Part shown: positions 1 to 64,000 of the stretch, piece by piece | Position numbering within the stretch: the first letter of the stretch is position 1 | How the letters are laid out: every line of letters begins with the position of its first letter | Assembly (NCBI GenBank): GCA_949130485.1 | Contig: OX422194.1 | Span: 2,644,641 to 2,708,640 of the forward strand | Reading direction: 5' to 3' | DNA length: 64,000 nucleotides | Source: Agelas oroides | Lineage: Eukaryota > Porifera > Demospongiae > Agelasida > Agelasidae | The notes under the pieces: model-generated | What the model saw: only the letters and a program-made list of their open reading frames with translations | Databases searched by the model: none | Told to the model about the DNA's origin: nothing | Made by a program: the position numbers and the translations under genes

Positions 1-42
1 TGATAATATAGTGTTCTTTGTTTTGGTGTGTGTGTGATCAAG

Positions 43-3000
43 GAGAAGATGGTGATGATGTGAAGGTAGTGGACCTGTTGGAGTGCTACCAGCAATCTGA
101 ACAGTACCGCACAGTGCAGAGGCAGCTGCAACCCTTGCTGGATAGCCTTTTTGGGAGGGAGCAAGCAGGAGGAACCATCAGGAACAAAAAGAAGGCAATT
201 GCCTACGCCACTAACTTCTTCTGGCAGGTAATCTCATATACTACTGTAATAATTCATACACCCTATGAATTCATATACACCCCCCTTTCTGAAAAAAAAA
301 AAGATAATTTACATACTCTAATTGATTCATACATGTAAATTAAAATGAAAATGTTGGAAATGCCATCTCACCATATTTGCGCCATCCCATCCCAAACATG
401 TTTCTGCTGTACGAACAAAAGTAAACATTCAGAAAGGCAAATAAATACGCTTTTTGGCACCTGGTTCTGATCGCACAGCCAGGGATGATGTCGAAATATG
501 CTGGGGCGCCATTCAGTTGGTGTTCTCTACGTAGCTAGGTTTAATCAAGTGAAGTATCGGGAGACTAGCATTCAGCGAATGCTGTATAGCATGCCATGAA
601 ATTTCAAAACTCACTCTTCGATGTCCACTGAGGGTGACTGACATTGTCATGCAAAGTGTAAGTTGTGGAACTTCAGAAATTCTATATACTTATTTGTTTG
701 GTTAAAAATTTTAATTTTATTAGAAATTCGTACATGTAAACTGCATAGTTTTGGGGTTTACCCAAGGACAAAATGTGTGAGTAATGAATAATATATGTCC
801 CATACTATTGTTACATATCTACATGTATATTCCTCCTTGCAGCTACTTATTGTCAGCGTTCGGTCCATGGTTAACTACCTGAGGAGCCCCATGGCTTCTG
901 TCATTCAGGTACTGAACATGCACAATGAACATGGTGGGGGGTGAGCCTTGCCTACTCACCCTCCCAGCCTTGAACAATGGGTGCATGAAAAGTCAACGTT
1001 GGTTGTACTATGAACAGTCGCTAAAGTTAGGTTTGAAGAGTACAGTACAACTTAGGCTTAGCTTTCCCATAGGTCATAAAAGCACACGTAGGCCTTTAAG
1101 CTACTGCAGTGGTTGAACATAAAAACACAGTTTAGTATGTGGACTGAAATATGTGCAGCATCCTCAAACACACACAATCAGTTCAGTTCCAATTAGTGCT
1201 GAAACAAATATCGATTTTTGCTATTCAAATAGTTGAGAATGATATCAATTTTGGCTACACACATAGCCTATATATATGTGGATACTCCAGTTGCAATAAC
1301 AAGAACCACACAAGATGCTGGTTACGACTTATCTCATATGGTTTCTGTGTACAGCAAAGAACACAAGCTGTTCAAGGACAGCAGTAGTACATCGAGAAAG
1401 TCTCATTGCTTCTTCCTCACTTAGGTAGTGGTGATGGTGATTTTTGCTCTACTGGTTGGCATCCTTTACTTCCGAATCAACGACAGAGAACTGAACCCCT
1501 TCAATGCACTCAATGACAAGTAGGTGTGGTTGAGCTAGCAGGTATTCATACAGAGCTTGAAATTAGGGGGAAAGATTCACTCGTGAAGCATGGATCACTA
1601 AGGGGGGGGCTGGGAATATGCACCACAGACAATCTTTTGACTTTTACTTTCTCTAAAGATGCCATTTTTGAGTAAAATGTAAGGTCCTATAAATGTATCA
1701 CTTAGTTTTCACAGCACTTGTACAACTAATCATATACTTATTTAGTGTCAATACATTTACTCCCATAGAAAGGTGTGCAATTATTTTTGTAATTGCACAG
1801 GTAGGAAAGATTCTCATTGGACAAAAAATACAAAAACTACAAAACCGTGCAAGGTGTAATCGCTCACTGATTGGTCAGTAGCAATTTGCTGTAAACTATA
1901 TTAACATAATGTAAACTTGTAACTTGTAAGTGACAACAATTTGCTGTAAACTATATTAACATAATGTAAACTTGTAACTTGTAAGTGACAACAATTTGGT
2001 GTAAACTATACAGTTTACTGTAAACTTGTATACTATAAACCACCACATTACATACATACTCATACTTATTATAGCATACTGTAAACTAGGCAGAGTATAT
2101 GATTAACAAGTAACAGCATGTTTTCTCGTGTAATTTGGGATTAATAGCACTCATGAATGGCATAATTGCACTCTGCTTCGCCTCGTGCAATTATCAGCCA
2201 TTCACTCATGCTATTAATCCCAAATTGCACTCGAAACCATGCTATTAATTATACTAATTCATTGTTGACAAGAATTTAGAGTGTGAAAATGGGCCATTGG
2301 GAGACGATTTCTGACTAGGTTAGCTGACATGAGCTACATAGCTAGATGCTGTACAGTTGTTGCCACTGTATTAAGCTACTGTACCTCCTCAGAAGGTGAA
2401 ACACACACCATGTTTACCAGTACTTGCAGCTTCTGATAGAACAATAGAAAGTGGGCTGCTGATTCTTTGCTTCCAAAATTGTAATCAACAGTGATGCCTT
2501 TCTCTCCCTGTTTGCAGTCTTGGTGCCTTGTTCTTTGTGTCTCTTAACATGGTGTTTGGAAACATGTCTGCTATAGACCTCTTCATCAAGAAGACTACCC
2601 TCTTCATGTAAGCACTCTCCTCCCCTCTCCCTTCAGCAATTTTACGAACAGCTTTGGAATACGTAAGAAGTAATGATCGTAGCTGAGCAAAGCAATGAAG
2701 CAAGCAAGCACAGTGTACAGGGTATATATTGGAGCGAGCCTGAGTGAGCCCACGTAATGCTTAGTCCTTGGCAAAACTTTTGTAGGTACATTGTACGTAT
2801 GGATGGGCTAATGTTAGGCGACCCTTTAGTTTTGTTAGGTACGTAGCTCCTCAAACAGTCTGTGCAAGGTCCATAACTGCGTGATGTCATCAAACCTGGT
2901 ATGAATAAGTAATGAGCTCAACGCACAGACATGACATGACAGCTGTAGCAAGCTAGCAGATGTTAAGTTAACAAAAGTCACGCTAGCATCAGTTTGTGCA

Positions 3001-3657
3001 TGCATATGGGACTGGTATGGCAGTGGTACACTAACGCAGGTGGGCATCAGAAGCAGGTTAGTAACTTGTATGACCTAATGTAGGCTAGAGAAACACGTGA
3101 AGAGTAGTCACAGCATTTCATTACAGAACCTACATATCTGTACCATGAAGATACATATGTGACAGTCCCAGGTAGAAATTGAACATTATTCTGTTGCGTA
3201 CTTTGATCGCGTTACTGTCTTTGAAGCGCTGTAGTGCAGAACTTGCATTAAGGGAGAGGCTCATACGCACTTACGTATAGACGTGTCAGGTATTTGTGCA
3301 GCTACACAGTGCTATGATCCCTGCCCGGAAGTTCTGAAGTTCTGCACTACAGCGCTTTGAACAAGGTAATGCGATGGAAATACGCAATGGAATAATAATA
3401 ATGTACGTAGTAGCAATTCTAGTGTTCACAACAGATCTCTTCCTCACACAGTCATGAAAACAGCAATGGGTTCTATCGAGTGTCTGCCTATTTCCTGGCT
3501 CTGGTGCTCACAGATCTGATTCCCATGCGCATCATACCTCTCTGTGTGTTTACCGTGATTGTCTACTTTATGGTTGGTACGTACGTTAAGTAGCTTTGCT
3601 GTTGAAGGCCCTCAGTAAGTTTAGATCATTGGCTGCACTTGTCCCCCCCCCCCCCTC

Positions 3658-3689
<32 letters not shown>

Positions 3690-6547
3690 ACACCCACAGG
3701 TTTCCAACTGCAAGTTGACAAGTTCTTCATATTTTTACTCACTCTGATGTTGACATCTATTGCTGCTGCATCCCTTATTTTTGCAGTCGGTTCAAGGGTA
3801 AAAGTTGCAGGTGCTGCGAGTCTACTGGCTTCGATGCTTTTTGTGATACAAATGGTACATCATGTATAGTAAAATGTTGATCACCTATCGTCTCTGTCAA
3901 GCTTGACATCTTATATGGGTGAAGGCTCATGATGTATAGATGTACTCTATCCTGTTTTTCTATAGTCGCCTGTTTCATTTGCCATGGACAGACTAATTAT
4001 GTGTGCTTTCTAATTTACATCTAAATACAAAATCTCAAGCTGATAATAATGTCACTCTGTGGAGACTAATTACATCACATGAGAACTGGTGTCACTGTGA
4101 TGCACAAAGGCATTTTATCACATGGTTGAGACATTAGTGGTGCCAAGAAATGGTAACCGTAACAGCAGCCATTCTTTTCTGTGCTATGTTTTATCCCAGG
4201 ATACCAAGAGTATAGCAGCAACTACAGACATATAAAAAGCCACGATGGCCTGAGAACTGGAAAATGAACACAACCAGTATTTAGTAGCTTTGTCCTAAGA
4301 GTACATGGGGAGTTTCCAAGAGTTTGGAAGTGGTGCATTCTTTGGTAGCTTCATGAAATAATTCATTGTTGCTGTCACCGCTTGTACCTTCCTGATATGG
4401 AGAGCTAGTATAGTAAAGGCTTATCAACTCACAGAAGGCAAGTCAAAATGAACCATGGTTTTAATATTGTATCACATTCCAGGAGGATTGCAATTATTTG
4501 AGTGACAGATAATTAGAACGTCGATTTTTAATGCTGTTCCACTTCCTTTCTATCAATGCAAAATGAAACCCAAGAGATGCGTCCTCTCCAGTAGCTACAT
4601 ACCACATTCAGAACTGCACTGTCTAGAAAGTTGTGTGAGCAAACATATAAAAAACAGCTTATGTCCACCTTGTTGGGTTAGAGCACTAATGTGGTCTTAC
4701 TCTAATTACCTGCAACCAACAAATTTGCCAGCTAGTAGCTGAACATGGAATGGGAGCAGGCAATGGAGACTAGGTGTCTGATGTTACCCTAACCTCTTTT
4801 CCATTTGCACAGTTATTTGGTGGCTTCTTTGTGGCGTTTAGCTCTCTTCCTGATTGGATACGCTGGATGCGGTATGTCAGCATCATCCACTATGCAGTTG
4901 AGGTAAGGTGATCAATATATCTGCTATCAAGCACAAGTATATAACTGTTTACTTCACAATTTAGTGGCACTTCCAGTACATTTGAGATCCATGGACCAAC
5001 GGGTTTTTTTACTGTGGAATACAAGGATGGTACATGCATTGCCAACATGATTTGTCAGTTGCTTCGATCCCAATGACCATTACTGTATTTTCTTTGTGTC
5101 TTCTCTCCACAGGCACTCTCAATCAATGAAATAGTGGGGCAGTGTTACTGTCCTACTACCAATAACACCAATATCGCCAATATCACCAACTCTACTAGTC
5201 TGTGGTAAGCTCATATCTTGCCTACTGTACCAAGTGCAATTTATGATGAAGGATGAGGCATTGCTGAGTAGGCGTATACATGCTGAGCTTCTGTACAACG
5301 ACACCTAGCCTGTCCCCAGGCCCCTCCCCCCCAAGGAAAGGCCTGGTACACACTGTTTGCGCATGCGTGATATATTCCGTTATATTTTCGTAAAAACTTC
5401 ACACACTTATCTTGGCTGTATGCGGAAGATTATACTAACCAAGAATACAAAGCTTACTTTGAAATAGACTCCAGCGTCAATTTGACATGCAGAATACTAC
5501 TAGAATACTACTTTTCAGACGTGGCAGTATTAGTTCTTCAAAACTTGCACTCAAACAAAGGTAACAAATCAATTCGCCAAAAAGGACCGTTCGTAGCCAT
5601 AAAAGCACTTATCTCTCTTTGTACACAACTTGTAGCGACTCCGTCTTGAACATGACTGGCCCTTACAATAGAAATGCTGCATGATAAAGCTTTACCCAAC
5701 AGCGATTTGTCCAGAGAAGCAGCCACTTCAGAGCCACACTCTCGCTCATTTGCGTGAAACGAACATGCACAGTTCGTATACGTACCTAATGTATGGTAAG
5801 TATTCGTTATTTTACAAATCCCCTAAAAACTGGGGATATTGCACGCATGCGCAAACAGTTTGTACCAGGCCTCTCCTCGGGGGGGAGGGGCCTGGGGACG
5901 AGGCTAAACGACACACTAACTTACATTAGCCTTGTATCCAGACTTTCTCACTGTAGTATTTGCTTTTGCTGCATTAATAGGTCTGCAAGAAACTGACAGT
6001 GGGGTGAGGAAGCCTAGATACTGTACATAGCAGCGCGTTGGTGCTTGTGAACAATGACACTCGTAACTAGGCCACTCTTGGTGAATCTCAGTAGCTAGTA
6101 CCTGTACTTTCAAAGAACACTGCTTATAGAACAGCTTCGTTCCTGTTAGGAGGGAGTGATGAAATAGTACTTCTATGTAGCTATTCACATCATAGTCCAA
6201 AAAAGGAAGCTCTTCCCAATCAGTATTGCTGCTATGTCCATGCAACATTCATGAAGCAACAATGCACATACGCAGCAGCTCTTATTGGCGAACCTCTTAT
6301 ACTGTCATTACATGATGTAATAGTCAGATTTCCAATTTAAATTGGATATCATTAATTTTTGTTATGTTGGCATTTTCCACCTTTCAGTTTCGAGGGTTGT
6401 ATCAATGGTACAGAGCAGCTGCTGGACAGGGGCTTTGAGACCAGCATGGACTGGCTGTGGTATGATCAGATAGCACTGGTAGGCCTTAGCCTCCTGCTTC
6501 TGGCACTCACATACATCAACCTTCGGATGGTCAACAAAGAAAAGTGA
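43..6547 (+). CDS. ABCG-family half-transporter, C-terminal membrane half (5' partial)
   Basis: Nine exons fit one reading frame: 43-227, 843-908, 1425-1519, 2518-2607, 3452-3576, 3700-3854, 4813-4902, 5113-5204 and 6388-6547. All are bounded by AG and GT and every codon phase agrees, giving 351 residues and a TGA stop after VNKEK. ABCG proteins are ATP-driven membrane transporters (white/brown, ABCG2 type) that carry an N-terminal ATPase and a C-terminal six-helix domain. Visible here are the linker before helix 1, SVRSMVNYLRSPMASVIQ, helix 1 VVMVIFALLVGILYF, the LGALFF motif, FIHENSNGFYRVSAYF followed by DLIPMRIIPLCVF, YFMVGFQ, LFGGFFVAFSSLPDWI, a large extracellular loop with cysteines and Asn-glycosylation sequons (exon 8 to start of exon 9), and a final helix ending ALTYINLRMV. 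Walker A, signature and Walker B are absent because they lie before position 1. The substrate cannot be told. The exon 6 end at 3854 is chosen because it supplies the SxLFVIQM-LFGGFF helix. Confidence 0.9.
1882..2040. repeat. 55 bp tandem repeat, about 2.5 copies, in ABCG intron 3
   Basis: The word CAATTTGCTGTAAACTATAT starts at 1882 and 1937, and a diverged start (CAATTTGGTG) follows at 1992, so the period is 55 bp. The first two copies are nearly identical. No coding potential is visible. Confidence 0.85.
2116..2242. repeat. Palindromic (foldback) repeat in ABCG intron 3
   Basis: Two imperfect inverted arms of about 56 bp (2116-2171 and 2185-2242) share GGGATTAATAGCA-like and CCATTCA-like words and are separated by only 13 bp. 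The structure is that of a short foldback or MITE-type element. No target duplication was identified with confidence. Confidence 0.75.
3185..3396. mobile_element. MITE-like element with terminal and internal inverted repeats (ABCG intron 4)
   Basis: The left end, ATTATTCTGTTGCGTA, pairs with the right end, TACGCAATGGAATAAT. Inside, AAGCGCTGTAGTGCAGAACT pairs perfectly with its complement near 3336-3357. The element is about 210 bp long, has no ORF, and lies wholly in an intron. Confidence 0.7.
3642..3692. repeat. C-rich and (CA)n simple repeat just before ABCG exon 6
   Basis: A poly-C run broken once is followed by (CA)n and ends about 8 bp before the acceptor at 3699. It replaces the usual polypyrimidine tract of the intron, so length variation here could affect splicing. 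Confidence 0.85.
5305..5906. mobile_element. hAT-like non-autonomous transposon in ABCG intron 8 (family with TAGCCTCGTTCCCAGGC ends)
   Basis: Long inverted ends (CTAGCCTGTCCCCAGGCCCC on the left, the reverse of GGGGACGAGGCTA on the right) extend inward through a shared GTTTGCGCATGCGTG-like block. The direct repeat AACGACAC flanks both sides (5297-5304 and 5907-5914). An 8 bp duplication is the hallmark of hAT transposition. No transposase is encoded. Related copies lie at 28110-28533 and 51121-51739, with partial copies near 56264 and 60062-60385. Confidence 0.85.
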
Positions 6548-8282
6548 CTCTATATCATAGCCAAATTGTGTGGAATATATGGAGGAGATTATTAATATTC
6601 AGTTCTCGTAATTATATTATACATGAGTGTTGGTGCTACCTTCTATTGCTATATAGCTCACTGTCCTTGCATTTCATGCCGGAAAAAGTGCTGTTTGAGA
6701 GTCATGTTACCTGATGAAGATCACTTGCAAACACAGTGTTTCTTAAGTCCAAGGTCTGCTTATACCATCAATGATAGAATATAATTGCCAGTGGATGAAG
6801 AACACACTGCCTAAAGTTTCATGTCAAGGAATTATGGAAGACTAGTGTGAATTTCTGTGTGTCAACGCAAAGTAAAGGTATGACATGCAAACGAAAAAAG
6901 CGTGGTGATTCCAGGCTATGGATATGGTGCTGTAGAGCTCCTACTGGCAACTTCTCAGTGAAGTGCTAGCTCTATACAACAATGTCTCTTATTCATGCAG
7001 ATACTCTATTTGCTTTGTAAACCTGCAAGATTTGTAAGTTTAGGCCACACAAGTTAATTTCCCATTTCTGGTCTGAATTTTCTCTGAGTTACCTGACTTG
7101 TGTAATCAGCACAAGTCTGTCCCATAATCAGGTAGCATCAGTCCCACGCACTGGAACCATGACTCAAAAATCTGGCCTGGTATTGGATATGAAATGCATC
7201 CTGTGCAGTGGGTGACTGCATAACATCTATGTCTACCTTCTTTTTCATAGAGATATGGTTTATTGATTGTCCATGCATGCAGAAAATAGGAATGACTGAG
7301 TGACTGTGATGTCGTCTGCTTTACTTGAAGCAGCAGACGTTAGCTGGGGAATGCCTGTTCAATATATATCTTGAAGACTTGGTGAGAGTTTCCCAGGCAG
7401 TTAAACAGTTTGACTGGTAAATAGTAAACACACTGCAGTTGTTCATGATACTTGGTGTAGAAGGATGTGCCCCACTTGCTGTAAGAGTATATACAACAAT
7501 ACACCCTACTGTAGCCATATATGCAAACAATATAGTCTGCAACAAAGCCAGACTCTCATGCATGATGACAGGCAGAGTCAGTTTGAGAGTGTAGGGTGCA
7601 ATGGAAGTCTAGAAGTTGAATATCTAGCGAAGCTTCCTAGCCAATTCTGTTGCACCTAGGAAATTTTGTTGCGGCCCCAAATATATCAAAATTGAAGTGG
7701 GGTGCGTAAAATTTCGCAGAATGACTGTATATCCAGGTTTCAGTGATCCTGTAAGTCCTTTTGATACAGTGACTTCCTCGATCAGATCTAGAGACCCGAA
7801 CAAAAAGTTTTAAAACTACGTAGCATGCACTCTGGCTACTCTTTAGTAAGAATGTAATATGAGTTGGATTATGTACTGATCATGCACCAGCAAATCATCT
7901 AACACCAGCTCAGTGAACTAACTTTAGTCCCCTGGGACACAATCCATGGGGAGTGTACACTAAAACTGGGAGTCCACAACAGGTTACACTTGCATGTGAA
8001 TAAGATTTTGAAAAGCTCACGATCTCAACAGAGATTTCAGCATCTTTGGAATAATTCCCTTTCTGCACGTGTAGTAAATTGAGGCTCTGGGCAAGCAAAT
8101 CCAGGCAAAATTTAGTTCTTGCATTCACAGGAACTCTATCACTGTGATCATGAGTTTATGCATAAATTCTGAATTGATAACTAGCATTCTGAAGTGAGTC
8201 TGCCTTGCAATCTAGTAGCTACACAGCGTAATCATACTGAAGTCTGAAAACAAAATGGTGTATACAAAATGTCATTGTCAAT
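6548..8282. other. Intergenic stretch between ABCG and the receptor tail exon
   Basis: This lies between the ABCG stop and the stop codon of the minus-strand receptor; both genes end here, so they converge. It should hold both 3' untranslated regions. I see no further exon with homology and no clear repeat. An AATAAA on the minus strand lies near 7258 but is too far from 8283 to assign. Confidence 0.6.
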
Positions 8283-8379
8283 TTACTGAAGATTCTCATA
8301 GATGTCCTCTGTGACGACAGTCCCACTGTTGGTAGTCACTCCTGCATAGGCATCATGTTCCTTCATCGCAATTGCAGTG
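8283..8379 (-). CDS. Receptor cytoplasmic-tail exon with two YxxV/L motifs
   Basis: The exon follows a CTCAG acceptor and ends in TAA. Its first base completes a serine codon begun by the TM exon. It encodes a short polar tail with YAGV (codons at 8337-8348) and YENL (8289-8300) separated by 12 residues, then Gln-stop. YxxL/I-x(6-12)-YxxL/I is the accepted ITAM spacing, and here the first motif has Val in place of Leu/Ile. Each motif could also be a YxxPhi endocytic signal or a single SH2 docking site. The residue two before each Tyr is Asp, so neither is a standard ITIM. Confidence 0.85.
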
Positions 8380-11300
8380 CTGAGCATGAGTGGAAGGATA
8401 ACTGTTAAATTCTTAGCTAGCCATATCTAGCTCAATGTCTCAGGACAAAACACATTCAAATGCTGTATTCCAGCACATTGAAAATCACAGGAAGTTGTTA
8501 CAGTCTAGAGATGTGGACTGAACTCACTCCAAATGTTTCTCTTTAGTGTTATCTTTTTGTGTCTTTCTGCAGTCAGAGAGAATTGCCAGTGAATGCAAAC
8601 ATTTAGACAGAAGCAAAAGACCAACATTACCTGTGCCTCTTACTCCAAAGAAGGACTGCGCCAATTGATACAAGTAGAATCACAGTGTAGAGCAGAGCTG
8701 TGCCAATACATGCTCCCACCACTGCACCAACAAGAGATCTGGATCCCATTACTAGGGAAGTAGAGTAGAATGCTTGATGTAACGTTGGTATCCACTACAA
8801 AACACTGCTTAACAGGGTAGATGCTAGTACCACACATGGTGCGATACTAGTGAGAACAATTTAGCAGCAGAATGTCAGTTTAGAAATGTGAGCTAGTGGT
8901 ATTGAATCAATACTGGTTCCTTTTCAAGGCAGAGTTATGTTCTTATCAGGATCCTAATAGGTAAGAAAGCTCACTGGTCATCCTTTCTGGGTCTGATTTC
9001 CTGACAACCCCAGAGGGTTATGACTGAACCCAGTGGAATTAGGAAATTGTAGAACAAACCTGAGGAAGTTCCTATGCAGTATATATTCCTGGGAAGCTAC
9101 TGTGGTGAAAGCATATATTATGAGTAATAAGCATCACACCCAAAGTAGTAAAGTAGCAGGAGATCCTCTACGTACTGCCTTTCCTGTCCATGAGCAGTCT
9201 ACTTTTTGTGCCACTAATTGATTTTAGCTAGTGTCACTTGCTATACCTACAATGTGTGAAGTGCCAGTTAGTGGCCACTCAAGCTTTTAGTGACTTTTTG
9301 AAAGTAGCTTACTTCAAATATGATCAACAGACCTACTGTAATCACTCATGTTTGAGGTCCTGGGTGCACATGTATAAAGTTAGATATTGCATTCAGTTTG
9401 GTCCACATAAATTGAGTTTGGAATTTATGCCAAGTCTCCAAAGAAGTGAGGCAAACAAACATACAAGCACAGTTAGTGTGGGGCTTGCTAAGGCTTGCCC
9501 CAATAAACTTAATAAATACAGAGAATTTTTTAGTCAACTGGGAGGTGTTTGTACATGTATTTCAGGAGCTTTCTGGTAGGTGTGGCAATGTGTATGTAGC
9601 ACAAGTTATGAGAAACATTCCACAGCTTTTCCTGGCTGTACTTTGGTAAGGAAGCTAATTAGAGGGTAGTACTCTAAGTAATGCCATATTCCTTTCAGTA
9701 CTGTCAGAAACGATCAAATGTGATGAAAAACAAAACATCACGCTGTACAACTATAGCCTGCCTACCAGTGTAAGGCCATACCAATTTAATTTTATGTTGC
9801 TTGGGCCAGATGACTTTTTAAAGAGGATTGGTAGGTTGGCTTAAAACTAATAGTTATCTGATCTGGGCGACAGTTTTGCTGCAAAGGTACACTAAGAGCT
9901 CTCCAAAAAGAGTCGGCCCATTTACAGTTGAGGATATTGGGCTTGCTTGATTTTTAGGCTCTATTTTGGTGAATATGCTTGTAATTATATGATGCCACTC
10001 CGACAAAGTAAGCTTGCAGATTCACACACATGCAGTAGACAATTATCATTCGGTCAGGCCTGAGCAACATAAAATTAAATTGGCATGGCCTAACCCTGCT
10101 TAATGGACACCCTTCAGTACCTGACATATACAAGTGACACTTATGAGTATTCCAACAGTTTAAAACCCTAAGCCTAGCCCTAGCCCTAACCCTGGTTTAC
10201 CTTAACCCTAAAATCCCTAACCCTAATCTCATTAACCCTATTCTTGCTAACCCTAATTGAGCCTATGAATCTAATTAAAGCCCGACAGAGCTCTAAAATC
10301 TGGAGTGTTTCTGTCCATGTTATGAATATTAATAAGTTGGCTTTAACTAGACCTCAGCATTGCCCATGAACATCCCTGGGTTCAGTCAGCTGTCCAATGG
10401 GAGGGTTAGGGTATGCTGACTCTCATGAACCTCATTATTGACCTTCAGTTGAAACATTGGCAGCTTGGCTTGGGATTGAAAGGAATGGGTAAATGATGTT
10501 GAATATTTATATGCCCTGAGCCTTTATGGACTCAACCCCCCCCCCCCCCCCCCCCCCCCCCCGAACAGAACAGGACTATGAATCTCATTAGCCATCATTG
10601 GATACTTGTTGATATTCTAATTGGGATCAATGAATCTCATTAAAGGGTTGTAATTCTGGCTAAAGTCAGGCAATCTCTCCCCTCATCCATATTAATAGGG
10701 TTGAATTTAGCTAGCTCTGTGTGCCACCCATAGGGAACATTCCGTTCAGTGGTCCTCAAGAACATGATTAGTGGTGTCATAGTATTATAAAGGAGTATAT
10801 TGATATACTCAAAAAAATTCATATATTACACAGGCAACGATACAACTTGCGACGTTTTGGCCCGATTTGGAACCTACTCGTGCGGGCCAAACTGAAAAGG
10901 ACGAACACATCTACTAGTCATGGGGATTGAGAAGATTCATACCAACGGCGCAGGATGGAGAAAACACCGAGAAAGCTACTGGATTTTCACCCTGGACACC
11001 ATGGCGCCAACAGGAATGAACCTTGATGACTGATAATGCATTCCCACCACACACCGTCTTACGCTCCTCTTCTGATGCTACATTGGCGTATATGACGCTG
11101 CGTGGCCCCACATTATTTAAACAGCTAGTTAGCAGTGTGGTTTTATCCTGTGTTGTACAGATAGTCAAAGTCTAGCCTGACGAAGGTCCAAATTGGGCTG
11201 AAACGTCGCAAGTTGTATCGTTGCTGTGTAATATATGAATTTTTTTTGAGTATATCAATATACTTTTTTATAATACTGTGACTAATTCAGCGAAACTTCA

Positions 11301-14300
11301 GACGAGAGACCCGGTTGTTGGAGAGACACCATGACACCAAAAAAATAAAAATAAATAAATAAATGATTAGTGGTGTCATGTTTGTTCTGTGGTAGCACTG
11401 GATTGGGTTGACTTGATGAATGTAACATGTCGAATGTTCAGAGGTTCAGTTATGTGCAGCATCTTAAGTAACACTTCTGAAAAGCAAAGATCTCGCTACT
11501 TCAATTTAGGAATGCTGGAAGAAACTCTAATTGTATGCAGCCACTACTTATAATGACTGTTGTTAGGCAGATGCGTGTCTACCTCACTTGCAAGACTGTC
11601 TACTATTGCTTCTAGACGTATAATGATTATATGGACATTAATTTAGGAAATTTTCTGTAAATAACCACTAAACATAATTGTGTAGTTTTCAGTCTGGACA
11701 GACATGAAAACCTGACTATTCACAGCTTGCTAATCATTGGGTGTGGTAGGGTCACAAATCTTCAAAGAAAGTCTGAGAGTAATTTTGGTTGGTTGAGAAG
11801 CCATAGATTAAATGTGACCTCTAGAGTGTAGTTAATCAATTAAATTTGATCAGTTACAATAGATCCAGGTTTAATGAAATCTTCCCTGCTGGAATTTTCC
11901 ACCATACAGGATTAACACTTATGGGACTTACCCAGAGTAACCATTACTGAACCCACAACAGGACTTGGCAGGTGGTCAGAGAGAGCCACTATGGTGACAT
12001 CGTAAGTGAGATCAGGGGTGCGACCAGTGATGGTAACAGCAGTATCCCCAGCCCCAGCACTCATATTGCCACTATCAGATCCTCCAACTCCACTCCAGTA
12101 CACCTGATACCCAGTCACAGTGCCTGATGGGGTCCAGGAGACTCTGAAACTGCTGGAACCAACCTGTACAGCATTCAGGTTGGTGGGCAAGTTAGCCACT
12201 GTGGATGAGAAAGGAGTCAGATAACCTAAGCATGTCTTTTCCGCAACCATGTGTGACACTACATTCATTACCAACTACTGTTAGGCTTCTGGTGCTTCCT
12301 GAAGGTGTCCTACTGTTGGACACATTGCACTCATACTGTCCTGCAAGTCTCCCAGTAACTGTCAGTGTGTTAGTGTAGGTGGCTGTCACTGTATCCATCA
12401 CTTGAGACGTGATGTCATGGTTGCTGTCATCACTGAGCATTGTGCCATCCCTACTCCAGGAGACAGTGGTGGCAGGACCACCAGTAGAGGTGCAGGTGAG
12501 GGTAAACACAGGGGGGTCAGTGGCTGGGTCTGTGTTCAACTGGAAGGTGATTTCACCTGGGATAGCAACCTGGCCTGTGGAAGGTAAAACCATCAACACA
12601 TGCATGGTACCAACCAATTTTGTTGCCATTTTGCAATATTTTAGTCAACAAAATGTTGTAATGTTTATAGTCAAGTATAGACTGTAAATGAATGAATTTT
12701 CATGTACCAATATGTTTTTGTTTGTTATTTTTTGTTTGTTTGTATGTTTGTTTGTTTGTTTCTTTGTTTGAGCCTAATCACAGTGCCAAGTGAGAAGAAC
12801 CAGTGCTTGTTGTTAAGTGCATATAAGTAGGCAGTGTTAGTCAACTTTAATAAGTACATGCCGTTCATTTATATATACAATGATGTATTAATTGGGGTTT
12901 TTACTGCAGGAATGGTTCAGAGGAAGCCGCACCTGCTCCAGTGACATGTGTTTTTTTAACAGCAAGGGGTTGATAGACTTCAGCTTCACATACCGAAAAG
13001 TGGTCTTGTAGTTGGAAAGGAATTTCTTGTAGAGGTGGTTAAGGGAGCTGGATTTGCAATCCAGCAATTTTGTTCCCAAGTTATTTAGACATAATCTACA
13101 CTGGGAAACAAAAGAGACCTAACGCTACAGAGGGTTTTGATGTATATAGTTTGTTTGAAAAACCATGTGATCATATACTCCACTAGTGTCTGATGTTCCA
13201 TACTAAAAGTGACAGATATATGTATGGTTCAAAGTGAAAATTATGCATACATGCTTGTTACTGGCCACAATTCTGTGCACTGGGTGACTTAATATTTACA
13301 CCTAGGTCTGGTTTTTAACAGGAAGATGAGGTCACTATCCAGGTGGTTGTTAACATAGTTATTCATGGTTGCAAACACTTGTAGGCCACACTGCAGCTAT
13401 ATATGTTTGTGCTGTTTGCACACACACCATGTCTAACTTCTTATTTTGTACAGCACAACTTTCTCTACTGTCTGCTACATAAATCTGCCAGCAGTTCTGA
13501 ATCTACTTACATGGGTGTCACTTTGCTATGCTTCTGTTTTTTTGTTAGCCTGTGGCATAATACATGTGCTTATGGCTAGACTGGCTTGCTTAATTTATGG
13601 AGAATTTTCTCCTATACAATGAATACATCTGTAATAAATTCTATCTAACATTCTACAAAACAGGGAAGGACACATCAAGTACTGCTACAGCTATGCAGTA
13701 TTTGAACTTTAGATTGCATTCAGGTGTACTGGGGTGGAGGAATGTGATGAATGTCAGCATAGAGCCAGTACTTACGGGACTTACCCAGAGTAACCATTAC
13801 TGAACCCACAACAGGACTTGGCAGGTGGTCAGAGAGAGCCACTATGGTGACATCATAAGTGAAATCAAGGGTGAGACCAGTGATGGTAACAGCAGTTTCC
13901 CCGGCTCCAACACTCATATTTCCACTATCAGATCCTCCAACTCCACTCCAGTACACCTGATACCCTGTCACAGTGCCTGATGGGGTCCAGGAGACTCTGA
14001 AACTACTGGAATTAACCTTTACAGCATTGAGGTTGGTGGGCAAGTTAGCCACTGTGGGTGAGAAAAGAGTCTGATAACCTAAGCTTGTCTCTCCACAACC
14101 ATGTGCGACATTACATTCCTTACCAACTACTGTTAGGCTTCTGGTACTTCCTGAAAGTGTCCTACTGTTGGACACACTGCACTCATACTGTCCTGCAAGT
14201 CTCCCAGTGACTGTCAGTGTGTTAGTGTAGGTGGCTGTCACTGTATCCATCACTTGAGATGTGATGTCATGGTTGCTGTCATCACTGAGCATTGTGCCAT

Positions 14301-17300
14301 CCCTCCTCCAGGAGACACTGGTGGGAGGACCACCAGTGGAGGTGCAGGTGAGGGTGAACACAGGGGGGTCAGTGGCTGGGTCTGTGTTCAACTGGAAGGT
14401 GATTTCACCTGGGATAGTAACCTGGCCTGTTGGAGGTGAAACCATGCATCAACACATGCATGGTACCAACTAATACTGTTGCAATTTTGCAATATTTTAA
14501 CAGTCAACAAAATGTTGTAATGTTTATAGTCAAGTATAGACTGTAAATGAATGATTACAGTCAATTTTCATGTACCAATATGTTTTTGTTTGTTTGTTTT
14601 TCCTATTCCTCCTTGTGTACTTGCCACAAAGTCAGTCCCTAGCTCTAGCCATCATCAAAAAAGTCAAGAAATGTAGGGTATACATGATCACTGGAACTGC
14701 AAGAAGGCTGCTAACAGACTGCTATCCCAACTTCTGACCCTAAAGCATTTTGGAGACTTCTCAAAGTTTTAACTAGAAAAACATCTTTTATCCCATCTCT
14801 CAGTGCACCTAACTCCAGCCTGGTTTTTGATGATGCTGTTAAAGTCAACATTCTGAATGATCAGTTTGCCCAAAATTTCAAGTAGCTGCTCATTCACACC
14901 TACTGATCTCAAAATATTTATACTCATATCTTACCTGGACCTGAAGAAGACTACTGGAATAGATGCAATATCAGCTAAAAATCACTCCGTAGTACCAGTG
15001 TGACCAAGATTTTCAATCTGTCCCAAACTACAGGCAAATTCCCTTCAAGTAATTGTAATCAATAAAACCATGCTAGAATTCAACTGCAATAGCTGTAGCG
15101 CTAGTAGGAGAAAATTGCAAGGTGCTTAATTGGTTCCTGTGAAGCTAGAAGCCAGATGCTAATTGAATTAGGATGGGACCCTACATGCAGGTAGAGCACT
15201 TTCAAGATGCAACTGGTTGAAGGAATAGCTATACTAAAATAAAAACAAGGCATTATGGTACAAGTCAGTTCTACAACTCGGTTTCAGTCTCTACGGTATA
15301 CACAACCTCATGCCTGTGGCACTTGGTTGTGTATATCCCGTGGTTAATAATACCTTAGCTTTAATTTTCCTCTGATCTGTCATTGATTTCATGTGTAAGT
15401 AGCTAAACCAGAAAGTTAGTTAGAATGCACTACCAGAACTTATACAAGTGCTCTAGCTCATCCCCCATGTTAAAGCTATACAAGGCCTAATCAAGCCTCA
15501 TCTTCAATGCGCTTGTGTTTTATAGTACCCCCACCTTCTCAAGGATATTCTCGCTATTGAAAACATTCATAAGTGTGCGTTAAGAGTTTGTTCCAAACAG
15601 TGGAACTTTAGTTTTGACAACTTATTGGACACACTTGCTATTACAACCTTGTCCCATAGGAGGAAAACTCATACAGTATAGTTGGTTACTTCACTTTTCG
15701 TGGTTAACCCCGGTATCACAAAATTTTCCACCCACGAAATTTTCCACCCACACTGCAGCTCTGTCTACACGTGCTAACGTTCGGACTTTTTCGCTGCTTG
15801 TGCACTGTTGACAGTGCCCTTGACCCGTAGGATACCCTTTCTCACGCTGTCCCGCATGTGGTGATGGAAGTGAACAGAGAAGTGAACAAGGCAGAAGCAC
15901 GACCAAAAAGTGGGGCCAGTACCTCTCGTTCAGGTATGCGAGCACCAACGGAGTTCGTGCTTTGTAGACGTGGTAGCCTCCCACGCAAGACTCGACACTG
16001 AAGCGCTCCACCTTTCTTCTAGCCTCGCGTAGCCAGACTCTTTCCGGCGAGAGTCTCGTCGAAACCAAAATTCGCATCGCGCATGTACCGCGTTCAAAGC
16101 GTGTACCGCGTTATATGCGAGCAAAAGTATAATATCGTGCGCCACGAAATTTAAAACCACGAAATTTAATTCTGGGGGCCTCTTCCAGCTTTTCATGAAA
16201 ATCTCCACCCATGAAAATACAGTAAATTTTGTACTTTGTTCTTTCTTAAAAGAAACATCTCTCCTTTCCTTTCCTTACTGTTCCCTCACTCCCGAGAATT
16301 CCATCTGCCAGCATCTGAACACCATGCAACTGACCATTGCCACACAAACTCTATTAAGACCTCCTTTTTTTGCTCATGCACCCAAGCTCTGGAATGATCT
16401 TCTATTTGAAATGGCCGCCATCAACTCAGTAACTACTTGGCCCAGTTGTAGTTTTCATTATAACACAATAATAGTATTGCATGTTTCATGTTACATATAG
16501 TTACTATGTATGCACCTGTCTAGTGGTCACAAACAAAACTATATTTAAGCACAGTGTAGTTTTCCAAGAAGAAAACATGGATGTTTACTAACTCATTCTC
16601 TTAATATATGTATACCACTCACCAGTGCTTGCTGTGTATACTCCAATGTATATGCTTTGGATAATGCCTACTGTATCAGGTATCTCACAGTGGTATATTC
16701 CAGTCACTCCACCTCTCCTGCGGTGCATACGAACCACAGTCCAACCTCTGTCTCTGTAGAATTCCCACTGTAAACCTGATGTTGCATTAACAATCTCACT
16801 GGGAAGTCCAGTTCCATTGGGAAAGAACCAATTTCCCAGGAAAGGTTCACAACAAGCAACTAGGGAAGTTGTACAGAGCAAGGCATCATCACCTTCACCA
16901 ATGTCCTCCATGGTTACAAGACTGTTGTTTTGGTGTGTTGTACCTCTGAGTGAGAACCTGACGTAATCTACACAGGAGGAAAAAAAAGAGATGCTAATGC
17001 TACAGACGGTTTTGATGTATATAGTTTGTTTGAAAAACCATGTGATCATATACTCCACTAGTGTCTGATGTTCCATACTAAAAGTGACACACATATATGT
17101 ATGGTTCAAAGTGAAAATTATGCATACATGCTTGTTACTGGCCACAATTCTGTGCACTGGGTGACTTAATATTTACACCTAGGTCTGGTTTTTGACAGGA
17201 AGATGAGGTCACTATCCAGGTGGTTGTTAACATAGTTATTCATGGTTGCAAACACTTGTAGGCCACACTGCAGCTATATATGTTTGTGCTGTTTGTACAG

Positions 17301-20300
17301 CACAACTTTCTCTACTGTCTGCTACTTAAATCTGCTAGCAGTTCTGAATCTACGCACATGGCCGTCATTTTGCTACGCTTCTGTTTTTTTTAGTCTGTGG
17401 CATAATACATTTGCTTAGCTAGACTGGCTTGGTTATTTGACTGAGAATTTTCTCCTATGCAACGAACACAGTTGTAATAAATTCTATTTAATGATGTACA
17501 AAACAGGGAAGGAGGGAGGAAATTCTATCTAACCTTCTACAAGGATACATCAAGTACATGCTACAGCTATGCAGTATGTAAACGTCACATTGCATTCAGG
17601 TGAACTGGGGTGGAGGAATGTGATGAATGTCAGCATAGAGCCAGCACTTATGCATGGGACTTACCTAGAGTAACCATTACTGAACCCACAACAGGACTTG
17701 GCAGGTGGTCAGAGAGAGCCACTATGGTGACATCGTAAGTGAGATCAAGGGTGAGACCAGTGATGGTAACAGCAGTATCCCCAGCCCCAGCACTCATATT
17801 GCCACTATCAGATCCTCCAACTCCACTCCAGTACACCTGATACCCTGTCACAGTGCCTGATGGGGTCCAGGAGACTCTGAAACTGCTGGAATTAACCTTT
17901 ACAGCATTGAGGTTGGTGGGCAAGTTAGCCACTGTGGGTGAGAAAAGAGTCTGATAACCTAAGCTTGTCCCTCCACAACCATGTGTGACACTACATTCCT
18001 TACCAACTACTGTTAGGCTTCTGGTACTTTCTGAAGGTGTCCTGCTGTTGGACACACTGCACTCATACTGTCCTGCAAGTCTCCCAGTGACTGTCAGTGT
18101 GTTAGTGTAGGTGGCTGTCACTGGATCTGTCACTTGAGACATGATGTCATGGTTGCTGTCATCACTGAGCATTGTGCCATCCCTACTCCAGGAAACAGTG
18201 GTGGCAGGACCACCAGTGGAGATGCAGGTGAGGGTAAACACAGGAGGGTTAGTGGCTGTGTCTGTGTTCAACTGGAAGGTGATTTCACCTGGGATAGTAA
18301 CCTGGCCTGTGGAAGGTAAAACCATCAACACGTGATACCAACTAATGTTGTTGCCATTTTGTAATATTTTAACAGTCAACAAAATGTTAACGTTTATAGT
18401 CAAGTATAGACTGTAAATGAATGATTACAGTCAATTTTCATGTACCAATATGTTTTTGTTTGTTTGTTTGTTTTTCCTATTCCTCCTTGTGTACTTGCCA
18501 CAAAGTCAGTCCCTAGCTCTAGCCATCATCAAAAAAGTCAAGAAATGTAGGGTATACATGATCACTGGAACTGCAAAAAGGCTGCTAACAGACTGCTATC
18601 CCAACTTCTGACCCTAAAACATTTTGGAGACTTTTCAAAATTTTAACTAGAAAACATCTTCTATCCCATCTCTCTGTGCACCTAACTCCAGCCTGGTTTT
18701 TGATGATGCTGTTAAAGCCAACATTCTGAATAATCAGTTTGCCCAAAATTTCAATTAGCTACCCATTCACACCTACTGATCTCTGTTTCGATTTCTACAT
18801 CTCTGATTCTGAGTTTCCTATGGAATTTCTCTGAAGAAATACATATTTAAACTCATATCTTCCCTGGACGTGAAGAAGACTACTGGAGCAATAGTATATA
18901 GTACCCAGTGTGACCAAGATTTTCAATTTGTCCTGAACTACAGCCAAATTCCATTGTCCTTGGAAATTTGCTAGAATTGTCCCAATTCCTAATTCCTAAA
19001 GCAGGTGGTCGACCCCACAAACCCTTCAAACTATAGACCCACCTCGATCTATCTTCCCTGTTCTAAGTAAACTTCTAAAAAGGCATGTGCATAGCCTGTT
19101 AACACACCACTTGAACACTCGCTTTGTAATATGTTTGTGTAAGTGGGGATTTACTGTAGGGAAGTCGACAACCACCGGTCTTCTTTCCTTTACCCATGAT
19201 GTCCTGGATACTGGCAATAAAAATCTGCTCTGTATTGTTTAATCGTAGCAAAGCATTTGACACTGTTCCTCACCCACCATTGATTCACAAACTCTCTTGC
19301 TGTCAAGCCCACCCCCTTCTATTAAGATGACTACATATCAAGCAGGCCTCAGGCTGTGGTTGGGGCGGCACTATGTCAAATATGTTGTTTCTGCATGGTG
19401 TTCCGCAAGATCATGTGTAGTTTGCAAGGGCAGCAGTTTCTACTTCCGTGGAGAAGTTTGATGGTTAGTTTTACAATTTCACTTGAAAGTGTTTGAGTTT
19501 ACGACGACTTTTGGTTCCTTGTGGACAACAAAGTTCTATACTTTCGTACTTTACAGACCATGCATCTTTTCCTTGGCCTCCCCTCCCACCTCTTTTCTCT
19601 CTTACCATTCCAAAGAAACAACAGGAACAAGTCACAAAAATGTTTACTGAATGAAAACAAGTGCAAGTAGGGATAGAACCCACAAAACCAGCCCAACAAG
19701 ATGGGAATGACACCACAATACTTTCACACCATCCCTACATCTTGTGCCATTTCACCAACTATGCACACCACAAAACTCTCTACATGCACATTAGCCTATT
19801 CACACCCACTAAATGAATGCATTACCAGTGGCGGATTTAGGGGGGGTAAGGGGGGTGCAAATGCACCCCCCTTTGGCGGCTAGTAATGTATTTTGCGTAC
19901 ATAACTGCACGAGTCCATCAAATGATTATGCAGCAGTGGCATGCAGCAGTGGCATGCAGCAGTGGCATGCAGCAGCAACAACCAGGCACAGTTACACACT
20001 CACGTATCAGTTCCTTACTGATCTCAAGACGTTTGACTAGGCCTAGAGTTGCTTCGAGATATTCAGTTCGGCCCGAGGGGTCCGCCACGGCGCGCCTCGG
20101 CGTACGAGATTTCGAAATCCACTGGATTTCACGTGGATTTCGGATTTCAGAGTGGATTTCACAGTGGATTTCTGGATTTCAGTTTGGATTTCTGCCGACA
20201 GGTTTCTTCTTGTATGTTCTTGGATATCTTAGTTATAGTTCCCAGCTTAGCAAAAAATTTTAGTTAGTTGTAGTTTTGGTTAACTAAATTTTAAAAAGGC

Positions 20301-23300
20301 CATACTAAAATGTATTTAGTTAAAGTTATAGTTAACTAAAACAACACTGTCGGACAGTGTACGAGATTTCTTTTGTGAAGGACCCCTCGGTTCGGCCTTC
20401 CAGCTATAATTTGTATGAATGCGTTCACGTGACCGAAAGTGGGCGTGGCAACCCATAAAATTTTTCGGCGCGCTTCGCGCGCCGGTAAATGAACCCCCCT
20501 TTCTAAATTTCTAGATCCGCCACTGATTACTACACATCAACAAGGCACTCGGCACTGCTCACTCCACGGCCTTCTGCATATAAGAAAACCCATATCGGCC
20601 ATGTCTGCCATACTCAGTAGCAATTAAGTTGCAGCCACCCACAATACAACTCACTCTTCATGCACGTCAACATGCACTACACACCCAGCACTGCCCACTC
20701 CACTGCCTTCCACAACTCTCCTCTGCACACAAGGCATACTGGTTGGCAAAATGGCACGAGATGTAGGGATGGTGTGAAAGTTTGTATTGTGGTGTCATTC
20801 CCATATTGTTGGGCTGGTTTTGAGGGTTTCATCTCTACATGCTCTTGTTTTCATTCAGAAAATTTATTTATATGTTTGTGCTGTTCACACACACCAAGTC
20901 TACGTAACTTGTTGTTTTGTACAGCACAACTTTCTCTACTGTCTGCTACATATAATATTCTATCTAACCTTCTACAAGGATACATCAAGTACATGCTACA
21001 GGTATGCAGTATGTAAACGTCACATTGCATTCAGGTGAACTGGGGTGGAGGAATGTGATGAATGTCAGCATAGAGCCAGCACTTATGGGACACTTACCTA
21101 GAGTAACCATTACTGAACCCACAACAGGACTTGGCAGGTGGTCAGAGAGAGCCACTATGGTGACATCGTAAGTGAGATCAAGGGTGAGACCAGTGATGGT
21201 AACAGCAGTATCCCCGGCTCCAACACTCATATTTCCACTATCAGATCCTCCAACTCCACTCCAGTACACCTGATACCCTGTCACAGTGCCTGATGGGGTC
21301 CAGGAGACTCTGAAACTGCTGGAATTAACTTGTACAGCATTGAGGTTGGTGGGCAAGTTAGCCACTGTGGGTGAGAAAAGAGTCAGATAACCTAAGCTTG
21401 TCTCTCCACAAGCATGTGCGACACTACATTCCTTACCAACTACTGTTAGGCTTCTGGTACTTCCTGAAGGTGTCCTACTGTTGGACACACTGCACTCATA
21501 CTGTCCTGCAAGTCTCCCAGTGACTGTCAGTGTGTTAGTGTAGGTGGCTGTCACTGTATCCATCACTTGAGACATGATATCATGGTTGCTGTCATCACTG
21601 AGTATTGTGCCATCCCTCCTCCAGGAGACAGTGGTGGCAGGGCCACCAGTGGAGGTACAAGTGAGGGTAAACACAGGGGGGTCAGTGACTGGGTTGGTGT
21701 CCAACTGGAAGGTGATATCACCTGGGACAGTAACCTGGCCTGTGGAAGGTAAAACCATCAACACATGGTACCAACTAATGTTGTTGCCATTTTGTAATAT
21801 TTTACAGTCAACAAAACGTTATAGCTAGTTTGGCCACTGTAAAATCCTGTGTCATCATAGGTCCCATTTCATGATGGCAAATGTTTGGCCCTGTATAGTC
21901 TCCATGGTTACCTCTCATGCTTAGTGCTTTAACTCACTGTATCTAGCTGTGGTGTCAAACTTCAGTAAGTCCTCTCAGGCTTGGAAAGAAGGCTTAAACA
22001 TTGGACATACACATGCACTTTTATGGCTTTTCATTCATTACTATATTATATATTTTTCTTTTCACTTGGAGTGTAAAGTGTTGGAGGATTTCTTCGAAGT
22101 TCTGCCCAGCTGCATGAAAGTGCCGCCAGACCACTACAAAGGGCCGCACGCCACATCAAAGGGACATGCCCCCCTTGTTGATTTCGGTTGCCGTTATGGG
22201 AAAATGTAAACAAGCCAATGAATTTCAATAGTGCCATCATGGTCTCTCGATACATTAATTATTCATGAGTCAGAATCGGCCCAATTCACGATTCAAGGTT
22301 GTCCTACCTTAAAATGTGCAGCTATCCTTCTCTTAGAAAACTGTTACTATGAGCGATCTTAATACTGCCTCATTGCATATATATCCTCTGCTCCAATGCC
22401 AGAGCTTCAGTGGCTCAGTTGGTAAGACCATCCAACTGGCATTTAGAAGAGCCAAGTTCAAATCCTGGCTGGATTTCAATGCGTTTTTTGGGGGGGCCAA
22501 AAAATACCCCTGCAGTAAATACATCTCACAATTTCAGCTTTAGGCAGGCAAAACACTTTTTTTCTAGAAGAGGAAACGATTCTGGTCAGCCTCTGAACAG
22601 ATTCTGATGGCACATGCAGAGTGGCTGCAGATACCCAGCTCTGCAGCTGAAAGTAGCTCAGTATTCAATATGATGAGTGCTTTGGCACTCACCATGCAGA
22701 GTAGAGCCTAGAACAAACACATCCAGTGTGAGAGTTGAACATGTGTCTTTGGATATATACAATCTATCCTCTGGTCAAATGCCAGAGCTCCATTGGCTCA
22801 GTTGGCAAGAATATCTGACCAGCGTTCAGAAGACCCAGGTTTGAATTCTGGCTGGATCTCAACGTTATTTATGCCAAAAGTAACTCTGCAATGAATACAT
22901 CTCCTCACAATATTGCCTTTTGTTGCATGTACAACATATCTGAGCATGATATACCACCTATCTGAGATGTGACAGACATACAAGTGTGTACACCGATGTA
23001 AATGCACGTGTGTATATACATCACAACAACAGAGTGTCATGCTCGTGTACTTGACAGTAAATATCAGCTAAAATTAATCACATCATCCATGACCAAGACA
23101 TGGATGTTTACTAACTCATTCCCTTACTATATATGTATACCACTCACCAGTGCTTGCTATGTATACTCCAATGTATATGCTTTGGATAATGCCTACTGTA
23201 TCAGGTATCTCACAGTGGTATATTCCAGTCACTCCACCTCTCCTGCGGTGCATACGAACCACAGTCCAACCTCTGTCTCTGTAGAATTCCCACAGTAAAC

Positions 23301-26300
23301 CTGATGTTGCATTAACAATCTCACTGGGAAGTCCAGTTCCATTGGGAAAGAACCAATTTCCCAGGAAAGGTTCACAACAAGCAACTAGGGAAGTTGTACA
23401 CAGCAAGGCATCATCACCTTCACCAATGTCCTCCATGGTTACAAGACTGTTGTTTTGGTATATTGTACCTCTGAGTGAGAACCTGACGTAATCTACACCG
23501 GAAGAAAAAAAAGAGATACTAACATTAGTGCTACAGAGAGTTTTGCTGTATAAACCATGTGAACAAAAGGACAGGGGATCATTACACTTACTACTGTCTC
23601 ATATTCCAGACTAAAAGTGACACATATATATGTATGGTTGAAAATTATGCATACATGCTTGTTACTGGCCACAATTCTGTGCACTGGGTGACTTAATATT
23701 TACACCTAGGTCTAGTTTTAACAGGAAGATGAGGTCACTATCCAGGTGGTTGTTAACATAGTTATTCATGGTTGCAAACACTTGTAGGCCACACTGCAGC
23801 TATATATGTTTGTGCTGTTTGCACACACACCATGTCTAACTTCCTATTTTGTACAGCACAACTTTCTCTACTGTCTGCCACTTAAATCTGCTGTGAACTT
23901 TAGATTGCATTCATGCAGGTGTACTGGGGTGGAGGAATGTGATGAATGGAGTTTAACCCCCTTTGGTTAAACCAGGTTAACGAATGACTGGTCCTGACAT
24001 GCACTGTATGCTTGGTGGGTTATTAGCCTGCCAATAGTGGTAGCGGCCTGTGCATTCAAGCAAGTTCACGTTAGGTAAATGTCAGCATAGAGCCAACACT
24101 TATGGGGCTCACCTAGAGTAACCATTACTGAACCCACAACAGGACTTGGCAGGTGGTCAGAGAGAGCCACTATGGTGACATGATACGTGAAATCAAGGGT
24201 GAGACCAGTGATGGTAACAGCAGTATCCCCGGCTCTAACACTCATATTGCCACTATCAGATCCTCCAACTCCACTCCAGTACACCTGATACCCTGTCACA
24301 GTGCCTGCTGATGGGGTCCAGGAGACTCTGAAGCTGCTGGAATTAACCTTTACAGCATTGAGGTTGGCGGGTAAGTTAGCCACTGTGGGTGAGAAAAGAG
24401 TCAGATAATCTAAGCTTGTCCCTCCACAACCATGTGCGACACTACATTCCTTACCAACTACTGTTAGGCTTCTGGTACTTCCTGAAGGTGTCCTGCTGTT
24501 GGACACACTGCACTCATACTGTCCTGCAAGTCTCCCAGTGACTGTCAGTGTGTTAGTGTAGGTGGCTGTCACTGTATCCATCACTTGAGACATGATGTCA
24601 TGGTTGCTGTCATCACTGAGCATTGTGCCATCCCTACTCCAGGAAACAGTGGTGGCAGGACCACCAGTGGAGATGCAGGTGAGGGTGAACACAGGAAGGT
24701 TAGTGGCTGGGTCCGTGTTCAACTGGAAGGTGATTTCACCTGGGATAGTAACCTGGCCTGTGGAAGGTGACACCATCAACACATCACAAGACTATTTTGT
24801 AAAAGCATAACAACCCTCCAAATTGACTGAGGGTGAACAAGGAGTTACATCTGCTATCAAGTTGCAATTGGCAGGTATTGAACTGAACATGGCTGTGCTT
24901 TTGGATTTGGCTCAATAGCACGTACACATGGGTGAAGAAGTATACAAGACTGAGAGTGGATCACCCCTATTCTAGATAAATATACATATGTGCTTACCAC
25001 TGCTAATATAAATTCTTTGGGAGGTGCAGTTTTTCAAGAGAAATGTACAGTGTTCTTCTAGGCACTCTAGTTATCTATGAATCTACTACCTACAACTAGC
25101 CAGCAAACAAATCTAACACTATGGAGCGTTATTAGTGCCAAAATAGATGCCCACTTATTTGGGTGATCACAATTGGAAGAACTACACGGTTTATCTTGCG
25201 AGGGTGCTAAAAGAAAACGTTTTTTACGTGTATAGAACGGTTTCACAGAGGGCGCTTTTTATACGGAAGGTGGTTCAAAGAGATAGCTTTTGCAGCAAAT
25301 ATGCTTTTACAGTGGACGGTATCCGCAGCGGAGAGGCAGCTTACTTGCCCAGAAGGCGGTCCAAAAGACAACGATACTTACGCGAAAGACGGTAGTGGAG
25401 CGTTCCCGTCCTCTCATTTGAGATACTAAGCCGTGAGTTCGCAGATTTACAAGAAATATAACTGGCAGTGTGCTAGCGCCGAGCTAGCTATATGTTCAGC
25501 TCGCGTACAGGGGCGCCGGGTGGAGCCAAGAGCACTACTGCATGCATTACGTCATTACAACGTTGCAGACGAAAATAATATTGGCGGATTTTAATTCGGC
25601 AGTTTCAACTCAGACCGCCAAACCACCAAATTTAATTCCCCGCCAAATTTTCCGCCTATACGGTATATAGGAATGAAAAGCCATACGAGCATGCTTACTA
25701 TATATTTTTTAGCGTTTCTCTTCCAGCCTAAGTGAGCTTATACTCAAGCTTGATCTAATAGCCATCAGCTGTCATTAAAACATCTACACTTCAAGCACTA
25801 TGCCTAAAGCTGAGAGGTAATCTATGGCGACTTTATGCACTATGTGGGGCTAAACATTTGCCACCAACCAATGGAACCTACAGTCACATATGACTAAGTC
25901 TTTACTTCAATCTACTTGCAAAGCCTGGAAATATGCAATTTTTAAAGCCACAAAGTTATAACAAAGAGTGCCAACACTTCAATTCAGTGACCATACACAC
26001 GTCATCCTGACCTGCAGCTCTGGTGTCTTGTATACGTCCAATGTAGGTACACTGTTGGTAACTAGCTATGTACACATAATAGCTATGAATATCTTGTGAC
26101 AGGCTAATTGAGGACGGCCAGACAAAAACAAGCCACTTCACTTTATTCTCATTCTCATGTTCCATTGGGTTGGGAAATTAGACTAAGATCACGTTGACGC
26201 TGGGCCTCTCCCATAACCCTCATGTGTCAGCTCATGTATCTGGTTCCATTTTACACTAGTTTGCTATATGCTAAAAAGTCTGGAACCAAGTTGGTTAAGG

Positions 26301-29300
26301 ACAGTATATTGCTTTGCATGTACCTGCCTTGTCTCTTACAGCTTAACTGACATATGCTGCATGAATTGTGTCCATGCCCAGGCTCCAGGATTGCATTTGC
26401 ACATGTGCATGTATGCATTGTTACCTGTCATGTGCTAGTTAGCTTCAAAGTTTCGTGTGTTGCTTACTTAACTAGGGTGTATCTGTGTTTAGTGCCGCCA
26501 TAGCAAAGCATTGGCAATACTAGACGATAGTACGGGTAAGTGCTGTAGTCAGGTGAATTGTGAGCAAAGATGGCTGAATTTATCATTTGGTAATTTCTTT
26601 GTTGTCATGCCTTTGTCTACGGCCTTCCCTTTTATCAGTGGCGTAGCCAGGTCATTGGTATTGGTCGGGCACCTGCTGTACGCTAGCTCTAGGGAGTCTA
26701 ACAACACTAGCGCTCGCACGCTTCGCTCGAGATCGCTTGACATGAGCGGGACGAACATGGTGCTTTGGCCGGGCATGTGCCCAGCCAGGCCCGGCCTTCG
26801 CTACGCCACTGCCTTTTATCCTTCTGATGCTTATTCAATTCCTATAGTGGTTTGGATGGTTTGTTACGGCCAGGATAAGATGGCCTGGGCTGTCCACATG
26901 CAATCATTTCACTGTTTTCGTTCCATTTGAAGTGGTGAAAAATGGTAGCTTGGCTATAGGACCGGTCATCTTGACAAAGTAAAAACTTTGTCGTAAAAGA
27001 CACTTTGCTGGTTACTTTGCCCTTTAAATTTTACTCACATGGACAATGTTAGTTAGCTACTTTAGTTGGACTTCTGCGAGGTCAGGTGCGTAAAATCGTT
27101 ATGTACCGGTAACCTGTTATCTAGGTAACACATGGGAAATTAATGCTGCTCATATACCACTTCTACAGTGGTGGCTCACTCAAGCTCGCCCCAACTACAT
27201 AGTGGAGCTATAACATATTGGCAGAAAAATCTGAAGCCAGAGCCAATGAGTATCCCAGATATGCATGCACAAGAGGCTATGTTGAAGTATCACATTCTCT
27301 CACAACAACAGGAGACTGGGTCTTTAACAGCCAGATAGCTAGCTTGCCTAGCTATCCATTCACTATGCACATTTCTCTATCTGGAGTACTATACATCCAA
27401 TGAACATAGTTTTGTCCCAGGAATGAAACCCATACTAAATAAACCTTGTACCACTCACCAGTGCCTGCTGTGTACACTCCAATGTATATAGCCTGATATA
27501 CACCTGCTGTATCAGGTATCTCACAGTGGTAAATCCCATTCTCTCCACCTCTCCTGCGGTGCATATGTAACGTCATGTTACCTCTGCTTCTGTAGAACTC
27601 CCACTTTATGCCATATCCAATAATCGTGTTGGGCACCCCAGTTCCATTGGGAAAGAACCAGTTCCCTATGGCAGGACCTAAGTATACAGTATAAGGGGAT
27701 CGGCAACAATGGATTTGCTCAGTTACGCAAAGCAGAGCATCATCACCTTCACCAATGTCATCTATGGTTACAAGACTGTTGTTTTGGTATGTTGTACCTC
27801 TGAGTGAGAACCTGACATAACCTACATGGGAATGGAAGATATACCAATATCACGGTGGGTTTATGTATCAGAAACTTAGCTATTACATGTCTGGAGTATG
27901 TTTGAAAAGCTGTGTAAACAGATGGACAATAAGGCATCTAATAAATATCTAGTGTCTTTGTGATCCATATTGAAAATTCAATTAGATCTGTGTAGCAGGG
28001 AGATGTGGTGTGCTGATTGTTCGTACAATTATACCCCAAGTTGCAAATTCAACTGGATATTGGTTAATTAGTGCCATGGTGCACCTAACCCAGAAATGAA
28101 ACTTTGTTCTAGCCTCGTTCCTAGGCCTTCCCACCGTCCAGTTTTTGATTGCTTGCAGTATGCAAAAATGGAGAGGGAAGGCCTGGTATATTTCATCACG
28201 TGGATGACATCAGTGTCTACCTAGGTAGCTACGTAGACAGAGGGGGGGGGGGGGGGGGGGGAGGGATCACCAATCGAAAGAACGCATTTTGCGCACGCGT
28301 TCTTCGTTTCTAACTTGGAGCGGTACGTTTTTCGCTTCACTAATGTTCAAAATTCCAGTGCTTGCGGCAGAAACTACAAGATAAGGCCTCAAGCTCTTTC
28401 TTTCGATGGGGGAACCCTTCGCCCCTCTGTCTACCTAGGTAGACACTCACATGATAAAATATACCAGGCCTTCCCCCTCTGCTTTTTGCATACTGCAAGC
28501 GATGGACAGTGGGAAGGCCCGGGAACGAGGCTAAGTTTGTTCAACAACAAGCGTGGGAAAGTGGTGCTAAATGAGAAAACAACCAGTGCCCATGTTTGCT
28601 TGTAGGATACAGGTGTGCAGTAGTAATGTTATGTCTACTTCACTGATGCTATGTAAACAGTGCTAAATAGCGTAGCTATGAAGCAGTTAACTACACTACT
28701 TTTGCAGTACACAGTGGTCTAACAGTTAGGGTTCAATCACAACATTGGGCAGTGCTTTATATTTTTTCACTTCCTGTATCACTGTTTATGGGCTCCCATT
28801 CCTTGCAGACAATAGTAGGTACATAGCAGCACTTATATTTCTTTTTTATTTTAGCCTGTACTAAAGGTGTGGTCAACTCATGTCTGCATGGCTCCTCCCT
28901 TGTGAAGCAATCAGCCATTCAGCAAAGGTGAACCACAAAGCCTACTGAACTCTAAAGAGTTTGACCCAAGGTAAATCTGTACCATTATTAACTTCTTATG
29001 AGTATCTTGCAGTTCGGTTATACTCGGTACAGTAAAGCAGAATTCAAGTTGTAAATATGTAGTACCACCTGTTTGTAGGGAGAGAGAGTGGAGCTCAGAA
29101 TGAGGCTAGAAGACATATAATTAGATATGCTTGTGGATGTTCATATATGTATCTCTCACTGCAGGACACAAACCTTGCCAACTTGTAATGATCCAGCTGT
29201 AATGAAACAATTTCTACTTCCTATACATTTGTGCATGACAAGTAGCTACATAGACTATTTTAGAATGATATCCATATGTAGTCATGATAAATACAGCCAA

Positions 29301-32300
29301 CACTTATGAACCTCACCTAGAGTAACTGTCACTGCACCTACATTTGGCAGGTGGTCAGAGAGAGCCACTATGGTGACATCGTAAGTGAGATTATATGTGC
29401 GACCAGTGATGGTAACAGCAGTATCCCCGGCTCCAACACTCATATTGCCACTATCAGATCCTCCAACTTCACTCCAGTACACTTGATACCACATCACAGT
29501 GGCTGGTGAGGTCCAGGAGACTCTGAAACTGCTGGAACCAATCTGTACAGCATGGAGGTTGGTGGGCGAGCCAGCAGCTATGGGTGAGAAAAAGTATCAT
29601 AGAGATGCATGTCCATCATGAATGTGTAAAACACTTCCTTACCAACTACTGTTAGGCTTCTGGTACTTCCTGAAGGTGTCCTACTGTTAGACACACTGCA
29701 CTCATACTGTCCTGCAAGTCTCCCAGTGACTGTCAGTGTGTTAGTGTAGGTGGCTGTCACTGTATCCGTCACTTGAGATGTGATGTCATGGTTGCTGTCA
29801 TCACTGAGCATTGTACCATCCTTCCTCCAGGAGACACTGGTGGGAGGACCACCAGTGGAGGTGCAGGTGAGGGTGAACACAGGAGGGTCAGTGGCTGGGT
29901 CTGTGTTCAACTGGAAGGTGATTTCACCTCGGATAGTAACCTGGCCTGTGGAAGGTGAAAGTAAAAAAAGTGATCCAAATATGGCTAGGCTATTTTGTGA
30001 ATACTTTACAGATAGAATGCAACTTTGCAAATTTTGAGATTATGACTAATTTCATGTACATTATTATTGCTGTATTTTTACTTACCACAACATCTGTAAC
30101 TCAAGGGTTTAGACTGTGTATTTATTATTGTGTTAGAAAACTAAACATGGAAAGTTTTCTACGTTCAGAAAATTGCAGCTCCAGGTACATCATTGTGCTG
30201 TCTGCCAATTGGTTGCCTTTCAGGTACTGCAGCCCGTTTACCAGCACAATGCTGTCATTTGAAATAATCTACTGGTAGCATTGGAAGATTTTTAGAGAAG
30301 CAAGGGTAGAGATAGAACTGACAACTGGCGGGAAGGCTTCCACACATTACCAGCTATTTTATTTTTAGTAGTGTATGCTCAAAAATTCCACTTATATGTT
30401 AAGTCTGTGTGGGAGTTACACAATCTTCCTCTCCTTTCCATTCCTATGTACTCTTAGTAATGTACTCTGCTTCATCTTTTGCATGCATGCATGCAATAAT
30501 TACTTACTGCAGTATTCATCTGCCACACCTGTAGACTTTGATTCTAAATCAAATCATTATCCATGTGCACTGATTGTGTAGGAAAGCTATTTGCACTGTT
30601 TTCTGATTTGCTTTGAAAACATTTTCTGTTGATATTAGTAAGTACTTGGTTGCTAGATTACTAAGTTTTTGCCTGCCCGCACCAATCAACAAAAAACCCT
30701 GACACCAGAAACAGGAATACGTGTTGGAATGTCCTAAATATGGCTAGACAGATTGCTAGTAGTCTATTTACTACTTAGTCTGTTAGTCCAGTCCAAATAA
30801 ATTGGATCACTATGTCCTCACACTTTTAACGTTTGCATGTAGTTGCTCTCAAAATTTTCACATCCTCTGATAGCAATACCCTGCCTTGCTTAGAAATTCT
30901 CGCCTCAGCTGGACAGCACATACTGAGTGGTTGTCACCACCAGTGCAGTACATATAGCTAGAGGCTTGTGAAAGTTGGTGGTTATCATAACTCAGTGGTA
31001 GAGTACTGATGGCTAAAGCCAAGAGCCCTGGGTTCGATCCTCAAGTAATTGCCAGCTTTTGCTTTCCCCTGTTTTTACCTGCCATCCTAGGATACCTGAT
31101 ATACTCCATAGCTAATACTCTATAGGCAAAAATACCAACTACAACTAAGGTATGTCCCAGATGAAATGTTTACCAACTCAATCTTGCTACATGTACACTC
31201 ACCAGTGTTTGCGGTGTACACTCCAATGTATAAGGGTTGGATAATATCTGTTCTACAAAGTATTTCACACCGGTAGATTCCAGTCACTCCACCTCTTCTG
31301 CGGTGAATATGAACCACATTCCAAAATATGTCCTCACTGTAGAATTCCCACTGTAGTCCTGATGTGGGAATTCTAGTTCCATTGGGGAAGAACCAGCTTC
31401 CTGTGGAAGACTTACAACAACCAGTTCTATTGGGGAAGAAGAACCTGCAGGTTCCTTCAAGCCTACAACAAGCATGTGAAGAAATTCTGCACTGCAGGGC
31501 ATCATAACCTTCACCAATGTCCTCCAGGATCATGACACTGTTATTTTGGTATGTTGTACCTCTGAGTGAAAAGTTGATATCTCCTGAGCCAGAGAAGAAA
31601 GATGGTAGTAACAATACAAAGTTTGATGCTTTATGTATTCTACACATCTGGAGCTTATCTGAAAAGCCATTTGAACAAAAGTACAACAATACATACTAGT
31701 TTCCTCAAGTGCAATATTAACATGGGTCTGCTCTTTAGGAGAAAATAGTTCTCTATAAATGTGGGTAAAAGTGAACAGTGGGTGGGAGGTGGTGTTGAGT
31801 TGTCATCCTTGATTGGAAGATAATTCTGATGATGAAAAATGACTATTCAGTCACTGTTATACTGCTTTTGTGTTTCCATGCTCCGTGAGAATGCTGCTCT
31901 CAGTTGGTCAAAAAGGGAAACGTTCAGACTGTGACTACTGTCAGATGTGCCCACCCTATACACGAGATGGTATAGAATGGGCCAGTATTTGGCAAGCAAT
32001 TTTCATTAGACAGTCCATGTTGGTTGTTGGATTGGCCAGCGATGGTCCTGATCTTCAGTCAAGAATTAATCATGAGCAGCATGGTTGTTGGATTGGCCAG
32101 TAATGTTCCTGGCCAGTGGTAAGGGATCATGAAAACTGTGGTTGTTGGATTGGTCAGATGGCCAGTGATGGTCATAGTTTGGATAACCAGTGTTGGATGA
32201 TCACTTCTTGAACTTAACCTCATGCACAGCTAGCCCCTAGCACATGGCTGAAGCTATTCTACAAGCCACTTATGTGGGATAACTTATTATTATATTTTCT

Positions 32301-34164
32301 GCATCCTAACAGATGTTTTCCTGAGAGGTTTTGGCCTGTCACGTAATATTTGGACCCCCGCAATATTTGCTCCCCCAGAACGAATATATCAAAATTTTTA
32401 CGTAAAATAAATTATCCCCCTTGAAATATGGCTTCTCCCCTTCATTGCAAAGTTAGCGCTTCTTTGTCAGCAGAAAGATCGCACCAGGAACAGTCTTATG
32501 CGCCAACAAAGTGGCCTGTCTGGAGTGCTAGGTGTCCCAAGACGAATTCAGATGATGAAGGCAGTGTGCAGCGTTTTGGACTGACCAGACGTTGGGGAGC
32601 TAGCCGTCGATTATGCAATATGCCACAGCTATCCACTAGGGTTGTCAAAAGAGAAAAAAGAAAGCCATGAGAACCCTCGTGGTTAAAAAGGGAGAAGTGT
32701 TTTTATGAAGGGGAGGTGCCAGGTGGAAGTTGTGACTGCCATCGACGGGCAGCAATGGCTCCTAGAGTCATGGCTCTCCGATCCCTACGGTTAAAATACT
32801 AGTTTTGGGGATCGTCCATTCATTTCAGTAAAGTTGCACTACTAGTTTTAGAGAGTTGTAATACTTTGAATGACCTATGGGGAGACCAATAATTTCAGAG
32901 GGGGTCCATAGTCTAGTGAAGAAAATGTCTGACAAAGATTATTTGCAAAGTAAAGTCATGTGATCGATGCGTAATGTTACAATTCATGAAATCACCTCTA
33001 GGTTCTCTGAGCCATGATAGTCACAAACACGATGTCCTTGGTTCAGCAAATGTATAACATGTGGGCTTTAAATTGACTATTTTAGCACAAAGTCCAGCTA
33101 CAACTAGTAACCTATCTAATGAAATTCTTCTACACAGTGGATCTAAAGTTTGCCTTGCTACAACTTTCCTTATGTAGATGTATACAGTCAGAAACATAGG
33201 AGGATAATTATAAGTAAATGCCACAGCATTGTTGGGAGGTCAATTTTAAATATGGCAAGGATCATAACGATAAATCCAGCCAACACTTATGGGACTTACC
33301 TAGAGTAACCATTGCTGAACCCATAACAGGACTTGGCAGGTGGTCAGAGAGAGCCACTATGGTGACATCATAAGTGAGACCCGGGATGCAACCAGTGATG
33401 ATAACAGCAGTATCCCCGGCCTCAACACTCATATTTCCACTATCATATTCATGAACTCCAGTCCAGTACACCTGATACCCAGTCACAGTGACTGGTGGGC
33501 TCCAGGAGACTCTGAATCTACTGGAACCAACCTTTACAGCATTGAGGTTGGTGGGCGAGTTAGCCACTGCGGGTGAGAAAAGAGTCTGATAAACTAAGCT
33601 TGTCTCTCCACTGCACTTAGGTTGGTGGGCAACTCAGCCTCTGTGTTTTATTACAAACCACAGCTTCCTAAAAAAATAGGCCTAGATGCTCAAAGACACC
33701 CACTGCACAGGAAGCATTTCAATGAGTGAATACCAGGCTGGGGTGACCGGGAGATGGAGACTGCTATTTCATCCACAGAATGAAATAAATCAATGAATGA
33801 CACAAAATGTCAAACCCTGCACAGCATCTTTTGATCAATACCAGGCATTACATTCCCTTACCAACTACTGTTAAGCATCTGGTACTTCCTGAAGGTGTCC
33901 TGCTGTTGGACACATTGCACTCATACTGTCCTGCAAGTCTCCCAGTGACTGTCAGTGTGTTAGTATAGGTGGCTGTCACTGTATCCGTCACTTGAGATGT
34001 GATGTCATGGTTGCTGTCATCACTGAGCATTGTGCCATCCCTCCTCCAGGAGACAGTGGTGGCCGGACCACCAGTGGAGATGCAGGTGAGGGTGAACACA
34101 GGAGGGTCAGTGGCTGGGTCTGTGTCTAACTGGAAGGTGATTTCACCTGGGATAGTAACCTGGC
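8283..34164 (-). CDS. Ig/FN3 cell-surface receptor exon array with one transmembrane exon and one tyrosine-motif tail (5' incomplete)
   Basis: From high to low coordinate the exons read Ig-FN3 (G), V4, Ig-FN3 (F), V3, Ig-FN3 (E), V2, Ig-FN3 (D), Ig-FN3 (C), V1, Ig-FN3 (B), Ig-FN3 (A), TM, tail. All 18 extracellular exons are open, bounded by AG/GT, and phase 1 at both ends; the TM and tail exons continue the same phase. Spliced together they would encode about 1,880 residues. Only one TM exon and one tail exon are present, at the far 3' end, so internal cassette duplication of a single gene is the simplest reading; a family of splice forms sharing the tail is equally allowed. A tandem gene cluster that lost its membrane exons is a weaker alternative. 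No signal-peptide exon was found. Role inferred: adhesion, recognition or immune-type sensing. The exons are solid; their joining into one transcript is inference. Confidence 0.6.
8631..8751 (-). CDS. Receptor transmembrane exon
   Basis: The exon encodes a short juxtamembrane MGSRS, then about 30 uninterrupted hydrophobic residues (GAVVGACIGTALLYTV and ILLVSIGAVLLW), then the basic stop-transfer SKRH. It begins with two bases that complete a Val codon opened by the final G of the FN3 exons (VTL-V) and ends two bases into a codon completed by the tail exon. No charged residue lies in the helix, so partner association through a membrane acid or base is not predicted. It is the only such exon found in the array. 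Confidence 0.88.
9769..10098. mobile_element. Short inverted-repeat element in the receptor's last large intron
   Basis: The left arm (about 9769-9806: AAGGCCATACCAATTTAA-type) is mirrored by a right arm at about 10054-10098 (TTAAATTGGCATGGCCTAA). The span is about 330 bp with no ORF. A related arm with ACTAAGGCCATACCA lies near 38527. Confidence 0.6.
10160..11490 (-). repeat. Composite repeat block with CCCTAA runs (reverse copy of the 46.13-46.82 kb block), split by an insertion
   Basis: Degenerate CCCTAA/CCCTAGCC runs (10160-10260) are followed by sequence matching, in reverse, 46130-46720 and 48866-49440, including the repeated words ATGAATCTCATTA and CCAATGGGAGGGTTAGGGT. The block is interrupted at 10781-11362 and resumes to about 11490. 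A 27 bp poly-C (10536-10562) lies inside. The TTAGGG runs are interstitial and too degenerate to be a live telomere. Confidence 0.75.
10781..11362 (+). mobile_element. Penelope-like or other target-primed retroposon with 17 bp target duplication and A-rich tail
   Basis: The 17 bp sequence ATGATTAGTGGTGTCAT flanks both sides (10764-10780 and 11363-11379). The uninterrupted paralogous site is present at about 46212-46240. The insert is 582 bp, ends in an A-rich tail (AAATAAATAAATAA), and has inverted arms at 10781-10862 and about 11202-11281. CTGACGA (11177-11183) followed about 17 nt later by GAAAC (11200-11204) recalls the hammerhead core found in Penelope-like elements. No reverse transcriptase is encoded, so the copy is non-autonomous. 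Confidence 0.75.
11932..12574 (-). CDS. Receptor unit A: Ig exon + FN3 exon (closest to the membrane)
   Basis: Ig exon 12272-12574 (303 bp, 101 aa) and FN3 exon 11932-12198 (267 bp, 89 aa) are separated by a 73 bp intron. The Ig domain shows B-strand FTLTC, C-strand VSWSRDG, E-strand YTNTLTVTG and F-strand GQYEC, an I-set/C2-like pattern. The FN3 domain shows FRVSW, GYQVYW and LTYDVTIVALSDHLP. The FN3 exon ends VTL plus one base, which the TM exon completes, so this pair is next to the membrane. Unit A differs from the other copies by VGSS where most have VNSS, and by a GRTPD loop. Confidence 0.88.
12575..13784. other. Intron between units B and A; remnant of a lost V exon
   Basis: 13100-13700 matches the intron that precedes V1 and V2 (17000-17560, 23500-23900). 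At 13087-13096 the V-exon acceptor GTGTAGATTA survives on the minus strand, but the sequence beyond it (12880-13085) is unrelated to any V exon. The V cassette of unit A has therefore been deleted or replaced precisely from its 5' edge. (TTTG)n lies at 12716-12772. Confidence 0.7.
13785..14426 (-). CDS. Receptor unit B: Ig exon + FN3 exon
   Basis: Ig exon 14124-14426 (303 bp) and FN3 exon 13785-14051 (267 bp), both phase 1-1 with clear GT/AG sites. The Ig domain carries PPTSVSWRRDG where units A, C, D and E carry PATTVSW. The FN3 domain reads LTLDFTYDVTI. The neighbouring V1 exon lies upstream at 16623-16967. The open frame and near identity with the other units suggest an active coding exon pair or very recent duplication. 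Confidence 0.87.
14590..16440 (+). mobile_element. Degenerate CR1/L2-like LINE, interrupted by a second element
   Basis: 14590-15010 translates in patches to the segment before the RT domain (SIPSLSAPNSSLVFDDAVK). 15440-15665 gives the C-terminal IENIHKCALRVCSKQWNFS and DTLAITTLSHRR, and 16370-16410 gives FAHAPKLWNDL, all typical of CR1/L2/Rex LINE C-termini. Stops and frameshifts abound. About 15665-16215 is foreign and carries a minus-strand fragment of a HIRAN-like ORF (VESCVGGYHVYKA). The first part is also present at 18480-18960. Confidence 0.75.
16623..16967 (-). CDS. V1: V-like Ig domain exon
   Basis: A 345 bp exon, phase 1-1, from GTGTAG-AT to CACTG-GTGAGT. It encodes 115 residues opening DYVRFSLRGT. 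The B-strand cysteine is in DALLC, an extra CC pair follows, then the core motif GNWFFPNGTG, then RRRGGVTGIYHCEIPD, whose Tyr-x-Cys is the canonical F-strand signature, and YIGVYTAST. It contains Asn-glycosylation sequons (NNS, NGT, NAT). It is almost identical to V2. The likely role is the variable, ligand-facing domain. V-set assignment is by motif order only. Confidence 0.85.
17665..18306 (-). CDS. Receptor unit C: Ig exon + FN3 exon
   Basis: Ig exon 18004-18306 (303 bp) and FN3 exon 17665-17931 (267 bp), phase 1-1, open. Small differences from the other units include NTDTATNPP, SQVTDPV and SESTRS in the Ig domain. The V exon is present downstream (V1) but missing upstream, between D and C. 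Confidence 0.87.
18480..19440 (+). mobile_element. Degenerate CR1/L2-like LINE reverse-transcriptase fragment
   Basis: Patches of translation give PKAGGRPHKP, then in shifting frames a YRPISIFPVLSKLLK-like segment, then WGFTVGKSTTTG-like sequence and SKAFDTVPHPPLIHKL, the conserved RT region that carries the first catalytic Asp. Frameshifts and stops show it is dead. The left part duplicates 14590-15010, so it was copied along with the receptor unit. Confidence 0.8.
19826..20525. mobile_element. hAT-like MITE with CAGTGGCGGATTTAG ends
   Basis: The left end CAGTGGCGGATTTAG pairs with the right end CTAGATCCGCCACTG. ATTAC lies immediately outside both ends. Inside are three copies of a 13 bp unit (CAGTGGCATGCAG, about 19931-19970) and a run of GGATTTC words (20115-20190). 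No transposase is encoded. It occupies the D-C intron where a V exon would be expected. Confidence 0.8.
21098..21739 (-). CDS. Receptor unit D: Ig exon + FN3 exon
   Basis: Ig exon 21437-21739 (303 bp) and FN3 exon 21098-21364 (267 bp), phase 1-1, open. The Ig domain has VPGDITFQLDTNPVTD and GTILSDD, the most distinct N-terminus among the copies. V2 lies upstream at 23148-23492. The flank 20870-21095 matches sequence that normally precedes a V exon, so a V was probably lost between D and C. Confidence 0.87.
22060..22210. repeat. Dispersed repeat shared with 62040-62190
   Basis: Sequence around CCACTACAAAGGGCCGCA and CATCAAAGGGACATGCC recurs in reverse at 62040-62190 with flanking TTGTTTACATTTTC. 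No ORF is supported. It is a dispersed, non-coding mobile-element fragment of unknown class. Confidence 0.7.
22380..22915 (+). repeat. Two copies of a tRNA-derived SINE-like repeat
   Basis: Copies at 22380-22540 and 22765-22915 share ATGCCAGAGCT, TGGCTCAGTTGG (box A-like), GTTCAAATCCTGGCTGG or GTTTGAATTCTGGCTGG (box B-like) and a similar tail with AATACATCTC. The boxes have the spacing of a tRNA-derived RNA polymerase III promoter, but the arms do not fold as a real tRNA. Confidence 0.65.
23148..23492 (-). CDS. V2: V-like Ig domain exon
   Basis: 345 bp, phase 1-1, open from DYVRFSLRGT to GVYIASTG. It differs from V1 at only about five residues (for example TIYQ for TTHQ, LLWEF for LQWEF, VYIAS for VYTAS). 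Flanking intron sequence is also shared with V1, so the two arose by a recent segmental duplication or were homogenised by gene conversion. Confidence 0.85.
24113..24757 (-). CDS. Receptor unit E: Ig exon + FN3 exon
   Basis: Ig exon 24455-24757 (303 bp) and FN3 exon 24113-24382 (270 bp). The FN3 has one extra Ala (WTPSAGTVTG), an in-frame 3 bp insertion, and reads FTYHVTIVAL. All sites and phases are intact. About 130 bp of unrelated sequence (roughly 23948-24080) is inserted in the flank just after the FN3 donor compared with units B to D. Confidence 0.87.
24783..27458. other. Intron between V3 and unit E
   Basis: No exon resembling the array is visible here. 26636-26811 is a hAT MITE (listed separately). 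The remainder, including 25100-25700, contains short open frames without recognisable similarity, and a GGTATATAG-type word near 25660. Confidence 0.5.
26636..26811. mobile_element. hAT MITE, 176 bp, with 8 bp target duplication CCTTTTAT
   Basis: The ends CAGTGGCGTAGCCAGG and CTACGCCACTG are inverted repeats of the classic hAT type. CCTTTTAT is present at 26628-26635 and 26812-26819, an exact 8 bp duplication. No coding capacity. Confidence 0.9.
27459..27821 (-). CDS. V3: V-like Ig domain exon, divergent loops
   Basis: 363 bp, phase 1-1, open. It keeps YVRFSLRGT, DALLC, GNWFFPNGTG, RRRGGENGIYHCEIPD and YIGVYTAGTG. It differs from V1/V2 in the stretch between the CC pair and GNWFF (six residues longer: CCRSPYTVYLGPAIGNW) and in the loop after PNGTG (VPNTIIGYGIK). 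The changes lie in two loops, while the framework is conserved. Confidence 0.85.
28110..28533. mobile_element. hAT-like non-autonomous element, TAGCCTCGTTCC family
   Basis: It starts TAGCCTCGTTCCTAGGC and ends AACGAGGCTA, with inner inverted words GGAAGGCCTGGTATAT / ATATACCAGGCCTTCC. The flanks CTTTGTTC and GTTTGTTC agree at 7 of 8 positions. A poly-G tract of about 19-20 sits near 28241-28260. No transposase. Confidence 0.8.
29317..29945 (-). CDS. Receptor unit F: Ig exon + FN3 exon, FN3 diverged
   Basis: Ig exon 29643-29945 (303 bp) is typical (PPTSVSWRKDG). FN3 exon 29317-29577 (261 bp) is two residues shorter in the last loop (HLPNVGAVTV) and differs at TSPATVMWYQVYWSEVGG; its acceptor is ATAG rather than ACAG. 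Both remain in frame with intact sites. The intron between them is 65 bp. Confidence 0.85.
30979..31050 (+). repeat. tRNA-like SINE head
   Basis: TAACTCAGTGGTAGAGT resembles a D-arm with box A, and GGGTTCGATCC is a box B. The anticodon arm does not pair in the standard register and the T-stem has a mismatch and a wobble, so this is a SINE or tRNA pseudogene rather than a working tRNA. Confidence 0.5.
31203..31583 (-). CDS. V4: V-like Ig domain exon with internal duplication
   Basis: 381 bp, phase 1-1, open. It begins GDINFSLRGT after a GGCTCAG acceptor. It has a duplicated core: CCRLEGTCRFFFPNRTG is followed directly by CCKSSTGSWFFPNGTR, so the CC-to-FFPN segment occurs twice. RRRGGVTGIYRCEI and YIGVYTANTG follow. 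The duplication adds about 16 residues and two cysteines. It is the most divergent V exon of the set. Confidence 0.83.
31584..33299. other. Intron between unit G and V4
   Basis: Three direct copies of TGGTTGTTGGATTGGCCAG-like sequence lie near 32019, 32083 and 32140, spaced about 60 bp. No array-type exon is visible. Other short open frames show no recognisable similarity. Confidence 0.5.
33300..34164 (-). CDS. Receptor unit G: Ig exon + FN3 exon (most 5' pair seen)
   Basis: Ig exon 33862-34164 (303 bp) and FN3 exon 33300-33566 (267 bp) are separated by a 295 bp intron, longer than the 65-73 bp of the other pairs. The FN3 is diverged (VSWSPPVTVTGYQVYWTGV, EYDSGNMSV, GCIPGLTYDV) but open. The Ig acceptor context CTCTAACAG differs from the others. 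No V exon or signal-peptide exon is recognisable above 34164, so the gene start is missing or unrecognised. Confidence 0.83.
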
Positions 34165-34649
34165 CTGTTAGAGTTTGAAAGAAAAAACAAAACATAAATT
34201 TTTATGACAACAAATTTGTGCAATGGCACAGGTCAACAAGCAAATAGCTATAATGAAAGCTAATATGAATTTTGTGACCAGATGGAAACATTGAATAATA
34301 CAAAACATTTGTGTTATAAATGATTATAGTACTACAACTGGGTTAGTCAGTTTATTTTTCAATGCAGTTACTACGGTGATGGCAGCAATGTTGAATAAGA
34401 GGTTGTTCCAAAACTTGGGTGCATGAGCAAAAATGAGTATCTAAAACAGTTAGTGTCAGGAAAGGTGATCTTTCTGGTAACAATATCAGAACAAAGCACA
34501 AAGTTTGCGAGTGTTTCTCCTATGAGGCAAGATTGGAATAGTAGCTAAGTGCATACCGAATAAACTACCGTAACTTGTGTTCCACTCTTTGGAACAGAAC
34601 ATTTTCGAAGGAAACGATATCCTTGAGAAGATAGGGTGTCCCAACACAA

Positions 34650-35480
34650 GCATATTCAACATGAGGTCAGGGTGAATGGGCTAGAGCACTTGTAAAAGTT
34701 CCAGTAGAGCCAACCTCCTGGCTTTCTTGCATATGAGATCAATATGGAGAGTCCATGATAGATCAGAGGAGAAATTAGGCCAAGGTACTTTAAATGATTG
34801 GTTTTTACGAGCTCATGATGGCCGTTGACATAAAGGTCACTGGTAGGAAGTATTGGATGTTGTCTTCTTGTAGAAATCATGTAACAACACTAGTACTTTG
34901 GGAGTTTAGAGTCAGATAATTGCTGGCAACTCAGGAACAGAGGGAAATGATGTCTTCTTGCAAATAAGTGTTGTCATTTGGATTTGTAATTGTATTTGCA
35001 ACCCCGTCAATATACAATAAAGGACCAAGTACAGATCCCTGAGGAACACCAGAAATAACAGGAAGAATGTTTAACATAGTGCCACCCAAACCACAGCCTG
35101 AGACCTGTTCAATAAATAGTCATGTATCCATCTGGGTGGACTTGACAACGAGAGAGTTTGTGAAGCAATGGTGGGTGAGGAACAATGTCAAATGCTTTGC
35201 TAAGATCGAAGAATACAACAGATATCTTTGGCGTAGTGGCAGTCATTGGTGAAGGAAAGAAGGTGGTTGTCAACTTCCCTTCAGTGAAACCCCACTGATA
35301 CGAAGAGAGTGGGCAAGTAGTGTTCAGGAAATATGTTAATAGGCTATGCACATGCCTTTCTAAAGTTTACTTACAACAGGGAAGATAGAGATGGGTCTCT
35401 AGTTTGACTTGAAGGAATTGTGGGGTCACCTACTTTAGGAACTTGGACAATTCTAGCAAATTTCCCATGGAACACACAGT
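34650..35480 (-). mobile_element. Degenerate CR1/L2-like LINE reverse transcriptase
   Basis: In descending order: a VPKVGDPTIPS-like patch, WGFTEGKLTTTF and FFDLSKAFDIVPHPPLLHKL (35109-35351), GVPQGSVLGPLL (about 35020-35060), then VKTNHLKYLGLI (34656-34880). These are RT domain blocks in the right order. The active-site YADD block is not seen, and stops and frameshifts interrupt it. Same family as the plus-strand relics at 14.6 and 18.5 kb. Confidence 0.8.
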
Positions 35481-36071
35481 CGAGTCTCTCATATGTTGGC
35501 TTCCTACTTGACTGCTGTACAAATCTCCCGCCTACTGAAGCCGCATGCGCACTTTGTCAACCGCAACAACGTAATTATCTCGACTAGCGGCCATGGCTGC
35601 CGGGCACGCGGAGTTCTTGCTCTTGCACAAAACTGAATAGCCTTCTGTGAGTGTTGAAATGAACTTTTACGGACTTATACGGCTTGTAAACTCCTCCCCC
35701 GAGGGATTGACGGAAGATGGTGATTACTTGACTTGGAGTGAATATATGACCGGGTAAGTCCCTGGACAGGGCTTTGAGCAGGCTATGATGCTCTATATTA
35801 GCGATTTGCTTCAATATTTTTTTAAAAGCTTCCGTCAGTCGCTAATAACCATTCTTAAGATGCCATTGGGCGCTTCTTACAGTTTCCTGGGCAACTTAAC
35901 TGCGTGTTATCTTGTGTGCGAATTGGTTAATATTTGGACCACCATAACTTGTGAACTGTTTATATGTAGCTGATGATTTTTGCTGCACAAAGACAGCCAT
36001 GTGTGATGCTTGTGTGGTCCAAGTTTCATGTGCTAAGACTTTAGTATGCCTGTTTTAGTAGCATAAATGTA

Positions 36072-36865
36072 CCGTAGTGTCCCGCTAATACGCCCCCTTC
36101 GAAAATACGCCCCCCCCCCCCCCCCTCTTTTCCGCCAAAGTTCCTGCACAGGGTAGTTTGACTCGTTATAACGCCCCCCGGTGAGCGTCTTCTGGAACAT
36201 CAAAACTACACGTGCTTACTATACGTTGCAAGTGCGTTCAGTAAGACTATAGTAGTCGGTGAATCTTTTGTAAGTTTTGTGGCTTTTAGAAAAGCCGGTT
36301 AGATGTTCCAAGTTTTAAGCTGCTAGTTTAGCAAACAGGTTTATCAGTCTGTCAAGGTGTTTTTGTTTCCCTCTGAAGATGTACACGCACGGAACCACGA
36401 GTCCTTTCCCATCAACTTCAGAACGTCTTCTGTCACCATTGACGATGCAAGTCATCTCGCTGCCACTCTTGTGCAAGAAATACCAGCAGACTCTGGAAAT
36501 TTCCCGTGGTACATGACCGACAGTGTTGCCGTTCTTGAGGACAGCTACAGCGAAGTCGTCGTGAATGTTATTGACCTCGCGTTGAACTGGCAGCTCTTCT
36601 CCGATGTAGGGAGACCACGCAGCTTTGTAAACGTGATGTCCGCGAACAGTACTCTCGATCCTGAGAGTCGTCGCCATAGTCAGTTGGAAGTGTCCTAATT
36701 GCGTACATAGCACTTACGTAAAATCTTTTGGGGGGGGGGGGGGGGGGGGGGGGCTTATAGTCGAGAGTAATTGCATCCTCGAATATAAGCCCCCCCCCCC
36801 CCCCCCCCCACTTTAGGCGGGATGTAGTGTACAAAATGGGGGGGCGTATTAACGGGACACTACGG
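36072..36865. mobile_element. TA-flanked inverted-repeat transposon, 794 bp, carrying a HIRAN-like ORF
   Basis: The ends CCGTAGTGTCCCGCTAATA and TATTAACGGGACACTACGG are inverted repeats, with TA on both sides (36070-36071, 36866-36867), as in Tc1/mariner-type elements. It holds poly-C (36108-36125), a G-tract and C-tract hairpin (36731-36809), and a minus-strand ORF. Confidence 0.82.
36315..36713 (-). CDS. HIRAN-like domain protein inside the 36.1 kb transposon
   Basis: A 132-residue ORF; a second Met gives MATTLRIESTV about 12 codons in and is the likelier start. Features are VRGHHVYKAAWSPYIGEEL, then NNIHDDFAVAVLKNG, then VGHVPREIS. That order (RxxxNxxDxxAVxV, GHVP) matches HIRAN-type domains, which bind DNA ends in SNF2/HLTF-like proteins and occur alone in mobile elements. 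Function here is unknown. A second fragment (VESCVGGYHVYKA) lies at about 15930-16010 on the minus strand. Confidence 0.6.
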   Translation of the reverse strand: MLCTQLGHFQLTMATTLRIESTVRGHHVYKAAWSPYIGEELPVQREVNNIHDDFAVAVLKNGNTVGHVPREISRVCWYFLHKSGSEMTCIVNGDRRRSEVDGKGLVVPCVYIFRGKQKHLDRLINLFAKLAA

Positions 36866-37292
36866 TATACATATATGAAGTCATATAATTCTTAGTATCC
36901 CGTAACCTTAACGTTAAGCCATTTGCACATGCATTCATGGAGTAAAATTCTTTGTAGTGACAATGCTGAGCCAGTAAAGGGCAACACGTCTTCTTTATGT
37001 GCACAAACTGATCAACAACTTTGTACAGGTAATCATCTACTCACAATGTACAATAGCTACTAACTAGTAGGCTACGTAGCTACCACTTTAATAGCTTCAA
37101 CTACATATGCATATCTGCCTACAAGGGATGAGCAAGTTTCTGAGGTGCCACAACATACCCTTCACATGAAGACATTAATCACACAAATACCTCCAGCCAA
37201 CATCAAAGAGAAAGCTGCACTTATGGCATATTGTACAGCATTTGTGTTAGTTTAATGAGGCTTTGCAAGACAAGACTTTAATATGTTGATAA

Positions 37293-37442
37293 CGTGCATC
37301 TCGAAGACAGTCGGCTCACGTGCATCTCGAAGACAGTCGGCTCACGTGCATCTCGAAGACAGTCGGCTCACGTGCATCTGGAAGACAGTCGGCTCATGTG
37401 CATCTGGAAGACAGTCGGCTCACGTGCATCTGGAAGACAGGG
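37293..37442. repeat. 26 bp tandem repeat, six units
   Basis: Units start at 37293, 37319, 37345, 37371, 37397 and 37423, each built on CGTGCATCTCGAAGACAG then TCGGCTCA. The first three have TCTCGAAG and the last three TCTGGAAG. The last unit is truncated. 26 is not a multiple of three, so coding is not expected. Confidence 0.9.
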
Positions 37443-37779
37443 GTCTGAAGGAAAGCCCCCCAAGGAAAGTTTTTCAAATTTGATGCTCTAAGATCACTAT
37501 TCTGGGCCCAAAACTACAGCGTATTCATTTGTGGAAAATATTTAATTACTAGGGGAATGTAGAACATTGTGGGGCGAGCGTGAGCAAGCAATGCACTACA
37601 GCTTGACTGCTATCTCTCAGGGTTGCATCAAATTAAGTGGCCCAAGCAGATTAGGGAGAGGCTAAGTTCACCACGATCCATGTTGATGACGTAATAATAG
37701 TTATGAAATTACGTAATAATAATCATTTTGGAATTACATGCATCTGTGTACTTAGACCTTTGAAAAGGGTGTGTTGACC

Positions 37780-39535
37780 ATGATCGAGCAAAATGACCAC
37801 CAAGAAGACTGCAGTTGGAAAGAGAACTCTTCCTCAGGTGATTTGTAACAACAAAGAACTTCAACCTATAAGTATAACAAGAAGTTATGTACTTTCAGTG
37901 AACTGTGAACAAGACTAGAAGGTATCTGGCCACTGTCAATTATATTGTCTCCTAGCTCTAGACAATCATGATAGTACGTCATATAATCTATTCTAGCCAG
38001 TAAGACATTCCAGCAACCTGGAAACTCTCAGGGAATGTTGTCCCAGGAATGGGCTGCAATTTAAACTATTTTGCGTTTGCTTCCAGATATTCACACTGAT
38101 TGAGATTTTATTCTGTGGGGTGTTGAAGCAGTGTCACTGAATGTTTTGCCTGGTCGATGAGTGCAGGGAATAACGGAACTTGGAAAGTGAAAACAATGCG
38201 ACCTTGGTTTATAGATAAGTTTTGACACACTTTCACTGGACAAATTTGAATCTTGCGATGTTTCAACTGCTAATTTGCAATTTCATCAGCATCTTTTATT
38301 GTGCTTGTGATATAGCAGTTGAAACATTATAATAAACTTGTCCTTCAAACCTTGTCCATTGATCATGCACAGTGTGCACTTTAAACCCATTTAAAATCAG
38401 TTTCACTGTTTAGGACAGCTGTGTAAATGCCCCCAATAACCACCTAATTTTACAGGATGCAAGAAATACAACTTCCAAGGATGATTGTTACAAGGACTAA
38501 TGTGTTTATTTGTAGGTGTAGCTAATGACTAAGGCCATACCATTTGTGTTGCTCAGACCATACCGACCCAAATATTGGCAGACGCTACTCAAAAATGGTA
38601 TCATAAAAGAATGGTATGGTATAGCCGCCTAAGACAACCTTCTTCAACGGTTACTCGAGTCTTGTTCCCAAGCTGCCTTTCTATTCATGGTTCATAAAGC
38701 TGGACAATGAAAAGGTCTGCATGTGAATGAGGATTTTGTAACACACAATTTTAGCTGGAAAGACCACACTTTTTTTTATTAAAATCACATTCATTTTTAC
38801 TGAAACAGCAGCAACATGAAAGTAACCATATAATAAACATGAGCTCAATAGACAGTTAAGTATGGATCTCTGGCTATCCATCAGGACAACATAAGCTTGT
38901 TCTAATTGCTGCCCATTCCTGGGACAACTTTCCATGAGAGTTTCCATCATTGTGCTGTCAAATTATGACTTATATGGAGATAACGGAAATTGAACGGTAG
39001 CAGATACTTTCCAGCCTGCTCACAGTTCACTGATAGTGGATTGTACCTATAGGCTGAAGCTTTTGATGTTAAAAGTCACCAGGATAGCTTCCTTTCCAAT
39101 TGCCATCTTCATAGTATCGTTTTGCTCGATCATGTTCAATCAACATCACGACAGACTCTCACACCATTCCCAGCCACCCCACAGAATAGCAGTTCAATCG
39201 ATGGCTCAGTGTGAATCCCTGGGTCTTTTCTGTTACCCATCAGGTAAAATGCAAGACAGTTCTGATTGCTTCCAATTCCTGGGACAACATTCTCTAAGAA
39301 TTTCCAGGTTGCTGGAATGCCTTACTGGCTAGAATAGACTATATGACATACTATCTTTGGCAAATTATTCCTAGAAGAGACAACAGAGATTGAACAGTGG
39401 CGAGACACTTTCCAGTCTTGTTCACAGTTCACTGAAAGTACACTGTAGGCAGAAGTTCTTTGTTGCTAAAAATCACCTGAGGAAGAGTTCACTTTCCAAC
39501 TGTAGTCTTCTTGGTGGTCTTTTTGCTCGATCGAA
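37780..39535. repeat. Three copies of a ~280 bp repeat, one inverted
   Basis: 37780-38060 is the reverse complement of about 39240-39535, sharing CACCTGAGGAAGAGTTC, CTTCTTGGTGGTC and CCAATTCCTGGGACAAC-like words. A third, more diverged direct copy lies at 38870-39140. The outer pair could form a long hairpin or be the ends of a larger element. Confidence 0.7.
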
Positions 39536-39550
39536 AGTGCGAGCCTTCAC

Positions 39551-40365
39551 AATGAAAGGCACTGAAGTGCCAAACCCTCGGCGCAGCAGTGCATGTGATT
39601 GTACTTGTGTGTTGACTAGAATTGATCACTGTCTCGTGAACAATAGAAGCTGTCATGCTTGCCAGATGTGTTTGGTTCTGTTCTTACCTGTGCAAAGTCT
39701 GCTCACGTGTTTCAGAAGCTCTCTTACTCGTTTTGCGGACTTTGTCTCTCTCTTTCCCCATTAATAACCCTTCCTCAGACAGTAAGGCTTTTCTACGTTT
39801 CATTGCGTTCTCAGGCTCCCCAACAGCAGTACACTGTGCTTTCCTTTCTTCGATGCGAAGGCATGGCCACAGTCACAAACTGATCTCTTCACGTGCACAA
39901 CGGTATTACACTGTGCACATACCTTTCTCAGACGCATAGACCTATTGCACTCCATTGCATGCACTACGGTATTACACTGTGGGCATACCTTTCTGAAGCT
40001 CTCGTAAAAGACAGTCACAAACGTTCGACGGAAAACACTATACCGCGTGCTCCAAGTCACATGATCACATTACCGCTACGTACGTGTTACGGAGAGGTAC
40101 ACAGAAACATTGCACGTGAAGAAAATGGCTGACTTAGTCGCGGTATACGTAAGTTTATAACGCTTCTAACTTTTGAACTAAGCAATTTCAGAGAAAACGG
40201 CTTTTTAATTTTACTGCATTTTCCACGCTGTACCCGCTGATACCTCTCGTTGGACGCCTAAAGGCGCGCGAGAAGGCAGAGTAGAGAAAACGGACAGACA
40301 GACAGACAGACAGACACACAGGACAACTACCGTAACCCTCGCTGCGCATGCGCGCCGAGGGTTAA
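39551..40365 (-). mobile_element. Zinc-ribbon repeat element, copy 1
   Basis: It shares its start (AATGAAAGGCACTGAAGTGC, then AACCCTCGGCGC) and end (GCGCGCCGAGGGTTAA) with 52561-53316. A (CAGA)n tract lies near 40295. A minus-strand ORF at 39800-40060 encodes KVCPQCNTVVH and then KVCAQCNTVVHVKRS followed by CDCGHAFASKK, a duplicated CxxC ... CxCGHxF zinc ribbon. The element class is not clear. Confidence 0.7.
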
Positions 40366-40383
40366 TGACCAAAGCGATTATTA

Positions 40384-40935
40384 CTAGGGGGAATGTAGAA
40401 CATTGTGGGGCGAGCGTGAGCAAGCGATGCACTACAGCATTGACTGTTACGTAGCAGCACGCCTAGCCCTGTCAGCTTCCCTGCGCCTTGACAAGTGAAA
40501 TTCTTTCTGTTCTGCTGTTTCTGCAGAGCGTCGAGCTCTCTCATATTCTCTTCTTCGCCTCAACCTCTCTTGTCTATCCATACTTTTAGAGTTTAGCTCA
40601 TTAATGTGCCACGTGCAACAAGAAATATGCTCTTGACCTCTTACCCATGCCTCGCACCCAGGCCTCGTAGCAGTTGATCTTATAATTTTACAGTTTAGCT
40701 CATTAATGCGCCACGTGCAACAAAAAATACGCTCTTGACCTCTTACCCATGCCAGTTGATCTCATGCCCAGACCTGGGGCAGGGCGCCGCTTAAATAGAT
40801 CATAGAGATATACGGAATCACGTACGTACCGTACATACATACATATCGAGAATCCTCCAGCCAACTCGCTAGTGTGGGGCTCGCTCACGCTCGCCCCAAT
40901 TACGAAATTTCAATAACTACTAGGTGAATGCACAG
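40384..40935. repeat. Repeats with GGGGCGAGCGTGAGC core, possible Helitron ends
   Basis: GTGGGGCGAGCGTGAGC or its reverse occurs here at about 40408, 40876 and 40943 and also at about 37572, 41640 and 43905, with diverged versions near 2725, 9475 and 27175. Three copies end at ACTAGG(G)GGAATG or ACTAGGTGAATG; read in reverse that is CATTCCCCCTAGT, that is CTAG followed by T, as expected for a Helitron 3' end. Confidence 0.5.
40447..40581 (-). CDS. Short basic peptide of Helitron-associated type (fragment)
   Basis: A 44-residue ORF, MDRQERLRRRREYERARR followed by SAETAEQKEFHLSRRRE and ADRARRAAT. Repeats of RRRExxRARR-xxET-xEQ are common at the N-terminus of Helitron Rep/helicase proteins and other mobile-element proteins as I remember them. 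It is too short to be a full protein. Confidence 0.5.
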   Translation of the reverse strand: MDRQERLRRRREYERARRSAETAEQKEFHLSRRREADRARRAAT

Positions 40936-40959
40936 CATTGTGGGGGCGAGCGTGAGCTC

Positions 40960-41216
40960 GAATGCGATGGATGCGCCGCAAGCGCGTGGAGAGCGGTTGG
41001 TGCGGTGCGGCTGGTGGTGTGGCAGCATTTAACATCCAGGGCCACACCCTCCACTCTCTTTTCAGTCTGCCAACCAAGGGTGACTTCAAAGACCTGGAGG
41101 GTGAGCGCCTACACAAAATGCAGCAGTCCCTGGCCAACATGAAGTACCTCATCATTGATGAGGTGCTAACTGTTCACACAGTGCAACAATCCCTGTACCA
41201 ACAAATAGTGCTGTGA
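40960..41216 (+). pseudogene. Helitron PIF1-like helicase fragment
   Basis: The ORF reads GGVAAFNIQGHTLHSLFSLP, then a spacer, then QQSLANMKYLIIDEV. This is the stretch between Walker A and Walker B (IIDE) of PIF1 helicases, with GVAAFNI and THSLF typical of Helitrons. The Walker A side and everything after IIDEV are missing. Confidence 0.75.
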
Positions 41217-41335
41217 ATTTTCATACTCCAACAACTGTGTTAGTTGCTGTGAATCTTTCGTATGTTAATAACTGCGCTAATTGTTGTGAATTTTCATTCG
41301 CCAGAAACGGTGCCAATTGCTGCGAATCTTTCGTA
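41211..41335. repeat. Diverged ~36 bp tandem repeat
   Basis: CTGTGAATTTTCATAC, CTGTGAATCTTTCGTA, TTGTGAATTTTCATTC and CTGCGAATCTTTCGTA recur about every 36-37 bp with a similar AACTGTGTTAGTTG spacer. The repeat lies just after the helicase fragment. Confidence 0.65.
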
Positions 41336-42529
41336 CAGCTAGTGTGGTAAGCGATAGATGGATATGATTGGCAACACGGCAGAAATCAGCATTTCTTCAA
41401 CCTGTGTTAAATCCTAACCCTCGCTCTCTTCTACGCTGCAGTCTGTCTTCTCTATTCCCTGATGACTCGGGGACTCTTGGTGAAGAATTGCTGTACGACT
41501 CCATTGTAGAACACGTGGCGTCTGTATATACTATACGTGCGTTAAATTGGATAAGTTTAGGATATGCGGCACGACGTACGACACATAATATATATATACA
41601 TATATGAGACGGTCCCGTTAGCATCACTAGAAGGGGGCTCGCTCACGCTCGCCCCGATTATTACGTCATCAACATGGATCGCAGTGAACTTGGCCTCTCC
41701 CAATTAATTAAGGACACAATTTGGAGTCTAGTCATTATTCTGTATCAAGCATTTGCAGAGCCTTTTCTACACGGAGATTATCTCACACGAAGTTGCAAAA
41801 TGAGTGATTTGGGCAAATTTACGTTATATAATGATAATGCCGCAGAAACTTTAGAAAATGTACTGAGACGACGCACTGGTTGTACTTAGTAAACTGATTA
41901 TCTTTCAATGTGCGGAGCTTGTGCAGCGTCTCGACTGGTTTTCAAGCGTTTTAAAGCAAAATAATTTTGTTCCATAAATCTTCGTGATATCGCTTAACAA
42001 GGATTGCATCACTACTTTTTAACGCGTGATATACAATTCACGTATTATAGAGGCGAAAATTTATTCTCGGACTGATATATTCTCGGATCCCAGATTTCAA
42101 AGATCTAAGCGCGGTAACAACAGTGGCAGATCATCAGAGCAACAAGACATGCAGGCGCTGGGATAGTTTTCGATACCCGAGACTATTGTAGAAAATCACG
42201 TTCCAAAATGCATTGTAAAACAACGAAAAACTTTTTTCCGCCTCCTCCAGAAAGGAAAGACAATAGTTCTTGCCCTTCCATTGGCTTTGCATACGAGCCC
42301 ATACCATGCTACAGCAGTTACAAAATTTGATGAACGGATATCGATGTAATGTTCGTTTGCTGAATCCGGAGTAGAAGATTGTTTGGAGTTGAATTTGAGG
42401 TATATTGATTATCAAACATTGGTGCACCTATCCTACAGTTCTTATGTCTGCTGGATCTCTGTGCGCGCAACAAGAGCGAAACGTTTCTTATGTGTCCGAG
42501 TATCAATTACGCCTCTACGTGCGTAAATA

Positions 42530-42985
42530 TTCAGGTGAGTCACCGCCAACAATGAAGTGGCAATTGAATAGCCTGGAGTCATCTTTCTGTAAACGCATGG
42601 ATATATTATGGGAGTCTATAGACATCTTGCTGTTTTATAAAGCTTGATGCTCTTCCTTCTTACATTTTCTTTGCATACTATTTTTACCATCTGTCACCCA
42701 ACCTGCTGTTCTGCCAACCATAGTACTTTCTGTCATGGAAATTCGATGTCAGCTGGCTTAGCAAATGGAGGTAGACGGCCACAAAATGGATGCAATACTC
42801 TGCGGGCCATGTATAGCTACTATCGTGTGCATGCTTCTGTTCCAAAATTGTCTCAGAAGCAATCACATGCAGAGCATTTAATTTCAAAAAAATTCCTGGG
42901 GAGGATGCCCCCAGACTTGCATGCATACATACCACATCAAACATCCATGTAACTCCCCTTCTGAAAACACTGGCTATAGGCATAC
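42530..42985. repeat. Degenerate copy of the CAGGCCCGTAGGCAG element family
   Basis: 42660-42960 matches 55195-55500 and 61540-61790 (words GATACAATACTC / GATGCAATACTC, AAAATTCCTGGGG or AAAATTTCCTGGG). The terminal repeats are worn. It abuts the dead V exon at 43000. Confidence 0.6.
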
Positions 42986-42999
42986 ACTAAGAACTCCAG

Positions 43000-43180
43000 T
43001 TCCATTGGGAACAACAAAAGTTTTCTATGCCAGGTCTCTGGAGACCAGTATAAGGATGTTAGCAACAAGTAGTTACATTAGTTATACAAAGCAGGGCATC
43101 ATTCCAATCTCCTTCAAGTTGACGAGATCATTGTTCTGGCATGTTGCACCATTGAGGGAAGTCTGACACCTTCAACTGCA
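43000..43180 (-). pseudogene. Dead V-like Ig exon
   Basis: Read on the minus strand from a TTTTTCAG-GTGC acceptor, it gives, across frameshifts, FSLNGATCQNND, DLVNLKEIGNDALLCIT and a CC pair, matching the V exons position by position up to the variable loop, then frameshifts. The 3' part is replaced by the neighbouring repeat. It shows that the V family extends beyond the array. Confidence 0.65.
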
Positions 43181-43995
43181 CCTGAAAAAGAAGACATACC
43201 AATGTCACAAAGGGTTTTCTATTTAGAAGCATCGGAGCTATCCATGTGAACAATTCAATTCTATACAGATGTATAAAAAGTACCACACTCAGTCTCAGAG
43301 GTTCTTGAATTCCAATATTGTGGAGCTACGGGATTGTCTCATTTCACTTTCGTTTCATCTGCTCTCATTTCGCCTACTAAAGACCAATTTATGCCATTTG
43401 CCCACTCAAAAAATAACTCAAAATCTTAATCCACAGATTAGATACAGCAAGAAATAAAAAAAACGTAAAAAGATGTAGGGATGGCATGCCAAAAAGTATG
43501 GCAACAAGGTAGGGATGATAGCATAAAAGCAAAGGTCAACATAAAGGCAATCTCCCATCCCTACATCTTTTTCACACTGCAGTTATAACGGTGTATTGGA
43601 AGTCTCCCAAAACGTACCACAACCTTACTGGCAGTTCTTGAAGGGCATGACTGTAGCCTTGTTGTCAGGCCACTTTCCTCCTCCCACATGTCCTGGGAAT
43701 GAGGCTAGTGTGGTCTAGTCTGGACTCCAGACCCTTCTGAAAGGGCAAGAAGGGTCTGGGGTCCAGACTGCAGTGTGGTCCAACAGCTTGGGGTATATAT
43801 GTGGTGTATATGTGTGCCATGTCGGAAGCTATGCATGTAGCGACCAGGTAGCTTTTGTTGCTGACATGCTATTTGTACAGTGGAACCCTTGTTGGCATTT
43901 AATTGGGGCGAGCCTGAGCGAGCCCCACACTAGCGTGACTGCATTGCGCACGCGTGTGTGTATGCTTGTACGCTTGTTTGTTTGGACCGACCACT

Positions 43996-44290
43996 TACCG
44001 TAAATTTTAAATGAGCGCATTCAAATATTTCACGATGATAGAATGTCCACGCCGACGTGTACTTCAGCTAAGCTGTGATAACGAGCGTGAAGGGCTACTG
44101 CCAGACTGCAGGGCCGCCGTGAAAGCGAGCGAGAGCGAAGACGATTTAATTTGAATGCATTGGCAGCACGCACGGCAACTTTCTGAACTACTAGTATAGT
44201 ACGAGTCTGACGATCGCGTGACAAGCCAGTGTGCTTGTTTGCTTGCGGCCATATACCGTAAATTTTAAATGAGCGCATTCAAATATTTCA
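43996..44290. repeat. Pair of ~39 bp direct repeats
   Basis: ACCGTAAATTTTAAATGAGC and the following CATTCAAATATTTCACGA occur at about 43998 and 44254, 256 bp apart. No ORF of interest. The flanking sequence holds only short unrecognised frames. Confidence 0.75.
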
Positions 44291-44682
44291 CGAAGATCGA
44301 TCTCGTGCACGAAGCATGTTATAGCGCTACTGCCCTGGCGTGAAATCTCCGGGTAATGCGAAGCAGGCTATCTACTTGTTATACGACAAAAAGAGCCCCA
44401 AAACACCGCTTTGCTCCTACGGTCAGGCTTTTGTGATGGCTACATTACAACAATCCGACGCAATGTGATGCAAAATCCACAGTATCAGGAAGGATGGGCG
44501 TGAAAGCCAATAGTGAATTACTTGAAGTGACTACGCATCGTCCTATAGCGTCGTTGATTTCCAGGGCCCACGCAACGTTTTAGCTTGCGCGTGGAAAAAA
44601 GCCTGCAACTAGCACCGTGCATCGTCTTCCTGGTCACACCTCTGGCCATAAGACGTATGGAAAATGGGCAAATACTGGGTAC

Positions 44683-45500
44683 TAATTAGAAGTAACAGTA
44701 TTCAACTCAGTAGTGTGTGGCTTGCTCAGGCCCGCTCAACTCCCTCCACTCTGAAACCAGTGGATTTCAATAATTCGGCAAAACAAAAATGCCCAGACCA
44801 CTTGTAACAAGTTTATAAATCTGTGATTTAGCAACCAAGTATTTCATGTTAGAAAGTTAGTTGATAGTTTGAATTTAGCAGTAGGCTGATAACTGGATCG
44901 TTGACATTTGTTGAAGGCATGCTGTTGTATTTATAACTAACTGTATGAAATTTATAATCTCTGCATGTGTAACTAAACAAGGTCACTTTGTTCTTGGGTT
45001 GCTGCACACTTGATTAAAAGTTTAAGGTGGCAGAGAACCCTGTTACTTTCAAGGTCGACAAACCTGGAATCCAAGCTGATAGACTTCTTTGTCTTGTTAA
45101 AACTGTAGCAAAAAGTCAATTTTGGGAGTCTTAATCCGTTCACTGTCCGTAAAATTGGGGATTTTCCCCATTTCCTGTTGGCATTGGCATCCAATAATCA
45201 GTTTATAATTAAGTTAGTTAAGATGTGGCCTGGCGGAACCCCTCATGTGGTGGTCGGAACTTTAACTAGAAGTAACAGTATTCAACTCAGTAGTGTGTGG
45301 CTTGCTCAGGCCCGCTCAACTCCCTCCACTCTGAAACCAGTGGATTTCAATAATTCGGCAAAACAAAAATGCCCAGACCACTTGTAACAAGTTTATATAT
45401 CTGTGATTTAGCAACCAAGTATTTCATGTTAGGTTAATAGTTTGAATTTAGCAGTAGGCTGATAACTGGATCGTTGACATTTGTTGAAGGCATGCTGTAC
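44683..45500. repeat. ~245 bp direct repeat pair
   Basis: 44683-44928 (from CTAGAAGTAACAGTATTC to AAGGCATGCTGT) recurs at 45265-45500, differing by a few bases and small gaps. The second copy interrupts the inverted composite repeat copy at 45010-46130. Poly-A of about 20 follows at 45508. Confidence 0.8.
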
Positions 45501-46130
45501 TTATAAAAAAAAAAAAAAAAAAAAAGGAGTTTAGTTGAGTGCTGTAGTGTCAGTTACTGTGAGTAGTGCGTAATGCCTGCTTGTGAAAGCAAGCTTGTGT
45601 CTAGAAGCAGCAGAAAGGCCACAGTGGCCAAGACTGTACTCATTGGGTAGGCCCAGGTCTTGTGATCGTATGCCAAGCCTAGTAGGTGAGCATGGCCCAG
45701 AGCTTCGAGTGCTGGGCTGGGCTTTAACTAGAATGCGCAATATATCGTTGGTACTATGTTGCCATTGACAAGAAAGCTGCAGAGGAGTTGTGTGGGGAAC
45801 AGAACCGTGAGTTGTTTAGCGACATAAGGGGGAGAGGTGGGGCTAGTAATGCTTGCTTCCACTCGTGAATGAGCCCCTCCCGTAGACAAGCTGTGAATTT
45901 TGAAATGTGCATTCATTTTGGTGCAGTCAAAGTTGTCCATTCCAAGAGTAGTGACAAACATGAGTCTAGCGTGACTTTGAGAGTAGCTCTGAACAAAAGC
46001 TGGCACAGACTGATTTGAGATACATTGGTGGTTAGGACGCTACCTACAGTGAGCATGTAGATGTGTCCATCGAGTGGCAATTTTGGGCCATGAATATATT
46101 AATAAGCTACTAAAACCCTTTTTTAAAATT
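45010..46130 (-). repeat. Composite repeat array: inverted first copy
   Basis: A reverse-oriented copy of the ~1 kb unit found at 46820-47845, from GGTGGCAGAGAACCC through the poly-A, the GCCACAGTGGCCAAGACTGT block and the TTTGGTGCAGTCAAAGTTG block to ATTAATATATTCATGG. It faces the direct copies, leaving 46130-46820 between. Confidence 0.75.
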
Positions 46131-47544
46131 TAAGATGCTGCACATAACTGAACTATGAATATTCCACATGTTACATTTGTCAAGTCAACCCAATCCAGTG
46201 CTACCACAGAACAAACATGACACCACTAATCATATTCTTGAGGACCAATGAACGGAATGTTGCCTAGGGTGCCACACAGAGCTAGCTAAATTCAACTATT
46301 AATATGCATGAGGGGAGAGATTGCCTGAATTCCAGCCGGAATTACACGCCTTTAATGAGATTCATCGATCTCAATTCGGACATTAACAACATTCACGAGT
46401 ATCCAAGGAGGAATAATGAGATTCATAGCCCCATTCTGTTCGGGTTTGACTCCATGAAAGGCTTAGGGCATACTCATAAATATTCGACATCATTTACCCA
46501 TTCCTTTCAACAAGCCAAGCTGCCAATGCTTCAACAGAAGGTCAATAATGAGGTTCATGAGAGTCAACATACTCTAACCCTCCCATTGGACAGCTGACTG
46601 AACCCAGGGTTGTTCATGGGTAATGCTGAGGTCTAGTTAAAGCCAACTAATTAATATTCATGAGGTGGACAGAAACACTCCAGATTTTAGAACTTGGTCG
46701 GGCTTTAATTAGATTCATAGGATCAATTAGGGTTAGGGAGATTAGGGTTAATGAGATCAGGGTTAGGGATTTTAGGGAGGCAAACCAGGGTTAGGGCTAG
46801 GGCCAGACTCAGGGTTTAACGTGGTGGGGGAAGTCACTCGGCAGAGGTTACGAAAACATAAACCTGGGTTACAGTCAGGACCAGTGTTGCTCCTAGTTTC
46901 AGGGTTAGGGTTTGGTTTAGGGCAATCTTGCTTTGCCTAATTTTAAAAATGGGTTTTAGTAGCTTATTAATATATTCATGAGCCAAAATTGCCACTCGAT
47001 GGATGCATCTACATGCTCACTGTAGGTAGCGTCCTAACCACCAAGTATCTCAAATCATTCTGTGCCAGCTTTTGTTCAGAGCTACTCCCAAAGTCAGGCT
47101 AGACTCATGTTTGTCACTACTCTTGGAATGGACAACTTTGACTGCACCAAAATGAATGCACATTTCGAAAAATTCACAGCTTGTCTACGGGAGGGGCTCA
47201 TTCACGAGTGGAAGCAAGCATTACTAGCCCCACCTCTCCCCCTTATGTCGCTAAACAACTCACGGCTCTGTTCCACACACAAACACCGTTCAGCTTTCCT
47301 GTCAATGGCAACGTAGTACCAACGATATATTGCGCATTCTAGTTAAAGCCCAGCCCAGCACTCGAAGCACCTGGCCACGGTCACCAACTAGACTAGGCAT
47401 ACGGCCGTGAGACCTGGGCCTACTCAACAAATACAGTCTTGGCCACTGTGGCCTTTCTGCTGCTTCTAGACACAAGCTTGCTTTCACAAGCAGGCATCAC
47501 GCACTACTCACAGCTACTGACACTACAGCACTCTACTAAACTCC

Positions 47545-47585
<41 letters not shown>

Positions 47586-48571
47586 TCGATCTAAGCTTAT
47601 CTTCAAAGTTCCGAGCACCACATGAAGGGTGCCGCCAGGCCACATCTTAACTAACTTAATTATAAACTGATTATTGGATGGCAATGCCGACAGGAAATGG
47701 GGAAAATCCCCAATTTTACGGACCGTGAACGGTTTGAGACTCCCAAAACGGAATGTGCGCTAAAATTTTAACAAGACAAAGAAGACTATCAACTTGGACT
47801 CCAGGTTTGTTGACCTTGAAAATACAGGGTACCGTGCCACCTTAAGGTGGCACGGTCGTCCCTCGGCGGAGGTTAACGAAAACATAAACTTGGGTTACAG
47901 TCAGGACCAGGGTTACTCCTAGTTTCAGGGTTAGGGTTTGGTTTAGGGCAATCTTGCTTTGCCTAATTTTAAAAAGGGTTTTAGTAGCTCATTAATATAT
48001 TCATGAACCCAAAATTGCCACTCGATGGACGCATCTACACGCTCACTGTAGGTAGCGTCCCAACCACCAATGTATCTCAAATCAATCTATGCCAGCTTTT
48101 GTTCAAAGCTACTCTCAAAGTCAGGCTAGACTCATGTTTGTCACTACTCTTGGAATGGACAACTTTGACTGCACCAAAATGAATGCACATTTCGAAAAAT
48201 TCACAGCTTGTCTACGGGAGGGGCTCATTCACGAGTGGAAGCAAGCATTACTAGCCCCACCTCTCCCCCTTATGTCGCTAAACAACTCACGGCTCTGTTC
48301 CACACACAGCCACCGTTCAGCTCCCTTGTCTGTCAGACTGTAGCACAAACGATAAATTGCGTATTCTAGTTAAAGCCCAGCCCAGCACTCGAAGCACCTG
48401 GCCACGGTCACCAACTAGACTAGGCATACGGCCGCGAGACCTGGGCCTACTCAACAAATACAGTCTTGGCCACTGTGGCCTTTCTGCTGCTTCTAGACAC
48501 AAGCTTGCTTTCACAAGCAGGCATCACGCACTACTCACAGCTACTGACACTACAGCACTCTACTAAACTCC

Positions 48572-48607
<36 letters not shown>

Positions 48608-49560
48608 TCGATCTAAGCTTATCTTCAAAGTTCCGAGCACCACATGAAGGCTGCCGCCAGGCCACATCTTAACTAACTTAATTATAAACTGATTATTGGA
48701 TGGCAATGCCGACAGGAAATGGGGAAAATCCCCAATTTTACGGACCGTGAACGGTTTGAGACTCCCAAAACGGAATGTGCGCTAAAATTTTAACAAGAAA
48801 AAGAAGACTATCAACTTGGATTCCAGGTTTGTTGACCTTGAAAATACAGGGTACCGTGCCACCTTAAGATGCTACACATAACTTATTCAACATGTCACAT
48901 TTGTCAAGTCAACCCAATCCAGTGCTACCACAGAACAACACGACACCACTAATCATATTCTTGAGGACCAATGAAGGGAATGTTGCCTAGGGGTGCCACA
49001 CAGAGCTAGCTAAATTCAACCTATTAATATGCATGAGGGGAGAGATTGCCTGACTTCCACCCGGAATTACACGCCTTTAATGAGATTCATTGATCTCAAT
49101 TCGGACATTAACAACATCCACAAGTATCCACAGAGGGTTAATGAGATTCATAGCCCTGTTCTGTTCGGGTTTGGGTCCACGAAAGGCTTAGGTCATACTC
49201 ATGAATATTCAACATCATTTACCCATTCCTTTCAACCCCAAGCCAAGCTGCCAATGCTTCAACAGAAGTTCAATAATGAGGTTCATGAGAGTCAACATAC
49301 TCTAACCCTCCCATTGGACAGTTGACTGAACCCAGGGTTGTTCATGGGTAATGCTGAGGTCTAGTTAAAGCCAACTCATTAATATTCATGAGGTGGACAG
49401 AAACACCCCAGATTATAGAGCTCTGTCGGGCTTTAATTAGATTCATAGGCTCAATTAGGGTTAGGGGGGTTCGGGTTAACGAGATTAGGGTTAGGGATTT
49501 TAGGGTTAAGGCAAACTAGGGTTAGGGCTAGGGCTAGGCTTAGGGTTTTAAGGTGGCACA
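46130..49560 (+). repeat. Composite repeat array: TTAGGG-bearing block, ~1.03 kb units, block repeated
   Basis: The order is block B (46130-46820), unit copy 1 (46820-47845), unit copy 2 (47850-48865), block B again (48866-49550). The unit copies are 1,027 bp apart and nearly identical. Each contains an 84-codon open frame beginning MPAFVQSYSQS, a poly-T of about 27-34, and GGTTAGGGTTTGG at its start. Block B ends with runs of degenerate TTAGGG (46720-46800, 49450-49540). Confidence 0.8.
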
Positions 49561-50640
49561 GTCGTCCCTCGGCGGAGGTTAACGAAAACATAAACTTGGG
49601 TTACAGTCAGGACCAGGGTTACTCCTAGTTTCAGGGTTAGGGTTTGGTTTAGGGCAATCTTGCTTTGCCTAATTTTAAAAAGGGTTTTAGTTGCTCATTA
49701 ATATATTCATGAACCCAAAATTGCCACTCGATGGACGCATCTACACGCTCACTGTAGGTAGCGTCCCAACCACCAATGTATCTCAAATCAATCTATGCCA
49801 GCTTTTGTTCAAAGCTACTCCCAAAGTCAGGCTAGACTCATGTTTGTCACTACTCTTGGAATGGACAACTTTGACTGCACCAAAATGAATGCACATTTCG
49901 AAAAATTCACAGCTTGTCTACGGGAGGGGCTCATTCACGAGTGGAAGCAAGCATTACTAGCCCCACCTCTCCCCCTTATGTCGCTAAACAACTCACGGCT
50001 CTGTTCCACACACAAACACCGTTCAGCTTTCCTGTCAATGGCAACGTAGTACCAACGATATATTGCGCATTCTAGTTAAAGCCCAGTCCAACACTCGAAG
50101 CACCTGGCCACGATCACCTACTAGGCTTGGCATACAATCGCAAGACCTGGGCCTACCCGATGAGTACAGTCTTGGCCACTGTGGCCTTTCTGCTGCTTCT
50201 AGACACAAGCTTGCTTTCACAAGCAGGCACTTCACACTACTCACAGCTACTGACACTACAGCACTCTACTAAACTCCTTTTTTTAAAAATTTTTTATTTT
50301 TATTTTTATAAGTCGATCTAAGCTTATCTTCAAAGTTTCGACCACCACATGAGGGGTTCCGCCAGGCCACATCTTAACTAACTTAATTATAAACTGATTA
50401 TTGGATGTCAATGCCGACAGGAAATGGGGAAAATCCCCAATTTTACGGACAGTGAACGGATGAAGTCTCCCAAAACGGACTGTGCGCTAAAAGTTTACAA
50501 AGACAAAGAATTCTATCAGCTTGGATTCCAGGTTTGTTGACCTTGAAAACACAGGGTTCCCTGCCACCTTAACTGTAACCCAGGTTTATGTTTTCGTTAA
50601 CCTCCGCCGAGTGACTTCCTCCGCCACCTAATTCAATGTT
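49552..50640 (+). repeat. Composite repeat array: third unit copy with terminal inverted match
   Basis: The third copy runs from the AAGGTGGCACAGTCGTCCC end to 50572. It is followed by GTAACCCAGGTTTATG and CCTCCGCCGAGTGACTTCC (50573-50640), the reverse complement of the unit start. The poly-T has been replaced by an A/T-rich run at 50278-50310. Confidence 0.75.
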
Positions 50641-51120
50641 TAAAATTTATACTGGATCCCTTTCTGTCATGCACTTACAGTAGCTACAAGACTGAAGTTA
50701 TGGAAAGTTAGATGCATGGTGGCCTGGGAATGAGATTCCAGAAAGTGGAGTCGGAGAACACGTATATACCACAGACATGCTGGCAAGAGAACATTCACTC
50801 TGGCTAGTACACATTCTCATGAGGATTCCTGTAGTCTACCACTGTGGACAGTTACTTCTTGATAAGCAGCATGCTTCTTCATCACAACAATGTCAGTGCT
50901 ATCTGCACTGTAGTGGGATTGGCTCAAACAATTTAAGACATATGAACAATTTTGTCCCTGGAGTGTCTCTTTGTAGTCAAGAAACAGTAATGATAATTAG
51001 TGCAGCAACATATACTCAGGTAATCTATGCCTCTTATCTTTTTGCCCAATCAGGATAAGAGGATAGTCTCACTTGTGCGTCGCTTAATTGGAATCAATTT
51101 GTCTTGGTCATAATGTGCCT

Positions 51121-51739
51121 TAGCCTCGTTCCCAGGCTCTTGTGCGGGGGAGGAGGAAAGAGAGCCTGGTACACACTGTTCGCGCATACGCCAAATTCCC
51201 TTGGTAACCTGCATACTACTCCGCTACACTAAAAAATTACGGTCAATTTCTGTTTACCTTCTGAAAGGCTGCACTGCCTGGTTATACTCCCTGTGGGATA
51301 CATACGGGCGGTTTTGAAGTCAAAAACAATATCGCTTTGACGGTAACGGTCTGCACTGCTTCGTTCGAGGCGATCGGTAAACTTCAAAGGGAAAGATTGC
51401 ATCAGTCACGTGCCGCAGCGTTTAGCTGGAATCATAGATAATATAGCTCCGTACGGAGCTATATTATCTATGCTGGAATGGACAAACGCGTGGACAATTC
51501 CTGCAAGCGAAGAGCTGAGTACCTTCGTCGCTCCCTCGTCATCGTGTACACAGAGCGTGGTCAGTGGCAGGCATCTTTCATACGGGAGAAGTCGGCGTGC
51601 CTTGCGGAGGTTAGTGTAACGGAGCAGATTTTACGGAAATTTCCAAATTCCCAGAAATTCTGGTGGAACTGAGCATGCGCAAACAGTGTGTATCAGGCTC
51701 TTTTCTCCCCGCCCACGCACGAGCCTGGGAACGAGGCTA
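51121..51739. mobile_element. hAT-like non-autonomous element with 9 bp direct flanks, containing a nested palindrome
   Basis: It begins TAGCCTCGTTCCCAGGCTC and ends GAGCCTGGGAACGAGGCTA. AATGTGCCT flanks both sides (51112-51120, 51740-51748); 8 bp of this is the expected hAT duplication. Inner inverted words include CTGTTCGCGCATACGCC and GCATGCGCAAACAG. It contains the nested palindrome at 51433-51472. Confidence 0.88.
51433..51472. mobile_element. 40 bp perfect palindrome inserted with an 8 bp target duplication
   Basis: The sequence is its own reverse complement, centred on CCGTACGG, starting CATAGATAATATAGCTCCGT. GCTGGAAT lies directly before it (51425-51432) and again at 51472-51479. The homologous element at 60062-60385 has only one copy (ATTCCAGC on the plus strand, 60183-60190) and no palindrome, so this is a clean insertion of 39 bp plus an 8 bp duplication. 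Confidence 0.85.
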
Positions 51740-52560
51740 AATGTGCCTGTGAGTGATCTGTTAAGGTAAAAATGAGAAATACCTAAAATTGAGCTTACTT
51801 AATATTGTAACATCTGTTTTTGCAAATCTTTTCATTGTTGATTGTTTTGCATGTGTGATGTATGTCAGCACAATCAGTTTACTTAATTGTATAAGTAAAG
51901 ATTAGCCTTTTCATGTCAACATTGACCGTCTGGCGTACACAAGCATTATACTCCCACTTGTAATACAAGCATTCGGATCTGGATGTATCTCTTTCTGATA
52001 GAAGCATGTATATTGGCGATCATTGCTTTTGAAATGCTGCTGTCAGTAGCAGTTGCTGCTACTGTCAGTATCAGTCTTATCTCCTGCCCATGCTCATCAG
52101 CTATGTAGGCCCTCACTGAGATAAACTCCAGTCTCAGGCCAGACAAATTTGACAGAGTGCCTATGACATTTACCCCTAGCACACCTCCCCGTCCTTCCTC
52201 CCCCTGCATGGTAGTGAGCATTATTGACAAGGATATCAGGTACCAATGGGTATATATGAGGGGGAGGAAGAACCAGGTGATTGATCAGTAGTGATACATT
52301 AGCAACACTCAAAGAGCTAACCACACCATACATACCCTGATTTATGAAACCATGGGGTGGTCATAAAAATTCTAATATGCCCAATCCAAGATCCACATGG
52401 ATTGAAAAGTGCCTAATTCCTGGAACTTTGGACAAGATGCTTGGTGCATGCCCAACTCCTACTTACTGGAGCATGATGCGTGAAATGTGTAAAGGTAGAG
52501 CTGCATCATATGCACATCAGTAGACCCTTCACAAACACCTTCATCTTTGATTACTTTTAT

Positions 52561-53316
52561 AATGAAAGGCACTGAAGTGCCAAACCCTCGGCGCAGCAGT
52601 GCATGTGATTGTACTTGTGTGTTAACTAGAATCGATCACGGTCTCGTGAACAATAGTATCATGACGTTTGCTCTCGAGTTGATATGGCACGCTTTTTGAT
52701 ATTAATTCATTCCTAACTGTCTGTCCTCGAAGTTCGCTCACGAGTTTCTGACGCTCTTTCACAGGCCTTGTGCAACTTATCTTTAGCTTTCCTAGCTGAT
52801 TTCACACTATGTGATTCTACTGGTCTCATACGTTTCATAGTTTTCTCTCGCAAATTACACTCTGCTTTTCGTTTGGATCGAAAGACATGATGACAGCGTT
52901 CACATGTCTTCCGTCTTACAGGTACAGCAGCTTTACACTGCGGGCATACCTTTGTTGGAGGCATACTTACTGCCAATGGCCAATAATCGAACTCGCAAAG
53001 AACGTCTCTCCCAAGAACAAAATCGCGCTAGCCACGTGGTCCAGATTCATACGCATGCGCATTTTCCGCGGAGTAAAAAATGGCCGACTTATCATGTAGC
53101 CGTACCAACAGGAAACGCTCTAGCTTCGCAACGAAGCATTTTCAGAGAAAATCGCTTAAAATTTCGACCTTCATCCGCCGCTGAGAAGGTTAGTATCGTT
53201 TGTGGCACGAATAATCACGTGCAAAGTGAGATGTTGAGTAACAGACACACAGACACACAGACAGACACACAGACCAAGTACTGTAACCCTCGTTGCGCAT
53301 GCGCGCCGAGGGTTAA
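52561..53316 (-). mobile_element. Zinc-ribbon repeat element, copy 2
   Basis: Same ends as the 39551 copy. The minus-strand ORF at 52713-52976 (87 aa) is cleaner: KVCPQCKAAVPVRRKTCERC then HHVFRSKRK, a CxxC-x10-CxxCHHxF zinc ribbon, followed by a basic, Ala/Glu-rich tail ending KACERASETRERTSRT. (ACAG)n-type repeats lie near 53245-53275. Confidence 0.72.
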
Positions 53317-53849
53317 CCAGCAAGACTCATAAAGTTGCCCATGGAAGTTACTTAAACACCAAAGAGTGTGATACCAAAAGTGCTATCTTGCTTTGACATT
53401 CTTCATTCAACAATACCTAGTACCCAAAATCACAATGGTTTGGGTGTATGGTCCAACTCAGCCAATATTCTAAGGCAATGTCCAGTGGAGAATACATGCT
53501 TATAGCATACCTGCATGGGTCTACTTGAAAGCTTCCATAACTTTAAGTGCACCAGTGACATGAGATTTTCACTAGCTAAAAAGCTAATGTGCATTCATTC
53601 ATAAAGGCGTACTGCTATTAGATATATAGACCTAAGAGTACTAAACCGTTTTCTTCGAAGGAAATTTTTTATGTATGTAAAGTTTAGGTATGGAGTATAC
53701 AGGCGGTATACAGAATCTTTATATGCTTTTTGCCATCTAGCAAAAAGCACATAAAGATCTTTCCCACATCTTTCCCACATCTGATTTTATAATTCCCATG
53801 GTTGATGCTGAATTTCTGGTGCCTTACCAAATCTTAGGCTTCTACATGG

Positions 53850-54145
53850 TACCTCCTGAAGGTGTCCTAGTATACTGTTGGACAAACTGCACACATACTG
53901 TCTGCAAGTCTCCCAGTGACTGTCAGTGTGTTAGTATAGGTGGGTGTCACTGTATCCATCACTTGAGACATGATGTCATGGTTACTGTCATCACTGAGAG
54001 TTGTGCCATCCCTCCTCCAAGAGACATTGGTGGCCGGACCACCAGTGGAGGTGCAGGTGAGGGTAAACACAGGGGGGTCAGTGGCTGGGTCTGTGTTCAA
54101 CTGGAAGGTGATTTCATCTGGGATAGTAACCTGGCCTGTGGAAGG
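53850..54145 (-). pseudogene. Dead receptor Ig exon
   Basis: From GQVTIPDEITFQLNTDPATD to LTVTGRLA it matches the array's Ig exons, then a 1 bp deletion (CATACTGTCTGC where others have TGTCCTGC) shifts the frame. An insertion of about 5 bp near 53872 adds further damage, and the donor is lost. No FN3 partner follows. Confidence 0.85.
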
Positions 54146-54312
54146 TAAAACAATCACACGGTGTACCGCCGCTGGTATGATGCATAACATTGTATGTTAT
54201 GCATCAGTCAAGATGTCTGATAAATAGCAATCACACTTATTACCTGTTGCATTGTCCCAGAAATGAAAGAGAAATGCATGCTTACCAACTCAGTTTTGTT
54301 ACATGTATTGCT

Positions 54313-54585
54313 CACCAGTGCTCCTTGTGTACACTCCAATGTATATGATAGCTAACATTCATTGCATCAGGTAGCTATCACACAAGAGTAGATTCCAGTT
54401 ATTCCACCTCTCCTCTGGTGCATGTATTTCACCGTCTGACCTGAGGTTCTGTGTATCTGCACATACAGACCTGGTACAGGTACTCAATGGTATAACATAT
54501 ATTATACCAGAACAGTCTTGTGACAATGGAGGACATTGGTGAAGATGCATGATGATGCCTTGCTGTATGCAAAACTATGTAGTGC
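54313..54585. pseudogene. Dead V-like exon, rearranged with an inverted piece
   Basis: 54313-54450 on the minus strand matches the 3' half of V exons (donor CACCAGTG context, GTACACTCCAATGTATAT, CCACCTCTCCTC). 54512-54565 on the plus strand matches the 5' part (GTCTTGTGACAATGGAGGAC, ATTGGTGAAG). The two halves are in opposite orientation, so an internal inversion occurred. Confidence 0.75.
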
Positions 54586-54732
54586 ACGTTGATGCAGGAC
54601 TAAAATACAGCTCTGTTCGCAACAACTATACTGTAAAGTAGTGCATGGGATCCTCCAGTGCATGCCATTGGGAAGAGGGGCTGTTATTTCTTGTTTTCAG
54701 TGGTGAGTGGTCGATTATTGATGGTTGAAGAT

Positions 54733-55542
54733 CAGGCCCGTAGGCAGGGGGGGTTCGCGTCGCTCGAATACCCCTTTTGGCCTAGAAAAGATTTTATACA
54801 CCGCCTAGCTATACATGCGTATTAAGTGACCTACCGTTTGTAAGTGGCCCACTAGCCCTTTACCATGAGAATCACCGCTGTCCAAACGAGTTTGGTTGAT
54901 GCTATGCACCGCGTTTGTTTCCAGCGGATAAATGCAGAACGCGCGCGTAAGCGTTATATTATACTCTCGGTTGCGATGAATGGACGCGCGTAAATAAGTG
55001 TGTGAATAAATCGCTTTCTCGGGCGCTCGTGAGTTCACCATTTGTTGTTCTAGTGGGTTACCGCCAACAATGGAGCGGCAACTGAACAGCTTGGAGTCAT
55101 ACCATACATCTTTCTGATAACGCATGGAAACGTGCAGTATATCGATACAATTAGTCTATAGACATCTTGCTGTCGTATAAGCTTGATGCTCTTCCTTCTG
55201 ACATATTTTCAGTATTCTCTGCACAGTATTTCACCAGTTGCACCCACCTGCTGTTCTACCAACCGTAGTACCTTCTCTGGTGGAAATTCGGTTACAAATG
55301 CATATGGACAGCCAACTGAAAGTGGATACAATACTCTGGGGGCTATGTATAGTTACTTCGGCTCTGCTTCTGTTTCAAAATGGCTTCAGAAGCAATGTCA
55401 GAGCATGTTACTTCTAAAAATTTTCTGAGCCCCGAGACCCCCCTACTCTTGCATGCTTATGCATGCATACATGCACTGGGCACCAGATATCCATGCACAT
55501 AACCCCCAGTCTGAAAATCCTGGCTATATATATACGGGCCTG
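54733..55542. mobile_element. Inverted-repeat element, CAGGCCCGTA family, long copy
   Basis: CAGGCCCGTAGGCAGGGGGG at the left is matched by TACGGGCCTG at the right. The interior shares ATTTTATACACC-like, GAATCACCGC and TCCAAACGAG words with the 61378 copy. No ORF is recognisable. A clear target duplication was not found. Confidence 0.7.
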
Positions 55543-57123
55543 ACAATGATGGCTTAACCTATCCTGTATACAATGCATGGGCGACTTTATACTCACAGGT
55601 CTGCAATTTGACAAGGAGGTGTGTTCCACCAATCATTGCTGAGAAGAATGCACAAAGCACCCTATCTCATGCGCAGAGAGTGTCAGTCTCCCAGATATTT
55701 CCTCTATTGTGCTATACCATTTTAGTTCGTTGTCAATTTTATAATCTACAGAAAGTTTAAGTGTCACAATAGCAAAATTAATTGTCTATTTTCCACTGAC
55801 TCTATAATAGTCTCGCAAGCCAGACCTTTTCCGTTCTCGATTGTCTTATTTACTGTTCACTTACTTTGTGCGCACACACTCCAAGGGCAGTAGCACAAGA
55901 GCAACGAAGCGGCAAAGAATACATGTACAACCATCTCCTTCATTTCAGACCGGCAGGTAGGACAACACTTTACAGAAGTGCAAGAGCGGCGGAACCACGG
56001 GAGCTATATACAGGAGCTTTAGGCCCCCGTAATTATACCGATCAGTGGAGCCCCCCTTTCACGCGCGCTGGGTACAAGACAAATCTATGACTATGTAATT
56101 ATACATATATTTAAATATTCAGGTTCTTTTGTATACAAATTAACCTCATACTGTTCAGTCGTTTATATGAACGAACGTTCTGAACGCCGGCCGCCTTCTG
56201 CCCTCGCACTGCTGAGCGACCACAGGGAGTGGGATTACAATACAACAGTTACAGGGAGGAATGTAGCCTCGTTCTAGCAACTAGTCTGAGGTAGGTAGTG
56301 TACCCCGGACAATAGATGGCGCGCGCACGTTTCCGAAACGTTTCGGAAACAATCCCCTGCATGCCTGACCCCTACCTTTGTTTCCTGAAACTGCGAAGCC
56401 GTATGAATCCGGTCGAATGTTCCCCGGTACTTGTGCGTGGGCGGAAAAAAGAGCCTGATACACACTGTTTGCGCATGCTCAGTTGCCCGTGATTTCTGGG
56501 GATTTGGCGACGAATCTGCTCCGTGAACTCAGCCGTTACGGTACTAGTTATCGAACTATTTTGTAACTAAAAATAAAGTCGTGGAGACTGATTTACAACT
56601 AGCGAAGACGGTGAAACTACGCAAAAATACCGTGTGAAGGGCGACTCGAAGCAGTTTTTGCGATATCGCCTTCCGTTGCAAAGTTACGTCCCGTTGTTTC
56701 AAGGAAATTTGGTAAGACAGTAAGTTTTTCAAGTTCAAAACTTTCTATTTCGAGTACCATTTACCGTAGCGGCAAAAACCTTTCGAGCCGCCCTAGAGTT
56801 TATTAATGCGCATCTCCAACAGCGAGATCAAGTCGCTGGCGAACTTCGTCGTGACTGTAGATTTTTGGTTAATAGTCTGCGGGGACACTCGTGTGCTTAC
56901 TGTGGCTACAGTCAGCTATTTCTACGGTTTTTCCTGTACACATTCACTACCTTCCCTGCTTCATATTTAGTAGCTTTTGTTGTACTGGGATGAATTTTGT
57001 ACGAGAAATTTTATGTTGATATATTTCATAAACCACGCCCACCGGTATGCTGCTAATGGAATGCAGGTTATATGTTCCCCTTTCTGCAGGATGCCTTGAT
57101 GGGGGGAAGAAAGTTTAAGTTGA
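55543..57123. other. Intergenic stretch with a partial hAT-like end
   Basis: 56264-56480 starts TAGCCTCGTTCTAGC and carries GAGCCTGATACACACTG and TTTGCGCATGCTCAG, words of the 51121 element family, but the right end is missing. A perfect 22 bp palindrome lies at 56329-56350. I see no gene in the rest. Confidence 0.6.
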
Positions 57124-59180
57124 GTGTACTACGTAAAAACTGTGATCGCAAAAGGCATGCATTGCAGTCCACCAGTGAGTGTAGCTCGCTTGACACACTT
57201 AGACATTAATTTGCTGGAAGGAGCCAATGATGCCATCCCTACAGGGTGGTTATTAGTGAGTGATGAGTACTCACGGTTAGCTTTGGTGAAGCTGACCACG
57301 CAAGGGCTGGAAGCAACAGGTGCTAAAGTAATGTACAGCATAGCTGTACATGATGACTTGACGTACAGCATTCATATGAGAGAAAAGCCTATGAGTTTGA
57401 ACAACACAACTCCATTGAAGGATTTGCCAAAAACTGTATCCACAACCTCAGCTCTGTCTGAGGTAATTAAAGCACTTGATTCAACAAAGCTTTGCATTGG
57501 AAATCAACACCACAAGTACCATACTTTGCGAGGGTGGAAAAAGGGATCCTTTTTCAATCAAACAGGTAAGCTGCTGATAGTTGAATTACATGTGCACACT
57601 GGCAACATGTAGTAGTCACAAGTAAACATTTTGCATGTATAATCAGCTGATTTTGAATAAGTTGTAAACACATAAGCATACATGCAACGTCAGATCTACC
57701 TTAATGTTACGTTTATTTAGCTATTTTAGCATGCATTAATTTAAGGGTTTTTTGGCTCTGATCGCTAAAATCGCTAAATTTAGTACGCGCAATTAAAAGT
57801 AACATTAAGGTATAGTGTATGCATAATGTTTTTATTAATTGCATGCATATTTATTGCAATGCATCTTTACTTTATAGGGTCTAAGGTGATTGCCTATGTG
57901 GACAAGCAGCTACTGCCTGCTGCATCAATTCGACATACGGATTGTGAAGTGCTTCTTCCTGCAGGAACTGAGCAGGAAAAGTGTTGCAAAGCATGCAGGC
58001 GCTACAGGAACACACTCAGAAGCCTCCTTTTCCGAAGCAAGGGAGCCTCACCAAAAGCTGGCAGCATACTTCACCACCATACAAATGATCGGTATCTGTC
58101 CAACACCAAAGCAGAAGGCAAAGGTAAAATGCAAAGAGTGGCCCTGAAGGAAGAACGAAGAAGAGTACGAAAGCTAAAGCTGAGGGTTGAAAAGCTGTCA
58201 AAGGAAGGAGTGGTGGTGGATAGTGATTCTCACGAAGACTTGCTTGCCATAATGAAAGAGAACTCTGAAAAAGTAGCAGCCAACTATCCTGACAACTCAT
58301 TTGCTAGGCTATTTTGGTCTCAGCAGTTGAAGGCTGCCCAACAGAAAACCTCTAAGAGCATGAGATGGCACCCAGTCATGGTGAGATGATGCATCTACCT
58401 CAGGCACATTTCTGGAAAGGGGTACGACTTACTCAGAGATTCTGGGTGCCTTTCACTTCCCTCGCAGAGAACACTATGTGATTACACATACTACAACAAA
58501 GCATGCACAGGATTTTCTGCTGGTACAGATGAAGAGCTTGTTCGGGTTTTAGAAGGGTCTGAGGAGTGGCAGAAGATTGTGATATTGCTCCTTGATGAGA
58601 TGTACATAAAATAAAACATTGTGTACAACAAGCATACAGGGAGGATTGTGGGGTTTACAGACCTAGGAGATGTTAACAACCACTTGCTGAGGTGAGACTT
58701 AGTTTGCTGTCCTATATCCACTCCAGGCCAGCTATGGGTTAATTTCTACATCACAGATTGGAGAGGTCTGCAGTTAGTGAACAGTCACTTGAGAATCCAG
58801 CAAAAACCATGCTCACCTTCATGGTCTGTGGCCTTTGTACAAATCTGGAGTAGTACCCCATATGTGCAATTCCTATGTTCTGTGTTGAAAGCTGACCTGA
58901 TGTACCGACTTTCCTGGAGTAAGATCATTCCTGTCTGAACGAATTTCACAGGACCATCTAGAAAAGTTTTTTGGTTGCCAGAGACAGCGTGGACGAGTTC
59001 ATGAAAATCCCACTGTGGCAGACTTCATTACCAACACACAAGCTCTTCGAGTTGCCAATACCTTAACAAGAGATGTTGCAAAAGGCAATTGCAGAGGCAG
59101 CAAGAGAAGTCACCACACATGTGATATTGATATACTCCTTGAAACTGTGAGCAATCGAATTTTCTGGTGGCGATGACATT
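57124..59180 (+). pseudogene. P-element/THAP9-like transposase, decayed
   Basis: Exon 57124-57565 (147 codons, ends with GT donor) joins exon 57878 onward in frame. The second exon reads through a Lys/Arg-rich coiled region to SMRWHPVMVR, then a TGA at 58387 where Trp is expected, then CIYLRHISGKGYDLLRDS, LSLPSQRTLCDYT, LLLDEMYIK, a TAA where Glu is expected, NIVYNKHTGRIVGFTDLGD. Later patches include LSERISQDHLEKFFGCQRQR and RVHENPTVADFITNTQALRV. DEM and the QDHLExxFG block are typical of P-element/THAP9 transposases. At least two in-frame stops and later frameshifts make it inactive. No THAP zinc finger is recognised at the N-terminus. Confidence 0.72.
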
Positions 59181-59734
59181 TTCCACATGCAACAGTTGTT
59201 CACCTACGTACCAGCGTGCCATCTGCTACTGTTCAAAGCACGCAGAGGTACCCTTCCTTTCTGTCCGAGTCATAGTAGCTTGTGTTTTCCTTGTGTGTGT
59301 GTGTAGTGTTAGCTATAGCTTGCATGAGCAAGAGAAGATATTTCCATATGACCTGAGATTCAGAGAAGTAAGGCATTCACTTTTACACCACCAGCCCTAT
59401 CAACTGGGGTATGGGAAGAGCTGCCACATCTTCTGTAAGAGACTTGCTGCAATGTGGAGTGAGAAGAGCGACATCCATACAGCAAAATCATGGGTGGATA
59501 TGTTGCCACTTGAGCTTTGCCCTGCTAAGAGCCTCTATTATGTCTATCAGATCTTCTGGAAACATGCCTGGAAATGCAGCTCTGTGTGATCCCATTGATT
59601 TCCAGTCAACTTTTTATAAACATTCTAGATATGTATATCTTTTACACTCAAAGTCTTTAAGATTTCACATCCTATTATACTTCATTTTACAAATTTTTGG
59701 TAACTATGCATGCAGTTATCATCATCAAAAAATC

Positions 59735-59870
59735 ACTCTAGCCAATGAAACATTTATGAAGTTTACAATCATGAGTCATCCTAGCCACACAGTTACCATC
59801 ATCAAAATAAATGTTTCATTGGCTAGAGTAATCAAGAAATTTACAATCATGAAACATCCTAGCCACACAG
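59735..59870. repeat. Nested inverted and direct repeats
   Basis: A perfect 23 bp inverted pair (59735-59757 and 59807-59829, ACTCTAGCCAATGAAACATT) encloses 49 bp. TTTACAATCATGAGTCATCC and the following TAGCCACACAG at 59761-59792 recur as a direct copy at 59839-59870. The pattern looks like a tandem duplication with an inverted half. Confidence 0.85.
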
Positions 59871-60061
59871 GACTTTTCTCATATACCTCTACTTATCTGC
59901 AACTGCATGGTTGCTGTACGTAAGTCAGCCTCTTAAAGATCTGCAGTGGCCCAGGGGTTAAAGTCAATGTTGATATCACGGAAGTATACGCATTTCCGTA
60001 AAAACCGCGTCCAAATATTCCGTTTCCAATCCCGGTACGGGTTATTAATCTATGGTTACAC

Positions 60062-60385
60062 TATACTAACCTCCGCGAGGTATACCGACTTCTCCCTGGA
60101 AATGACCACGCTCTGTGTGGACGATGAGGAGGGAGCGATGAAGGCAATCAGCTCTTCGCTTGCAGGAATTATCCACGCGTCCATTCCAGCTTCATGCTAC
60201 GGCACTTGACTGACGCATCTTTCCCTTTGAAGTTTACCGATCGTCTTGAACGAAGCAATGGAGACAGTTACCGTCGAAGCGATAATTATTGTTTCTGACT
60301 TCAAAACCACCCGAAGGTGTCTCACAGGAAGTATAACTCTGCAGTGTGGCCTTCAGCAGGTAAACAGAAATTCCGTAATTGCATG
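60062..60385 (-). mobile_element. Fragment of the 51121-type hAT-like element, without the palindrome
   Basis: In reverse it follows 51240-51610 closely (GATCGGTAAACTTCAAAGGG, AGCGAAGAGCTGA, ACACAGAGCGTGGTCA). Both long terminal repeats are missing. It preserves the empty site of the 51433 palindrome. Confidence 0.8.
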
Positions 60386-61377
60386 GGGCGAGTCACTAGC
60401 GAGTCGAATTGTGAATTGTGATATAATTATATACTAGGGGAGTCACCCATTACCAGACGTCACCAATTTCCGGACTGTGTATGCGAGGAAATTGTTCTTA
60501 AAACTGCAATTGCCGCACATTATACGTGCAGTAGTGTAACCTGAATGCCCAGACAACATATTTAGTTCCCAGGAATAAGAAAATAATGCTTAGTAAGTGG
60601 TATGCTGGAGAACAAGTCTTCTGTATTTTCACGATTACTTTATCTGCTTATGAATCTCATGAATGGAGGGTGTAAGGAAGACCTGTATTGTGAATGCTGT
60701 TTTTCTGATAGTATTTACCTTCCTCATGTTCAGTGCTTTCAGACTTAGGTTTTGATATATTTCATGCTTTATACTAGAAATAAGTTCTCAAAGTTGGTAT
60801 GCAGATCGTATGCACCTATAAAAAAAAAAACAATAACTAGAAATGATTATGAATGGCTTCTGCAAGATGAGGCATAATTTACAATGACTCTTGGAGCTTA
60901 TGAATGGAGTTAGGAATTAGTATTAGGGATGCTAAAGTTTATAATACATGCATTGTGTCATCCGTTAAGTCAATTTGAGGTACATAACAGTTTGCTAAGT
61001 TGTCACTGAATGATCCTGAAGCAAGGTATAGAGGAAAAGTGTCCAATCAATCTGCACCTGGTGGAGGCCCCAGAGTGACTGAACATGTACTGCCTGGTGG
61101 TGTAGAAGTCGGGGAAAATGGTGATAGTAAGGAGAATTATAAATGTCTAGCCTATGGTTCCCTAGAATCCCTACTCAGTTTGAGGTGTGTTTTAGCACAG
61201 CCTCAAATAGAATATCAAAGAACACCATGCACATTATTTGTATTTTCCTTAGCCTGCTTACTCACTGTTCAGGAGGGAAAACTAAAATGCTATCTGCATT
61301 CAAAAGTTTAGTCATATACCTAACGTTCTCCCCTGCACTTGCAACAGTCTTTTGTGGTAACCTTGGTCAAGGACACA

Positions 61378-61794
61378 GCAGGCCCGTAGGCAGGGGGGGT
61401 TCGAGGGGGTTCGCTTGAACCCCCCTTTTGGCCTCCAAAAGATTTTATATATACCACCTGTACATTTTAAGTACCCTACCATTTGAAAGTGGTTCACTAG
61501 TCTCGCTGCTATTGAGAATCACCGCCGTCCAAACGAGTCTGGTTGCAGCTATGCAGCAAATGTATACGTGGACAGCTAAAAATTGGATACAATACTCCGC
61601 GAGCCATGTAGCTACTACGGCTCTATGTCTGTCCCAAAATGGCCTCAGAAGCAATCTCAGAGCATCTAATTTCAAAAAATTTCCTGGGGGAGAATGCCCC
61701 CACACCCCCCTACTCTTACATGCTTATGCATGTATACATACACATCAGACACCCATGTAACCCCCCCTTCTAAAAATCCTGGCTACGGGCCTGC
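61378..61794. mobile_element. Inverted-repeat element, GCAGGCCCGTAG family, 417 bp copy
   Basis: GCAGGCCCGTAGGCAG at the left is mirrored by CTGGCTACGGGCCTGC at the right. Inside, GGGTTCGCTTGAACCCCCC forms a small hairpin near the left end. It matches 54733-55542 and 42530-42985. Confidence 0.8.
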
Positions 61795-62039
61795 ACAGTG
61801 TGCCTGTTAAGTGGCAAATTAAAGTGTTAATTGTTGGAGGGAGTGGCTTGTACATTTTATAGCACCATTGTCCATTTACTGGCACTCTGGAAACAACTTC
61901 AGTGCTGCATGGAAGTGGATAGATTGGAGTTCCTCAGTGGCAAGTTTCATAAGATTTGCTCCACAGGAAGGCCATGCCATGCTGCATTAGCCTCGTTTCC
62001 AGGCCTCCCCTGTTTTTTGTTCTTCGGTATAATACACGG

Positions 62040-62190
62040 AAGCTGAAGAGCATTGGCTTGTTTACATTTTCTCATGGCGGCAACTGGAATCAAAAAGGGG
62101 GCATGTCCCTTTGATGTGGCATGCGGCCCTTTGTAGTGGTCTGGCGGCATTTTCCTGTGGCTGGGCGGAACTTTGAAGAAATCCTCCAAC
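62040..62190. repeat. Dispersed repeat, reverse copy of 22060-22210
   Basis: It shares GGCATGTCCCTTTGATGTGG, GGCCCTTTGTAGTGGTCTGG and TTGTTTACATTTTC. A half TIR (TAGCCTCGTTTCCAGGCC) lies just before it at about 61988. Confidence 0.7.
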
Positions 62191-62199
62191 AAGCTTGGT

Positions 62200-63750
62200 G
62201 GAGTGGCTTGAATGTTTGTGAGTGTGCTAGAAAGGCAGCGATCCATCCTGGAAGATGGGTGTCATCACACAGTTGTCTGCCAAAGGTACTGTAGAAAGCT
62301 GACTTTTTCGGGCTTGTAGGCCCCACCTGGGAATGTGTGTAACTTGGCTCCATTCTAGGGGCAATGACAGGGAGTAGGTTTGTCAACATAACTCCCTGGC
62401 CTGGAGCCTTTCCCTTGCTGTATGCTGGCAGAGAAGGCTAAGCACTATGAGTAACAGCGCTAATCTAATGTCAAGTTGTTAACTCCAGCAACAATCTTCC
62501 TGAAAAGGTCGAGTGTCCACTAAATTGGGATCGTTGTATATCGTTTTGTGTAAAATTGGAATGCCAAAAGTGTCACTTATACGTAGTGGCAGGGTGTCTG
62601 CTATTCAGGGGTTTCTAATGTATTGAAGTCTATGGAGAAACAGTCGCGACGTTCAGAATTGTCTGTTATATTTTGGGTGTCCGCTATTGAGGGGTGTCTC
62701 TTAAGTGGGGTTCCACTGTAGTGACTTGCACTTAAATGATAGCAAGAATTACACTAAATTTGCACAATGAAAAACAATGAACATAAAACTATAGGTTATT
62801 TGACCATATAGAGTGCTGAGTTACAAAACTCTTGATGTTTGCTCTTGCTACCATAATGCCATGCTGTAGTTACGTTTTGTACTGTGGTGCTGCAATGCCA
62901 TGTGAGTCACGGGTATGAGGTGTGAGTAATGATGCAAGGTGTTCAGCTTCCATATCTCTTGTAATCCTATCAAGCACCCTCTGATGGTCTGTGAGGATTC
63001 CTTCATGGTTTGCTACCTGCACACCAAGTGGTAACCAACTGCAAGACAGAAAAGAAAGCTGTAGAGTAGATATACGTGTTTATATCTATAGTCAGTAGCT
63101 TATCTCCACTTTGCATAACAAGTCTTGTGCCTGAGGCTGCCATCAAGAGGCACTACTAGGCAAAGTAGGTATTGGGGAAAAAATGGTAAACTTTACTGGC
63201 GTTCTTGTGAACACAACCGCCATCCAAAAACCAGCATTCAGTGGTATATAGATTGTGATATTCCAGCACAACAGATAACCCACCACTACTCAATGAAATT
63301 GCAGTTACCATAGGAAATGACATCATTGTGAAGTTGTTGACAACTAGTAAAACTTTCAACTGTGTACTTTTGCAGCAAAAAAATTTTTTAGGCACATAAA
63401 TTCAGCCACGCAAAACAAACTTCTGTAGCTTACTAGACACTTGTATGCTGTTATAAATGATGTATGGTATCTGCTGAACTCCAATACTTGTATCACATAA
63501 CACAGAAGTATTTTTACAAGTTATGTGCACTTAAATATTTGATATTAGCTTATGCAACTCAAAAACATTAATAGTCACAATCCTTGAATAGTTGTCACCT
63601 TTGAATAGGCCAACAAATTCAAAAGCACTGACCTCACATAGTAGCAATACCTGGCTAGCACATGAACAGTGGACACATGGTCAGTGCCTACACGTACCTA
63701 GGAAATGGTCACAATTGTTTTACTGTATGTGTAAAGCTGATAGATTTTGG
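62200..63750. other. Stretch without recognisable features
   Basis: Short open frames only. No similarity to the receptor array, transposases or other families was recognised on either strand. Confidence 0.5.
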
Positions 63751-63751
<1 letters not shown>

Positions 63752-63837
<86 letters not shown>

Positions 63838-63859
63838 CACACACACACACACACACACC
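63752..63859. repeat. (CA)n microsatellite
   Basis: About 108 bp of CA dinucleotide with one TGCA interruption near 63836, followed by (ACA)n-type sequence. The long His/Thr and Val/Cys frames across it are artefacts of the repeat. Confidence 0.97.
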
Positions 63860-64000
63860 AACAAAACAACAACAACAACAGCAACAAAACACGACAGCAG
63901 AATCTGATACAGCACTCAAGAGCACAAATTAGCCTCAGTCACCCACAGTTATGGTTCAACAAATGCTGCAAACTAACCTGTTCTCTTGCATTTCACTGTA

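Follow-up and report, generated by a model that had tools for sequence, protein, structure and literature searches.

A sponge locus of repeated Ig-FN3 exon cassettes, some with a V-like exon, ahead of one transmembrane exon

To our knowledge, it is not settled which receptors sponges use to distinguish self from non-self. Sponge Ig-like receptors and adhesion molecules, such as the RTK and SAM of Geodia, expose Ig-like domains on the cell surface and have been proposed to act in recognition; these proteins have either a kinase or a small number of Ig domains. Arthropod Dscam1 (Dscam-hv) combines Ig and FN3 domains, duplicated exons and one transmembrane (TM) segment and tail, its duplicated exons being alternative versions of one domain that are used in a mutually exclusive manner. 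The Alr receptors of Hydractinia have a TM segment and a tail with tyrosine motifs, and we know of no Alr protein that contains FN3 or more than a few Ig domains. According to the sections of the source available, the Alr genes are clustered and encode V-set and I-set domains (PMC11999971). The corresponding sections on the chelicerate sDscam genes describe tandem Ig cassettes 5' of one shared membrane end, with their own start codons and promoters, and find cassettes of the same species to be more alike than those of different species (PMC4835542). As for sponges, two papers count against an allorecognition role: the word immunoglobulin is absent from the searched text of the Amphimedon graft transcriptome paper (PMC5450542), and the searched main text of the Ephydatia muelleri genome paper contains neither immunoglobulin nor allorecognition and mentions tandem duplication (PMC7385117). 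The literature searched, outside of which most subscription papers lie, yielded no prior description of a sponge family of V-Ig-FN3 cassettes.

Here, we describe such an array in Agelas oroides. The window analysed is a stretch of 64,000 nucleotides (C12:2644641-2708640, where C12 is contig OX422194.1) within a 259-Mb assembly of 141 contigs, and relatives were sought across the assembly. On the minus strand, from 34164 to 8283, the window holds seven Ig, seven FN3 and four V-like exons, followed by one exon for the TM segment and a last one for the tail (Table 1). Compared by description, the encoded protein and the Hydractinia Alr receptors may work somewhat alike; the sponge locus differs in that FN3 is present in every unit read in the window and that one gene has up to seven units. 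The chelicerate sDscam genes are similar in that Ig cassettes stand in tandem ahead of a common membrane end, whereas here a single signal peptide (SP) exon apparently comes before all cassettes, with FN3 lying inside the repeated unit. Arthropod Dscam1 and the sponge locus both have Ig and FN3 domains, duplicated exons and one TM and tail; here, however, it is whole (V)-Ig-FN3 units that repeat. Ig-like surface domains are shared with the Geodia RTK and SAM proteins, and a cassette array is not described in the searched portion of the literature on them.

Layout of the cassette array

We re-derived the exon ends and lengths, the phases and the splice sites with tblastn and from a direct reading of the sequence. 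A first-pass annotation of this DNA had listed seven exons of Ig type (303 nt), seven of FN3 type (261-270 nt) and four V-like ones (345-381 nt), all open, of phase 1-1 and bordered by GT/AG sites, and all 18 were recovered with these properties, each having a length divisible by three, an AG acceptor, a GT donor and no stop codon. The length differences among all FN3 exons and among all V exons are likewise multiples of three. When the exons are joined from SP to tail they give a single stop-free frame of 1,918 codons in 22 exons, or 1,905 codons without a doubtful 39-nt exon (8566-8528), of which a clear counterpart is absent in 12 relatives. The cassette order, the phases, the open frames and the single intact TM and tail are read directly from the sequence.

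The domain classes were assigned with curated Pfam profiles. Ig exon 1, the sole Ig exon scanned, matches Ig_3 with 37.9 bits (cut-off 30, E 2.7e-9) and I-set with 31 bits (cut-off 23.7), and FN3 exon 1, the sole FN3 exon scanned, matches fn3 with 46.6 bits (cut-off 25, E 4e-12). By these exon 1 profiles, the Ig exons belong to the immunoglobulin superfamily and the FN3 exons are fibronectin type III domains. The first-pass annotation had taken V-Ig-FN3 as the repeated unit. This is a fair name for the repeat; the constant core, however, is Ig-FN3, and the V exon is optional, being present ahead of four of the seven Ig exons. The lack of a V exon before Ig1 agrees with the relatives, no V exon was found ahead of Ig5, and self-alignment, in which duplicated blocks reach 1.87 kb, indicates that the one ahead of Ig7 was cut just past its start.

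The layout bears on the possibility that the locus is a single gene whose cassettes, and above all whose V exons, are included or skipped combinatorially, so that many ectodomains are placed on one tail. As all 18 exons are symmetric with phase 1-1, any subset of them stays in frame. Ig and FN3 are tied together by introns of 65-73 nt in six of the seven units and the V exons are flanked by introns of 620-2,701 nt, which would be the easiest arrangement for skipping. The existence of single-cassette paralogues also suggests that a product with SP-V-Ig-FN3-TM alone can work. However, exon symmetry is equally given by plain domain duplication, and the V donors, GTGAGT in 4/4, are similar in strength to the other donors, the pyrimidine content of the acceptor tracts being 76-88% for V, 59-82% for Ig and 76% for FN3. 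Since the V splice sites are about as strong as the others, there is no weak-exon signature, and we consider combinatorial splicing possible, although rather improbable. Within the array, a tRNA-Ala-like sequence occurs at 22404-22477 on the plus strand; it is perhaps the head of a tRNA-derived SINE.

Table 1. Exons of the array and related remnants in the window, in the order of the minus strand within each group
Feature	Position	Strand	Remark
Candidate first coding exon, signal peptide MKEMVVHVFFAASLLLCYCPWSVCAQ, phase-1 donor GTAAGTG	55865..55943	-	homology and open frame; putative assignment to the array
Decayed V copy in pieces	54314..54543	.	54471-54314 minus strand; first-part piece 54478-54543 plus strand (inverted)
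Decayed Ig copy, frame broken	53822..54160	-	88-91% identical to array Igs
Tail-exon relic STDIVVMKKHAAYQEVTVHSG	50838..50900	-	E 5e-4
Decayed V copy, stops and frame shift	42939..43159	-	
Ig exon 1	33862..34164	-	303 nt
FN3 exon 1	33300..33566	-	267 nt
V-like exon 1	31203..31583	-	381 nt
Ig exon 2	29643..29945	-	303 nt
FN3 exon 2	29317..29577	-	261 nt
V-like exon 2	27459..27821	-	363 nt
Ig exon 3	24455..24757	-	303 nt
FN3 exon 3	24113..24382	-	270 nt
V-like exon 3	23148..23492	-	345 nt
Ig exon 4	21437..21739	-	303 nt
FN3 exon 4	21098..21364	-	267 nt
Ig exon 5	18004..18306	-	303 nt; no preceding V found
FN3 exon 5	17665..17931	-	267 nt
V-like exon 4	16623..16967	-	345 nt; protein 97% identical to V3
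Ig exon 6	14124..14426	-	303 nt
FN3 exon 6	13785..14051	-	267 nt
Relic: V-upstream intron and first bases of V exon, remainder gone	13088..13488	-	88% match of 23891-23485 to 13488-13088
Ig exon 7	12272..12574	-	303 nt
FN3 exon 7	11932..12198	-	267 nt
Transmembrane exon VMGSRSLVGAVVGACIGTALLYTVILLVSIGAVLLWSKRHR	8631..8751	-	
Possible symmetric juxtamembrane exon	8528..8566	-	39 nt; putative; frame intact with or without it
Terminal coding (tail) exon ...AMKEHDAYAGV...EDIYENLQ	8283..8379	-	stop TAA

A probable single transcription unit and its candidate first exon

The first-pass annotation had further proposed that all cassettes feed a single TM and tail exon at the 3' end as one unit. The intact pair indeed occurs once only: no other TM homologue is present in the window at E<=1, and no TM, tail or SP homologues were found between the cassettes. 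The paralogues have the same design with other numbers of cassettes. One of them, of 9 kb (C12:7424311-7415329), reads SP-(Ig-FN3)-(V-Ig-FN3)-(V-Ig-FN3)-TM-tail and is stop-free in the matched stretches; it is flanked upstream by the TM and tail exons of a neighbour (7426960, 7426573, 7425778) and downstream by the next SP (7414809). A one-cassette gene (C12:7443132-7439687) reads SP-V-Ig-FN3-TM, with a tail also present. The interval C12:7391051-7379454 has one TM preceded by four Ig-FN3 pairs and three V exons, which makes at least four cassettes; the nearest upstream SP listed is at 7405489, 14.4 kb off, and between the two there is no Ig or V among the about 150 matches listed. The cassette number across paralogues is thus 1, 3, at least 4 and, in the window, 7, a variation between genes. 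As two other genes have several cassettes before one TM, and neither has a V exon before its first Ig, the window can be taken as the seven-cassette case. One paralogue has three cassettes between a single SP and a single TM, and other genes of the family have one cassette or at least four; the window array is therefore most probably a single gene with a single TM and not seven genes, so that the proposal of a common unit holds with this strength. Single-cassette genes in tandem do exist in the family, which would speak for seven separate genes in a row, but the lack of TM, tail and SP homologues between the cassettes makes this extremely unlikely.

The candidate SP exon lies 21.7 kb from Ig1. 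It is the best SP homologue of the window (E 2e-5 to paralogue SP exons) and has an open hydrophobic frame and a consensus phase-1 donor. Its alignments with five paralogue SP exons fall within 55923-55858 and match at 76-83% over 48-62 nt; beyond the donor they continue for 7 nt at most, and the exon's opening ~20 nt are left unaligned. In the first SP query set no other match in the window fell below E 0.3, and a second set, run over 34.2-56.5 kb, added matches of 0.045 or weaker, without the motif. Given the intact SP exon at 55943-55865, the gene probably spans 55943-8283, and we assume with moderate confidence, from homology and open frame, that this exon is the array gene's own first exon. 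Its ownership is the weak point of this assignment, because the 21.7-kb gap holds broken V and Ig copies, another V remnant and the relic of a tail exon. The SP exon may instead belong to an upstream paralogue that has decayed, in which case the array may be startless.

A single shared 3' end would also fit an organization in the style of clustered protocadherins or sDscams, where every cassette would start from a promoter and first exon of its own and share the TM and tail. That Ig/FN3 genes can be organized in this way is known from the chelicerate sDscams, as described in the available sections of the source (PMC4835542), and a scan for an ATG, a hydrophobic stretch and a donor gave chance-like candidates among the cassettes, e.g., at 27968-27887 and 25417-25345. 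By eye, however, these candidates are unlike the family's signal peptide. By homology, moreover, no SP exon precedes any of the seven cassettes except the one at 55.9 kb, and in one paralogue a single SP serves three cassettes, which renders separate promoters very improbable. On the same two grounds, the locus looks unlike a member of the chelicerate sDscam group.

Repeats and mobile-element pieces are also present between the SP exon and Ig1. The presumed first intron contains, at 46130-50572, a tandem unit of ~1-1.7 kb whose copies are 92-96% identical and carry a repeated open frame; the sole copy scanned (47038-47316) has no Pfam match. It further contains a HIRAN domain frame (36315-36713, minus strand), a Helitron-like PIF1 helicase fragment (40956-41216, plus strand) and a reverse-transcriptase fragment that scores below the cut-off (35109-35366, minus strand). 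By eye, what looks like a different membrane gene on the minus strand of C12:2708641-2718640 reaches the right edge of the window, with a hydrophobic TM-like exon at the border.

Constraint, age and growth of the array

We compared units 3-7 in eight pairs, which share copies, leaving out units 1 and 2. Identity was 94.7-98.6% in exons and 90.6-96.3% in introns, the introns being more alike than the exons in one of the eight pairs. The introns contain 38 indels in 2,967 sites, of which 28 are not multiples of three and thus frame-breaking; the exons contain 2 indels in 4,343 aligned sites, both multiples of three. Shuffled exons of equal composition stay open in 1.4% (Ig, FN3) or 0.08% (V) of trials. 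Nevertheless, because the copies are young, stop-free frames alone are weak evidence: in a neutral simulation all copies remained stop-free in 25% of trials for Ig and in 38% for five FN3 copies. The Ig copies show fewer amino-acid changes than the neutral simulation (P 0.0075), and for the five FN3 copies of equal length no departure from neutral change was seen (P 0.31). Pooled pN/pS was 0.42 for Ig, 0.75 for FN3 and 0.64 for V. Judged by these substitutions, the Ig exons are under constraint.

These values also concern the possibility that the array is a relic, which has lost its start and is now unexpressed or decaying. It would be in line with the decayed V, Ig and tail pieces that separate the SP exon from the array, with the missing V before Ig5 and the V cut away before Ig7, and with FN3 changes near neutral in copies whose lack of stops is plausible under neutrality. 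However, 18/18 exons are open with intact splice sites, the TM and tail are intact, the indels of units 3-7 are intronic except for the 2 of in-frame length, and the Ig exons appear constrained. We thus consider a decaying array quite unlikely and retain the reading of one gene with one TM.

In a tree with three other genes, the Ig exons of the window form one clade (100/97), as do its FN3 exons (95/91), and its four V exons group weakly (77/82). The Ig and FN3 clades argue for expansion inside the gene. Since no such clades are formed by the cassettes in either of the two remaining genes with several cassettes, this growth inside the gene applies to the window array only. Mean protein identity within the array is 91% for Ig, 86% for FN3 and 70% for V. 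On the tree and these identities, the window array grew by recent duplication inside the gene, with greater diversity among its V exons than among the Ig-FN3 pairs that accompany them.

The V exon family, the tail and the proposed receptor

The first-pass annotation had treated the array as a single strange locus; instead, it belongs to a very large family. In the two V exon searches the best 150 of 338 and the best 150 of 336 candidates were scored; the second search added 25 places and other searches added 5, and a script recount gives at least 180 V exons in the assembly. Those listed are distributed over contigs C12 (89), C15 (36), C8 (18), C10 (14), C1 (8), C13 (5), C14 (4), C19 (4), C2 (1) and C20 (1), and the 89 of C12 comprise 85 at 4.7-8.84 Mb and 4 in the window. 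At least one of the family's V exons, C8:5297088, has an internal stop.

Thirty V exons were aligned, namely the four of the window and 26 from best-scoring or fetched loci (few omitted), which do not constitute a random sample. A V-set fold would have cysteines on strands B and F, a tryptophan on strand C, and variable BC, C'C'' and FG loops. C32, W47, Y92 and C94 do not vary in any of the 30 copies, which covers both Ig cysteines as well as the tryptophan. Variation and length changes in these 30 copies concentrate in three loops at CDR1-, CDR2- and CDR3-like positions, the strand and loop assignment being our own. Mean entropy is 1.04, 1.71 and 1.51 bits in loops 1-3 and 0.29-0.70 bits in five framework stretches; a sixth framework stretch (67-78) has a loop-like value of 1.05 bits. 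The pN/pS ratio is 0.93-1.02 in the loops and 0.43-0.65 in the framework, and since the loops were picked after the variation had been seen, these values are read as relaxed constraint, positive selection being unproven.

None of the 30 V exons reaches the Pfam V-set cut-off of 26 bits, and one of them gives a V-set match at 17.2 bits (E 0.0058). The AlphaFold model of a V exon product is weak (pLDDT 61, pTM 0.54). With this low-confidence model, Foldseek nevertheless points to Ig domains: the best match, and the sole one below 0.001, is the first Ig domain of NCAM (E 7.5e-4, TM 0.53), followed by ZIG-8, Dpr/DIP and PD-1. ZIG-8 is also the best solved relative of the V profile by sequence (E 0.007).

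The cytoplasmic tail was compared among 18 distinct tails, the relic at 50.9 kb being left out. Both tyrosines are kept in 18/18. The first lies in YxxV in 15 tails and in YxxI in one, and the second in YxN in 10 of the 18; YxN is a pattern favoured by Grb2-type SH2 domains. An ITIM has the form [SIVL]xYxx[IVL], and an ITAM consists of paired YxxL/I at 6-8 residues. We tried and rejected both readings for the window tail, YAGV...DIYENL, which has Asp at -2 and 12 residues between the motifs. We do not apply the ITIM label because YENL in the window is not a general YxxL, Pro being found at +3 of the second tyrosine in 16 of the 17 other tails.

Taken as a whole, the window probably contains one gene, read right to left from ~55.9 kb to 8.3 kb, which would encode a single-pass surface receptor with a signal peptide, (V)-Ig-FN3 cassettes, a TM helix and a two-tyrosine tail. 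The default transcript would join SP, all cassettes, TM and tail, so that the ectodomain could have up to 18 domains. In such a protein, the Ig-FN3 pairs may form a rod-like stalk along which the V domains are spaced, and the V loops may contact the ligand; this contact could be relayed by phosphorylation of the tail tyrosines, which would recruit SH2 proteins. Cassettes would be gained and lost through unequal exchange between near-identical phase-1 units. Phase 1-1 being common to all units, the length could change by unequal exchange or by exon skipping while the frame stays unharmed, and since the exchange of such units spares the frame, copy number should vary between haplotypes.

With seven cassettes here and other numbers in related genes, the gene has the look of a recognition receptor whose size changes by gain or loss of whole modules. 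It would offer a candidate sponge family that combines a V-like domain bearing variable CDR-like loops with an Ig-FN3 stalk that can be repeated, a single TM and a tail in which two tyrosines are conserved, as well as a model for how a receptor may change its length by whole phase-1 modules with the frame kept. This family comprises at least 180 V exons, and its cassette number varies among the genes. It is conceivable, if doubtful, that these V exons, including the 85 at C12 4.7-8.84 Mb and the 4 at 2.65-2.70 Mb, make up a germline-encoded complex for self/non-self recognition in an early-branching animal, in which individuals would differ by cassette number and V-loop sequence, and isoforms by phase-1 cassette skipping.

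Relatives were also sought beyond the sponge: 30 pattern matches in viral contigs and 24 in bacterial/archaeal genomes were obtained, and none was confirmed, an absence that is expected since this is an animal family.

Several other arrays were observed in the assembly. A second array at C12:8787001-8799200 has at least six V-Ig units every 2.0-2.3 kb, five of them closely alike, with FN3 and family TM matches absent between the units; two further V matches lie just past it (8786098, 8783811). Four V-Ig units followed by Ig-FN3 are found at C14:6854-6865 kb, and Ig matches recur every 2.1-2.3 kb at C12:8.10-8.12 Mb, with V matches interspersed. Another Ig array, of a different subtype, occupies C4:7171229-7198444 and consists of 19 Ig_3 exons with near-equal scores, mostly ~1.46 kb apart. 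Finally, at C12:7407316-7406593 a family SP exon and a TM exon stand ~0.5 kb apart, with no Ig or V between them among the matches listed; this is perhaps a gene minus its cassettes.
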